This document shows, one piece after another, positions 1 to 64,000 of a stretch of 64,000 nt of DNA. The notes beneath the pieces were generated by a model. That model was not told the DNA's origin. It made no database searches and saw only the letters and a list, made by a program, of their open reading frames with translations. Made by a program: the position numbers and the translations under genes. Numbering within the stretch: position 1 is the first letter of the stretch; the number at the start of each line of letters is the position of its first letter. The stretch comes from Lantana camara. Its lineage: Eukaryota; Streptophyta; Magnoliopsida; Lamiales; Verbenaceae. Location: assembly GCA_037501455.1 (NCBI GenBank), contig CM074865.1, forward strand, positions 18,050,501 to 18,114,500, given 5' to 3'.

Positions 1-1691
1 ATTTCATATCCATTTGATCTCGATCCAAGAAACCCATTTCTTGATCTCGATCCACTGCCTTGCCCAGAGACTCCTCTATGGCATATGAATGACGTAAACA
101 ATAAGAGATCAACTTGTTTACACAAGTGTAGGTCCTTTATCGATTCTCATTCACCTCCTCTATCAGCTTCTTATTATTCTCGGAAAGCCTCGTCGCTTCC
201 GTGCGGTACTTCTTCCGGGATTCTTCGGCCTTCTTCAACTCCTGCTCCCTTTTGTCGTGCGCCATTTGGAGGGACTCCAGCTTGGCCCTCAGCACCGGGT
301 TTTCCTCTTGAAGCTGAGGAACGTTGGCCGCTCGAACCATTTTCTTGTATTTAGCTTTGCGCTCAGAGTAAACAGTCGAGCGCCGTTGGAGGTTCCTCAC
401 CCTTAGAAGTACTTGCTGCAAAGGTTCCCACACTAAGCATTTTTTAGAAAGAAATGGTGCAGAACTTAAAAGGAAAAATGAAGGAAAATCCTCACGGAAA
501 TGACGGCATGAGCAAGATCTTCCGCCACTTGCTCCGTGCTCTGGGAGTATAGCTTTCTATGATCCCCAGAGAATTGGACTCTCTCGTAGAGCCCATAAGT
601 GATGTTTCGAGCGAACGCATGGTTGCTCAGCAAGGTGGGGCCTTTTTCAGGAGCGCGAGCGAAGTGTTTGTCCCCAGACCGCTCAAAATTCCACAGTTGG
701 TCCTCCTCAGAAGAGGAAGAATCACCATCGCCGCGGTCGCCCTCGACCACTTGCTTGCCCTTACCCACGATCGGGATGGTATCGGGCATCCTCTTCCTCT
801 CTCTCGAGGGCTGACCTTCGCCCCCTTGGGGCTCTCTTATTACCACGCTCGTACGAGGTTTCTGTTGGTTGCTCTGAGGGTTGGTTGGAGGTCTCTGTTG
901 GGCTCCATCTGCGGGCCTCGTGACGAAGAGGGTCTCACGAGCGGGCGCTCGATTGTCTCCTCGGCCCCGCCCAGTCGTGCTTGTACTCGCCCCTTGATGG
1001 CCCCCACGACCATCCCCTCGTCTGGCCCCTCGGCCCTGTTGGTTCTGTTGTTGTTGTTGTGGTTGCTGTTGTTGTTGATTGTGAGCGTTGAGAAAATTGG
1101 CAATGTTCCTCATTCCACCTCCCATCGCCATTAGAATGCGTGCGCTTGAAAAGGAGAAATACAAGGGTCAAGTCTCCCTTACAGTGATCAACAAACTACA
1201 AGAATAAAGTTAGTAATCCTTTCTAAAGTTAGTTCCCTAGAAGCTAACGGTCTCTCTCCAAATATCGAGGGGAAGGGTTTCTGAGAAAGTTAGGGTCATT
1301 AGTGAGCCCGCAGAGAACATGACTTCCTCATCATCCATTAAATCCTTGGCTTGTAAGAGCCAACCCTCGTCTCTCATGGGGGCGGTCAAGTTCTGAGCCC
1401 AATCCCTAGGGAGAGTAGACTCTAAGCGATGCCTCACAAGGGGCCCTTCCCCATGCAAAATCCACTCTCGGGGTACCCCAAAATCGTCATCATCAGAAGC
1501 CCTCACAAAGAAAATTTTCTCTTTCCACTCCATGCCATATGATGTCGAAGGGGAGTTAATGAGTCTCAAGCTGGATTTGGCTTGGATGTAGTAAAAGTCC
1601 ACCCTCGGGGATGAACAGGGCGAGCGTGCGACTTGGAATAGGGTGTTAAAATTATGGAAAGAAGGACGGTTTCCGGTGCATTCCATGAGGA

Positions 1692-2079
1692 TAGGGATGG
1701 CAACGAGCCGAGCCCTTTTTCCTGGCTCGGGCTCGGCTCGACCAAGGCTCGAAGCAGGCTCGAGGCTCGGCCATAATATATTATTTTTGATAAAAAATTA
1801 ATTTTTTTAATAATTTAATATATTTTTATGTATAATAATATAATATATATTAAATGAATATATATAATAAATATATTACTTTTTTATTCATTTTGTATAA
1901 AATTTAATAAATATATATATAATATTATATATTAATAAAATATTTATATATATAAAAATTAAAATATTATTTTTTAAATTAAATAAATAGGCTTGCGAGC
2001 CACGAGCCAAGACTCAAAGGGCTTGCGTTCGGGCTTGGCTCATAGGCTCACGAGCCAGCTCGGCTCGTTGTCATCCCTA
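1692..2079. mobile_element. hAT-type MITE (388 bp) with 8-bp TSD
   Basis: Ends TAGGGATGGCAACGAGCCGA and ...CGTTGTCATCCCTA form terminal inverted repeats. Both sides carry the 8-bp target duplication CATGAGGA (1684-1691 and 2080-2087). Ends are rich in GGCTCG repeats and the core is very AT-rich. TAGGGATG ends with 8-bp TSDs are typical of plant hAT non-autonomous elements. Removing it joins the Transposase_28-like reading frame. Confidence 0.88.
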
Positions 2080-2915
2080 CATGAGGATCACAAAAGCATT
2101 TAAGAGGGCTATGCCATTGGGCAATATTTGAGAAGGGCTTAGATTGAGGTTGTTGAGGATGCTGGCCACGGGAACGGGATGGGGAATCTTAAACCCCCAA
2201 ATGTCACAGAATCCCTGAAAACCGCCATCTCACCCGGAGGAGGGTCGTTAGCCCGCTCGTGCTCGGCAGGGATCCTGCATTTAAATCGCTCATCCCAGTA
2301 TCTGGGGGCCTTCATAGACACTATCTCCTCCATGGTTATTGTGCTGGGGTCTTATCTGGGGTCCTTTCGATCGCTTGCATGCCCCGAGCCTTCACCCTCG
2401 CCCTTGTTGGATTTCTTGAGTTTCTTGGATTTCTTCCTATGTTTAGCAGGCGGTTCTTCCGAGGGCCCAGCGACTTCTTCTTCGAGGGTAGGAGGGGAGA
2501 TAGCCACAGTCACCGTATGACGGTGTGGGTGTGTGGCATTTTCGGTTATTGGCAAAGTAACCCCCTGTCTCTCTACCTCCATTAACAAGTCTATCTCCTC
2601 GAATAGGTGATCAACACCCTCCGGATTCCTCTCTGTTGGGAATAGTGCCCTAGAAAGCTGTTATGCTTCGGGACTTTCCCTATATCACAGACAATCTTTG
2701 AATAATATACGAATGATTGTAATCACAGGCGAACACTTCTTATGTGCCAATACGTGTTTTGTATGTTTCCATTACGTGCGCATGTCTAGAACTCCCCTAA
2801 TCCGATGAGGCCGTTAAGAACTTTGTCATTATGGGAATGACACATGAAACAAGTTCTTAACTCCATAGGCGAGGATTAGAAACTTCTCCAAGTCAATGAG
2901 GCTGACAGACAGTGG

Positions 2916-5127
2916 TACTGGGAGGCGGGCCCAGAACAGTAGCAGTCCGGGACCACATTTTAAATTTTTTATTATAATACAAGTATTAAAATATTTCTAA
3001 AACATTTTAATACAAAAGCGGAAGACTTAGCCGGATCTACTCAAGTATATACATGCAATTGATAATAAATTTTAAATCACTTAAGCAGATAAATATCTAA
3101 CATGCAATTAACACTTAAGAGCACATAATTTATCATGCTTAAACTAAAACAACTGTAAAATATTACCGTACTGCAAACATGACTATCTAACGGTATTTTT
3201 CCAGCTCCCGAATTCACCTCCCGAGAATCCGATACCCGATCTCCTCGTGAAACCGGCAGAGCTTCCCTGCAATAACCCCAGGGACACCCTCGGAGTGTGG
3301 GCTCCGAAAGTATTTCTCTAAATACTTAGAGAAAATAAAACTTTAAACTAGAAAACCCTTTTTCAGGGTTTAATCTCCCAAAATTAGGCGTTTTATATAA
3401 ACACCTAATTAAAATTAATTCCAAAATAAATCGGAATTAACTAGGAGAAAATGGGACTTGATTTCAAAGCTAAAATTTGGCCAAAACCATCCCAAAACTG
3501 AATGAGAAAAATGGCAAGGGGATCAGCCTATTTATAGGCATAAAACGGAGGGCAAAACGGTCATTTTATGCACAAAAGCAAGGGCAAAATGGTCATTACA
3601 CATCTCCACTTGTGTAGCCAACTTGGACACGAAAACCGAGGTGACCACGTTCAAGGTCTCGTCACCACGAATCCAGTGCCGCCGAGCATGCGCCCACACG
3701 CGCCGCCCAAAGGCGGCGCATGTCAACCACTCGCTGCTAGCGTTTGAGGCTGACATGGCCTCTTCTGAAGCGGCCACGTGTCCGGGTCGGTCCGGCCCAG
3801 AACCGAACCCGGTCCGACCCGGCCCGTTGACCCGGTTCGCCGACCCGGTCCGGACAAATCTGGACCGTTCACACCGATGACGTGGCGCGATCTCGACCTT
3901 ACACGTGTCGCGCCACGCGGCCGCCCAGTCGGTGCCACCTGGGCTCTCTCTACTGACGTGGTGTGACACGTCAGTGCCACGTCACCTGCTACGTCAGCAA
4001 TTTTTATTTATTTATTTTTTTAAAAAAATTTAAAATTTTATTTACTCCAAAATAAAATTCCGGACATTTCCAACCCTTTGGAACTTTAATTTATTTTCTT
4101 AAAATAAATTCCTTGGCCATTTTCAAACACTTTGAAAATTCATTTATCTTTCTCCTTTTAATATTTTCTCTTTAGGTTTTCAATTTGGGGCTTGCAGGGG
4201 GACCTGCAGGACTAATTAATTTTAGCTCCAAACGGATTAATCTATTATCATCTCATGATAATAATTAATTACCATTTAACAATATTTGATTCCACTAAAT
4301 AAATATTGTTACACTCTAAAATTAATTAAATTATTCACGAATTTCTCGATCTAGAATAATTTTGCATTTAACTCCTCCGTGTAGATATCCATGAAAAATA
4401 AATCGCAAGTACTATCATTTATTTTTCATCTCTAATTTGAAATTTATTGATTCGCCTTAAGTTCAAATTCTCTGTATGTGAAACACATTCAACATACAAC
4501 TTCGGTGACGTTATCACGCGAAGTGCTTTGGCCAAAGTCTTAATTCGAACTTTTGCAAATCTATTTCAAGGATATCTTTTTCCTTCCAGCAAGGCCACAG
4601 ATTCCTCGATCAATATAATAACTCTTTAGCACATTTCGTGTTTTCACCGAATCAGACAAAGTATTTTGGCCACCCGTTACCGAGACCTCACTTCGAGTAT
4701 GTTACAGTGACTAACACTACATGCTTAAAGCCGAAATATTGTCAGGATTAAGAGTACAATGCTTCCTGAGATTTTATTCATTTTAGATAGCAGTATAAAA
4801 TGAATTATCTCAGTGGTCCAGTTCGATGTTTCCAATCCTATTGAAACTTATCAACATGTTATAATTGGAATCACCATTCCCTATGACGAAAGACTAATCA
4901 TCTTATATAACCACGTTATAGCCTTGATAAGAACATATTCTTATCTTACCGACTAGAGCTTTAATGACACGTGATTTCGGTATTCAAAGTCTTTTCCTAT
5001 GAAACACATTTCATATAAGAATACCATCACACGTCATTAATTATTAATATGTGAAATACTCATAACTTACTGCAAATTCAGTTTTATTAATTCAATAAAT
5101 TGAATTTTCAGGGCACTATTCCCAACA
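2916..5127 (-). repeat. Copia 3' LTR
   Basis: This 2.2-kb LTR on the minus strand begins TGTTGGGAATAGTGCCCTG and ends ...GCCTCCCAGTA, a one-base change from the TG...CA rule. It aligns along its whole length with 10043-12266, with small indels such as an extra ATAA near 4617 and a rearranged stretch around 3690-3720. A GC-rich block at about 3660-3990 gives open frames on both strands, which are shadows. Confidence 0.92.
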
Positions 5128-5145
5128 ATCTCCCACTTGCCCTAA
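5128..5145 (-). other. Copia polypurine tract
   Basis: On the minus strand GGGCAAGTGGGAGAT lies immediately before the 3' LTR start TGTTGGG. This is the classic Copia PPT position for plus-strand DNA priming. Confidence 0.8.
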
Positions 5146-5596
5146 ATTCAATTTGGCCATACATCTAAGTCTTATTCCTTTCACACGAGTGTCAAAACTC
5201 GTTTTGCACTCTTTTACGCCAATACTTTAGTGAAGGAATCTTTTAGACGTTTCTCTGAGCCAACAACTAGGAAATCATGAATCTAATACATCTAACTGGC
5301 TGCTTCTCAAGCTACCATGTATTTGACTTCCATGGCGGTGTAAGCAATACAAGTCTGCTTAACATTCTCCAATTAACGATTGCTCTTTTTAGAGTAAACA
5401 CGTATTCTGATGTCAAACATCTAGAATACAAATCAGATTGTAAATCCGAATCTCTATACTCTATTGAAATTAGCTCACCACTGTGGTAGACAAGCATATA
5501 ATCTCAAGTCCTTCTCAAGTACTCCAATATATGCTTTCACTACTACCCAGTGTCAGATTCTAGGGTTTGACTAATATCTGCTGACTTAGACCTATT

Positions 5597-5866
5597 TCAT
5601 AATAGACAGCTGGCCTTGTACATAATATGACATACATGAAGCTTCCGCTGCGAAACTCTAATCATGTCTTCTATCTCTTCAGTTGTCTCAGGATATTGAT
5701 CTCGAGATAAATAAATTCCATATCTAAAAGGTGATGAACCTTTCTTGGAATTTGTCATATTATACCTTACCAGCATCTTATCCATATATGCTTCTTGTGA
5801 TAAACCAATCTCCTTATTCCTATGATCACGACAAAAGTCTGATCCTTGGAATAACATCGGTCTCAC
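5597..5866 (-). pseudogene. Copia pol fragment (between reverse transcriptase and RNase H)
   Basis: The translation contains FCRDHRNKEIGLSQEAYMDK and YNMTNSKKGSSPFRYGI, closely resembling the conserved 'GLSQ..Y..K.L..F.M..SK....P...G..LS' segment between RT and RNase H in Copia polyproteins. The matching flanks are out of frame or lost. It lies nearer the 3' LTR than the integrase and zinc-knuckle fragments, as expected for gag-INT-RT-RH order on the minus strand. Confidence 0.8.
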
Positions 5867-7089
5867 ATAGGTCTTTTCTTGTCAAAATGATTTGACGCTC
5901 GAATCTTGACCACTGAGAAAATTCTTGCATCATTCCCAATTAGCAGAATATTAATTACGTACAAAAGTGAAAATGTTACAACGCTATCATGATGTCATTT
6001 TGTACACTCATGGTTCATCAGGCAATTATACAAATCCAAAGATTTTAAATTGCCTTATAATTCTGATGCTCCATAATCTAGACGCTTGCTTAAGACCATA
6101 AATCGATCTATCAAGCTTGCATTATATGCACCTGATTTCTGGCTGTGAAGCCTTCAGGTTATGCCATGTAGCTCCTCTTCTTGAAGGTGCCCGTTCAAGA
6201 ACATAGTCTTTACATCCATTTATCTAATCTCATAATCGATAATGAGATAAAATGGAGAGGATAATGGACTTAAGCATTGCTATAGGCGAGAAGGCCTCAT
6301 AAATGATTTCTTCTTTCTGGGTAAAATCCCTTGCCATAAGCTTGCTTTAAAGTGTCTACTTTTGTCCATTTCTCATTTTATCGTCTTGTAGAACCCAATT
6401 GTATTTAATAGGGTTTAATGTCTACAGGCGCCTCTACAAGTTCAAGACTTTGTTAGAATACTAAGATTCTAACTATGATTCAATGGCTTTTGACCAAACG
6501 GTCAGTGTCTATATCTTCCACAGCTTCATTGCACGTGACAGGATCAGAAACGTTAGATTCAACCTCTTGGGTTAATTTTAGGTATCTTGTCAGGTGTCCT
6601 GACAATCCTCTCACTACAATGATGCTCTCGTGTACACGTCTCTACATCACATGTTGTATTTGGTACATTACATGTATCTAATACATTTTCAATTATCACG
6701 GGTTTATGGAAATCAGTATCTAATACTGTTGTTTCTTTTAACACTACTTTGCTTCCACCCTTGTGGTTATCTATGTAATTATCTTTGAAACATTCACAAA
6801 CATCTTTTGTGATTTCTCAAATTACAAAATATACCACCTCTTGTTCTTCTAGGATAACCTTAGAACAGGTAAACCTTTGTTCTTTATTCTAATTTGTCAG
6901 GATCCATCCTTAACTTGTGGACCGGGCTACCTTTAATCCGAAGATAAAAGATACAGGGTTTTCACCCTAGCTACAGATCCATCAGTGTTTTAGGAACTGA
7001 CTTAGATAGAACTAGGTTTGTCGTTTTGTGTGTAAGACACCAAAACGAAATTCATAGGGTAGCATAACTCTTCATGAATCTTACCATCA

Positions 7090-7392
7090 TTACCAGAGTT
7101 CTATTTCTCCTTTCTGCAATACATCTTTGCTAAGACGTATCTCATATATATAGTTGAGATCTAATCTCATTTGAGAAATTCTATTTAACTCTGAACTTAG
7201 ATACTTATCACTACTTCGATCTAATCGAAGTGCCTTGACATGTTTTCTAATTTGACTCTTTGACTTCAGTCTTATATTCTTTGAAATCTTCAAAATTACA
7301 GACTTAAGTCTCATCAAATAAACATATATGTATCTAGAGTATTCATTCAAATGAATGATGAAGTACGCAAAAACTTTCTCTTGCTTGAACAT
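7090..7392 (-). pseudogene. Copia integrase core fragment
   Basis: The motif YFIIHLNEYSRYIYVYLMR matches the 'YFI.F.DDYSRY.YVYL' start of the Copia integrase core, followed by SQIRKHVKALRLDRSSDKYL ('KALRSDRGGEYLS'). The first catalytic Asp region reads NEYSRY in place of DDYSRY, and the second reads LDRSSDKY, so catalytic residues are damaged. Confidence 0.75.
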
Positions 7393-7991
7393 TCATAACA
7401 TCATACTTTCGTATGAACCAACTCAAGCAAGTTCATGGCTTAATACCCTTTGTCTCCAAAAGGCTTCTTGGTCATTTTAACCTTCTAAATAGGATTCGTA
7501 GATTGATACTATTTTCAAGTTAATAGGACTTAACAATCAGTCGTTGGATCCTATTCAGATTCAATTGACCAATAGATAGGTGCCACGTAGAAGTTTTTCC
7601 TCTTAGATGGTAAGTCAAGCTTCTTAATGTTAAACTTGAATTAGGGTTTTCATTGAGGTATAAAGACCATCTTTTATTGTGCCAGAGCAAATAAACCTTT
7701 TATTTTGCTTAATGGTAATCTTTTGTTCAAAACAAGCTGTTAGACCATTAATTATCAAATAACTTACAGAAATCAAATTTCTGTATATATGGCACGTATA
7801 ATATTAAAAACCCTATTGCCAAAATACGACTTTATAGTCCTTACTGCTAATACAATTACACTTGTATTATCCCCGAGCAGTAGTTGTGTGTTAGCCGTTT
7901 TTCAAACTTTCTGGTTTGTTTGAATCTTCGCAATGACTTACAAATATGATTAGTTAATCTCAAGTTCACACACCAGGAGTCCGGTGAATTT

Positions 7992-8189
7992 TCAACTAAA
8001 CATATTTTCAACGAGTAAGATATCTTCATATCTTATCCAAACGGCGTAGCAAATGGACAAACTAAGTATTTTGGACAATTTCCTTTTCCAATACCCGTTA
8101 CCACCGAAATAGAAACACTTTTCCATTGTCGGATTTGACTTTCTATTTCTGAACCTTAGATTGGGAACTTTTCCTTTTCTTTCTTCCAC
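7992..8189 (-). pseudogene. Copia gag zinc-knuckle fragment
   Basis: The fragment reads KCFYFGGNGYWKRKLSKIL, matching 'KCF.CG..GHWKRNC' of a Copia CCHC zinc knuckle. The second Cys is now Phe and the His is Tyr, so metal binding is lost. It is the most 5' coding piece of the element on the minus strand. Confidence 0.65.
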
Positions 8190-10024
8190 TTACTGGCTTT
8201 CTAGGCCGTGGATATTGACGTCTGATTAAAGAGAACTTTTCCCTTAGTCTATATCACTCTTTCTGCCATATTGAGGTCGTTCATTGGTTCAGGTTAGGTT
8301 TTCAAAAAATATTTTTAAAATTAATCTTGAACGTTCAAACGACATAGGCAGAGAGTATAGGATCGCCTCCTATCTGTTAAGATTGTTTCTTTAAGCACAG
8401 AGGCTTTCAATCTCGTTCAGATTAGTCGTTCAGATTAGTTATCATATTCATAATATGATTCTGAATTGGTGGTCCTTCAAACTTCTTTAACTAACAACCT
8501 TTTCGTGACTCGTACCTTCGTACGACTCTGTCTTCAAAACATGTTCTTATCAGTAGACATCCCATCCGTCTAATGCTCAAGAACATTTAAAACAGATGTC
8601 AGGATATAAGACTAGCCAGATCATTACACTTGATCTACTTGGCATAAGTGTCTTTCTGATCCTGATTGGTTGTAGTTTTTGAAATTTTCGGTAAAGGTTC
8701 AGTGAGTACGTAAACTTTCGTGTCTCAACACGATGTCAAGATTCATTTTCTAGTCAGCATAGTTGAACCCTTACTACCCTATTTCCTTATAGACAAATAG
8801 TTTGGAGTGGGCTAAGAGAGATCGTAATTATAAAACTGAATTAAATAGATAAATGCAAGTTATGATTACGTATTTCACTTTATTCTGCGTCCAACCAATA
8901 AATGAAATCCACGTAAGAATTTTGATTTACGCAATGGTGACTTAACTAACTGCAGTTGACTCCCCGGAGGCAAGGTCGAAAACCGCTTAGAAAAGCAAGA
9001 ACTATTCTTAATTAACATGTCATCTAGGTAACTCTTACCAAACAATGTTAATCCACCACGTCAACCCTTGGCCTCTAAGTAAATGTAACAGAGCTCCGAA
9101 GGGAAGTTAATACATTACTTAGTCAAGTGTGTACCATTACCTAGAAGTCCGTACGAGTAGGTCAAGACACTCCACGGAGACGTGGTCGAGCTGACTTCCC
9201 CGTATTTCATTCTATCCATAGAAGTCTAATCTTGTATACCGCGAATATATACCCGCCGAAGGGAGTAGTACATATTCACTATACTATAGACCGGTAATGG
9301 AGGCCGTGAGAATCCAACTCTTTTCATCTCGCTCCCACTTGAATTTTAAAACGTGTGGATTATCTTTTGATTATTTAATAATCACTTTTGGCGTCTTATT
9401 GTTGGAAGTGATTAATCTAATTAATACCCTCCCACTAGGATTACTAAATCACATTTAAAATCCCAATAATATTTTAAGGCAATTTAATAACTATTTATTA
9501 ATTAGGCCGAAAAATATTAGTCCAATTATGCATCTCGTTCAATCTCTATTAAACATTATTTATTTAATCACATTAAATAAAATACGCATAATTGTAAATA
9601 TCATAATATCTCATATTATCATGATCATGCCATAAAATAAAATAATTAAGCATGCTTTCATATAATTATCATGCTTAAAAATTTAAATGACACAAAATAA
9701 ACATGCCATAAATTAAATCAATTAAGCATGCTGATATAATTATCACATAATTATCATGCTTAAAATAAATGACATAAAGTAAACATGTTATAAATAAATT
9801 ATCTCATAATTAAAATCATGTTTACTGATTCGGTAATTAACCAGGAAGATTATTGAAATCGATTCCCAGAAAATTACCATTCCACGCAAATTCCCAGGAA
9901 ACACTTGAGGGGTCACAAACGGTCCCACTTAAAAACCAGCCTCCTTTGACAGAATTTACGTGCACAGTAGCAGATTTAAAATTATGCATCGCATGCATCA
10001 TATCAATGCATGTATTATCTAGAG

Positions 10025-10040
10025 CATGGCTCTGATACCA
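10025..10040 (-). other. Copia primer-binding site (initiator tRNA-Met type)
   Basis: The minus strand reads TGGTATCAGAGCCATG two bases after the 5' LTR end. It is complementary to the 3' end of plant initiator tRNA-Met, the common primer for plant Copia elements. Confidence 0.88.
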
Positions 10041-10042
10041 GT

Positions 10043-12266
10043 TGCTGGGAGGTGGGCCCAGAACAGTAGCAGTCCGGGATCACATTTTAAATTTTTTATT
10101 ATAATACAAGTATTAAAATATTTCTAAAACATTTTAATACAAAAGCGGAAGACTTAGTCGGATCTACTCAAGTATATACATGCAATTGATAATAAATTTT
10201 AAATCACTTAAGCAGATAAATATCTAACATGCAATTAACACTTAAGAGCACATAATTTATCATGCTTAAACTAAAACAACTGTAAAATATTATCGTACTG
10301 CAAACATGGCTATCTAACGGCATTTTTCCAGCTCCCGAATTCACATCCCGAGAATCCGATACCCAATCTCCTCGTGAAACCGGCAGAGCTTCCCTGCAAT
10401 AACCCCAGGGACACCCTCGGAGTGTGGGCTCCGAAAGTATTTCTCTAAATACTTAGAGAAAATAAAACTTTAAACTAGAAAATCCTTTTTCAGGGTTTAA
10501 TCTCCCAAAATTAGGCGTTTTATATAAACACCTAATTAAAATTAATTCCAAAATAAATCGGAATTAACTAGGAGAAAATGGGACTTGATTTCAAAGCCAA
10601 AATTTGGCCAAAACCATCCCAAAACTGAATGAGAAAAATGGCAAGGGGATCAGCCTATTTATAGGCATAAAACGGAGGGCAAAACGGTCATTTTATGCAC
10701 AAAAGCAAGGGCAAAATGGTCATTTCACATCTCCACTTGTGTAGCCAACTTGGATACGAAAACCGAGGTGACCACGTTCAAGGTCTCGTCGCCACGAATC
10801 CAGCGCCGTCGAGCACGCGCCCATCGGAGCACCCACGCGCCCTAGGCGGTGCGTGTCAACCACTCGCTGCTAGGGTTTGAGGCTGACGTGGCCTCTTCTG
10901 AAGCGGTCACGTGTCCGGGTCGGTCCGGCCCGGAACCGGACCTGGTCAACCCTATCCGAGACCCGACCCGTTGACCCGATTCGCCGACCCGGTCCGGACA
11001 AATCTGGACCGTTCATACCGATGACGTGGCGCGATCTCGACCTTACACATGTCGCGCCACGCGGCCGCCCAGTCGGTGCCACCTGGGCCCTCTCTACTGA
11101 CGTGGCGTGACACGTCAGTGCCACGTCACCTGCTACGTCAGCAATTTTTATTTTTTATTTTTTTTTAAAAATTAAAATTTTATTTACTCCAAAATAAAAT
11201 TCCGGGCATTTCCAACTCTTTGGAACTTTAATTTATTTTCTTAAAATAAATTCCTTGGCCATTTTCAAACACTTTGAAAATTCATTTCTCTTTCTCCTTT
11301 TAATATTTTCTCTTTGGGTTTTCAATTTAGGGCTTGTAGGGGGACCTGCAGGACTAATTAATTTTAGCTCCAAACGGATTAATATATTATCATCTCATGA
11401 TAATAATTAATTACCGTTTAACAATATTTAATTCCACTAAATAAATATTGTTGCACTCTAAAATTAATTAAATTATTCACGAATTTCTCGATCTAGAATA
11501 ATTTTGCATTTTACTCCTCCGTGTACATATCCATGAAAAATAAATCGCAAGTACTATCATTTATTTTTCATCTCTAATTTGAAATTTATTGATTTGCCTT
11601 AAGTTCAAATTCTCTGTATGTGAAACACATTCAACATACAACTTCGGTGACGTTATCACGCGAAGTGCTTTGGCCAAAGTCTTAATTCGAACTTTTGCAA
11701 ATCTATTTCAAGGATATCTTTTTCCTTCCAGCAAGGCCACAGATTCCTCGATCAATATAACTCTTTAGCACATTTCGTGTTATCACCGAATCATACAAAG
11801 TATTTTGGCCACCCGTTACCGAGACCTCACTTCGAGTATGTTACAGTGACTAACACTACATGCTTAAAGCCGAAATATTGTCAGGATTAAGAGTACAATG
11901 CTTCCTGAGATTTTATTCATTTTAGATAGCAGTATAAAATGAATTATCTCAGTGGTCCAGTTCGATGTTTCCAATCCTATTGAAACTTATCAACATGTTA
12001 TAATTGGAATCACCATTCCCTATGATGAAAGACTAATCATCTTATATAACCACGTTATAGCCTTGATAAGAACATATTCTTATCTTACCGACTAGAACTT
12101 TAATGACACGTGATTTCGGTATTCAAAGTCTTTTCCTATGAAACACATTTCATATAAGAATACCATCACACGTCATTAATTATTAATATGTGAAATACTC
12201 ATAACTTGCTGCAAATTCAGTTTTATTATTTCAATAAATTGAATTTTCAGGGCACTATTCCCAACA
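10043..12266 (-). repeat. Copia 5' LTR
   Basis: This 2.22-kb LTR on the minus strand runs from TGTTGGGAATAGTGCCCTG (12266) to CCACCTCCCAGCA (10043), with intact TG...CA ends. It is near-identical over most of its length to the 3' LTR, with scattered substitutions and a few indels. The largest difference is in the GC-rich block near 10800-10860. Confidence 0.92.
10656..10663 (-). promoter_or_regulatory. TATA box in the Copia 5' LTR
   Basis: The minus strand reads GCCTATAAATAGGC, and the same motif occurs in the 3' LTR near 3526-3533. Position in the LTR fits a U3 promoter driving minus-strand transcription into the element. Confidence 0.5.
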
Positions 12267-12887
12267 AGTGGGAGTGTCGACTTTGCCTCTGTTGAGACTT
12301 GCTTGTGTAGTTATGTCCTTAAGAAGGATCACCCGGTTTCATGGGGTGATAAGTGCATGGGTTGATGCGTTCATAATACATAAGGGTGATAGTTACAAGA
12401 ACTTCATCACTGAGAGTGCCCCGCGTGAGAAGATTCCTAAATGGGAAAGGAAGTTTCCTGAAACTTCCAGATTAGGAAATATCTCACATGTCAATGACGT
12501 GAGGAATTAATCCATAGACTTGAGATTCCACATTGTCTCATATGAGCTAACTCTGTAATCTTTGATATAGGCTCAAAAGGGTGTCTCCATATAGACACCT
12601 GAACCACGACTTATGTTGGGATTACACAAGTGGCATATGAGAACTGTTGGAATCAATAAAGGACCTACACTTGCTGTAGGCAAGATGATCTCTTATTACG
12701 CAAGTCATTCATGATTCCATATCCTAAAATCCTTGCGCAAGGTGGTTAGATCAAGACATCGAGAAAATGGAGTTTTCTTGGATTGAGATCAAATGGAATA
12801 TGAAGGGAACTTTGTTTTAAGATTAAGATTAGTACGGCTCTCCATATTCCCATGCCTTAGATCTTAACCGAGAGATAGGATGGTAGG

Positions 12888-13044
12888 CTATGATGCATGG
12901 ACACGGACACGGCGACACGGACACGACAGGACACGGATACGGCGACACGGATTTTTTCTTGAATTTCCCACGTAGGGAGTGTCGGACACGGTGTCCGACA
13001 CGACACGGCAAAATGATATTTTTAGAAGTGTCCATGCATCATAG
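12888..13044. mobile_element. Short hAT-type MITE (157 bp)
   Basis: Terminal inverted repeats CTATGATGCATGGACAC and GTGTCCATGCATCATAG are flanked by a perfect 8-bp TSD ATGGTAGG (12880-12887 and 13045-13052). The interior is built from GACACGG-type short repeats on both arms and could fold as one hairpin. It lies in the solo LTR. Confidence 0.85.
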
Positions 13045-13365
13045 ATGGTAGGAGGATCGTATCCCACATGATGTCATTGACTGAAAGGTTCTTTCGAATA
13101 TACATTCACATTTCGGGTAGGGGTCACACACCTGTTGCTAGACTATGGTCGTGTGATCTGTGAGGTAATTAATTAATAAGTGTATTAATTAATTAGGCTC
13201 ACTGCTAACTGAAATTGAACCTAGAGGGTCACACACAAATACCGGGTTCAAAGGGTATTATGGAAAGATCAAATATTTGATCGAAACGAGACCACAGTGT
13301 AAAGTACACGTGTGCATCGAGAGCATTGTTTGGGACGTGTGATCCATTTGAGAAATTGGATCATG

Positions 13366-13580
13366 TGTTAATTAATTGGAGAATTAATTATCAAGCCCAA
13401 ATATAATTAATTAGTGAATTAATTATAAAGCCAAGTATAATTAATTAGAGAATTAATTATAAATCCCTAAACATAATTAATTGGAGAATTAATTATATAG
13501 CAAAATAAAATTAATTGGAGAATTAATTTTAGTCCATTAGAATTAATTAGTGAATTAATTCTAAAGCCCATGAAAGAATT
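13366..13580. repeat. Tandem AT-rich repeat in the solo LTR
   Basis: About six degenerate copies of a 30-40 bp unit contain AATTAATTGGAGAATTAATT. Each unit is itself a near-palindrome (AATTAATT on both sides). Confidence 0.75.
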
Positions 13581-14679
13581 AATTCTAAGTATTTAATTAT
13601 TTAGTTGTTCTAATTTGATTAGAATAAATAAATAAATAAATATCTTCTATTTTATTATTCTAATAATGTATTAGGATGAGATATTTAATTATTGCTAGAA
13701 TAATTGAATATTCCTAAATTAGTTAGGAACTCTTTCTCTAGAAAATAGATATTTTATTTTAGATAAGATATTATTTACTTGGAGAGAAAGATAGAATAGA
13801 AGAAAAGTCAAAGTTGGAGACCCTCTCCTACAAGACTAGGGTTTCGAACCCCACCTATAAAAGGGCAAGGGGGTTCGAATTTTTTTGCCTTACACGTGAT
13901 TTGGAGAATCACGTCCAACCTTCATGGAATTTGGGGATAATTCTCTTGCTCTCCTTTAACTCGTTTCTTGTTTCTTTAATACACATGGTATAGTACTAGC
14001 ATACTCACTGATATGATTTGAATCTAGGTTGGTGTGGATTAATACTCTGGAGGATTTCTACTTTGGAATCTCGAAGAAAGAATCAAGAAACGGGGATTTT
14101 CATGCCGCATGAAAAACGTTTGAGGGCGGCTCAATACGTTTCAAGAAAGCTACAATTCGCGTGAGTTTCTTGAGTCCCAACGTTACGATACGAACATTGC
14201 AAGTTTTTAGATCCCTTTTGGAAAAAATTTTAAACTTCTGCTGCGTTTACTCTGCTGTTTTCCAACACTCTCCCTCTTGGCGGACACAACCGCATCTAAG
14301 TCTTTGTCTCTAGCCTCCCCAAACATGTCCTCTACAGTATCATGGTGCGGGGTAGGATTCTGAGAACTAGAGCTTGCAGATTATTCTAGTTGGCGAACAA
14401 ATTCCTCTACATGTTCTTCTGCCATGATTGTTTTAAAAATGGGGGTAGAAAGAAGATATGGAGATTTTGGAGATATGAGGATTCTTTGATGGGGGACCGA
14501 GATTCGGGAAGATAAAACCTAATGTTGAGGGTTAGCAAGTCAGAAAGTTAGAGGGAGCAAGAAATTACCTAAAGTTTTTGAAAAGCTTGAAGGAGGTTTG
14601 AAATTGCTCTGGAGATTTTTTGCAAAATTCTCTGGAAATTTGTTTAAATGCGTAAAGATGGAAGGGAAATGAAATCCCC

Positions 14680-14687
14680 CATTTATA
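14680..14687 (-). promoter_or_regulatory. TATA box of the antisense Transposase_28-like gene
   Basis: On the minus strand CCCTATAAATGGG lies about 255 bp upstream of the ATG at 14425. It fits a plant TATA box for the antisense gene, but no transcription start can be seen from sequence alone. Confidence 0.4.
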
Positions 14688-15004
14688 GGGGAAGAAGTTG
14701 GTATGATTTGGGAATATTAAATTCAAAACGCAATCATTTTCCACCTAGGTAACTGCCCACTTTTGGGAACCATCACCCACATCCCGAGGTTCACGCGCCA
14801 TTTTCTGGAAAATCGCACCCACTCGCCCATCAGCATTTAATGCGGGACGTTTCGAGCGGTTAGTTGAAGGAACAACATTTAATGCATATTCAGAAGAGGA
14901 TTCCACCGTACACAATCTCTCGCCGCGAGCGCCACCCTCAGGATTTGGAAAGATTTGAATTCTACATTCCTCATCATTAAGGACTACAGAATTGGGGGGC
15001 AAAA

Positions 15005-15677
15005 TGATGGGGTAGAAACATGCTCAGCCCGCGTTTCGACACATGGCTCGATCATTTGGGCCGCGTTTTGACACGTGGCGCAATCAGCTCGTTCCCTAAG
15101 GTATCCCAACCTCGAAGAAAGAAATAACCCACGAGCGTCAATTGGTTTCACCGTCAAAGCATCCACACGCACTCAAGCTCGTAGAACCCTTGTCACAAGG
15201 GTGAATAAGGGAACGGTCCCCATCGGGAGCCTCAAGATCCTGGCTCCAGTTTTCCTTTGGATCTGCGAGCCCATCATGCTCATGCAAAAACGGCTCTCTG
15301 ACACAACGTACACACCCGCGCACCTGCCACTGTTGCCTGCCACCAAGTTTTCACCAGCTTTTGCAGGAGATTCCTCCTAGGTTTTCCCTAATTACACCAC
15401 GTGTTAGGACAACATCAGGGCAGGATCCCTGACCCTCAACTATAAATAGGAGACTTCATCTCCCCCACTGTAAGCAATCCTCCATTACTGAAACTCTGCT
15501 ATTACTTTGTTTCATCTTCTCTTTCAGATCATCATCTGAGTTGAGCGTTGGAGAGCCAAACTGGGTATCACTCCCGGTTCCTCTAGCTTGGCTTTTTGAC
15601 GGTTTGTTCTTGGTGTTTGTCCTAGCAGGTTGAACCTTCAGCTTTTCCGGCGAGTTCCTTCTTGTTTCCCCACATCA
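15005..15677 (+). repeat. 3' LTR of the Gypsy-type element
   Basis: A polypurine tract TTGGGGGGCAAAA (14992-15004) directly precedes TGATGGGG, and the LTR ends CCCCACATCA, giving TG...CA ends with short inverted repeats. A TATAAATAG box at about 15441 and a Thr/Ser-free, non-coding U5 (TTGAGCGTTGGAGAG...) are typical of plant Gypsy LTRs. The predicted following target-site copy is AACAA (15678-15682); its partner lies outside the window. ORFs within are not considered real. Confidence 0.65.
15440..15448 (+). promoter_or_regulatory. LTR TATA box
   Basis: CTATAAATAGGAG is in sense orientation in the LTR, followed about 35-45 bp downstream by a pyrimidine-rich stretch where an LTR transcript would start. 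Confidence 0.55.
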
Positions 15678-15719
15678 AACAATGTTATTTATGAAGCAAG
15701 TTTGAATACTTAAGTTGTT

Positions 15720-15754
<35 letters not shown>

Positions 15755-15772
15755 AGATCATCCCCACTTTTT

Positions 15773-15875
15773 TTTCAAGAGGGGTTGGTTCAAGTGGTTA
15801 ATGGATTCATTCTCGAAGGTAGTGTCCCGGGTTCAAAATTCCACTTGGGTGTGCGTGTGTTAAAAAAAAAAAAAT
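15773..15875 (+). mobile_element. tRNA-derived SINE with A and B boxes
   Basis: The sequence contains an A box TGGTTCAAGTGG and a B box GGGTTCAAAATTCC about 35 bp apart, and ends in an A-tail. A 13-bp direct repeat ATCCCCACTTTTT flanks it (15760-15772 and 15876-15888). These are hallmarks of a Pol III-transcribed SINE moved by LINE machinery. An adjoining 30-bp poly-T (about 15722-15750) is unrelated low-complexity sequence. Confidence 0.82.
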
Positions 15876-15909
15876 ATCCCCACTTTTTGATCCGATTTAA
15901 CGCGTACAT

Positions 15910-16145
15910 TTTTTAGTTGATAGAGCGTATCCAAATTAGATCTAAATAAAATATATCTGTATTTTATAAAATAAACAAAAAAAGAAAAAGGAAAATTAAA
16001 TCAAACAAATTAAAGAAGGAAAAAAAAAAAAGAAACTTGACAGAGCGTATCCAAATTAAATCTAAATAAAATATGTCTGTATTTTATAAAATAAACTAAA
16101 AAAGGAAAAAAAAATCAAATAAATTAAAGAAGAGAAAAAAAAGAA
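15910..16145. repeat. 120-bp tandem duplication (two copies)
   Basis: Two copies exactly 120 bp apart contain AGAGCGTATCCAAATTARAT, then an AT-rich and a poly-A/AG segment. They differ by only a few substitutions. Confidence 0.85.
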
Positions 16146-16252
16146 ATGTGCTCAACATAGATTAGGATTCCTTAAAACGAAGTTGAACGTTCTATATAAA
16201 GAAATTTCCTCTGCACAACAATCAAAACCAAAATCCTGTCTATTTTATCTAG

Positions 16253-18117
16253 GGGAGTCTTTACTTTGATGGTTGGCGGGGGTGGCTTAAACAATCTTGA
16301 TTTGTTGCGTCTTTACTTTAATGGTTAGTAACTGTTCATTTGGTGTGTGAATGACCTTTTTGCCCCTATCTGGAATAACTTGCACAACGGTAAAGAGGAA
16401 GCCCTTATGTGGAACTGTACATGGAACTGATGAAAATGAAGCAACTTAAAACATCATTGCAGCATCAATTGTTAACATCATTGCAACATCAATTGTTAAC
16501 TGTTTAGAAATTAGAACAGAACATCATACACTAATATTAATCCTGCATGTAGCTTATACTAAGCTTGTTCCAAAAACCCATATTGAATTATACAGTCTTG
16601 ACTTGCATCATAGAGGCACAAATTCATACCCAGGACAGTTATACATAACCTGCTTTAGTTTTTGATGCACATGCAATCATAGACAAAAGACATTGATAAA
16701 CCTTACATCAGAAACATAAATTCCAACCATCCTTAAGAGAGATTCACCAAGTTGCGCTTTTTTGTGCCAAATAGACCAAGTCACACTTCTCTTCGTCTGG
16801 GAGTTCAAAGAAAACATCCAGCTGATCCTGTCTCTTAGCCAGTTCTCTCGTAGCTCGAACCCGTTCCATCCTTGTGAGTGTCAATGCCTAAAACATCTTT
16901 TTTAAAGAGTACAACATTGTAATATATTAATGATCTTTGGACGGTGCTGTACAATCCTGCATGAAATAAGAATGCATCATATATAATTTAGTGCACAAGC
17001 TACTGTATTGAATGAAAAAAAAAAAAAAACCAAATAACAGGGACATTCACCTGAGCCAGGTTATCCCAATTAGCTGGTTGAGCTCTTACTGTTTTTAGAC
17101 TCGCGTTCCAACCCATCTCAGTTTTACTGAGCGCATGATAAACTTCACGATATGTCTTTTTCCATGAGCCGTACTTAGACAGGATATGAGGGTCACCTCG
17201 TAAATCTGTTCCAGGTAGCAGTTCTTCACCTTGCTTCAAGTTGCTGTATATACCCAGCAAGGAATCCGTTCCGTGTTTTCCAACCACTTGCTATGATATC
17301 CTTGAAGGCCAGGAGTAATGCACGTTCCTCCACCGACGTCCAAGACCTTCTTGACCCATTCTTCCTATTACAACTACCCTGCTGTTGCCACTGACCCCTT
17401 GTGTTTGTGAAATCTTTCATCTGCAAACCAGGTTATGCCCACTTCAGAAGAACAGAGTACATCTGTTATCCATATCATATCAACATTTAACAGCAGCAAG
17501 TTAAAAACAGAAAATGCACCAAGCCACACATGACCATGTCCAGTTTTGATACATAAGTAAAATCCGTCAATAACATAGACCGCCAGCAAGCCACAATCGC
17601 GAAAAAAGATTATTTAACAACAGCTACACCAACTCAAGACTACAGATTTAATTACATAAACAGCGATAGTAATTCGACAAAATTAAAAATTTTATCCTGT
17701 CAATAACTCAATGAAAAAATCAAAACCCAGTATCGAATTGCTACCTTGGTTGGGAGTAAGGAGCCGCGTTGACAGCAACCACTGCAATTTCAAGGAAAAC
17801 TTAATTTACCTTCAAGCCATAACAAAGCATAAAAAAACAGAGCATTACTCTTTCAAGATGTTAGGGAAACCCTCCCCAATTTCAGTATAACACGAGGATA
17901 ACTTGTGAATTTCACAAAAGTATAAAAGTCATTTTATCTAATCCACTGCCAATGGATTATTTAGCCACAACAAATTTGGCTGGCAATTTACAGAGCCCTT
18001 GTCTGGGTCCGTACCAGGCTCCGGGAAAAGGCCTCACAACTTATTTATTAAAGTAAAGCCCAGTAATGGAAGGTTAAAATATACAACAAGTCCATTTCTA
18101 CTAAAGTAAAGGCAGCC
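16253..18117 (-). mobile_element. Decayed small PIF/Harbinger element (1.9 kb)
   Basis: Ends GGGAGTCTTTACTTT (left) and, on the minus strand, GGCTGCCTTTACTTT (right) are inverted repeats similar to the terminus of the large Harbinger element A. Flanks are TAG and TAA, a degraded 3-bp TWA target site. It keeps only remnants of the MYB/SANT partner gene and no transposase. Its right end is 158 bp upstream of the IRE1-like ATG. Confidence 0.65.
16745..17426 (-). pseudogene. Harbinger MYB/SANT accessory gene remnant
   Basis: Two overlapping frames carry KNGSRRSWTSVEERALLLAF and GWKTRNGFLAGYIQQLEAR, then KYGSWKKTYREVYHALSKTE. These match the accessory gene of element A almost residue by residue (RRVWTTHEERVLLNAFKDII...KYGTWKKAYREVYEALGKTG). 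A frameshift near 17270 separates them. The C-terminal exon survives only as a DNA match at about 16745-16880 to 31040-31190. Confidence 0.8.
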
Positions 18118-18275
18118 TAATTCTCAAAGCAAATTTCTCTCTTCCATCTTTGTAGAGATCGCCGCCCATCAACCACCACTTTTCTGCTATCCGCCCACAC
18201 AAAAACTCCACCCTACTCGGCGCGCGAGCCACATTTTGTTTTTTCTCTCTAATTTCTTAGATTATAATTTGAGTT

Positions 18276-21200
18276 ATGGCAAACTACCTACCGGATATCC
18301 CTTTCGATACTGATACAGGTACGTTAGTGATACTTGGGAAGCTATTTTTAAAGCTATCAGAATTGCTGGACGACAGTGATGTCGGAAAGGGTTTGTCGCA
18401 CCGTATCACGATGGCGATGGAGGTGGCGCGGGCGGAGGGGCCCAAGTATCCGATGGACGTCCTTGAGAATGCTCAAGTAGATGTCAATTTCATCAAATTT
18501 TGGGTTGATGATTACGTTAGCAGGCTCCGTGCCTCTAACTCCAACCAGAGATATGTTCTTCTAATAGAACGTCATATTCCAATACTGAATAACATCATAA
18601 ACCAGGACTCCTTCCTCAGTAGATCCACTGCGTTTAAGCACCTCCGCGAGCAACTGAACGTACTATATGATAATCTTTTCTTCAGATTGCTTGGCAAATC
18701 CGTTGAAGGGATGGAATATGAGCAATTCAAAATTCCGTGGACGGAAAATCGGAGGTGGAGAGAGTGGATAGCGACTCGAGGGGGGAGAGAGAATACCCCT
18801 GTTGATGCAGGGATCTCGGAGATACTTGGGAAGTTAAGCGACATGTTATCAGAGCCTGAGCAGCCTCTATATATAGAAGGGAAAGGGAAGGTTATAGAAG
18901 GGAAAGGGAAGGGAGTGAAGGAATTCCAGCAGCCTATGGACTACATAGAGAAGGGATCGGAGAACCTCAACATATTTCATATGGAGAGCCGAGAGTCTCA
19001 AGGGGGAAAGCAGATGAACATCATTTGGGATGGGAGTACCATCCGGAAACAGAAAAGTCGAGCTACAGACAAGGGGGGAAAGCAGGTGAACATCATTTGG
19101 GATGAGAGTGCCATTGGGAAACAGATCATTCGACCTACAAACAAGGCGAAGAGGGATAAGAGTACCATTCGGAAACAGATCATTCGAGCTACAGACAAGG
19201 CGAACAAGATCATTAACAAGGATGAAAAAGATATCGAACCCATCAAGATATGGGTTGATGATTACCTTAAGAACATTCGGCACAGAAGTTCCTCCTTCCA
19301 ATTGTACTTCGATCGCATTAACCGTGATATGGGAAGGCTGGACGACTTTATTGAAAGGCTGGACGACTTCATGTTCCTTAATCCTTCCTTGACCGATGAT
19401 TCCCTGCTTAGTATAATCATTGCTGGTAAGATGCTCAAGGAGAGAGAGCACTACCTCCATGAGATATTTTTCATGGATCTGAAAGAGAAATCGCGTAATC
19501 CCAAATTCCACGATGAATTCAAATCCGGAGCTAGATGTCTTAGTATCGGTCTACTTCGTGATCTTATTCGCCTCCAAAATTCACTCCAAAATTCAACAAG
19601 AGAGGTTGTTAATTGCTATCAGCTGATTGGTAGTTTAACCGTGACTAAGGAGGTAATTGTTGTAGCCAGTGACGGGATTGATGTTCGCAAAGGGTACTAT
19701 CATGAAGGGAACTGTCACGAAAACCGCCGTACCGTGGCGGTCGAACGTTTACGAAAGACTCATTACAGTCTTGTGGTGAAGGAGAAAGGTTATCTTATTG
19801 AATCAGTTAAGCATGCCAATATTACCACATGTTTTGGGGTCGAATCCGACGAGGATTCTCACTATATTTGTTTGGAACCATACATGTGTAGTTTGTATGA
19901 TTTTATCGTGGAGAATGGTGATGGTGAGAATGGTGAGGGTGAGAATAAGCTTGAACTCTGGAGGAATGGGTGTGCATCTCACCTACTGAAAAATTTGATG
20001 CGGTAAGCTACACAAACAAACTTTCTTTGGAGTAGTATTTAGTGTGTTGTTTTTCTATCACAAACTTTCTTTGGAGTATTGTTTTTCTATGGAGTAGTAT
20101 TTAGTGTGGTAAGCTGTTTTTGTTTATCTATAGAGTAGTATTTAGTGTTGTTAGCTACACAAACTTTGGAGTAGTATTTAGAATGTTGTTTTTCTATGGA
20201 GTAGTATTTAGTGTGTTGTTTTTCGATGGTCGGTTAATTGGTGGTTAGTACTAGTATTCCGTGTGTTATTTTTTTATGGTTGGTCAACTGGTGGTTAGGA
20301 GTAGTATTTAGTGTGTTGTTTTTTTATGGTTGGTTAACCGGTAGTTAGTAGTAGTATTCAGTGTGTTGGTTTTCTAAATTTGAGTATTCAGTGTGTTGGT
20401 TTTAGAAGTATTCGGTGTGTTGTTTTTCTAAATTTGAGTATATAACCTGTAATATGATTGCAGGGATATTGCAGTTGGGCTGACGCATTTGCATAACCTG
20501 AAAATTGTACATGGGGACTTAAAGCCTCACTATATTCATGTAATTAAAACATCTACGAGACTAACTGCAAAAATATCTCACATAGGCATTAGCACGACTC
20601 CGAAGCCAGACGTAATTTTAGAAAACATGAGATCTTTGATGGGTGAGTATTGTCATAATTTTCACTTTTCTCTCTTTTTCCCAAATCAATTTATGATTAA
20701 ACGAAACTATTATTTCAGGTTGGCATTCCCGGGAAGTAATGAGAGGGGAAAGTCAGAATGCAAATGTTGATTTATTCAGTCTAGGGTGCATTCTCTTTTT
20801 CTGCGCTACGCAGGGCAAGCACCCTTTTGGCGAAGATTTTGAACGAGATGCTAATATAGTTCGAGACAACAAAAATCTCGGGTTGGTAGAAGATTTCCCT
20901 GAAGCTTTTGATCTAATCTCCCATCTCTTGAACTCTAACCCAAAAATGAGGTAATTCGCTAACCTACACATGGTATATATTTTCTTTTGATCTAATGTCC
21001 GTCTCTTGAACTCTAACCCAAATAATTCGTTAACCTACACTCATGGTATATGTTTTTTGTAAGACTTATGGTATATATTTTTTTTGTTAACCTACACTCA
21101 TGGCATGGGATATATTTTATGTAAGACTCATGGTATGCGTTTAACCTATATATCTGTAAGACTTAGGTGAATGTGATTCTCATTCCTTGCTTAATTTATA

Positions 21201-21814
21201 CTCTCACAGGCCAAAGACTGAGGAAGTAATCCACCATCCTCTCTTTTGGGATTCTCAAATGCAGAAAACATTTCTTTTTGAGACAAATAAAAGACTTCAC
21301 GATCAAAATTCTCAACTCCTAAAGACATTGGAAGGAGTATCGGGTTGTAAAGACTGGAACACAAAGATCGATAGTGCGTTCTTGGAAGAGAGTGTTCAGT
21401 ACATTCGGAGGCATGGATATAGGCCATACAACTTTAACAGTGTACGTGATTTATTATTCCTAATAAGAAGTTGTTTAGTACACTATGGCCAATTCTCAGT
21501 CTGGAGTAAGACAATACTAGGGTCGAATCCTGAAGGAGTTCTCAAATATTTTTCGACCCGATTCCCGAAGTTATTTATTGATGTGTATAACGTAATCTCG
21601 GAGCACGACAAGAACAAAAAATATTTCTCAGGTACTTTAGGACTGATGTAAAATTATTGTGGGCTTTGTTTGAAAATCATTTAATATTTTCATCAATCGA
21701 CATTTGTTTATATAAATTTTCATTTATTTTATAGGTGCAATGGAAGTGGAAGCCTTACTAGAAAAAAGAAATACTAGTGGAAGTGGAACCGAAAATACAG
21801 TCAGTTGTCCCTAG
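18276..21814 (+). CDS. IRE1-like protein with degenerate kinase and KEN ribonuclease domains, no luminal domain
   Basis: The spliced CDS is join(18276..20002, 20464..20642, 20719..20950, 21210..21631, 21735..21814), with GT-AG introns and a continuous frame of 879 residues. Canonical IRE1 is an ER membrane sensor whose kinase domain activates a KEN ribonuclease that splices bZIP mRNA. Here no signal peptide, luminal domain or membrane segment is seen. The N-terminal 440 residues are a new region with two copies of a 'I.K/F.WVDDY' helical module (about 70 and 320) and three units of a 22-residue repeat (about 247-310). The kinase-like domain (about 445-720) has VAVERL for VAVK, IVHGDLKP for HRDLKP, and KISHIGIS for KLSDMGIS, so the Lys and metal-binding Asp are lost. 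It also keeps VDLFSLGCILFF and NPKMRPKTEEVIHHPLFW. The KEN domain (about 720-860) has SVRDLL, then IRSCLVHY for IRNKxxHY. A pseudokinase is likely; nuclease activity is doubtful. Confidence 0.93.
20003..20463. repeat. Degenerate minisatellite in intron 1 of the IRE1-like gene
   Basis: The intron is built mostly from repeats of GGAGTAGTATTTAGTGTGTTG followed by TTTTTCTATGG and variants, at least eight degenerate copies. It has a normal GTAAGC donor and a TTGCAG acceptor. Confidence 0.8.
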
Positions 21815-22417
21815 CACAATACGGTCCCTGTTTGATAACTTTTCTAGTGTACATGAATTGTTGGAAACTTGGAAGTCAGGAGTTAGATTTGTGTTTTAAA
21901 CTAATGATTTAGAGCCATTAGACAATCAAGGAAATGTACTGTTTTACTCTTTTAACCCTTTAATATTATTATATATGGGTGATATTATGAAAAGGCATTT
22001 CCATAGCTTATAAATACAAATCCATCTTAAATATAAATTTTCTAGTCAAATCCAAGCCACATTCTTTTATTTATTCATCTCAAACACGTAAAAAAAAAGA
22101 TCTACAAGCCCAGATAAAGTTAAATACATATAAATTTCCTTTCTTGTAACACACTGTAAAGAGGATCATTATCCCTGTTTTCTCTTTCACATATTGTTTA
22201 GTGCATCCCTGTTTTCTCTTTTAGATATTGTTTAATTGCACTTTGGACGGGAAAGAAACCTGCACTTGTTCTCATTCTTTGCCTTTCGTGTTTATTTACC
22301 GGAGGAAAGGCTTTAAAGGAGCTATAGGAAGCTAATATATCACTGCAGAATTTCACAAAATATGGTTGGTTAAATGACGCTATTCTGTCTCACATTTGAT
22401 GTTTTCATTGCTCTTAA
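21815..22417. other. IRE1-like 3' flank, no gene seen
   Basis: AT-rich sequence follows the IRE1-like stop. It probably contains the 3' UTR (for example AATATTATTATA near 21960), a short direct repeat CATCCCTGTTTTCTCTTT near 22170 and 22205, and nothing coding that I recognise. Confidence 0.5.
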
Positions 22418-23975
22418 GGCAATAAAAGTTGCTTCAGAAGCTGCACCAGAGGTTGCCTATTTGAGTGGAATGGCAGTAACTAAACTCGAAGGTAATTCAT
22501 ATTTTTTCACTTGAGCTACAGTGCGGTGCTTCATATTTTTTCACTTGAGCTACAGTGCAACTTTATAGTTGAATTGGTGCTGTGATAATGATATGGGATT
22601 GTTGTCTTCACTCACTTACTTTTTCTCTGGGATGGCGTCCATGCCTATGACTATGAAGTTGCATTACAAAGATTTCTGAAGGAAGATACAGGTAACAGTG
22701 ATGCGATCATTTTCTTGTGGTAGTTCTAAATGTTTGTGTTCTTTTAGCAGGCAATTTTGTGTTAGTTAATCTTTTGTCATTTCATCGTTTGCTGTGTGTG
22801 TATTCTACTTCACCGTGCCAATGTAAGAGCTTCCATTTGATCAAGGAGTTCTAGATGAGAGCTGAAAAAGTGAAAACTTTGCATCACTTGATCCTATTGC
22901 CCATAAAATTCACAGTGCCAGATTATTAATTTAAGTGTGCAGGTCCTTTTGAATATTAGGAAATTGACCTTGTTTTGGAATGTCCAAAATAGGAAATAGG
23001 ATGGTAACTTTGGGAAAGAAGTAGTAGTACATGTCTTCTATTTTATGATTGGCATGTGAAAGTGAATTCTCACCCTCGAGGAACTGTGTAATGCTTACTG
23101 CTGAAAATAACATGTAGAAGTAGCTGGTTTTTACACTATAGAGTGCTTAGAAGGATAGGCTCATAATTCCTACCAGCCGCAGCAATCCTTAGTTTCCTGC
23201 TTTAGAAATGCTTACTGTGGATGGTGCAGGTGGTTGGACAAACACTTTGAGCCTTTGGTGCATGGATCCAGCTGTTGTTTTCAAAGGCATTGCTAAAACT
23301 TCTCCGTCTGTGATTCTAACTTCAGGGTAATTATAGTTGCTTTTAGTTTATTCGTACTGAGGTAACATTCTGGGGTGGCCTTCTTTTTTTTTTAAACATA
23401 TATCTTTAATATTTTTCTGAAACATGTATTGCTTGCATTTTCTGCTTGGTCCTGTTCCAGTTCCTCTGTTATATAATGATCATTTAAATGACATTGATAA
23501 CTCTGCCAACAGAATTTTCCTATCTTGCATCATGGCTAGAATCTTACGTACATACGAATACATATGCACCCGTGCATTGAGAGAGAACATCTATCTTTAT
23601 CGATTGTTTGTTTGTTGTACTTATTCCCCTTTTCTTTCTTTTTCTCACAGGGCTTCGTCACCTTTGAAATTTGAATACTTTTACATGGGAGCTTGGTGTT
23701 CAGTTTGGTAATTGCCTAGAAATTCCACGTGTCATAGATGTTTATCACAGGTAGAAATATGGTTTGTCATGCACTATGCTTGAGAATTTTGGCTTATAGT
23801 TCATCTGTTGTCCAAAACCTGAGAGCTTCTCTATCATCTGCCACAGGTATGGGAAGCTGCAATATCCAGTGGTCCGGGAAACTGTCAAAGTGGCTACGCA
23901 AGTCAATTAGACTGTATAGTTGCTTTGAGGACTCACTGGAGAGTTTGAAATCCTTTTTCAGAGATGTGAAGGTAT
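22418..23975 (+). pseudogene. FANCJ/RTEL1-type DNA helicase fragment
   Basis: Five exon-like pieces match the C-terminal half of a plant FANCJ-type (XPD-family) iron-sulfur helicase, which unwinds DNA in repair. They are SEAAPEVAYLSGMAVTKLEG (about 22437-22490), YDYEVALQRFLKEDT (about 22650-22691) and TLSLWCMDPAVVFKGIAKTS plus VILTSG (about 23244-23327). The others are WELGVQFGNCLEIPRVIDV (about 23684-23740) and VWEAAISSGPGN (from 23850). GT and AG sites flank most pieces. A frameshift lies in the fourth piece and stops follow the fifth. The upstream helicase motifs (Walker A, DEAH) are absent, so this is a truncated, non-functional copy. Confidence 0.82.
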
Positions 23976-23989
23976 TGGAGTAGAGCCAT

Positions 23990-24433
23990 ATTTTAATTTT
24001 TTATCCACTATGCATATTGATTTTATAGTTGTCCCTGACTTTTCTGGAACACAGACTTGTGTTGACATAGGACCAAATTCGTCAAAAGTTGTGGATATAA
24101 AACGTGAAACCGTCAAACCAGTAAATAAGAAAAATGGAATGGTGAAGAAAAATACCAAAATAACAAAACCTAGTTGCTACCAGAAAAAAGTAGGATCATA
24201 TGATAACTTGGATGGCCGAGAAGCAGCTAGGTCAACCTAGTTTTTGTGTATAACTCTCTCTTTTGCCCCCTTGTGTTGAACCTGACAATGGTCTTGGTGT
24301 TGACTGTTGAGGTTGTGGCCACTGATGCTTTGAATATTAAGTTCTTAAACAAGGCGGGTCTACCTCTTGTTGAATATGTAATGCGACACAATTTCCCCTT
24401 CACCCTCTCATTTGTTTTGCTGCACGTCCAGAC
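23990..24433 (+). other. Between helicase and phosphatase remnants, unassigned
   Basis: A short Lys-rich open frame (24010-24240) with ETVKPVNKKNGMVKKNTK could be an exon of either neighbouring pseudogene, but I do not recognise it. No other feature is supported here. Confidence 0.3.
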
Positions 24434-25278
24434 GTATCTCAGGAAGGAATCAAAACAGTTGAGATCGGTCATCACTGTGATTTCTCAAACAGCTCGGATC
24501 TTCACATTTGTATAGTCACTTGGAATATGAGCGGATGGGTGCTCATCCGATCCATTACGCATGAAGGTTTTGTCATTGAATTTTAGATTTTGAATGCATG
24601 ATCCATCTGAACGACAACAAATAGTACGGATTTAAAAATTTCTAGCTGTGTCACTAATAATTGTTCTCTTTCTCTAAAACTATTTTAGGTGCTGAATAAT
24701 TGAAATGTGTGTGTTTTGAAGGGTTGTGATAAGAGATAAAGAAGCTTGTGGGAAATGAGAGGAAGTATGATTTGCTAGTGATTGGGTTGCAAGAGGTGCC
24801 TACGCGAATTATTGGCGAATGCTCTATTTGAATCTCATGTGTAAGTTAATGAATTTTATTATTTTAATTTTTTTATATATTCCTACGTGATGAAATAAAT
24901 AATTTTTGTATAGTAATTGTAATATGTTTTTGTTAACATTTGAATATTTTCTTCCTAAATGTAAGAAATAATGTAATTTAATATGTTTTTTAGTTAAACT
25001 TGGAAAATCTTTACGTGTTGCAATGGAGAACGATCCTGGAAAATTATCTGTAGGGAAATTGCAAGGTTATCTTAGTGCATTTGTGACCGCACATTATTAC
25101 TTGAAGGATGGAGAAAGGAGTTCAGTCGGCTAAAAAACTTGCAACTTGTCAATTTTCGTATCATATATGTACGAATTTATTCCCTTCATATGCGGTTGGA
25201 TATTGACTTTTTTATATTTATGCTCACACGTATAAAATTGGATTATATCAAATGTTTAATAGTAAAAACATTGATTCT

Positions 25279-25429
25279 GCTTGAGTTCACTTAAGCAAGG
25301 TTTCGGGTTCGAACCTTGTGGATGTAAAAAACTACGTTGGGAGAGGTCCCCGCAATAAGCGCTTTCAGCTACCTCGGGAGATTAGTCCTTCACTCAATTG
25401 GGTGGGGGGAAACTCTGAGAGATAAAAAA
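25279..25429 (+). mobile_element. SINE with 15-bp target-site duplication
   Basis: A perfect 15-bp repeat AAAAACATTGATTCT flanks it (25264-25278 and 25430-25444). The body has an A-box-like CTTGAGTTCACTTAAGC, a B box GGGTTCGAACCTTG, and ends GGGGAAACTCTGAGAGATAAAA. It lies in an intron of the phosphatase remnant. A fragment of the same 3' end occurs near 59115. Confidence 0.88.
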
Positions 25430-27304
25430 AAAAACATTGATTCTCATACATTTTGGAATTTTTTTTAATCTGTGATGAGTTTTCTTAGGGGAATTGTATA
25501 ACCCCTCACTAGTTATAGGGTGATCGTTTTATATTTCTCGTGTGATTGATATAAATTTTAATAAGAGTGATCATCAACTAAAAAACAAACACAATATGCC
25601 TGTCATATACTTAACCAAAGTTAGAATTTTTTACCTGGTAGATTTGAACGATATCATTAATATATTAAATATTATTTGCATTAAGTACCCAAATTAATTG
25701 GACTTTTTGTATACATTTTCTTTAATTAGTCTATACTGTTTATATGTTCCATTTTATTTTTGTTATTATGACGTTAAAGGCTCTGGGATTGAAAATGGTT
25801 TTCATGCTTTTGTTAGCCTCTTGGGAAAGCCAGTCATGCAATCGCAGCAATTGTACATGTTTGGATCCAAGAATCTGGACTTATATATCAGAGGTGAGGA
25901 TTCTTATTATAATTATTATTTTGGTGAAATTGAAAAGTTAATTTTGCAAGAAAAAATTATTCACTTTTTCTTTTTAATTTAATTTGCATGGACTTTTGTT
26001 TTTTCTTTTTATAATTTTTGGGCAATAATTTCAAAGCTAAAAGTTGATAAAAAAGGAGTTGGAGGATGTGGAGGATTAATTAGGAGAAAGAAAGGAGCTG
26101 TGGCAATTAGAATCACCTACAAGGGAAGACATATGGTCTCCATTTCTTGCCATCTTTGTGGTAATTATGATATAAGGTTAATTACGTTTATTATATTGAG
26201 GTTTAGTAAAATTGTTAATTATTATTTTCTTTTGAAAAATTACACAATGATTCCTAACATTTGCAATAAACGTGTAAAGTTTCTAAATATACCCCATTTA
26301 TACGGTGGTGTATTGTAATGTACAGGTACTTCTAAAACTACTATTTCTGAAAATCAGAATCGTCATTTGTATCTTATTGTGTTTTTATTGCCGTATTTGT
26401 CTCGGTACATTATATAAATGGTATAGAAAAGGGTATTTCTCGATATATTTTTGAAAGTTATACGCAATTATTGTAAATATCAAGAATTATACTGTAATTT
26501 TTTAAACAAGATTTCACGTAACCTCATACTGAACATAATTTGACCTTATTATATATGCCCTCTCAAGATTTGTTTTATTTATATAATATTTTTGTAATAA
26601 AAAAATTTGACATTATTTTACAGCTCATGCTGTTTGGCTTCATTACTTCAAATGTTTGCAATCCAGTCGGGATGGTTTAGAGATTTGGCAAAGTCTGACT
26701 ATGCTGCCAAGTACCCCACTTTACTTTTTACGTTTGGGCCGTCACCCATTTGCACCATGTGGGGGAAATTTACTTTTCGGAGGCCATGTAGATTGGATAA
26801 GGGTTGAAATGACGAGAATACCCTTCCATAAATTGGCGTGCAATTGTTGTTGTGGTCACCCCATTCCCAGTTCAATTTCTGAAGCTTCAACGAGCCAGAG
26901 ATTGCGAGAGTGGTTTGTTTGCTTCCCAGTAAGGCCGACGAGGTTATTTGATCAATTAGCAAGGTAACTATGTCGGCATCCAATTTTTTTTAAATCACGG
27001 CTTGTTTTTGAATTTAGGAAGTGCAATCCATACATGCTTCGAAGTTCTGTTTTGGAAATTGTTGTCGTGGTTAGGGTTTTGGCGGTGGGTTGATAGCTGG
27101 GTTGAAACACCGGCAAAACTTAGAGCGCATTACAATTACGTCCTTATTTGGTTAATGTTTGAAGTGTAACACATAGTTTATTTTTCATTGTGGCTTGAGG
27201 TATATCTGACCCATTGGTTCTGTGGTTCATACCGCTGTAATTGGGGATTCCTTTGGCTGAAATATGATATGAATTTCATGGATTGTTTGTATGGTGTACT
27301 TCAG

Positions 27305-27745
27305 ATGCAAAGATTTCTTATCCCTTGTGAGTGCGGAAATGGCCCCAAAAATTTCTTGAAGGCAGGGCAATATGTGCAGCACCCCAGGAGGTTCTACTAC
27401 TGGTGTCCTTTGAAGTTGAAATCATGTTCTTTTGTTTGGGCGGACGAGTTACTGACACCGAAGCATTCCAACCTCCACCATATCATGTTGCCCTATCAAT
27501 CCTCATTTCAGCAACCCCAGGCTTCTGGCGTTCGTACCCGCACGGTTGGGGTTGGAGATCATTCCTTCGACGAGAGATCCGAGGGAGCCTCCTCAAGTGA
27601 TCGTGTTGTTAAGGGAATTCCACATGAACACGCAAGCGTGAACCGTTCGGATGCACTAAATGTGGTTTGCTGCTGCTATGGTCTTTTTTGTACGTTGATG
27701 TGTATGTTCGTACTGCTGTTGTTGGTAATTGTTACAAGGAATTAG
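27305..27745 (+). CDS. GRF-type zinc finger protein with C-terminal membrane segment (146 aa)
   Basis: A small protein starts MQRFLIPCECG. Residues about 8-50 are a GRF-type zinc finger, with PCECG, then QHPRRFYYWCP, then CSFVWADE. This gives the spaced Cys ligands and the 'GRxFY.C....C.FF.W.DE' pattern. Residues about 50-115 are a polar, Ser/Arg-rich linker. Residues about 118-143 are a strongly hydrophobic segment (LFCTLMCMFVLLLLVIV) followed by TRN, predicting a C-terminal tail anchor. An AG lies just before the ATG, so a 5' untranslated exon is likely. The frame has no defects. GRF fingers bind single-stranded nucleic acid in other proteins. The role here, inside a Harbinger element, is unknown. 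The other element has a counterpart at 57739-58204. Confidence 0.72.
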   Translation: MQRFLIPCECGNGPKNFLKAGQYVQHPRRFYYWCPLKLKSCSFVWADELLTPKHSNLHHIMLPYQSSFQQPQASGVRTRTVGVGDHSFDERSEGASSSDRVVKGIPHEHASVNRSDALNVVCCCYGLFCTLMCMFVLLLLVIVTRN

Positions 27746-28270
27746 GTTGGGGTGTTTAGATGGCTGTCTGAGTCATGGATTATGAATGAACAAGTTTGTA
27801 ATGTAGGACTTGATAAACTTATGTAGTCGAACATTGGGATGTTTTGTAGTTTGTCAATTTCAATATATGTTGTTTGAATTTCACTATAAAAACACTCGTG
27901 CAATCATGATTTCTATTTGCTTGTTGAATCAGTGTCATACATATACCAAAATTACTTTTCAAAGGCATGCATTATATCTTCCCTTAGTTGCATTCCCGAC
28001 ATTGTTTTGTAATACAATGCTGTTGTGTACATCCAACAAAAGCAAGCAACATAATTCATCACATACCAATCCGCAAAACCAATACTTGACACTACATTCG
28101 TGACCATTACATATTGCCATAGGGATGCTATTCCCCTTGGCTATTATCTGCTTAGTACTAAAGCCCACCCCAACCAATATTCAAACATAAAAAATTTAAT
28201 GGTCCTATATGCCATTAGCCATATGCCGTCATAGCAGATTGAGTTGAGGATTAATTTGTATTACGGATCA

Positions 28271-29222
28271 TTAGAAGAAAAGGCGACGCTTTGCATGTGC
28301 ATTCTCGTTACTTGATTCACCAGAGATGCGGACGTCGTTTTCTTCAGGCGAAATGACAATGACTTCCCTCGATGGTTTCAACAGTTGACCCTCCCCTTTG
28401 GTGGTGCTCATGCGATCCTCGGGCGCGAAGTCAATGACAACCCCTTTTTGCTTTTGCTTTCTTATTTTTTCGCGTTCGAACATACGCTTTTCCTCATCAA
28501 CTGGGACATGTTCAAAACAAAGATGCACACAAGTTATATTAGACATAAAAGTTGTGACCATATTTAAGGATGTTCGCGGTTAAAGGACTTACGGTAGTCA
28601 GCCAAGATTTCATCAATAGTAGGCAAGGGACGCCCATTGAGTTCGATGTTCTCAAAAGCCCTGGGGGGTTTTGGAGCCAATGTTGATTTGTCGTAAGACT
28701 TTCGGGCTTCGTCGGGACCAAATATCGTATTCAACTCGGGCCACATACACTTCATCGATACTTTGTGATAAGCACTAGCTAGCTCGTAAGTCTTTGTGTC
28801 GCCAACGGAACAAAAATTGGCTTTAAAACGATATGATCAATGATTAAACAAGACGACCAATATACATGTAGCAATATTTTTCGTACCTCGCACAACTCTA
28901 TCCATGTCCAACAAGTTGCTTTGACGGAGTACGTGGATGGATTGTAGACAACATCTTCATGCTCCATGATACCTTTCCATGTTTGGTACCTTAGGTTGGC
29001 AAGCTTGAAACGACGATGTATGTCGAAAAGATTGAACTCCAAATTAGTATGCCATTGCATGTGATCATGAACATGGGGGAGGATACCGTGATCGTTGAAG
29101 GTGAGAGCACAGGCTGCCTTGAGAGCTTCTGCATGCAACTCAAGAAGGAAACTCTCATCCAAGTTTTCTGACCATCTCTGTTTTTCGAAGAAAGTCCCAT
29201 TCTCTGTTAAGAATGCAGCCAT
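28271..29222 (-). CDS. Myb/SANT-like domain protein, three exons, 254 aa (element A)
   Basis: The CDS is complement(join(28271..28500, 28593..28791, 28887..29222)), with donors GTACG and GTAAG and acceptors AAAG and CCAG, an unbroken frame of 254 residues. Exon 1 (112 aa) carries the domain: a tryptophan helix start (WSENLDESFLLELHAEALK), then RRFKLANLRYQTWKGIMEH, then VVYNPSTYSVKATCWTWIEL. This fits the Myb/SANT-like (Myb_DNA-bind_3 type) pattern ending 'D...N.V.A....W'. Exon 2 has HKVSMKCMWPELNTIFG. Exon 3 is charged (REKIRKQKQKG) and ends AHAKRRLFF, a possible nuclear signal. Relatives are DNA-binding partners of Harbinger transposases or host nuclear proteins. It is intact although the element's transposase is broken. 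Confidence 0.75.
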
Positions 29223-29936
29223 TTTGTGAAAGTGTAACCTTAGTTTGAATATTGCTACTGGGGTGAATGTGTGCATGATCTGCAATGACCTTTTGTATTA
29301 ATAGTGAGCCAAGCTATGCTTTTCATTTATGTGAATTTATGATGATCCAACCACCTCTACACGATCTTATTTTTTTGTTCTGAAATGGCTGCTTTACATG
29401 GTTGGCAACGTCAACTCAAGTTATGGTCGTAGGTACTTGACACTAGAATATTGCACCCAAATATAGTAAAATTTCCTGATATTTCCATCATATGCCTGAG
29501 GGCCCTATATCTAAGTATAAATCTTGTGCGTATTTTGGATTTGATCGTTACTTCATTGTGAGTGTTTGGGGTGATTAAATTATTCAACTACCGCATTCTA
29601 GGGTTATCATGAAAGTAAAGAATTATTTGGGCCAAATATTATGCGTGCATGTGTAGTCATTCATTGTTGGATGCACATATTCACATATTCAGTCAGGCAA
29701 CTTTTAAGAGAATCTTACATGCTTTGCTTACAAAAAAAGGCGGACTAACAGCCTTGGCTCCTATTTGTTTTGTTGACTATGCCTTGAGATTTATAAAAGT
29801 ACATATAATGCCAAGCACATAGGACAAGTAGCTATTTGAAACTATCCCTATTAATATAAGTGCCTCCATTCACCTTATGAATACATGAGTTTCCGTTTCC
29901 CCTTCATTGCCATATCTTTGTCTCTCCCAATCTAGT

Positions 29937-30571
29937 ATGGACCCGAACCCTCAATAATTGCCAATGCCGGATCATGTTCGAGAGCATAAGATTCGTTCAT
30001 ATCTCAAGATATAGACTAATTTGGGGCTACGACTCAGCAATGATGAATTACAAGAAATGATACATGTTTTGTGGTTCACCTGTGAGCTTGTAGATTTGAC
30101 TGATCGCAATGTCATGATCTACACATGCAAGCACCTCGCAGATCACTTATCACTCGTCTTCTCACGGGAGATAACAAAGTCTATGGTCTTTCACTAAGTT
30201 AGCGCAATGAGGGGTGCATTTATCCGTTTCGCATATTTCATCCAACTCCCCTGTGTTTCGTACGATATGGCAACGAACACGATCGAAGTGAACGACGACT
30301 ACGTCCGCGACTATCAACCCCATGTATGTATCCATGTTTATATTTCTTACATGCGTGTTTGTTCAAGGTTTGACCTTAAGATGACCCAAGGTCTTTTAAT
30401 TATTTTGTGACGTAGGAATCTGTACATGAGAGGATTTTCAGGCGTGACGGGTTCATGTTCTACGAAGCAAGCGTTCAAGTGTTTGTCCGGCACTATGCTG
30501 CGATTGTTCCAGGAGAATCCAGTGAGAATGATGCAAAACGCCCTTTCCTTCATCATCGGGCGATGCCTTAA
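29937..30571 (+). pseudogene. Myb/SANT-like gene, two exons, with stop codons (element A)
   Basis: The frame is join(29937..30323, 30416..30571). One frame reads LGLRLSNDELQEMIHVLWFT, then MRGAFIRFAYFIQLPCVSYD and MATNTIEVNDDYV, the Myb/SANT-like 'R...F......V.YD..TN.I.V.D' core. A CAT|GTATGT donor and GTAG acceptor lead to SVHERIFRRDGFMFYEASVQ, ending at TAA. In-frame stops occur at about codons 7 and 25 and before VSAMRG (near 30195), so it is a pseudogene, though the rest of the frame is well kept. It faces the 28271-29222 gene head to head. Confidence 0.65.
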
Positions 30572-31041
30572 TGATCATCGTCACATATATGTTCTGAAAG
30601 GTAATGGGTCTATTGTCTTAGTAATAGCAGATTGCATTGCCTTGTTATTTGGTTGTCGACTTGGCTGCACCAAGTCACGTATCTGTCCTTAATATGGTTA
30701 TTCAAATTTTATGGTTGTTTTTTATTCTCGTCGATTGATTTTCTCCACATAGTTGTGAAATGATGGTCAAAGTTAACAGACTTCACTACAGATAATGCAA
30801 CATTTCACTTCCTCAAAACCAATAAAACATAAATTAGACTAACAATTTCATAAACGTTTCAGCACAAGCTGCTGAACAGAGGTACCGAACATCACCGAAC
30901 ATCAGTAGCTACTTACAAAAACAAAATGAGGATTTAATACATCCTAAGCTACTGGACTAGTGCCACACCCGAAGTTCATATACAAAAAGCAGCATTCTAC
31001 GAATAATACCATAGTTATAAATTGGAACGTAACATTTTCAT

Positions 31042-32081
31042 TCACCAAGTGGCCTTCTGCAATGCTAAATGCACCATGTCACACTTTTCTATATCTGGGA
31101 GTTCAAAGAAAACATCCAGCAGATCCTCATGTTTAGCCAACTCACTTGTCGCCCGGATCTTGTCGAACCTTGATAGTGTTAATGGTAGATCTTTGACACA
31201 TTCGTACAGTTTCTTACGGTTTTCAGCAGCCTTCACATCCACTCGTGTGTTAACATCCTTCTCCAATGCATCAGCAACCTTGTTCAAAGCCGCGGTGGCA
31301 TTTCCCCACAATAAGTCAATCCGATTTACAATTTCGCTGACATCGTCGATCCTTTTACGTTTACCCTTCATGGCACTAGTGCCGGAAGTGGATTTAGGAG
31401 AACCGGATTGAGCCTGAGTGGGGTTGGTAGAAAGTCCTATGTTCGGACTCTCAGTGTTAGTCTCTTCGATTACCTCGACTCCATTTCCGGCTCCATCATC
31501 AGCAGGGATGCTATTGAAGTCGAATGCTCCATTACCTGTTGCGCCGTCACGACCATAGATTTCAACCCAAGTTTCATAGTACGGGAAAGGTTTCTCCCGA
31601 ACATTTGCTAAATCAGGATTGTACTGCACATACGAAACAAGCAAATAGGTCAGCCCACAAACTGCCAATAAAAAATACTCAGCTAATTAAGAGTCGGACA
31701 AACCATGATAAGGTTATCTCAGTCCTTAGGCAAAGCGCGAACTGTCTTCTCAGTTGAATTCCACCCCATGCCAGTCTTACCTAACGCCTCGTACACTTCG
31801 CGATATGCTTTTTTCCAGGTTCCATATTTCGATTGTATGTGTGGATTGCCCCGCAAAATAGTTCTCGGTATCGCCAATTTCATACGCGCCTCGAGTTGTT
31901 CAATAAAACCTGCCCGGAATCCATTTGGTGTTTTCCAACCACCTGCAATGATATCCTTAAAGGCGTTGAGTAAAACCCGCTCTTCATGAGTTGTCCATAC
32001 GCGTCTCGATCCATTTTTCTTCGTCAAACTCGCTTCCCCACGATAGCTAACACTTTGAAGCTGTGACTGAGAGTGTTGTAT
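31042..32081 (-). pseudogene. Harbinger MYB/SANT transposase partner (element A), one nonsense codon
   Basis: The exons are complement(join(31042..31623, 31704..32081)). Exon 1 carries RRVWTTHEERVLLNAFKDII, GWKTPNGFRAGFIEQLEAR and KYGTWKKAYREVYEALGKTG, the trihelix-like MYB/SANT domain typical of the PIF ORF1 partner. Exon 2 starts YNPDLANVREKPFPYYETW and continues through a Ser/Thr-rich linker and basic KGKRKRIDD to a helical C-terminus with LLDVFFELPD. This protein normally brings the transposase to the nucleus and the element ends. A TGA at 31719-31721 sits where the element C copy has Trp (WDNL), so the copy is disabled. A 5' exon with the true start was not identified. Confidence 0.82.
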
Positions 32082-32413
32082 CTGCAAAGCAATCACAAAT
32101 TTCAGTTTACAAAGCCTTGATCAGATGAATGTGTAATATAACCATAGCCATTAACAGCACTAATTCCAAATCAGTGGCATATGACAACAACAAGAAGTTT
32201 AATATATATAATCGGATAAACATAAAGTACGAAGTCATAGAACTTGTCATTCATTCATTTGCTAACAGCTTCACATGAACCACACAAAACTGCCCATGCA
32301 TCACAAAAAGGAACATGTTCAACATAACTGATTGCCACAACTCCAATTGTTCAATGTTACTTTTGGAGAACTGCAATCACGTACTACATAGCTAAAGTAA
32401 TAGTGAAACTCAA

Positions 32414-33850
32414 TTAAGCCCGGGATCTGAAAGAGTTCCACATGTCATCTGCTAATTTGTCACGGAAATTGGTCCAAGCTTGAGTGGGTTCAATGTGAGG
32501 AACGTATTCGGCTTCATTATCGTCGTGGTCGTCCTCAAGGTCGGAAGCATCCAATTCTTGCTCAATGGGGTCTACTGCCATCTCATTCCGAATGTAATTG
32601 TGGAGCAACGCACAAGCCATTATTATTTCATTCTGTACGGTGATATTATAGAACTACGGGCTACAGAGGATGGCCCATCGTTTTTTGAATATACCCCATG
32701 CACGCTCGATTGTAGTCCTCGCAGATGAATGTCTCTTATTAAACAACTCCTTGCTATTAAGTGGGACACGATTTCCCCACTCCTGCAAGTGATAGCGCAC
32801 AGCGCGATAAGGAGCAAGGAACCCGGGGCCGTTAGTGTAGCCTGCGTCGCACAGGTAGTAGTTCCCTAAATTAAAAAACAAAATGTATTATGCTTTGCCT
32901 CATGTCAATCCACGGATGAGTTAATCAAATACAATAAAGAACAGGTGCATTAGCGAGATAATCGTCTGCTGCGTACCTTCCGGAACTCGCAAACCGTTTG
33001 GCCTACGCACGGCGTCACGCAAAACGCGACCATCCGCAGCTGAACCTTCCCAACCAGTCAACAAGTACGTGAAATTACATTTACGGTTACATACGCCTAA
33101 TACGTTGATATGGCATTTCCCTTTCCGTGATCGATACCGGCCCTTATCAGTGTCGGGCACCGTTACTTCAATCAACGTTCCGTCCAATGCACCTAAGCAA
33201 CCCTATTGATTACACAACAATGAGCGAGTTAACATCAAAAATTAAATTGGTAGGTTGTACAATTTGGCCCCGAAATAAGAAAGTAACTGAAAGATACTAT
33301 ACTGTTATTCAAAGCCACAAGAGAACAGAGTGGATACCTCGAACCATTTCCAAGTGTAATCCATGCGGCCGGCCTCAACAGGTGTCCTTTTAGCAATGAA
33401 GATTTGATATAGTTTCAATATAGCCTTCAAGACTTTGTGGAAATACTTCGATATGGTTCGTCCCGACCGTTCATAATCGAACTCGGCAACACAATTTTTC
33501 TTATGGTGTGGCAGGACCCCAAGGAAAATACAAACTTGCTCAACCACGGTAGCTTCACGACTATCGGTTAACCCACCCAAATCTCGAAGAATCACACAAA
33601 GACGGCCTAGAGCGTCCCGACCCATACGCAGCAAGCTAATACATTTTCTCTCCGATCTTCGGGTTAAACGATCAAGATACTTTATACGTGCAGGCATTCT
33701 CTCCTTCAGACTATATGACATAGAGGAGTCACCTTCAAGCCTACGACGCTGAGGACTGATCAACGAAACTAATACCAACGTATCCATCAACATACCAAGC
33801 AAAAAAAACTTAATAACCGCAACTACGAGGAGAGCCTTCCTAGGATGCAT
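32414..33850 (-). pseudogene. PIF/Harbinger DDE transposase (HARBI1-like), one nonsense codon (element A)
   Basis: The CDS is complement(join(32414..32865, 32977..33202, 33338..33850)), phase-consistent, 396 residues if the single TAG is read through. The catalytic triad can be placed: first Asp in [13 protein letters not shown], second Asp in [14 protein letters not shown], Glu in ARTTIERAWGIFKKRWAIL. Upstream lies the helix-turn-helix region (MGRDALGRLCVILRDLGGLT, FLGVLPHHKKN, SGRTISKYFHKVL). The TAG at 32654-32656 lies after RWAILCSP, beyond the Glu; downstream ACALLHNYIRNEM follows in the same frame. The start ATG follows a CCCAG acceptor, as in element B, implying a 5' UTR intron. It lies divergently outward from the other genes at the right end of the element. 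Confidence 0.9.
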
Positions 33851-34780
33851 CTGGGTCGCACATATACCAATGCCAAATGTTAAGAGCAAATAACTATTAC
33901 AAATCCCATTCAAAATCCAACACCAGGAGGAAGGCGGAACAACACGAAATAAATTGGGCATTATTCAAAAGAAATCATCATAAAACGCACAACCAGCAAG
34001 GGAGAATTGCCGTCGTCATACCTTGTAAATGATCTCCACCCAATAGTGCCACTGATGCCCTGCTTTCAACTTCTCAACCTACAATCATTCGAACACGGAG
34101 GCCCAATTAACCAACAAGGTCGAGACCGGAGCTGACAAGTACAACAAAAAAGCATACCCACATCTTACCAGACAAGTCTCCCGAACCAGATCACTCTTCC
34201 ACCAAGCAGATGGTTGAAATTACCTTGTAGTGGGGAATATAATTGGAGTATACTCTTGAACCTAAAAAGGAAGTAAATGGCGGGGAAAGGTGAAAAAAAA
34301 TAGGGAAAAAACACATATTGGGTACAGCAAATAAGGGTTGTTTAGTAAATGTCAATACAAAACCGAGGACAAAACAGACATTTTGTGTAATCCATTGCTT
34401 ATAGCTAATATAGCAACAGCTTTTACAGGCGGCTACATCAATCTCCCTTTTCTTTCTCCGTACCGGGGCTCCGAGAAAAGAGAGGAAATTGTGCACTTCA
34501 AAGTAAAGGACAGAAATGGGCCGACATAATTGCCAACCTGCCAATTTCTCATAAAGTAAATGAAGCCTTAATGTGGAAGAGAGAAATTAGAGTTTAGGCA
34601 CATATCACAGTCCTTATTTTCAAAAAGCTGGAATCCATATGCCAGGCCAGCTCAACTCACTGTGTGGTTTTAGATCTCAACTACATACTACAAGGAATTA
34701 ATTAATACATTTCCTGCCAGAGATCTAATTCATAATGACCTTCATGGAGTAGGTTCGCCTAAACTTTATTAACCAATAAC

Positions 34781-37624
34781 AAAAATCTCTCTAAAAGCTA
34801 AAAGTAGGTCTCTTTTAAGTGTGTCCTGAATCTTGATTCTAGCTAGTTTATTACTGTAAATTGTAATACTTGCAAAGTTCTGAAAAAGAGCTAAAACCGC
34901 TAAGTTTTTGTAAATGCCCTGTATATTTGATTTCGAAATGAAAATTTCTGACTTCGTTCCTGTGTAACTATATTATATAGAAACGGAAGAACCTTTTCTC
35001 TCACAAATATTTTTGAACTTCCTATTTTACCCTCAATAATATTACTAAGGACGTGTAAGATAATTTTTTTTTTGTTTGAAATTTGGCTACCCACGTAATT
35101 TAAGGACCCAAAACTCCCCCAAAACTAATCCCGCTCCTTCTCGGCTTCTCCGGCGAAGATAAAGTTTTGAGTCTGCTTCCTCTCCGGCCAAGATCGAGTT
35201 TTAATTTTTAACTTGAGAATCTGATGCTTCTCTTTGTTATTCTCTTAAGACTTTTAAGTCCTCAGCAGCCACCACCACTGCCCCCAGCCACCGCTGGCCG
35301 CCCGCTGCTTTAACTCTGCCGTTTGATTCTGCTCCGGCTTTGTGTGGGTCCTGTCGATCTCCGCTGCTGCCGCCTTCATCGGTCACTACTCCTATCGGGC
35401 ATCTGTTGCTCCTATTCCTATCGGCCCCACTCCCACTCAATTAACGGTTGTTCCGTATTTCCTTTGTTTGGCTATGGTTTTTTTAATTAAATTCAGTTAG
35501 TTGAACTGGCGCTAATTTGCTAATTGGTTCTGCAAACTGCACTTACCGAAGAACTCGCCTTAATTTCAGGTACCTTCTTCTCTACCTTTACTTGCAAGCG
35601 TGTGTGTACTGTGATTATTTTCGCATTCTGTTCACACTATTTCAATTGATTTCTGAAATTTGTGATGTTTAACGAGGATTAAGTTTTGTGGATTTAAAAA
35701 TAAAAAATAAGTTTGTGGAGTTGGGCTCAGTTATTTTTTTAAATGGTTGTTTTCGTGATTTGCTTTGGGATTTTCAGTTGTTTAGTGTGTTTAGATGTGG
35801 GGATTAAGATGACATTTCTCTTTGATGGTACTCTCAAAGAAAACTCAAGCAACCTTACCGAAATGGTTATTTTAAAGTTAAACTCAAAAGAGAACTGATA
35901 ACGTTAAGTATTTTCTGCCTTACATAATGAAAACTAATGCCTTCTCTTTAAGCAAAACTAAATAATTTCTTAGTCCAGTGTAAAAATGTAATCATATTTA
36001 AAATTTCTTTAGTTTGGCTAAAGAAAAAAAAAAATTCACTGTTTGTACAATTGAGTGCATACTCCGTCACAAAAGATTTGTGATAAACATATGTAAGCGA
36101 CTGGCTATCTAATTCCGTTGGGGTTGTATGCATTGCAGTCCTATTTTTACTTTAATTGGTTGCATATATGATGCGATGTGCCTACTTCTCTCGGACTTCT
36201 TGAGTTTGGGGTATTAATAGTACTTGCTAATTTCTAACTCAACCAAGTAGCAATTCAGTTTAATATTTTTTCAGAATAGTTTTACGTTTCACGGCACTTG
36301 AAATCATATTAAATCTGTCTATTCTGATGATTACTTTGTTCAGACGAGAATGATAATTTTTAATTGTGCAGTGATCCAGCAGCGGAGGATGATGACTTAT
36401 GAGGATGAGATTGTGGCTTCCTGTAATGGGTTTGTCCGCTTTCCTGCAGCAAAAAGTCAAAACAATACCTGCTCAGTGTTCATTCAGTGTAGGTTTTTTG
36501 TGATTATTGTTAGTTACATGTGTGTTTATCTGATTATTTTAAATCCATGCCATGCTTTTAATTTTGTGGAATCAATTTGTGGAGGTATGTATTATGATTT
36601 CTGCAGTGATCTTTGGTCGCTTTACTTACTGTTTTTGTGAATTTCCTCCAAAACCACCGCCGCAGGACAGCTAAGCCGATTACCACTGTATCTGCTGTCA
36701 AAAAGACACCAGTTTCTTACACTCTGAAAAACAAATAGATTTCTTTCATTATATCACATAGATTTCTTTCATTATATTTGCTGTAAAAAAGAGACATTTT
36801 TTATTTTATTTTGTTCATTTTCATTATTGTTTTTGATTCTAAAATTTGGATCGTTTTTAACTTTACATTGACCCTTCATTAGAGAAAGATGGCTTATGGA
36901 GATGGAAAATTACCGAATATCACACAAGATTCAATATATTTTTGATAGAAAAAAAATGCTTTCAGTTTTACGGACAAAGTACAGTTTTATATTATTTTAT
37001 AAGTTAATTACCCTATATATATAAGAGCGAAGTTGTACAGCTTCGTCGTCCAAGCGCAAGATTTTGCAAAGCATGGGATAATTGCGTCTTCCTACCAAAA
37101 CGACGTTATTTGATATCTCCTTCCTCACTTTGAGAGATATCTCTTCCTCTCTCACTTCAAGAGATATTTCTTCCTGGCACACATTTCTCCTCCTTCCACC
37201 TCCACCTCGTCCTTGCAGATATCTCCTCCTTCCTTCCTCCACTGACTTCTCCACAGCAGTGCGGATTTCAGATTTCATCGGTTGTCCACGTGAAGCTAGA
37301 ACACTGCAATCACATCATGTTCAAGCAGAATTTCAGCTGTAAGTTACTGGATTTCTTTTTGCAGAAAGCGCTCTAAACAGGTGTTAGTGAATTTCTTAGT
37401 TTGCTCTCTTGTTCATTGAATTTCGGTACGAGTCTTAAATTTCCGTTGTGTTTCTGATATCGCTGGCACACTGCATAGTGCATATTCTATATCAATTCTC
37501 TAAATTATGGAACTGATATAGGCTTCAAACCATTACCTCAAACACGCACACTTGAATAATCATAAGAATAGTACAAACCTTGATTGTGTTTCGTGCAATT
37601 GATTGATCGATCAGCATAAATCAG
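34781..37624. other. Non-coding stretch with a GC-rich leader-like segment
   Basis: No gene is recognised. 35110-35450 is GC-rich and CpG-rich with Pro/Ala/Ser-coding triplets on the + strand and a CAG|GTACC splice-like site near 35570, like the 5' leader of a lost gene. A short open frame around 36349-36480 (QQRRMMTYEDEIVASCNGFV) is preceded by TGTGCAG and is unidentified. A three-unit degenerate repeat GAGATATCTCTTCCT lies at about 37110-37175. Confidence 0.35.
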
Positions 37625-39118
37625 ATGGATTGGGGTAACGTGACTGCTGAGGATCTGGTTGAGCCTTTGCGAGAAGTGGACTGGTCATTGCCGCCGTATC
37701 CGCTCTCGGAATTCTTCTCTCCACTCACTCTGCTGCGTTCTTACGCCAAATGGAACAGTCACCTAAAGTGCAACCTCTATTAGTAATTTCCTATCCTTTT
37801 TGTATTTGCTGGAACGATAATCCATCTGCATCAAAGTCACAACTGTGGAATTATTTTTTTGGCTATGTTCATAGATTGATAGTGATTTGCATATGTGGTT
37901 TATTTATTATGATTTACTTTTTGGCCCAGTTAGTTGGGAAAATGAATAAGATTAGGAATTAGACCTTTAATTGTTGAACTTTTTTCCCTTCCTAAGGTTT
38001 TCGTCCCTAGGAAACTTATTTGTGAATTATGATGTATTAGTATTAGCTGGAAATAGAATTACAGTTTTTGTTCTTTTTACCTTCTGTGTATGATCGCTGC
38101 TGTTATGCCGCATACTGATTCAATTATTGTAGTTGTAATCTTATATTTGCAGCTGCCGGACCAATTATTTCATCTTGATTATTTTCATTCTCGGTAAGAT
38201 AAACCAAATTAATAGTCACTGACTCGATACCTGTGTGTAATGGCATATATTTAAATACTACCTTTTAGTACGGTTCTTGATTAAAGTAATTCTTTGTTTG
38301 CGAGTTCCAGGGATGGGATTTCTTAGAAAGCCTCCTGCAATTGTTGACAGCTCTGAGCATTGCTTTTCTTAATTATAGGTATTCAATGTCAGAATAAAAT
38401 TGCTTTGCTAATCTGCTTTATTGAAGTGAATTAGTGGTAGTATCTTGTACATTATTTTCGAGTCCTTTACTCATTTCTGTTCTTTCTGATTATTTATGTT
38501 GCCAATATTTGGGTTTTTTAGTTCCGCATGTACCTTTAGTGAAAAAGTAACAAGAACTATCAGACGGTTTTCGCCACGTTTGGCTGCCAAAATGAGACCT
38601 CCTTTGACGTAAGTGCATTTGCAGCTGATAGAGCTAAGTATTTAATCATGCTCCTTACGTAGTTGTACAATTTGTTCAGGCCTGTTATTCGGTGGCGCCC
38701 GTCTGCAAAACGGACAAATACATATATGTGGACGGCCTCGATGGGTATTTGTCTTGGTATTTTCTGTAGGTACAAGATCCTTAGCATCCTTATCCTTGAC
38801 TTCATGTGTAGGGATTAATGTTACTATGTAAGTTATGAGCAACTTTTCATGCTGCAATGAGTTTCATCCTCTGGTTTGTCTCCTATGGCATTTATAGTGT
38901 CTCATGGGCACTTCTTATTGGCCTTCTGGGTATTGTAATTTTTCACTTTTGAGTTTCTATTCTGATTTGCGTTTATTTAGATGTTTTTAACCTCTCTCTC
39001 TTTCTCTCTCTCGGCTACCCTCATTCATGCAAGCTTGAGGACCCCACACCTGAAAGCTCGTCTGAACACATTCCCTGAGGAATTCCGTGCAGTTTGACGC
39101 AATTATAGTGAGTTGTAA
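37625..39118 (+). pseudogene. PRA1 family protein A-like gene, frameshifted and with a late nonsense codon
   Basis: Seven exon pieces match a plant PRA1-A protein (small four-helix membrane protein of the endomembrane traffic system). They are MDWGNVTAEDLVEPLREVDW and SEFFSP...KWNSHLKCNLY (37625-37782), then CRTNYFILIIFILG (38153-38193). GMGFLRKP and LTALSIAFLN follow, in two frames (38311-38378). Next come TFSEKVTRTIRRFSPRLAAK and MRPPLT (38522-38608), then PVIRWRPSAKR with a one-base shift into ICGRPRWVFVLVF (38680-38769). The last are FILWFVSYGIYSVSWALLIG (about 38872-38929) and HASLRTPHLKARLNTFPEEF, RAV, stop, RNYSEL (39026-39118). Splice sites are preserved, so loss is recent or the copy is a fractionated duplicate. 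The TGA at 39095-39097 replaces the usual Trp. Confidence 0.9.
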
Positions 39119-41302
39119 CTGGTGAATAGCAGAGCAAAGGTCAGTTGCTTTACTCCCATACTCTCATTTGTGAATTTCATTTATATTTGTTAGTTATATA
39201 TATTCTTTGTTTATTGCATTACATATTGTTTGCATTATATATTCTTCATTTATGTTTTTTTGTTATATATATTCTTTATTTGAATGCATTACATAATTAG
39301 AGTGGTTGTGATAGTAATCAGTTGAATGTATTCCCATATTGATGTGTGGATTTGAATGTCACCAATGCATGTGATTGATGTGTGTGTGTGAAAAAGCGGA
39401 TATAACTACTTAGATGGATGATTTGCAGAGGAGCCTGAGGAACTCCTACTTGTTATTTGTCATATTTGAATATATATATATTTTGTAAGTTGAAAGATGA
39501 ATTATATGCATTCTGTAAGCTGAAATAACTTCATGGAACTAGAGTTGGTGACAAGTAGGGATGCATGTAGATTTGTGACATCCCTAATTGCGTCCTTCTC
39601 CGGTCAACCTTGGACTAGCAGAATTAGGTGTTTTACAATTTACACACCAATTATTGAATTTGGTATGTTCTCCAACTTTTGAGATAAATGTTTCATTTGT
39701 TTCCTGTTATTCAAATGCAGAGCGGCAATCAGGAGCCTGTTAAGGAATTAGTTAATGAAGGAACTTGAACTTCAATAAGGTACTATTCTGCATCTTGATA
39801 AATTTGTTTTGGAACTGGTCGGCCAAGTCTACAAGAATCTGCTTCTGAAAACGTTTCAGCACAAAAATCTGTTATTTTGGTTTATTTGTCTGTTGATCAA
39901 GGTCTATACTTCATGGATTAGCTAAGAAAATTGGTCTTATTCTTTGGCAGTAGGCATGAGTATATATCAACATTATCAAATCTCAAACATCATAGATCTT
40001 TGCAGTTTTTCTGAGTTGAGTGTATGTGAATTCAATTCATTTAGAAATCTTGGATTTCATATTTCGATAACTAACTTTTCAGTAATTAAAACATTGTTTA
40101 GTTTGAAACTTTTTCCTCTATTATCGATCTTTTGGTGTGCAAATCATACAATATTTCTTAGTATTGCAGAAGATATACGGAGGAGCTTCCTACGATGTGG
40201 TGATGGTAGAGAGGGGAATGTGGTAGCAAACAAATAAGGAGAAAAATGTGGTGTGGGGTTCTTCCTGGGTATGTGAAATGTTGAAGTTCGGTGCATGAAT
40301 TGGGCTTAGTATTGATACTTGATCGGGCTTCATAGACCAAATGGTTTAAGATTTGAGGAGAATTTGTTTCAAGAAGAAAATGGTGGAGAAGTTTAAAGTA
40401 GAAAACAGACGTTTTGGTTATTGACATGATTCCATTAATTTTTTCTTTTCTAATATTTGGAAATACACAAGAAATAGTTTATTCTGTCAATTTGGTTTAG
40501 TTGCAGGAAAAAGACTTATTCATCTTGAATATCTTAATTAAATATTAGAGATTAGAAACTTAATTTTGTGTATAAAATGGTTTTAAATTCCTCATCAATT
40601 AATACTATTCATGTCGGACAGAGACCTAATTACAATATCTCTTGCTTAAGTTTTTGAAATGATAGGCTTTGGTCTTTCTACCTTTGACTTATATTTTTTA
40701 GATTGATTTTGTATACTTGGAATAAGATTATAGAGCCATTAATGTAGAACTGGAAGGGATAATTTTACCGATGAGCGCTGGTGTACTCAAAATGAGGTTG
40801 TGATTCTTGATTTATTTTTATTACAGAGCTTCTATTGTGGAACCGAGATGAATAAGTTAACTAAGGGATAGTGAATAACTTATTCAATGAAGTCATATAT
40901 GCTATTGTTTTTTTATCTTCTACTTTTTAGGAAGTTTAGAAATTTTTGTTAAACTTGATTTTCCTTTCTGCTCTTTTCATGTGAAACATGGAATGATTAT
41001 TTTACCAATAGGCTTGGAACAGTACAATCAAAATTTAGTAGTATTATAATAGATTGCATATAAACTTTTGGTCTATTTTATGGTTTATTTACACTCAACA
41101 ATTATGTATTGTGTCAAATTTGATGTATTTATTATACATTGTTCTTGAAGATGTTTTGTTGAAGATAAATTGTAAAATGCACATATGCACGAAAAATAAA
41201 AATATAATTTATAATATATTTTATAAGTTTGAGTGTTGTAATATTTTTAATGTAGATTGTACAACAAAAAATATTTTTTATGATATCATCTATATAAAAA
41301 TA
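39119..41302. other. No gene seen
   Basis: This AT-rich intergenic sequence has no recognised domain in any frame. A few short frames (for example 39944-40237 and 41054-41311) have no family features. GTGACATCCCTAATTGCG at about 39577 resembles an LTR start but no partner was found. Confidence 0.4.
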
Positions 41303-43530
41303 CTAGTTTAGCGGATCGCGTAATGCGCGGTAACTTTTACCCGGTAATATAAATTATTATGAAGTTGTGATATGTACATATTTTATTATTTAGGGGTTCA
41401 TATATAATATTTGTGTTCATTAACTCAATAAATTTATTGTTAAAGAAATAATGTTAAAAGATTGCATGCCTTAAAACACACATGTAGCTTATTATACATT
41501 AACTTGCATAGAAGTAACTTATTTACATCATAAAAGTAGAGTACAAGATATATTATCATTGGAACTTTTGTCATGAGAGTTGCAAAGCACTTGGAATTCA
41601 AACAAACACTTGAAAAGATTTCAATTTCAAGATCGATTAGAAGGTGGTTCCATATTGATGAATCAACCCCCACCTTGATTTATTTCATTACCTATATCTT
41701 CGCATCTGATGCCGTTGCATCCCCAATGCCTTCCACAAGGGTCCACTAGTTCGAGGTAATCGGGCTATGAATTTTTTTCGACCCATAATCTCTTTCTCAA
41801 TTACCATTGCCTCTAGTCTAAAAGATTTCAACTTCAGGATAGATTAGAAGGCGACCCATAATCTCTTTCTCAATTGCATGAGTATTATCAAATGTTTCGG
41901 CAATATCAACACCGATAGAAGAGCGTGAAAGTAACAAAGAGACAAATAAAATATATACATAAATATATTAAAGTTTGAATATAACTTTCAAATAGAAATG
42001 TGTCTACCACGTTATATAACTGAATATAATTTGTAAAGCAATTCACTGTATGGTTTTTAAAACTTTTATCTGTTTACTGTTCTTACTATTAAAAACATAT
42101 CCAACAAAAAGATAAGAGTATATCAATTTACTGTCCTACCATTAAAAACATATCCAACAAAAAGATAGAGTATATCAATTTACTGTCCTACTATTAAAAA
42201 CATATCCAACAAAAAGATAGAGTATATCAATTTACTGTCCTACTATATATCAATTTACTGTCCTCCTAATCTTATTATCCTAAATGCAAAAAAATAAGAG
42301 TATATCCAACAAAAAAATTGGATTGGATAAAACAATTTCAAGAGGGAAAAATTAAAAAAAAAAAAAACTCTTTATCAAAAAATCAATTAAGAACTATGAC
42401 ATCATCATCATCTGAATCCTCAAGTTGCAACGGTCCTCACACACCATTTTTACTATCACCAACTAGCTGAACAGATTGGTTCTCAAACAATTGGTATTTC
42501 CTCTTTTTATGAGGACTTCTTTATGAGTACTTACTTTTTAGGTTCTCCCCTCAACTAAGTGCTCTCATGCTTTGCTTCTGATCTGGAAAAATCAATTAAT
42601 TATACAAAAGAGAACTAAATTTGAAAATTTGAAATAAAAATAGCAAAAGTGAAAGCATCCAATTTTCAATAAATTACCTTAGAACAGAATTGATTTTTGT
42701 CATCCAATAATATTAGTAATGAAAGATCCTGTATCCAAACATTCAGATAGCTTAACAATACAGGATCAGTTTGCATCAATGTAAAGTGAGTTGCTTTCCT
42801 GTTCCAGAAAAGCCAAAAGACAAAAATTCTTTTAGAGGCAATATTGAAGGAAATAATCAAAATTCTACTGCAACATCCATTGTCAGATGGAAACCAGAAT
42901 GTATAAAAGAACATCAAGAACAAAGTTAATTAGAGAAATAACAATTATCATATATGTAAGTGTGTGATTCTGATTATTATTGGTTAAACATGTTTTCAAG
43001 CGAAAATTGAATTTTATCTTCCTGAAATAGCAAACATAATACCATTAGATTCATCTCAAATCTAATCAAGAAATACCCCATAAGCACTAATCACTGGGTG
43101 TGTAGTTTGAAGGCTTGTAGTTAACCAAATCCAACTCACAAAATGTAACCAAATTTCCAGGGATCCATAATGTACTTGAAACACAAGAAACACAAAAAGT
43201 AAAATCTCTAACAACAAATAGTTATCTTACAAGAGCAAGCAATTAAGTAATTGGTCATTAATATTATACGGACCCGAAGCACACGAGATCTCCAGTCACC
43301 CGAAATTTGTTGTTAGTTTGAGGTGTATGGTATAAGTGGAAGCAAGTGTTTCTCGTGAATCATTCTACCCGATTGTATCTGCAAATAAAGTAATATATCT
43401 TATACTGCTAGATTAAATAAGGAAATTTTGAATGGATCGTGAAACTATTGAACCTGAACATTATCATATGTTTCGACAACATCATTATCAATGCTAACAA
43501 AAGCACCTAAAGTTAGCAAGGACACAAAGA
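41303..43530 (-). mobile_element. Possible Helitron, 3' end at 41303, 5' end not found
   Basis: Read on the minus strand, the left border is ACCGCGCATTACGCGATCCG followed by CTAAACTAG and a host T. This is a short CGCG stem-loop about ten bases before a terminal CTAG, as expected for a Helitron 3' end inserting before T. The 5' TC end was not located, so the right limit given is only the start of the next element. No Rep/helicase frame is present, so it would be non-autonomous. Confidence 0.35.
42073..42265. repeat. 52-bp minisatellite
   Basis: Copies start near 42073, 42127, 42179 and 42231 (partial) and share TTTACTGTCCTACTATTAAA, then ACATATCCAACAAAAAGATA. Spacing is 52-54 bp and copies are nearly identical. 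Confidence 0.9.
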
Positions 43531-45171
43531 AAGTGTTTGATCCATAAGATTAGCTGTTTTTTCATCATTTAATTTGGTGTTTGATACTGAAGAGTAAATG
43601 TCTTGGGCCCATTCACTTTAATCGGCGGCCCGTTGGAAGCCCTGTACGACACCCTGATTAAGCCCCGAAATGAATCTCAGGGGGGAGGGTTCCGATTAAG
43701 TCAATTTAATGGCGTGTTGTTTTCCCCCCAAAATACCATCCCTAAATTGCCCTCTTTGGAAAACTTTAGCCATTCCCAACTTCACTCTCTGTCTCCTGAC
43801 CAAAAAAAAAACTTCACTCTCTCTCTCTGCTTTCTAGGGTTTGCGATTTTGAGATAGCGAGGGTTTTCAAGAAGAGTTCAAGGTAACACTTTCGAAAATC
43901 TTTTCCCTGGAGAGGTAATTTGTTTCTACGCAAAGTTTCTAACTTTTCTCAAAATCTCTCATCGGTTTTCGCTACGATATGAGTCTTCATCTATGGATTT
44001 TAATGTTTGGACATATTATTGTCGTTTAGATTATTATAATGATTGAAGAGTTCACCTGTTGAAATATAACCTTTGTTTAGATTTTTTTAATGACTGAAGA
44101 TTTCACTTATCAAAACACAATCTGCGCAACAAAAGATAGGGGAATTAATGTTTGCATTCAGTTTTGTTAGACTTTTTGTTGCTATATTTACATAAAAAAT
44201 TGGATTAATGTATAGCCTGTATGAGCAATGTAATCCTTGCTATTAGTTGTCTGTTCCCCTGTTTTTCTTCTTCTTCTTTTTTTTTCCCTGTAGTATAAAG
44301 AGTGTGTTGTTCTAACACAAGACGATGACTATGTTATTTATTTTTGTCTTTTTGCTCCAAATATGTTGAACTGATCTACACTGTTGATAATGTGATATTT
44401 TATATTTTACACACATCATCACGACTTCTATATTCTCAATGGTTGAATCATTTGTTTACTGTTGTTTGGAGTGTTTGGAGTTGGATTACATGTAGCCCCA
44501 CCTTAACCAATTAAACATATTTTAAGATTCTGACATATACACTTCTTAGGAGATGGAGTCAAATCTGAAATTTAAGCTTTTGCTGCTGCTTAAACTTCTG
44601 CTACTGCAGACGAACACCTTTATGGTTATGTTGTCTTTGTACCTTGTTTATGTTGTTAAAAGAAATGAAGAGCTTAGGCAAAGGAAGAAACGTACATGGT
44701 CTATGATAACAAAACAACCCCGATCAAATGAGCCAACTTAGAAGATACACTAAGATTAGTGATACAAGTTGTATTGACAACCTACGAATGGATAGAAACG
44801 CTTTTTGCAGACTGTGCTATCTTCTACAACATTTAGGAGGTCTCACACATGAGCGCTTCGTGAGTATACCTTTTAAGGTTGTAATGTTCCTTAATATACT
44901 AGCACACCACAAGAAGAATCGAGTTATCATGGGTGATTTCATTGTTTCCGGTCAAACTATGAGCAAATATTTTAGAGAAACCCCAGTTTTTCTTGTGAAG
45001 CCAACACCGGTTGCAAGCACATGTACAAGTCAGCCTTGGAAACATTTTACGGTAAATGAAAATTCAATTGAATTCTGTTTTTTTATTAATATTTTTATGA
45101 CATATCCGTATCCTCATAACTTATATTACAAATTGAGGTTTCAGGAATGTTTGGGTGCGTTGGATGGTACA

Positions 45172-48100
45172 TGTAGCACCCCAAGCGGTGGGCTACCACA
45201 CCCCCGCACTATGACCCGACACGTGTACGAAATGGAAAGTCCGCACACGCACCATGTCACAGCGAACGGGTGACAAACGAAAACCAACCTAAGCTAGGCA
45301 GTACCTAAACCCTGTACAAGCGCAAATATGCAAAACCTGAATGCGGAAGCGATACAAAAATACGAATTCTCAAAAACTTTAATCAGCAATCATGATTCAT
45401 ATATTTCAAAAAGTAAATCAACATCGACTAAACGGGTTCAACTGGCCCTAGAAACCTGTCCCGATCAAATATATAAACAAAACGGGTTCAGCTAAATCGA
45501 GCACCTGTCCTAACCTGTCCCGAAATTCATACATTCGAGTTATAATTATAAACCTGAGCAAAACCATATCATAAGTAATGTTATCATAAATTGAAACAAA
45601 GTACATAACAAACTCAGACGGACTGACACAACTTACATAAACAAGATTTCAAACATAAACCGAAGCAACACACTTAACAACTTAAACGAACAGATACAGA
45701 CTCAACAGACACTGACAGCTGCCTAGCTCAAACCTGCAAGAACTGAAAAGTGGGAAAGAGGGGTCAGTCTCTAGAAGACTGAGTGAGCAGGGGCGATACA
45801 TAAATATAGAAACATGCACATGCAAGTCATAAATCCCGAGCAAGGTTTTATTTAAAGTTAGTTCCCAAGAGCGCAAGAGAATAACTAAGTAATGCTCGGA
45901 CTTTACGACTAATCATATTAAATTCATTAAGTTCATAATTCATACATAAACATAAAGGCTCGGCGAGTGAGAGTGCATCATCTCCAACCAAACTCCGACC
46001 GAACTAAATCCCAATGACGAAAACTGAAATTAAACACAAACCGTAAATGAGGTGGGACTAGTACAAGGGATCACCATCGGCCCTTGCCTCCCCGGATAGC
46101 CACTTGCACTAAGTCCCTGGGCCCGTGCATTCATAATCATATTCTCGCCAAAACATTTGATTCATAAGAAACATAACATATTTCATAATTCATTAGAACA
46201 GGTTACTCGATAATAATTTACTCGATGACTCCACTTTGAAAATAACATATATATATATATACATAAGGTTTTGGCCAAATTTGTCAGATAAGGTTGTAGG
46301 GTTTAATATGTAACTAGAACGAAAACACCCTCACCTGGTACCAGACAAAGCCAAACCCCAAGCAAATGGTTCACCCCGGACGACCACAAGTCACCTCCTC
46401 AGGTGCACCTGTACCAACTGAACACACAAAACACAGTACAGAACTCAGACTCAGACAACCATATAAAGACGCACGGCACATGCTCAAGCACTTAAGAAAT
46501 GCAATCACATAAGCAAAGTTCCCATTCATACTAATTACTTGCAAAATAAAATATCACATAACTCAACATATTCATAAAACATATCAAGAGATGTTCTTAT
46601 GCATAATTAATTCAAACAAACAAAATGGAAAGGCAATGCATGTCACATTATTTCATATAAATTCATATATCAAATAACCAATTCATATTCGTACGAATAA
46701 CTTATTTCTTAAGTGCAAAAGTTTCTAATTTAAGCATATAAGTTGTATACAATTCATATATCGCATAATAGGTTTATTTTAAATTAAGTAATTAAACCTA
46801 AATTACAAAGTCTCAAATGAAATCATCCAAGACATACTAATTCAATTCATGCTAAATCATAATTTGCATAACAAATTCTTATATCATATAATAAATTCCA
46901 ATTCAATTTAAGTGATTAGACTAATTAAAAAGCTTCAAGCTTAGGCATAATAATTTCTCTTAATCGAAACCATAATTAGCATATTTGTTTATCAATCGAC
47001 AAGGATTAATTAATTGAAGTCATACAATTTATATGTTTAGTGAAATTACACATACACCCCTTCAGACTTAAACAAATAGCATAAATTTAACATATCGGGT
47101 CCAATTTGCAAATCAAGATATTCATACATATCACATTTCACTTAATACATGATTTTATATCCGTTGGCATACATATTGATCGACAAATACAACAATACAC
47201 AATTTATTGCAATTAAAACAATTAATTTCTAATATTTCAAAATACATAAAATAAATCACAACAAATCAACCAGACATTCGATTGACGAACGGAAAGTGGC
47301 GTTGAACTCACCACGACGAGAGGAACTTGCTATCCGAAGAGCGTCGGAACGCCGCCACCGGAACCAGCCGAACCGCCACTTACAGCCGGTGGTCGGAAAA
47401 TTCCCCGGGAGGACAGAAACGTGCGCCTCGGCCTGCTTAACAAAAGCCCTCAACCAATTTCAGAAAATACCCAACACACCGGATTTCGTTGACGAAAAAC
47501 CGAACTAAATCCCAATGACGAAAATTGAAATTAAACACAAACCGTAACACGAAAACGAAATCCGAACATATCACTGAAAAGCCCGTAGTGAGGCCTTCGA
47601 AAGCCCCTAACCAATTTACCGGAAAAATCACCGAAAAAGAGAGTCGTTGGTCCACGGCCGGTCCGCCACCGGTTCGCCGCCAACCATCGTTTCTGAAGTC
47701 GGGGCCAACGCCATCAGCTAAGTTTCATCATTCTAAGCAACTTTCGTGAAGGAGCCACCACCAAAACTGGCCGGAAAAAGGTCCCAAACCGCCGTCGAAA
47801 GTCTGTCGATGCGCCACTTGCCGGTTCAGCCCCCTCCGGCCATCCTTGGCCCAAAATGACACCGGAAATGGAATCAGGGGGCCGGAAAAGGTAGGGAACT
47901 GGCCCCTCTCGCCGGAAAGGATCGTCGGAACGCGGCGGAGCGATGTGCTACAGTGCACGCGCCACCGCCGCCGTCGTCCGGCCACCACTGGCCACGCCGC
48001 TGGAACTGGAGTTGCGCCGGGAGGTCATCTAACCAATGCTGGGCCGCGTGTCTAAGAGAAGTCGTCGGAGACCTCCGCGAAGAGGCGACGAAGTGGCGGG

Positions 48101-48659
48101 CGTGACTCCCGCCGCCTGTACCTTGTCGTAGCGCCACCACCGCTGGGTTTCAGGACCCGATTCTTGTACCAATGTGACGGGCTCATCGAGCTGATAAATT
48201 TCCACTACTCAAACGTCGAATTTCGTCGAGAAACAAGCGAGAACGGATATGTGTGTGTTTTCACACCTCCACTGCGTGAATCGTGCCAGATCGTGGGAGG
48301 AAGACGACTGAGACTAGAGCTGAAGTTCTGGCACACAAAACGAGGATCCGGGGTATATATATCGGGTCCTCGTACGCGAAAATGGTCGGAAGAAGGGGTT
48401 AACGACGCCGGAATTGGGCAAACTTAGAGTCTACGGACTCGTCTCGATGCCCCGAACGCAAAGCAGGGGTCAAAAAGGTCGAACTCTCAACCGAACGAGA
48501 AATGATCGGAAAACCCCTTAAAAGAGAAAATTACAAAAAGGCCCCTAAACTCTGAAAGAGTTCAAAATAGTGTCACGCAAAGTACAAAATCACCGAATTA
48601 AACACATAAGGAAGTTGAAACATGGCGTACCTTATTTGTAGGACGAGCGGGGTGTTACA
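45172..48659 (-). mobile_element. Solo LTR (3.5 kb) of a Gypsy-type element
   Basis: Ends TGTAGCACCCC and GGGGTGTTACA are 11-bp imperfect inverted repeats with TG...CA termini. Flanks GTACA and GTACG are a 5-bp TSD with one change. The insertion falls exactly between LDGT and YIEV of the transposase. On the minus strand it starts TGTAACACCCCGCTCGTCC, like the LTR at 62280 (TGTAACATCCCGATCGTTC), so the orientation is minus. No internal domain or second LTR is present. GC-rich frames at 47256-48140 look like leader sequence, not genes. Confidence 0.75.
45998..47555. repeat. 46-bp direct repeat inside the solo LTR
   Basis: CCGAACTAAATCCCAATGAC, followed by GAAAAYTGAAATTAAACACA and AACCGTAA, occurs at about 45998 and 47500, with one mismatch and 1.5 kb between. 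Surrounding sequence differs. Confidence 0.8.
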
Positions 48660-49089
48660 GTACGTACATTGAAGTGATTGTGCGGCAGAATGTTCAAGCG
48701 GAATACCGAACACGTAAAGGGTCCGTTGCGGTTAATGTTTTAGGTGTTTGCAATCCCCAGATGAACTTCATCTATGTATTGTTTGGATGGGAAGGTCCCA
48801 CCTTTGACAGCCGTATTTTGCGAGATGTTGTAGCCAAGCCTAATGGACTACGGGTTTCACTAGGTTATTTCGTTCAGAGAAACCCATTTATTTTAGTTTA
48901 TTTGAATAATTCTTTATTGTTGTGCAAATGTAAAACATCTCTTAATTCAGTTTCTGCTTCTTATTTTACTCCGCATACAGATTATAAATCTCAATTTATC
49001 TTGTACTGCAGGACAGTATTAATTACCTCACTGATTGTGGTTATACGAATGCTGATGGATTTCTGACACCGTACTGTGGGACCCGTTAC

Positions 49090-50430
49090 TAGGGATGTAA
49101 ACGAAACGAGCCGAGCCGAGCCTTGGCATTTTTCTGCTGGTTTGGGCTCGGGCTCGTAGTCCAAACAGGCAGCTCGGGCTTGGCTCGTGAGCCAGCAAGG
49201 CTCCTAAATATTGGCTCGGGCTTAGCTCGTCCCTAGCTCGAGCTGGCTCGGCTCGGCTCGCGAGCCATCTAAAAAAGGGGGAAACTTGGCCTTTTGCTAT
49301 TCAATTCAAAAAATTATATCCACCTCTGCAGAAACATTAAAAATTTTGCATCCATCCACATTCCAAACATTCTGAAGTTTGCATCCATTCAAGTAACATC
49401 CATTCATTCTTAAATCCTAAACAGCTAAACCATCAACCAAAGCCAAACATAAGTACATAATAATCAAATGTCCAACAATTCTTAGCAGACACCTCACAAA
49501 TAACTAAATAGATTCAAAGTACATAGACTACATTGATAAAAACCATCATGCTGAATTTGAAAGCCTCCGGAAATCTTCATCAACCATCTTTGTATCAATT
49601 AACCATGCTCAAGAGAATGACTCCTCAATTCAAGAATTTGGTAACTTGATGATTACTGGCCCTCGTTCATCCTGAAAATTCATAGAGATCATTAATAACA
49701 TACTAACATTTAATTACAAATAAGAAATTTTGATAAGAAATTTCTTACTTCAAATTTATAAAGAACGTATCTCTGCCTGAAGTACAACAAAAAAGATTCA
49801 TAGAAGACATCCATAATCACAAATTAGCACCGAATATAATTAAGATAAAGAGTTTATATCCATAATCAAAGTTTAGCACCCAATATTATTAAGACATAAT
49901 AAGATATAAGCACAGCTGATTCGAGAAAATTAAGACATTTTCCTACAAAAAATCAATTACTCTTTCATAGTTAAATTTGATTATTTCCCAGAAATTTTTT
50001 GAAACCTACATCGCCACTAAGAATCTACAACCACCAAATCTCCAAATATAGAAGCCTAAAGACAAATCACAAAAGTGGAAATAAATGTCAAAATCCATCT
50101 AATTCAAATAAGAAGCAAACAAATTGGAAAATCATACCTTGAACTCTGGAGGTGGTGGCGGCTTGGTGGAGGGAGGCATGGCTACGGCTGGACTCTCAGA
50201 TCTGGAGGTGGTGGCGGCGTGGTGGAGGGAGGCAGGGCTGCGGCTGAACTCTCAAATCTGGAAGAGGTGGTGTCGTGGTGGAAGGAGGTGGCGCCGTGGA
50301 CGAGACGGCGAGACTTCGAGAGCCGAGATGGTGAGAGAGGAGAGGTGGTGGCGAAAAGAGAGGAGGAGGGGTTTCGCCGCTGGAAGTTGGATAGGGAAGG
50401 AGAAATGAATTAGGTCCATATGGTTTCTTC

Positions 50431-50479
<49 letters not shown>

Positions 50480-50629
50480 TTATAGATTGGCTCGCGAGCC
50501 TCGAGCTGTGAAATCTGTGGCTCGGGCTTGGGTTCGATCCCCCGCGAGCCGAGTCAAAACTCGGCTCGCCTTCTTCGAATCCAAGCGCGAGCTTTCTTCG
50601 AGCCAGCTCGCGTCTCGTTTACATCCCGA
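49090..50629. mobile_element. hAT-type non-autonomous element (1.54 kb) with perfect 8-bp TSD
   Basis: Ends TAGGGATGTAAACGAAACGA and ...CGTCTCGTTTACATCCCGA are inverted repeats. CCCGTTAC is duplicated at 49082-49089 and 50630-50637. Subterminal GGCTCG repeats occur at both ends, as in the MITE at 1692-2079. The interior has no transposase, a Gly/Arg-coding GC-rich patch at 50140-50400 and a (TA)n run at about 50437-50475. It interrupts the element B transposase. Confidence 0.9.
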
Positions 50630-51395
50630 CCCGTTACCATCTTAAGGAGTGGGGAAGTGGGGCATTGGCTCCACAAACACCGAAGGAGCTCTTCAATCTA
50701 TGGCACAGTCGAGCTCGCAACATGATAGAGCGGGTTTTTGTTTGCCAAATGGACCGTGGGCCATACTAAGAAGTCGATCTTTCTACCCTATCAAAATACA
50801 GAACTGGACTATTCTTGCATGTGCCATGCTCCATAATTTCATAAGGAACCAAATGGAAAGCCATCCCATCGAAGAGGAGGTCTTTCGCGACCCACCAGAA
50901 CTCCATTGGGACGACAGTGAATACATAGTGACTATCAAAGCAACACCTGCGTGGACAAATTTACGCGATACAATGGCTGCCCAAATGTTTCAGTCTAGGC
51001 ATGACTGAAGAGCACTTATTATCACCACTGTTCTTGGATAATGAATTATAGCTATATATTTATATGGCTTGGTGCTGATCAATTATGGGCTGATAATGTT
51101 TCAAGACTGTGTTTTCTATTTTATTTTTTGTTGGTGTTGATCGGTTACGACTTCAGAGTGTTTGTAGAATATGTTTTCTTTTTGGAGACTGTGTGATGTT
51201 ATGCAGTACTTTCTCTTTAATTTGTTGTGTAAGATGGCTTATTGAAGCAGTGTTACGTGCATGATTGAAAATTCTAGTATCTCAGATTACGATGGCTTCC
51301 AATATTGTTGTTGTTGTTGGTACATATTGTGGGTATATTGATTAAAATAGTTATGTTGAAAATCATAACTTTCTGTTTTGATTATTGTGTAGGAA

Positions 51396-52114
51396 ATGCA
51401 TCGCCCGTGCGAAACATCTTATGTGAGGACTGAAAAGGGTAAAGGTTTGGTTGTTCCTCGTCGCTTTTGAACTCGAAAGGAGGAGGAGACACTGCTGCAT
51501 TGTCTTGAGATACTGCGCGCTGAGGGTATGAAACTAGATGGGTCTTTAAGGGGAGGGTATGTCAACCGAGTTGAAAATCTAATGGTGGTCTAACCTATTC
51601 GGCAATGACCGTGCTACTGGTACCTTCAGCTGCGACATTGGTGATGCTATGGATGAATTGCAAGTCTCAAGTGGTAAGAAAACCACTGTCAATGATGGAA
51701 GTGAAACAAGCACAGAGGATGAGGATGATGCAACTTCAGATAATATCGGGAGCAATGGTTGTACTCAATCGAAGGCAAGTACGCCCTCTAAAAAACGCCA
51801 AAAATTGATTGATTCTCTGCAAATTAAGGAGCTTATGGGTGACCTGATGACTTCTACTCACAAGGCAATTGGTGAGGTCGCCAAATCACTTTTGCAGCCA
51901 GCTACTAATACCTCTCAGTCAATCCCAGATGACGAATGCAAAGAAAGCAGGGTTGTACCAAGAAATTGTTGTGTTGCCTAGTCTTTCACTCAATCAAGTG
52001 TTGTGGGCAACACGTCATCTTGCAAACAACCACAACGGCATGCTGGCCTTTCACGGCATTCCGTTCGAGGTTCGTGCAGGATTCATTATGTCCTTGTTGG
52101 GGGCATATAACTAG
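51396..52114 (+). pseudogene. Harbinger MYB/SANT transposase partner (element B), broken frame
   Basis: It starts MHRPCETSYVRTEKGKG after a GTAG acceptor. An in-frame TGA lies after VVPRRF, then KEEETLLHCLEILRAEGMKL with GYVNRVENLM follows in the MYB/SANT position. The middle (about 51649-51930) is acidic and Ser/Thr-rich with SKKRQKLIDSLQIKELMGDL. A frameshift near 51940 leads to LPSLSLNQVLWATRHLANN, FHGIPFEVRAGFIMSLLGAY and stop, the usual C-terminus of these partners. It lies 390 bp downstream of the transposase on the same strand. Confidence 0.8.
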
Positions 52115-52716
52115 TGAAGTTTTCCAGGTTTATTTGGGTTTGATTACCCTTTTTTTATCCTCCCAACTCTTCTAACAACAACAACCCTTTTGTTTTGTGC
52201 ACGCATTATAAAAATGATTATCTGTTCGGAAGGATGATATTATAGTAGTGTCTGAATATGTACTCTAGTCTTCCTAAACAACTCCAATAGTGTTTGGAAG
52301 GCTGACTGACTTTACAATCCAGTATTATGTATTTGAATCTACCTTGTGGAAAGGTACTGTAATTGAACCTTGTTATTTCTGTTTAGTTATGTTTCAAACT
52401 AGTAAGCCAGCAGTAAATGAACATTGTTGCTTTTTATTCTTTGCAGTTTACAATCTTCATTTTTTGTATATTTTTCAATTATGGACTTGGTAAAATTGCA
52501 ATGTGTAAGGTCTAAACACATTCTACTCAAATTGACATTTTTCATTTTCCATACAAAAACTCAGGATACTGAAGCTGGAGAAAAAAAATTGAAAGGAAAT
52601 AAAATCTACAAAATGTAAACATACATGAAACTAACCAGAATATCCATAAACATGGCTGGACCTTTTACTATCGAACCACATTTCGTATAAAACGGACTAC
52701 ATCAACTGCAGCTAAT

Positions 52717-53279
52717 TCATTTGTAATCTTCCTCATCTGAATCCGTGTAAACAGCTAGGTCAACATAACTACTTCTGGGTTCGTCGGGGAAGTTTGCCAT
52801 TTGCTTCTTCCGAACGCATTTCCCAATCAGCAAACCCTTCTTCGCGAAATGCAGAATCTTGTGAACTTTCCTACATGTGACTAAGGATGGTTAAGCTCAT
52901 ATCAACATGTATTACTACTCAAAAAAATGGAAACATCCATTCAAAATGCAAACCTTCTCTTTATGGCCTTTCATATAACACCAGATACGTGGACTTTGTT
53001 TTCCTCGCAGTCGAACCTAACTTCTGGGATATGGAAAAAGTCACAAAATACGATGTACCGGATGCGTGCACGCTTCATAATCTCTCGAATATGGAAGCGA
53101 CTTAGTTTTATGTGAAGTCTTATTTGAATATCCTTCCCAACAACTGCACAAGCTTTCAACGCTCGCGTGGTTGTAACATCGTGGCCTTCGACGTAGTTCC
53201 ACATGCCGATTACTACCATCCGCTCAAGACAACTTTGGGAAGGAAATGGCGTAGGTACATAAATGGAACTGCTGCTCAT
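52717..53279 (-). CDS. Myb/SANT-like protein, two exons, 148 aa (element B)
   Basis: The proposed CDS is complement(join(52717..52865, 52982..53279)). Exon 1 starts MSSSSIYVPTPF and has a domain core LSRFHIREIMKRARIRYIVF, then PEVRFDCEENKVHVS, the 'R....F.......V.FD...N.V.V' Myb/SANT-like signature. Exon 2 gives HFAKKGLLIGKCVRKKQ and an acidic end VDLAVYTDSDEEDYK. Donor G|GTGTTA and acceptor AAAG|TT are plausible but weak; a GTATCT donor is the alternative and would shift exon 2. No stop interrupts the frame. A Lys/Arg-rich patch may direct it to the nucleus. Function is unknown. Confidence 0.55.
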
Positions 53280-53608
53280 TTTTCTCAAAGAAACAAGTAA
53301 GAATATGTTCTTTACAACTTTTACATACAAATGGGTATGATAAGATTGTGTAAAAGAAGGTGATTTACATTAAATAGCGGACTTAAATACATATGGTTAG
53401 CCAGTGCACCTAATAAAGTTGATCACATTAATAATGCCTTGGACGTAGTAAAGTTGTTCAAACACAATTAAAATAAATAAGCTTAATCATCATTAAATCA
53501 TTACATGAGATACATTTTTCTTAACCTAGTGCAATTACAATGCAAATCATAATGGCAAAGATAACAACACTGCCAGCTAACACATATTTCTAACATCAAT
53601 CTAATTTA

Positions 53609-54212
53609 CTAATCAATATGCAAAGGTATACACTCCGGATTAACTTGATTTTCTTGAGGTTCGTCGGGAAGCAAAGTAGTACCACGTCTTCTGAATATAC
53701 AATGGACAACTTTGATTTTTGGGAAGCCGAAACGTCGGAATCTTCGTTGGTGTATTGTTTCCTGATTGATGGTAATGTACATATGTTAGTATACGCTATA
53801 CAATTAAAGGACATTACATATTAGTTAAGTTAAAGTCAATGCGAAAGTGATACCAATGGTTGGCACATATCCGAATAATATGTCGAGAACAAGAATGAAT
53901 TAGTTGTGGCGTCGAAATCGACCCCTGGTTGCTGTATATACTCCCAAAAGGATATATAGCGACCCGTAAAACAATAATTTCGTTCGTAATGACCTCAACC
54001 CCTACTAATCTTCCATATTCGGTGGAAATCGAATCCGCAATTTCATTACATATTTGTAAGAGATAATCTTGTTGCTCAACAGATTGAGTATGTGCACCGT
54101 TGTGTAGAAGTTCCAAAAATCTATCAAATTCTGAGATGGCGCGAGAAGACCGTGATGAACTTTGTACCCGATTTGCAATAAGATCGACGGAGTCAAGTTT
54201 GAATCCAGCCAT
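53609..54212 (-). pseudogene. Myb/SANT-like gene, two exons, frameshifted (element B)
   Basis: The exons are complement(join(53609..53761, 53854..54212)). Exon 1 starts MAGFKLDSVDLIANRVQSSS, contains EFDRFLELLHNGAHTQSV, and after a one-base shift near 53960 continues RYISFWEYIQQPGVDFDATT and NSFLFS. That last part is the conserved 'RY..F...L..PGV..D..TN.....' segment of Myb/SANT-like proteins. Donor G|GTATCA and acceptor TCAG join in phase to a basic exon 2 (RRFRRFGFPKIK) ending PLHID. Without the shift it would be intact, so a sequencing or assembly slip should be considered. Confidence 0.55.
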
Positions 54213-55106
54213 TGTAATTTATTTCATTCTAGTTTTTTCGTTTTAATATATATAATAATAATTAGGTTGGACATATATATAATAAATGATATGGGACTGA
54301 AGTATACTATGGAGGCTACTGAGACGCTGCAACATAGTAGTCGTTGGGTGCCTAAGGTCTGTCAACTTTAGTTGTAATCTATATCAAGCAAAAGATCTAG
54401 TTGGGGGCTCAAGCCATGAAGTGTGACAGTCAACAATATTCTTCAATGGCAGGGAACCTTTCACTTCCTATGTGCTTTTGGGTATATTTTATTCCCCATG
54501 ATGTTGTTCAATTGCACATGGGATTCGATGTGGTAGATTTCAAATGTACGAAAGAGTTTTAGATTTGATTGCAGACAACTGCTTTGGGGTGTCATGATAG
54601 TAATATTTAGAATTTTCTAAATTACAGTGTCGAGTGCAACGGACAAACACACTAATATTTACTATTTCAATTGAGCAGACCTAATATTAAGTGGGTCAGT
54701 TTAAGATAAATAGGGAAGTAACTAAACAAAATTAATAAGAAATTAACTTATTTCATTCAGTTTGTGTTCAAATATGTCCAAAATCCCGTAATTACTAAGT
54801 TAGGTTCAGCAATATCATGACCAAGGAAGTCCCATTTCATTTGGGAGTAGATAATCAACTGAATAAAACACAAACACACAACATAACATTCACGTAGAGG
54901 AAAGTTCTAACAAGTAGAACATTTTATTACAGAAGACCAAGTACATAAAAAGACAATGTCGGTAACCAACTACTCATGAGTTCACATTCAACTTTAGATA
55001 AACTAGAAACATTAAATACGATGCAAAATAAAACCACGTCTGTAGCAACGGTAGTCCTAAGCAAGTGGACTATGCTTTTATTTTTGCCACAACGATAGAG
55101 CTGATA

Positions 55107-55733
55107 TTACGGTGCAACGTGTCCAAAGTTGACTGGTGGTTCGAAAATTTGTACTAGAGAAGCAAAAGCAGGCTCCCCTCGCCCGTAATAAGCAAAGCAA
55201 TGCACGCTACCCTGTACCATTTGTGAAGATCCAGTCAGAAAGAATGCATTTACATTCAGAAACTATGCTCAAATGTTAAGGAAGGGAAATTTATGGGATG
55301 AGTTAAACGATAATCAATGCATGACATATTATGGAACATGTGCAAATGTATTAAACTTTATTGCAGGTTAACCTGAGCACGCAATCTCTCCCAATGTTCT
55401 TGAGGAACTTTAAGAACACCAGTGCTGACGTGGTAAACAACACCAGAAAAGGGTTAAAAGATGGCTGAAGTTATGGTAACGATGTCGTAGGATTTTTAGT
55501 CGCTTCATGTAATATCGGAATGAAAGGGAAACCTCAAACATGTCGTTCATCACAATCATGATCGGATCTACCACGCCGGCACGAAGGCCACGATCCATAC
55601 GGAAACCGCGTTGAGCTTCTAGACAGAGTAAGTGTATGTATGCCTCGTCTTGTTCACGTGTCCAGCGTCGGCTATTGAAAAATCTCTCAGGCCTAAACAT
55701 TGTGGCCTGTTCCTCAAAGGTAAACCTCGACAT
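55107..55733 (-). pseudogene. Myb/SANT-like gene, two exons, frameshifted (element B)
   Basis: The exons are complement(join(55107..55211, 55373..55733)). Exon 1 starts MSRFTFEEQATMFRPERFFN, with RRWTREQDEAYIHLLCLEAQ and YYMKRLKILRHRYHNFSHLL. A one-base shift near 55450 moves into STGVLKVPQEHWERLRAQ before a GTTAACC donor. Exon 2 reads GSVHCFAYYGRGEPAFASLV and ends NFGHVAP. The W..EQDEAYI start and 'HWERL...' plus 'YYGRGEP...L..IFE' order is the standard architecture of plant Myb/SANT-like transposon partners. It is otherwise well preserved. Confidence 0.65.
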
Positions 55734-55998
55734 TGTGTCAGGGGAAGGTTATGTAGTGAGTGAGGTTGGGAGAGTTTTTCTTTCAGAGCAATGTGGGTTA
55801 AAATAGATGGTTGGCAAGTTTATGTATGAAGGCTGGTATTTATAATAGGTGTTTGTCCTTGCATGCTTTTGGGGAGTACAGCTAGATTGGTTTAGTAATT
55901 TGTAAAAATTATAAAAATAATGAATGGTGCCTTGTATGACTCTTTAGTTCATCAAACTGGAAAGAAAAATCAATTTATGAAAATATTTTGCATGTAGA

Positions 55999-56866
55999 CT
56001 AACCAGATGGATCCGTCGACGTACGAGCACATGGGGAAGATGCAGCCGAGCAAGCATTTGAAGAGCTGCCAACTTCTGATGAGACATAGATAAACTTCGG
56101 CACCTGAGGTGGCAGCTGACGATGAGGACCAGCAATGCAGGATTCTACCCTAGAGACACTGCTATCGTCATCGACTGCGTTGTAAATTTAGGTAAGAATA
56201 CAACAATAAAAAAAATGCAATATCCAACAAAATTATTACACGAAAAATAAGAGAAACTACGAACTGATTATGAAAGTCTAAGGAAGAAACGTATCACTTT
56301 GAATAGTGACAATTTTGCGGCTTTTCCGCAGCTCATTTTGCAGCCCTTTTCCAAAAATGATGTCAAGCTCGTAGATGCTAGGTTCGGGTTTGTAGTAGTA
56401 TGCACCACAAAGCTTGTTTGTCTATGAAATACGAAAAAAAAATGAATATCAAATACATACACAACAATTACAAGAAAAAAGGGTTTACATGTAAAATATA
56501 AATAAATTTATAGTTAAGTTTTACCCAACAAACATAATCCCATGCTTCTCGTGACCCAGTGACATATTTAGTTGTAGGGTCGATCTGCACGTGGTCACAT
56601 TTGCTTAACCAACTCCATGCAACATACCTCTTGTGGAGAAATTGGAAGCGCTTGAAGCAGTAGTAGTAGTCAAAAACCATATGAAACTTGTTGTTCACAT
56701 ACTCAGTAGCATTAGTGATGGAGACATGGCTGTCCTCCGTTAGCTTCTCACCATTCTCGAACACCTCTGTTTGTAGAGCTTGAATGAAACGTATATCAAT
56801 TTCTTTGATCCAAGGGTCTGGGTAGAACTTCTCTGCTTGGTAGTTGAAATGGGTTCGGAAAGACAT
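55999..56866 (-). CDS. Myb/SANT-like protein, three exons, 213 aa (element B)
   Basis: The CDS is complement(join(55999..56174, 56298..56421, 56525..56866)), phase-consistent with no stop. Exon 1 (114 aa) has PWIKEIDIRFIQALQTEVFE (helix 1) and YYYCFKRFQFLHKRYVAWSW, then VQIDPTTKYVTGSREAWDYV, ending at a TGG|GTAAAA donor. Exon 2 gives NKLCGAYYYKPEPSIYELDI and IFGKG, the 'N..A..Y.Y.PEP..YELD.IFG' segment typical of the family. Exon 3 is acidic and Ser-rich (DDDSSVSRVES) and ends STDPSG. The exon structure parallels the 254-aa gene of element A, but sequence identity outside the domain is low, so they diverged long ago. Confidence 0.75.
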
Positions 56867-57738
56867 TTCGAAACTTATTTTAGCTTTTTAGAAGCAGGAA
56901 TTTATTAGGGGGTGAAATGGAAGAAACACCCTGCGTTCTTCTAACCACATAATTGAAAGTGGAGTTATCTTCCAATTGAAAGCTGAAGTCCTTAATATAG
57001 AAGAGTCTTAATACCAACAAGTATACAAAGACTTAATGACATGTCAGATCACAACCAACACTGTTAGTCTTAGAAAATACTTTCGGGTCTATATCTTAAT
57101 TGATCTCAGACAGGTGGTAGTTGGACATAAATACATATTATACAAACGTTGCACAACTACGTATTCAACTGCAGCAAATGTAATTTAAATTTAATGGGAG
57201 GGTGGCATGTCAAACCACTGTTTGACAAATAACCTACAATTTAGGCCCTACACAGCGTGATATTCAATTTTTATGTATACATTCAAATCTTTATAGAAGA
57301 CTGGATTTGTGGGGGTTAACATAGAAGGATGTATAAACGTATTTATGAAACAATAAATATGACTCTTCTGGGGCAGTTATTCACCATACTTGTCTAAATT
57401 TAAATCTTCACAAAAACCATGTTTTCAAGTAAATATCAGACTGGATTATTGGCAATATATTAGCAGGTACCACAGAAACACAAAAGTATATAAATGATAC
57501 TACAAAAAGTCAAATAAACTTTCAATTTCATCAGTTGTACATAACAAATATTCATGATAAAAGAAGGTTTCCATTCTGCGTAAGAGTTAGTTTAACGGGA
57601 ATACAGGAGCTCGCCAAAAGTCCCGCCATTGCTAAATTCCTAGTACATGTCATTAACAGACATGTTGCATTGACAAAATAGGACGCTAACCGCTAATACA
57701 ACAAATAAGTCACTAAAGTGTTAATATGGAACATACTT

Positions 57739-58204
57739 TCACATGTCACGAGACAAACCGTAGCCCAGCATAACACAAATCGTTAGAATGACAACCATTG
57801 CAAGTAAAACAAGTTGAGAGTGAGGAACATATATGCCACCTTGGTGAAGATAATCATTGGCGGGAGGGAATGGTGCAGGCCGTATTACCATTGGTTAAAG
57901 GATTACCAGTGGAGAATGACTCAACAAATTTGCTAGTTGCACTTTCCTATCTTGTAATTATGCCGCCGGAATCGTTAGGTGCACGCATGCAATTATAAAC
58001 TGCTCCAAAGGACTTTGACTCAGTTGGGTGTGGAGGCAGCCATGGGAGCCCATGATGAACACCCCACCATTGGAAGAAACCCTCATGGCGTTGATTCATC
58101 GGACAAATGTAGTAAAACCTGCCCGGATTCATGGTGGAATTTGATCTTCGTAGAAGCATCGATCCATGTCCCAACGGGCAGTGAGTGGGTTCGCGATCAT
58201 GCAT
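57739..58204 (-). pseudogene. GRF-type zinc finger gene with C-terminal membrane segment (element B), frame uncertain
   Basis: It starts MHDREPTHCPLGHGSMLLRR, then NPGRFYYICPMNQRHEGFFQ and WWG: a GRF-type finger in which the last Cys position of 'C.FF.W' reads His-Glu-Gly before FFQW. After the stop of this frame near 57947, another frame (about 57886-57739) gives PPANDYLHQGGIYVPHSQ, then a hydrophobic LVLLAMVVILTICVMLGYGL and SRDM stop. The same order (finger, linker, tail anchor) is seen at 27305-27745. Either a frameshift or a small unrecognised intron separates the halves. A 5' leader exon with donor GTTAAG|TAAGTG-like sequence lies near 58530. Confidence 0.6.
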
Positions 58205-58869
58205 CCCAATTGTTAATATAGACACAAACAAGATCAATTTATGGGAACTATTGGCCAAAATCCACCCAACAAACCCACCTTAACAATATATTAGATCAGG
58301 AAAACAAAAATGGAATATTCGATGTCAATATTTCTCAAGTAAAATACATCATTTTCGGTCAAATAAATATAAGAATTACTTTCAATTTTTCAGAATATGT
58401 GCCCACAATTCAACTATGAACTCCATTAAGTAGCCACATTTTACCTTCATGATTTCATTTTAGCACAATACAAATTAAAAAATATCATCAATCACCCTCT
58501 TAAGGTTAGCGGAAAACACCTACCACTTACTTAACCGACGGTAGAGGAGGGGAGGCAACAGATTGGCAGGTGCCTTCTTCAGATCGCTTCTGCGGGATCT
58601 TCAGCTAGGGATTCCAAATAGAATGGGGGAGATGAATAATTTAGCTCACGTACAGACCTATTTAGTTGCCTTTATGTTTAAGTGTATTTTGGTAAATGAA
58701 TGAAAAAGGGCTTAAAAAGTGTGTGATATCAAACAGAATATTAAAATTAGTTGATTTATGAAATGGGCTATCAAACAATAAATTAACTCGTGGATTGGTT
58801 GAGGTAATTGGACTTAAAAAGCCCAAATCAAATTAAACCCTGAAATGCAATCTCATGAATCAAACACTT

Positions 58870-59226
58870 CCTATATATATTAGATGTCATGTCGGTTGCC
58901 TATTAATTTATATAAAATTTTTGACGCGTGCTAAGTTATATAAAAATTTTATATATCATTGCATCGTGTCTCTATTCCATATCATTTTGCATCTGTAAAT
59001 CTTAGCCATAGTCGTTAACATGGTTCCTAGACTATCACTGGACTGGATGACAATTAATTATCTATATTATTATATTAAGTGTAAGGACAAATGTGTCAAT
59101 AAGAGTTGATTCAAATGGGGAAACTCTGAGAGATTAAAAAAAAAAAAACAATTAAATGATTCTTTCTCCAAAGCAAAACCCTTCAAGAATAAGGGTTAAT
59201 TAATGTAATCGTTATATTAAAAATAA
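58870..59226. other. Element boundary region with a SINE 3' fragment
   Basis: No gene is present. At about 59114-59150 the sequence GGGGAAACTCTGAGAGATTA followed by an A-run matches the 3' end of the SINE at 25279-25429; the head is missing, so it is a 5'-truncated or decayed copy. The rest is AT-rich. Confidence 0.65.
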
Positions 59227-60513
59227 GGGTTAATTTCACCTAGCCCCCAAACTAGATGGGATAATTACAATTCAATATTGTTTTTAAATTAAATTATAGA
59301 CACCACCCTTCAAGAAATAATTAATTGCACTTACCCCATTTTCATTTGAAAATTACTGACGGCAGTAAAAATTTAATTGACACCTCAAAAATGCCCTTCG
59401 TTGACTTTGGTCAGTTTTTTCTATTCCAATATTACCCTTGGGGGTTAACTGTAATTTTTATGCTACTATGGGGGTTAAGTGTAATATTTTTAATACAATT
59501 TTTAAACTATCATTCTTGGATAAAATATAACTTTTATCATGACTATATTCCTCTTTCAGCTATAATTTATTAATATAAGTTAAATATTTATTTTAATATT
59601 AATATTTTAAGGTAAAAAGTAAGAATTAATTAATTATGGTTTACAATCGATTAGAAACATAATTAATTATGGTGATTTTATTATTAATTTTTTTATTTAC
59701 TTAGCTTAATTAAAATTTAAATTATTTTTTATACAAATATAAGTTAATTGTTAATAATTATTAAATAAAAATTAATTATAAATTAAAATTACAAGTTTTT
59801 TATTTGTAATATATACGTTAAATTTTCATGTAAATATAAAAAAAAAATCCCTCTGACGGATACATAATTAGTAAAACTTTCTATATTAAACCATTTCAGT
59901 TAGATTTGATTCAATTTGAGCATAAAGTTTTTAATATACTGAGGACAATTTGTAGCTTTGACTGGATGGTACAAATTGTAGTTTTCATAGTTTAGAGTTT
60001 GTTCAAAAATAACTGTCGATAAGTATCTATTATAAAGTACTAAATTACTTAAGTAATTAGGATAATGTATTATTTAAAATAAGACTTGTTTAATCTAAAG
60101 AAAATATGAGTGAATTTTACAAACGAAACTAAATATATAAAGCCTAATAAAAATATGAACGAAGTGCATAGTCAATTTGAGTTGAAAGAAGAATATTGTC
60201 GTTATAACGTCTATATTTTGTCCAAAAATAACAGCTGAAAAACTTTATTAAAAATATTACAATTAACCTCAGTATTGGTATAGTTAATTACAGTTAACCT
60301 CAAGGGTAATATTACAATAAAAAATTTATCCAAGTCAAAGGAGGGTATTTTTGGGTTTTTAATTAAATTTTTACTAACGTCAGTAATTTTCAAACGATAA
60401 TGGGGATTAAGTAGAATTACTTATTTTTTGAAGGGTGATGTCTGTAATTTAATTTAAAAATGATTGTGAATTGTAACTACCTCATCCAATTTGGGAATAG
60501 GTGTAATTAACCC
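59227..60513. mobile_element. MULE-type (Mutator-like) non-autonomous element, 1.29 kb
   Basis: It begins GGGTTAATTTCACCTAGCCC and ends ...GAATAGGTGTAATTAACCC. The two arms (about 59227-59500 and 60240-60513) are long inverted copies sharing, for example, AAATTACTGACGGCAGTAAA-like sequence. A perfect 9-bp TSD TAAAAATAA flanks it (59218-59226 and 60514-60522). Long TIRs plus 9-bp TSD fit Mutator-like elements. The core has no ORF of note. Confidence 0.88.
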
Positions 60514-60757
60514 TAAAAATAATTATAAAATATATATTAGTATAAAAATTTTAATTCTACTAAATTTAAATAATAATAACTATTTCGTTGCACCAGTATA
60601 ACTATATTGAAAATTATTAGTTAAAAAATTAAAAGCAATTGAACAGTCAAGTTCTCTTTATATGGGAAACTAAATGCAAGAGCATTAAGTTTAAAACATA
60701 TTTATTTTCTTTCTCGAAAGAGAGTCAATAAAAAAAACCCTAAACCTTGCACGCCTC

Positions 60758-62127
60758 CATGTCACGGCCGCCCTTGCGGCTGACGTCCTACCGGCGCCGC
60801 CCCATGGCGATGAGAACTCTGGTGCTGCTATGCAACAGAACATTCCAAGGCGCTCCTACGCTGCGGCAACCTCGTAGCAGCCGGTCATCCCCCGCGTAGG
60901 GAAGATCCACGTTTTCAACAAATCCACCAACAGGAAATCGTATGGAGTAGTGACGGAACGCAACGGCATCCCGCACATACAACTCTCCGACGATGAGATT
61001 GAAGAACTTTCCAAGCCATTCAAGTTTGCACTTATCGGAAAATTCTCGCACGGATACCCTACTATGGCTCGGCTCCATGAACTCTTCATGGAGTTAGAAC
61101 TCAAAGGAGAGTTTAAACTAGGAGTGATGAACGTCAAACACGTTCTCATCAGACTAAGCTGCGAAGAGGATTACTCAAAAATCTGGTTACGACGAATAAT
61201 CAATTTTGATGGATACCCCATGCGTGTACTCAAGTGGACACCTACTTTTAATCCGAGGGTTGAGTCATCCATAGCACCAGTGTGGATAAAGCTTCCATCG
61301 CTAAAGACGCAATTTTTCAACCCAGACATCCTTCATGACATCGTAAGTCAAATTGGGGAACCCTTAGGCTATGATGAAGGGACTTTCGATTGCAACCGGC
61401 CTGATTACGCACGTGCGTGTGTGGAGTTGGACCTACTAAAGCCGCTGAAAACAAAAATTAGCATAGGTTTTAATGGTGGAACGTTGGTACAACCGGTAAT
61501 ATATGAACGTTTGCCGGCCTACTGCAGAAAGTGCTCACGACTGGGGCACGATAAAAAGGACTGTCACGACTTGGTGACTCTTGAGGAAGAACACCCGGAC
61601 CTCCGGCAAGTTATCCAGGAGAAGAGGGATGCAATGGCTCAACCCAAAGATAAATTACCCGAGCAGCGTGAAGTTAATGCCAAAAAGCAGAAAGAATTGC
61701 AAACAGGAAAACAACTCCAACATAAGGACTTGATTTGGAGACAGAAATCTCAAGGGCAAGAAGAAGGGCCGTCTGCTCTAACAGAGGGAAAGAGTGGCAC
61801 TAGCGACATAATGGGCACAATACATGAGAACCCGCTAGTTGAGCATGGAGAAGAAGAGGAGAACAATGAACATGATGCTTCTGATTCTGACGCAGGTGAG
61901 AGCACACAAGCAGAAAGTGAACCGGAAGCAGACCCTCCAGACGTGGATGGAGATAATCCTAATGACGCCAAGAAGCTAGCCCTATACAAGCCAACAAACT
62001 CGGATGGGGAGGGGAATGATGGCTTTACTCCAGTGGTTCAGAAGAAAAAGCGAGGGAGACCCCCAAAGAACACTACTATGGCCTCTAAAGGAACGACTAA
62101 GTCGTTGGCCATTATACCGGGTTCCCA
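60758..62127 (+). pseudogene. L1 LINE ORF1 (DUF4283 and zinc-knuckle protein), with one upstream stop
   Basis: The long open frame 60950-62131 gives 393 residues. A DUF4283-like RNA-binding region (PFKFALIGKFSHGYPTMARL ... VLIRLSCEEDYSKIWLRR ... MRVLKWTPTFNP) spans residues 20-110. VWIKLPSLKTQFFNPDIL follows, then a CCHC knuckle YCRKCSRLGHDKKDC near residue 190. The tail is acidic and charged with KKKRGRPPKN. In-frame homology continues upstream (IPRRSYAAATS, stop, QPVIPRVGKIHVFNKSTNRK) to about 60830. The real ORF1 is therefore longer and carries a TAG at 60875-60877. This is the nucleic-acid chaperone of plant L1 elements. The intact 393-residue frame may still be expressed. Confidence 0.88.
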
Positions 62128-62279
62128 ATGATAGAACAAGCAATGATTTGGAATGTGAGAGGAATGGGCAAGCCAGATCATCGTCGCGCTCTCAAACAAT
62201 TTTGCATTAAGAACAATTTTAAATTTCTTGCCGTTTTAGAACCTATGATAAATTTAATTCCTTATAGCATGTAACATCC
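62128..62279 (+). pseudogene. Start of L1 ORF2 (endonuclease), cut by an LTR element
   Basis: ATG at 62128-62130 overlaps the ORF1 stop as ATGA. The frame reads MIEQAMIWNVRGMGKPDHRR and LKQFCIKNNFKFLAVLEPMI, the first strand and helix of the L1 AP-endonuclease domain (the 'WN.RG' Asn and the 'LLETK'-like Glu position, here LEPM). After 51 codons it runs into the LTR beginning at 62280. The remaining endonuclease and reverse transcriptase must lie beyond the insertion, outside the window. Confidence 0.85.
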
Positions 62280-64000
62280 CGATCGTTCGGATTTCCAGGT
62301 ACGCCGTAACGAGAGAGTTTTATACGTTTTAAATTATTTAATTATGTATTTGAATGTTATTTTAATGCTTTTATGATTATTGGAATTTATATGAAATTAA
62401 TTGTTTATATTCATGAACTTTGAATTTTAAACGTTTAAGTTTTGTATGCTCGTAATTTGCTCGTTATGTGCCGGAATTCAATTCCGATTTTTGTGAAATT
62501 TCGATATGCGTGATATATGTGAGTTATGAGTATGTTTGTATGCTCGTTTTATGTTTTCGGGTTCGTTTGTCGAGGTTTTAAACCTTAAGTATTTGACGAG
62601 GGACATAAGGGCCTAACTAGTTTTAGCGCGCCTCTTGTTCCGGAGGCCATAACTTGAGCTAGGGAATTCGGATTCGAATTCCGGAAGATGCGTTGGACTC
62701 GTAACGAAGAGATGAAACCAAGGAACCTGATTTGATATTTTTCTAAGCCCATTTGAACCTCCGTTTTTCGCCCGGAACGAACAGCTTGTGTTAAAGCCAC
62801 CATCTTTGACTAGTCTTGTACTTGTGGGCCCATTTTAACCATGCTTAAACTTTAACCTTGGTTTATTTGATCTTTAATCACTCCTCTCTCTTCCCTACCT
62901 CCCCATTTCGGACCACACACCTAAGAGAGGAGGAAAAGCTGCTGATCGATGGAGAAAAGAAGAAGAAGAAAGAAGCCTCTCCCATGTCTTATGATTTTTG
63001 AAGCCAATCTTCTCCATACTTCTTCATATCTTAAAGGTAAGTATATTTGCGTATTCTCCTCTCTTCTATGCTTCATTTGATCCTTGAAATTCATGAAATG
63101 CATCAGATTTAATAAGGATTTGGGGACTTGCATGAATAGTTAGGGTTAGCTCATATTTTTGAATCCATGGCTTAGCTTAAGTTTGTGGCTGATTTGGTGC
63201 TTCCTTGTTGATTATATGAGCTTCTTTGCTTCCATTCTTGATCTATAATTCATGATAGATGTGTTAGGGTTGATTCTCTCTTGATGACATGATTGAAAGC
63301 TTGAGTTTTTAGCCCTGAAAATGGAATTTCCGAACTGCTGCAGTCTGCTCATTTTCACCCAACTGCTGTCACGTTTTTGAGACCAAATGATGGAATTTTT
63401 GCCTCCAATTTCGTGTGTTAATGCTTGGTTATGTGTTACACATGTTGCTTTATGAATATGATCGGTTTTGCCTTGAAAACCTTGGTTTATATGATGAGTT
63501 TTGAGCTTAAAAACTGCTGCAAAAATCTGCTCGCCCGTATGAACTGCTGTCAGGATTTTTGGTTCGGTTTGATGATCTCTTGTGCTTATTTTCGTGTGAA
63601 ATTGCATGGACATGAAGTATATGAGTTGTTATACATGTTACCTAAGTTTCCTTAAGCTTTTATGCCCCTTTTCAGCTGTATATATATGAGTTAGAATATG
63701 ACTTGTTTTCATGCCTTTCTTGCATCAGTTTTGTGTGGCTGTTTTGGGGTGCTAAAGCTGATCATATGAACTTATTATGCTCCATTTTGGATACTTAACT
63801 GATAGTACATGATGTTTGGATGATTTGCTCTTAAGATCCTTTGATGAAATTATGAGTTCTTGAGCCCCAAACCTAGGTTAGAAATCTGCTCCCCTGTTTT
63901 GGAACTGCTGTGTGAATTTGTGCTTTGTTGCTTGAGTTAATGACATCCAATTCGTGTGAATTTGCATGGAGATGTGGTATACTAATTGCTTTACATGTTA
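62280..64000 (+). mobile_element. 5' end of an LTR retrotransposon (partial, continues past window)
   Basis: TGTAACATCCCGATCGTTCG starts a sequence unlike the L1 around it; the five bases before it, TAGCA, are the predicted target site. The start resembles the minus-strand start of the solo LTR at 48659 (TGTAACACCCCGCTCGTCC), and GTACGCC occurs early in both, so they are probably the same Gypsy clade. No coding domain is reached. The region 63250-64000 consists of degenerate tandem blocks. Confidence 0.7.
63290..64000. repeat. Degenerate tandem blocks in the terminal LTR
   Basis: At least three blocks (about 63300-63450, 63490-63640 and 63840-64000) share the order GAACTGCTGT, a TTTTTG or TTTG stretch, TTCGTGTG, TTGCATGGA or TGTGTTACACATGTT, and CTGCTC. 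The start of each is preceded by GAG(C/T)TTxxxxCC. Divergence is high. Confidence 0.6.

What the first reader, a model, noticed from the sequence alone, without database searches (positions are those of the whole stretch)
26636..58869. A family of large multi-gene PIF/Harbinger elements with Myb/SANT and GRF-membrane accessory genes
Seen: element A (26636-34567) and element B (43531-58869) both have, from the transposase end inward, a DDE transposase, its MYB/SANT partner, and several extra spliced Myb/SANT-like genes. Both end with a GRF zinc finger gene carrying a C-terminal hydrophobic segment. Known: PIF/Harbinger elements normally carry two genes, transposase and MYB/SANT partner, in 3-6 kb. 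Inferred: the extra genes are a conserved cargo or an extended transposition machine rather than chance neighbours, because the order is similar in two elements with different termini and divergent sequences.
Basis: partly seen in the sequence, partly recalled or inferred. Interest (0 to 1): 0.88.

Follow-up and report, generated by a model that had tools for sequence, protein, structure and literature searches.

The report
Multi-gene Harbinger transposons in a plant
A plant genome carries many copies of a jumping DNA element that moves five to seven genes as one unit, although this kind of element is usually described as having only two, and the extra genes have been kept by selection in several lineages of the element.

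Summary
Confirmed and extended. The window's genome (1.27 Gb) holds dispersed copies of element A, six near-complete at about 97% identity and others at 72-76%, with 14-bp inverted ends (GGCTTCATTTACTT) and matching 3-bp target duplications at 9 of 13 copies with both ends read. Element B has a second copy with the same ends (TAC duplication) that lacks both nested insertions seen in the window. A third, diverged element (L050, 9,340 bp, TAA duplication) carries transposase, MYB partner, X, SANT-a, SANT-b and GRF in A's order and strands, plus SANT-a. Between lineages all five A genes show dN/dS 0.06-0.25 and largely congruent trees. In the (truncated) genome lists, 96 of 150 SANT-b genes have a GRF gene within 6 kb, all convergent; GRF and SANT-b found within 12 kb of a listed transposase are always downstream in one orientation (GRF 36/36 and 20/20; SANT-b 36/36). 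Papers seen here describe these transposons as two-gene elements. I read this as a conserved, extended PIF/Harbinger lineage: a new variant of a known kind. What the extra proteins do is inferred.

The parts
26636..34567 (-). Element A, whole (transposase on - strand); TIR GGCTTCATT(T)ACTT at both ends; TSD TTT/TTA (one mismatch)
27305..27745 (+). GRF-type zinc finger gene with C-terminal hydrophobic tail (accessory), about 146 aa
   Evidence: ORF; 133-145 aligned codons, dN/dS 0.16-0.23 against four diverged copies; genome family
28274..29222 (-). SANT-b gene, at least three exons (28890-29222, ~28594-28776, ~28274-28510)
   Evidence: Myb_DNA-bind_3 6.6e-5; dN/dS 0.10-0.25; genome family
29936..30571 (+). 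Gene X, divergent Myb/SANT-like, two exons; broken by stops in this copy, first exon open in 8 other copies
31045..32024 (-). MYB/SANT partner (ORF1), two exons
   Evidence: Myb_DNA-bind_3 6.9e-7; dN/dS 0.06-0.14
32417..33760 (-). DDE transposase, at least four exon blocks
   Evidence: DDE_Tnp_4 9.7e-8; dN/dS 0.07-0.20
43529..58871 (+). Element B, whole (left end approximate); TIR about GGAAGTGTTTGATTCAT
44710..51005 (+). B transposase, interrupted by two nested insertions
51397..51978 (+). B MYB/SANT partner, degraded
   Evidence: ORF positions; assignment by position and by eye
52720..53279 (-). B gene X2, weakly similar to X
   Evidence: dN/dS 0.69 vs C8 copy
53612..54212 (-). B gene X1, homologue of X
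55110..55733 (-). B accessory SANT gene S1
   Evidence: Myb_DNA-bind_3 3.2e-4, just under cut-off; dN/dS 0.20 vs C8 copy
56002..56866 (-). B accessory SANT gene S2
   Evidence: Myb_DNA-bind_3 7.2e-6; dN/dS 0.18 vs C8 copy
57742..58213 (-). B GRF gene, two exons, hydrophobic tail in the second
   Evidence: Zn_ribbon_GRF 5.1e-6; dN/dS 0.57 vs C8 copy
45172..48659 (+). Nested solo-LTR-like insertion in B (TGTAGCACCCC..GGGGTGTTACA; GTACA/GTACG)
49090..50627 (.). Nested hAT-like insertion in B, 8-bp duplication CCCGTTAC

Best explanation
Elements A and B are members of a PIF/Harbinger-type cut-and-paste lineage with an enlarged, conserved gene set: DDE transposase and MYB/SANT partner at one end, then a divergent Myb/SANT gene (X), one or two further Myb/SANT genes, and a GRF zinc-finger protein with a hydrophobic C-terminal tail at the other end. 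SHOWN: the genes lie between shared TIRs, occur together in dispersed copies, keep a fixed order and orientation, and are under purifying selection in step with the transposase. INFERRED: they serve the element. The most likely working model: transposase plus MYB partner cut and paste, as in Ping/Pong and Harbinger3; the extra Myb/SANT proteins bind element DNA or chromatin and tune the complex or oppose silencing; the GRF protein binds single-stranded DNA through its zinc ribbon (as recalled for other GRF proteins) and is tail-anchored to the nuclear envelope or ER, placing the element or its repair near the membrane. X is dispensable, since one lineage of A has lost it.
For: Copies with TIRs and matching TSDs (B: 73, 76; L050: 87, 89). 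dN/dS for A's genes against diverged lineages, setting aside X matches of 10-15 codons where X is lost: transposase 0.07-0.20, partner 0.06-0.14, SANT-b 0.10-0.25, GRF 0.16-0.23, X 0.15-0.20; shifted frames 1.03-3.50. B's accessory genes pooled 0.34, shifted 1.06 and 1.21. Congruent gene trees, with GRF and X of the composite C5:3.39 copy as the exception. Linkage in the listed matches: 36 of 150 GRF near a DDE hit, all 36 downstream and opposite (random mean 0.45, max 3 of 1000); 96 of 150 SANT-b next to a GRF, all convergent (random mean 0.24); 50 of 150 transposase relatives with at least one accessory (random mean 0.78, max 5 of 500). X is Myb/SANT-like: 12 of 24 members hit Myb_DNA-bind_3 (best 1.8e-4), hhalign E 6e-6, model HHH-EE-H at pLDDT 85.
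Against: 100 of 150 transposase relatives have no listed accessory gene within 12 kb; the lists are truncated, but some may be true two-gene elements, so the set is not essential to all. X is missing or a remnant in one A lineage. B's GRF and X2 are only weakly constrained (0.57, 0.69), and against the closer C10 copy B's genes scatter from 0.39 to 3.09. Among the ~97% copies the transposase ratio is 0.48-1.08: recent copies show little constraint. Six of 21 X genes near a transposase are on the same strand, not the opposite one. No expression, localisation or binding data. No relatives outside this genome were found for X or GRF (the database seems to lack plants).
Confidence: 0.72

Rival explanations
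1. A narrower reading inside the best explanation (odds overlap with it): the accessory genes are an anti-silencing or regulatory module rather than part of the transposition complex. Multiple Myb/SANT proteins bind the element's own chromatin and counter Polycomb or DNA-methylation silencing.
For: Several different Myb/SANT genes per element. Domesticated PIF proteins in plants (ALP1/ALP2, HDP1/HDP2) act with chromatin complexes (passages of PMC9710019; start of abstracts of PMC7282668 and PMC4890758 in listings). VANC-type anti-silencing proteins of VANDAL elements are a recalled parallel.
Against: No binding, methylation or expression data; does not explain the GRF protein with its hydrophobic tail.
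Confidence: 0.3
2. The extra genes are captured host gene fragments (transduplication, as proposed for Pifvine-3 in grapevine), carried passively.
For: Grapevine PIF elements up to 7.2 kb are listed, and the extra 5' region of Pifvine-3 was read this way (passages of PMC2528002).
Against: Purifying selection in frame between lineages, congruent trees, the same gene types in three TIR families, and a fixed orientation at dozens of loci.
Confidence: 0.04
3. Neighbouring separate insertions or segmental duplications only look like a multi-gene element.
For: The region has nested insertions, one copy (C5:3.39) is a composite, and 4 of 13 A copies lack a matching duplication.
Against: Copies start and stop at the same two points with different flanks and mostly matching 3-bp duplications.
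Confidence: 0.02
4. The accessory genes are cargo useful to the host plant, spread by the element.
For: Long-term purifying selection.
Against: The genes diverge with the transposase tree, stay tied to it in fixed orientation, and recent copies decay; nothing seen points to selection at host loci.
Confidence: 0.08

Closest known systems
PIF/Harbinger superfamily (PIF, Ping/Pong, Harbinger3_DR)
   Same: DDE_Tnp_4 transposase, Myb/SANT partner protein, short TIRs beginning with G, 3-bp mostly TWA target duplications
   Different: 5-7 genes in about 8-10 kb (without nested insertions) instead of two genes; a survey gives about 4.1 kb as mean autonomous length and two ORFs for most families (PMC4482050, passages)
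Pifvine-2/-3 of grapevine (PMC2528002, passages)
   Same: Plant PIF elements of 5.8-7.2 kb; Pifvine-3 often has up to 3.5 kb of extra sequence beside ORF1 and transposase
   Different: That sequence was called transduplicated host DNA; here it is conserved genes under selection. I could not test whether Pifvine carries the same genes
ISL2EU
   Same: Related transposase group whose second protein is of another type (YqaJ) (PMC4482050, passages)
   Different: AT target duplications and a YqaJ protein; neither seen here
Pack-TYPE elements / gene-capturing transposons
   Same: Extra genes between TIRs
   Different: Those are non-autonomous carriers of host coding DNA (PMC8903248, start of abstract in a listing); these carry their own transposase and the same gene types across lineages

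Membership tests
PIF/Harbinger | DDE_Tnp_4 (HARBI1-type) transposase | tested here: met
   A 9.7e-8; B 4.7e-5, just below the curated cut-off; L050 3.3e-14
PIF/Harbinger | Myb/SANT-domain partner gene next to the transposase | tested here: met
   A 6.9e-7; L050 2.5e-8; B's partner is degraded and assigned by position only
PIF/Harbinger | Short TIRs with first base usually A or G | tested here: met
   GGCTTCATTTACTT (one of the ends begins with T), GGAAGTGTTTGAT at the right of B, GGGCGCGTTTACATGGG / GGCCGCGTTTACATGGG at L050
PIF/Harbinger | 3-bp TWA target-site duplication | tested here: met
   Matching TTA or TAA at 7 of 13 A-family copies (one, C11:70.86, with an inferred right end) and at L050; matching but not TWA: TAT and TAG at 2 of 13, TAC at the C10 copy of B; no match at 4 of 13 A-family copies nor at the window copy of B
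PIF/Harbinger | Usual coding capacity of two ORFs in about 4 kb (stated for 'most' families, so typical rather than defining) | tested here: not met
   5 genes in A, 6 in L050, 7 in B
PIF/Harbinger | Transposition by these proteins | not testable with these tools
   Only dispersed copies and target duplications seen
ISL2EU | 2-bp AT target duplication and YqaJ protein | tested here: not met
   3-bp duplications; no YqaJ hit among the ORFs scanned with Pfam
Pack-TYPE / transduplication | Extra sequence is fragments of host genes, not maintained by selection | tested here: not met
   dN/dS 0.10-0.25 in frame for A's accessory genes against diverged copies, 1.04-2.52 in shifted frames
Myb/SANT-like (Myb_DNA-bind_3) for gene X | Match to the Pfam profile and fold | tested here: inconclusive

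The most novel reading that the evidence does not exclude
A large, old branch of plant PIF/Harbinger transposons has a standard set of five to seven genes, with several specialised Myb/SANT proteins and a tail-anchored GRF zinc-finger protein that ties the element or its repair to the nuclear membrane. The 'two-gene' description of this superfamily in plants is then incomplete, and many plant genes annotated as orphan 'Myb/SANT-like' or 'GRF-type' proteins are transposon accessory genes.
Probability: 0.45. Interest if true: 0.85.

Novelty: new variant of a known kind. Interest (0 to 1): 0.74.

Why it matters
Papers seen here state that PIF/Harbinger elements carry two genes (PMC9710019, abstract passage: all known in plants and animals; PMC2836001, passage: virtually all characterised; PMC4482050, passage: most of 214 families). 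A lineage with a conserved five-to-seven-gene set, linked at dozens of places in one plant genome, means that the machinery or regulation of this superfamily is richer than described. It gives a ready set of candidate accessory factors for existing yeast and Arabidopsis excision assays. It also offers an origin for plant families of small Myb/SANT-like and GRF-type genes that annotation may treat as host genes (inference).

Tried and rejected
Rejected: captured host fragments, chance neighbours and segmental duplication (see rivals). An early guess that X might be an OB-fold protein was dropped: profile comparison and the model point to a Myb/SANT-like three-helix domain, although neither structure search gave a decisive match; a family not listed there is not excluded. 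The first X model (pLDDT 65) was set aside for the second (pLDDT 85). Protein-database searches with X (E up to 10) and GRF (E up to 1) gave nothing, probably because plants are not held; no conclusion was drawn. Solved-structure sequence search with X: nothing. The first dN/dS run for B used wrong frames for several pieces; only one search is used. Codons with stops or gaps were skipped in all dN/dS counts; diverged copies held up to 5 stops in a gene. Rows dropped: two second pieces of the same X gene (53 rows to 51 loci). Lists used are those shown: 150 of 178 DDE matches, 150 of 151 L050-type transposase matches, 150 each for GRF and SANT-b, the number scored out of 395 and 270 candidates; so counts are lower bounds. 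The 20 X loci fetched were my choice out of 51, mostly those without stops. Random controls used rounded lengths for one or two contigs. Searches for print on extra genes. 'harbinger' with 'grf zinc finger' gave 0 papers; the others listed no paper whose title or shown abstract start describes extra conserved genes in plant PIF elements. The library is open-access only; Repbase was not available. PMC9179366 (fish; passages) and PMC13317346 (one passage) had nothing on such genes.
Full report
WHAT WAS CLAIMED. Two large elements (A 26636-34567, B 43531-58869) each hold a DDE transposase, a MYB/SANT partner, extra Myb/SANT genes and a GRF finger gene with a hydrophobic tail, read as a family of multi-gene PIF/Harbinger elements.

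GENES IN THE WINDOW. Stop-to-stop ORFs were listed and ten pieces of each element scanned with Pfam. A: DDE_Tnp_4 9.7e-8, Myb_DNA-bind_3 in the partner 6.9e-7 and in one accessory gene 6.6e-5. B: DDE_Tnp_4 4.7e-5 (just under the cut-off), Myb_DNA-bind_3 3.2e-4 (just under) and 7.2e-6, GRF 5.1e-6. A's GRF gene has no Pfam hit, but its L050 homologue has one (2.8e-6), and in 3 of the 4 sister copies printed the finger reads GRFYYW. B's transposase is interrupted by a 3,488-bp solo-LTR-like insert (TGTAGCACCCC...GGGGTGTTACA, flanks GTACA/GTACG); across the joined flanks the reading frame runs through the DDE motif region. It is also interrupted by a 1.54-kb hAT-like insert with the 8-bp duplication CCCGTTAC.

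COPIES OF A. A DNA search of the window's own genome (1.27 Gb) gave near-complete copies at about 97% on C3, C10, C1, C5 (two) and C11, a truncated one at 92% on C5, and diverged relatives at 72-76% on C11, C8, C1 (two), C7 and C5, among others. Not every copy is whole: C5:40.65 lacks the right end, and the last 340 bp of C3 and C10 match at only 72%. The ends recur at the same points with different flanks. The TIR is GGCTTCATTTACTT. Target duplications with both ends read: C3 TTA, C10 TTA, C1:139 TAA, C11:69.3 TAG, C8 TAT, C7:95.5 TAA, C1:119 TAA, C1:112.8 TAA (ends about 24 kb apart after an insertion) and C11:70.86 TTA (right end inferred beyond a later insertion), that is 9 of 13. No match at the window copy (TTT/TTA), C5:30.08 (TAT/ATA), C5:3.39 (TCA/TTA; a composite) and the short derivative on C2 (GTA/TTA).

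SELECTION. Codon comparison of the window copy with the diverged copies (Nei-Gojobori, Jukes-Cantor), setting aside X matches of 10-15 codons in the lineage that has lost X and the A-type pieces of C5:3.39: transposase dN/dS 0.07-0.20, partner 0.06-0.14, SANT-b 0.10-0.25, GRF 0.16-0.23, X 0.15-0.20. In these comparisons the shifted frames give 1.03-3.50. Against the ~97% copies the ratios are higher (transposase 0.48-1.08; GRF 0.23-0.46), as expected for recent insertions that decay. Trees of GRF, SANT-b, partner, transposase and X (12, 12, 14, 14 and 11 of 14 elements) show the same three lineages. The exceptions are GRF and X of C5:3.39, which come from an A-type piece; X is absent or a remnant in the C8/C7/C1:119 lineage.

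ELEMENT B. A DNA search found a copy on C10 with both ends of the query (1 and 15339), in pieces at 91-94%, with the LTR (query 1642-5129) and the hAT-like insert absent and its own insertion of about 9.4 kb. A further partial copy on C8 (85%, query 9183-15339) ends at the same base. The C10 copy has TAC on both sides; the window copy has no duplication that I can recognise. Accessory genes against the C8 copy: pooled dN/dS 0.34 (634 codons; shifted frames 1.06, 1.21), with X1 0.22, S1 0.20, S2 0.18, GRF 0.57, X2 0.69. Against the closer C10 copy the gene values scatter (0.39-3.09) on few changes.

A THIRD LINEAGE. One of the distant X loci was fetched with about 10 kb around it (L050). It holds a 9,340-bp element, TIR GGGCGCGTTTACATGGG (GGCCGCG... 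at the right), duplication TAA on both sides, with transposase(+), partner(+), X(-), SANT-a(-), SANT-b(+), GRF with hydrophobic tail(-) (Pfam, where SANT-b at 2.2e-4 is just under the cut-off and X has no hit). Turned round, A reads transposase(+), partner(+), X(-), SANT-b(+), GRF(-): the same order and strands without SANT-a.

GENOME-WIDE LINKAGE. GRF: 150 matches scored of 395 candidates. SANT-b: 150 of 270. DDE_Tnp_4: 150 shown of 178. L050-type transposase: 150 shown of 151. 36 of 150 GRF lie within 12 kb of a listed DDE match (random mean 0.45, maximum 3 of 1000), all 36 downstream and on the opposite strand. 96 of 150 SANT-b lie within 6 kb of a listed GRF (random mean 0.24, maximum 3 of 1000), all 96 convergent, median 1,486 bp. 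Of 150 L050-type transposases, 36 have SANT-b (36 downstream, 36 same strand), 20 have GRF (20 downstream, 0 same strand), 21 have X (21 downstream, 6 same strand); 50 have at least one, 22 at least two, 5 all three; random mean 0.78, maximum 5 of 500. 34 of 51 X loci lie near one of the three. The lists are truncated, so these are lower bounds; equally, 100 of 150 transposases show no listed accessory gene. The counts include the A copies themselves.

HOW IT PROBABLY WORKS. Shown: common termini, fixed architecture, joint selection. From published work: transposase and Myb partner are both needed for transposition (PMC2836001 and PMC9710019, passages). Inferred: the further Myb/SANT proteins bind element DNA or chromatin, and the GRF zinc ribbon (single-strand DNA binding in other GRF proteins, recalled) is anchored in a membrane by its tail. 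X is dispensable in one lineage. Whether the module drives transposition or protects the element from silencing is open.

WHAT IS KNOWN. PMC9710019 (passages, one from the abstract) says all known PIF elements in plants and animals have two genes; PMC2836001 (passages) says virtually all characterised ones; PMC4482050 (passages) surveys 836 genomes, with 214 PIF/Harbinger families, most with two ORFs, mean autonomous length about 4,124 bp. PMC2528002 (passages) notes long Pifvine elements and reads extra sequence up to 3.5 kb in Pifvine-3 as transduplication. PMC2213677 (Medicago; term search only) had no occurrence of six extra-ORF terms. I found no description of a conserved GRF/SANT gene set in plant PIF elements in the listings of searches; the library is open-access only.

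VERDICT. This is a new, conserved, extended form of a known transposon superfamily; the job of the extra proteins is still to be tested.

Noticed in passing
window 45172-48659: Solo-LTR-like insertion in B's DDE exon; many further matches at 74-95% elsewhere in the genome.
   Followed up: partly
window 49090-50627: 1.54-kb element with TAGGGATGTAAACGA at its left end and an 8-bp duplication, hAT-like, AT-rich repeat inside.
   Followed up: partly
window 59246-60495: Large imperfect inverted repeat (pieces 75-85% complementary, about 330 bp on each side of a 600-bp middle), a fold-back type element right outside B.
   Followed up: no
window 60878-62131: 417-aa open frame with a CCHC-like zinc knuckle by eye, perhaps from a retroelement.
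   Followed up: no
window 18273-21651: 577-aa open frame and a downstream frame that look by eye like a plant kinase/RNase (IRE1-like) gene; not scanned.
   Followed up: no
window 29380-29419: A 40-bp stretch outside the assigned exons is 88-93% identical in four diverged A copies whose sequence on one side no longer aligns: possible regulatory or protein-binding site.
   Followed up: no
L043 (G000:C2:41157946-41159931): A roughly 2-kb derivative with both A-type TIRs that keeps part of the partner/transposase region: a deletion derivative and a natural substrate for an excision test.
   Followed up: partly
L028, L029, L022 (G000:C5:3387866-3396239): Composite copy: a 94-95% A-type piece with GRF and X lies inside or beside a 72-75% diverged element.
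   Followed up: partly
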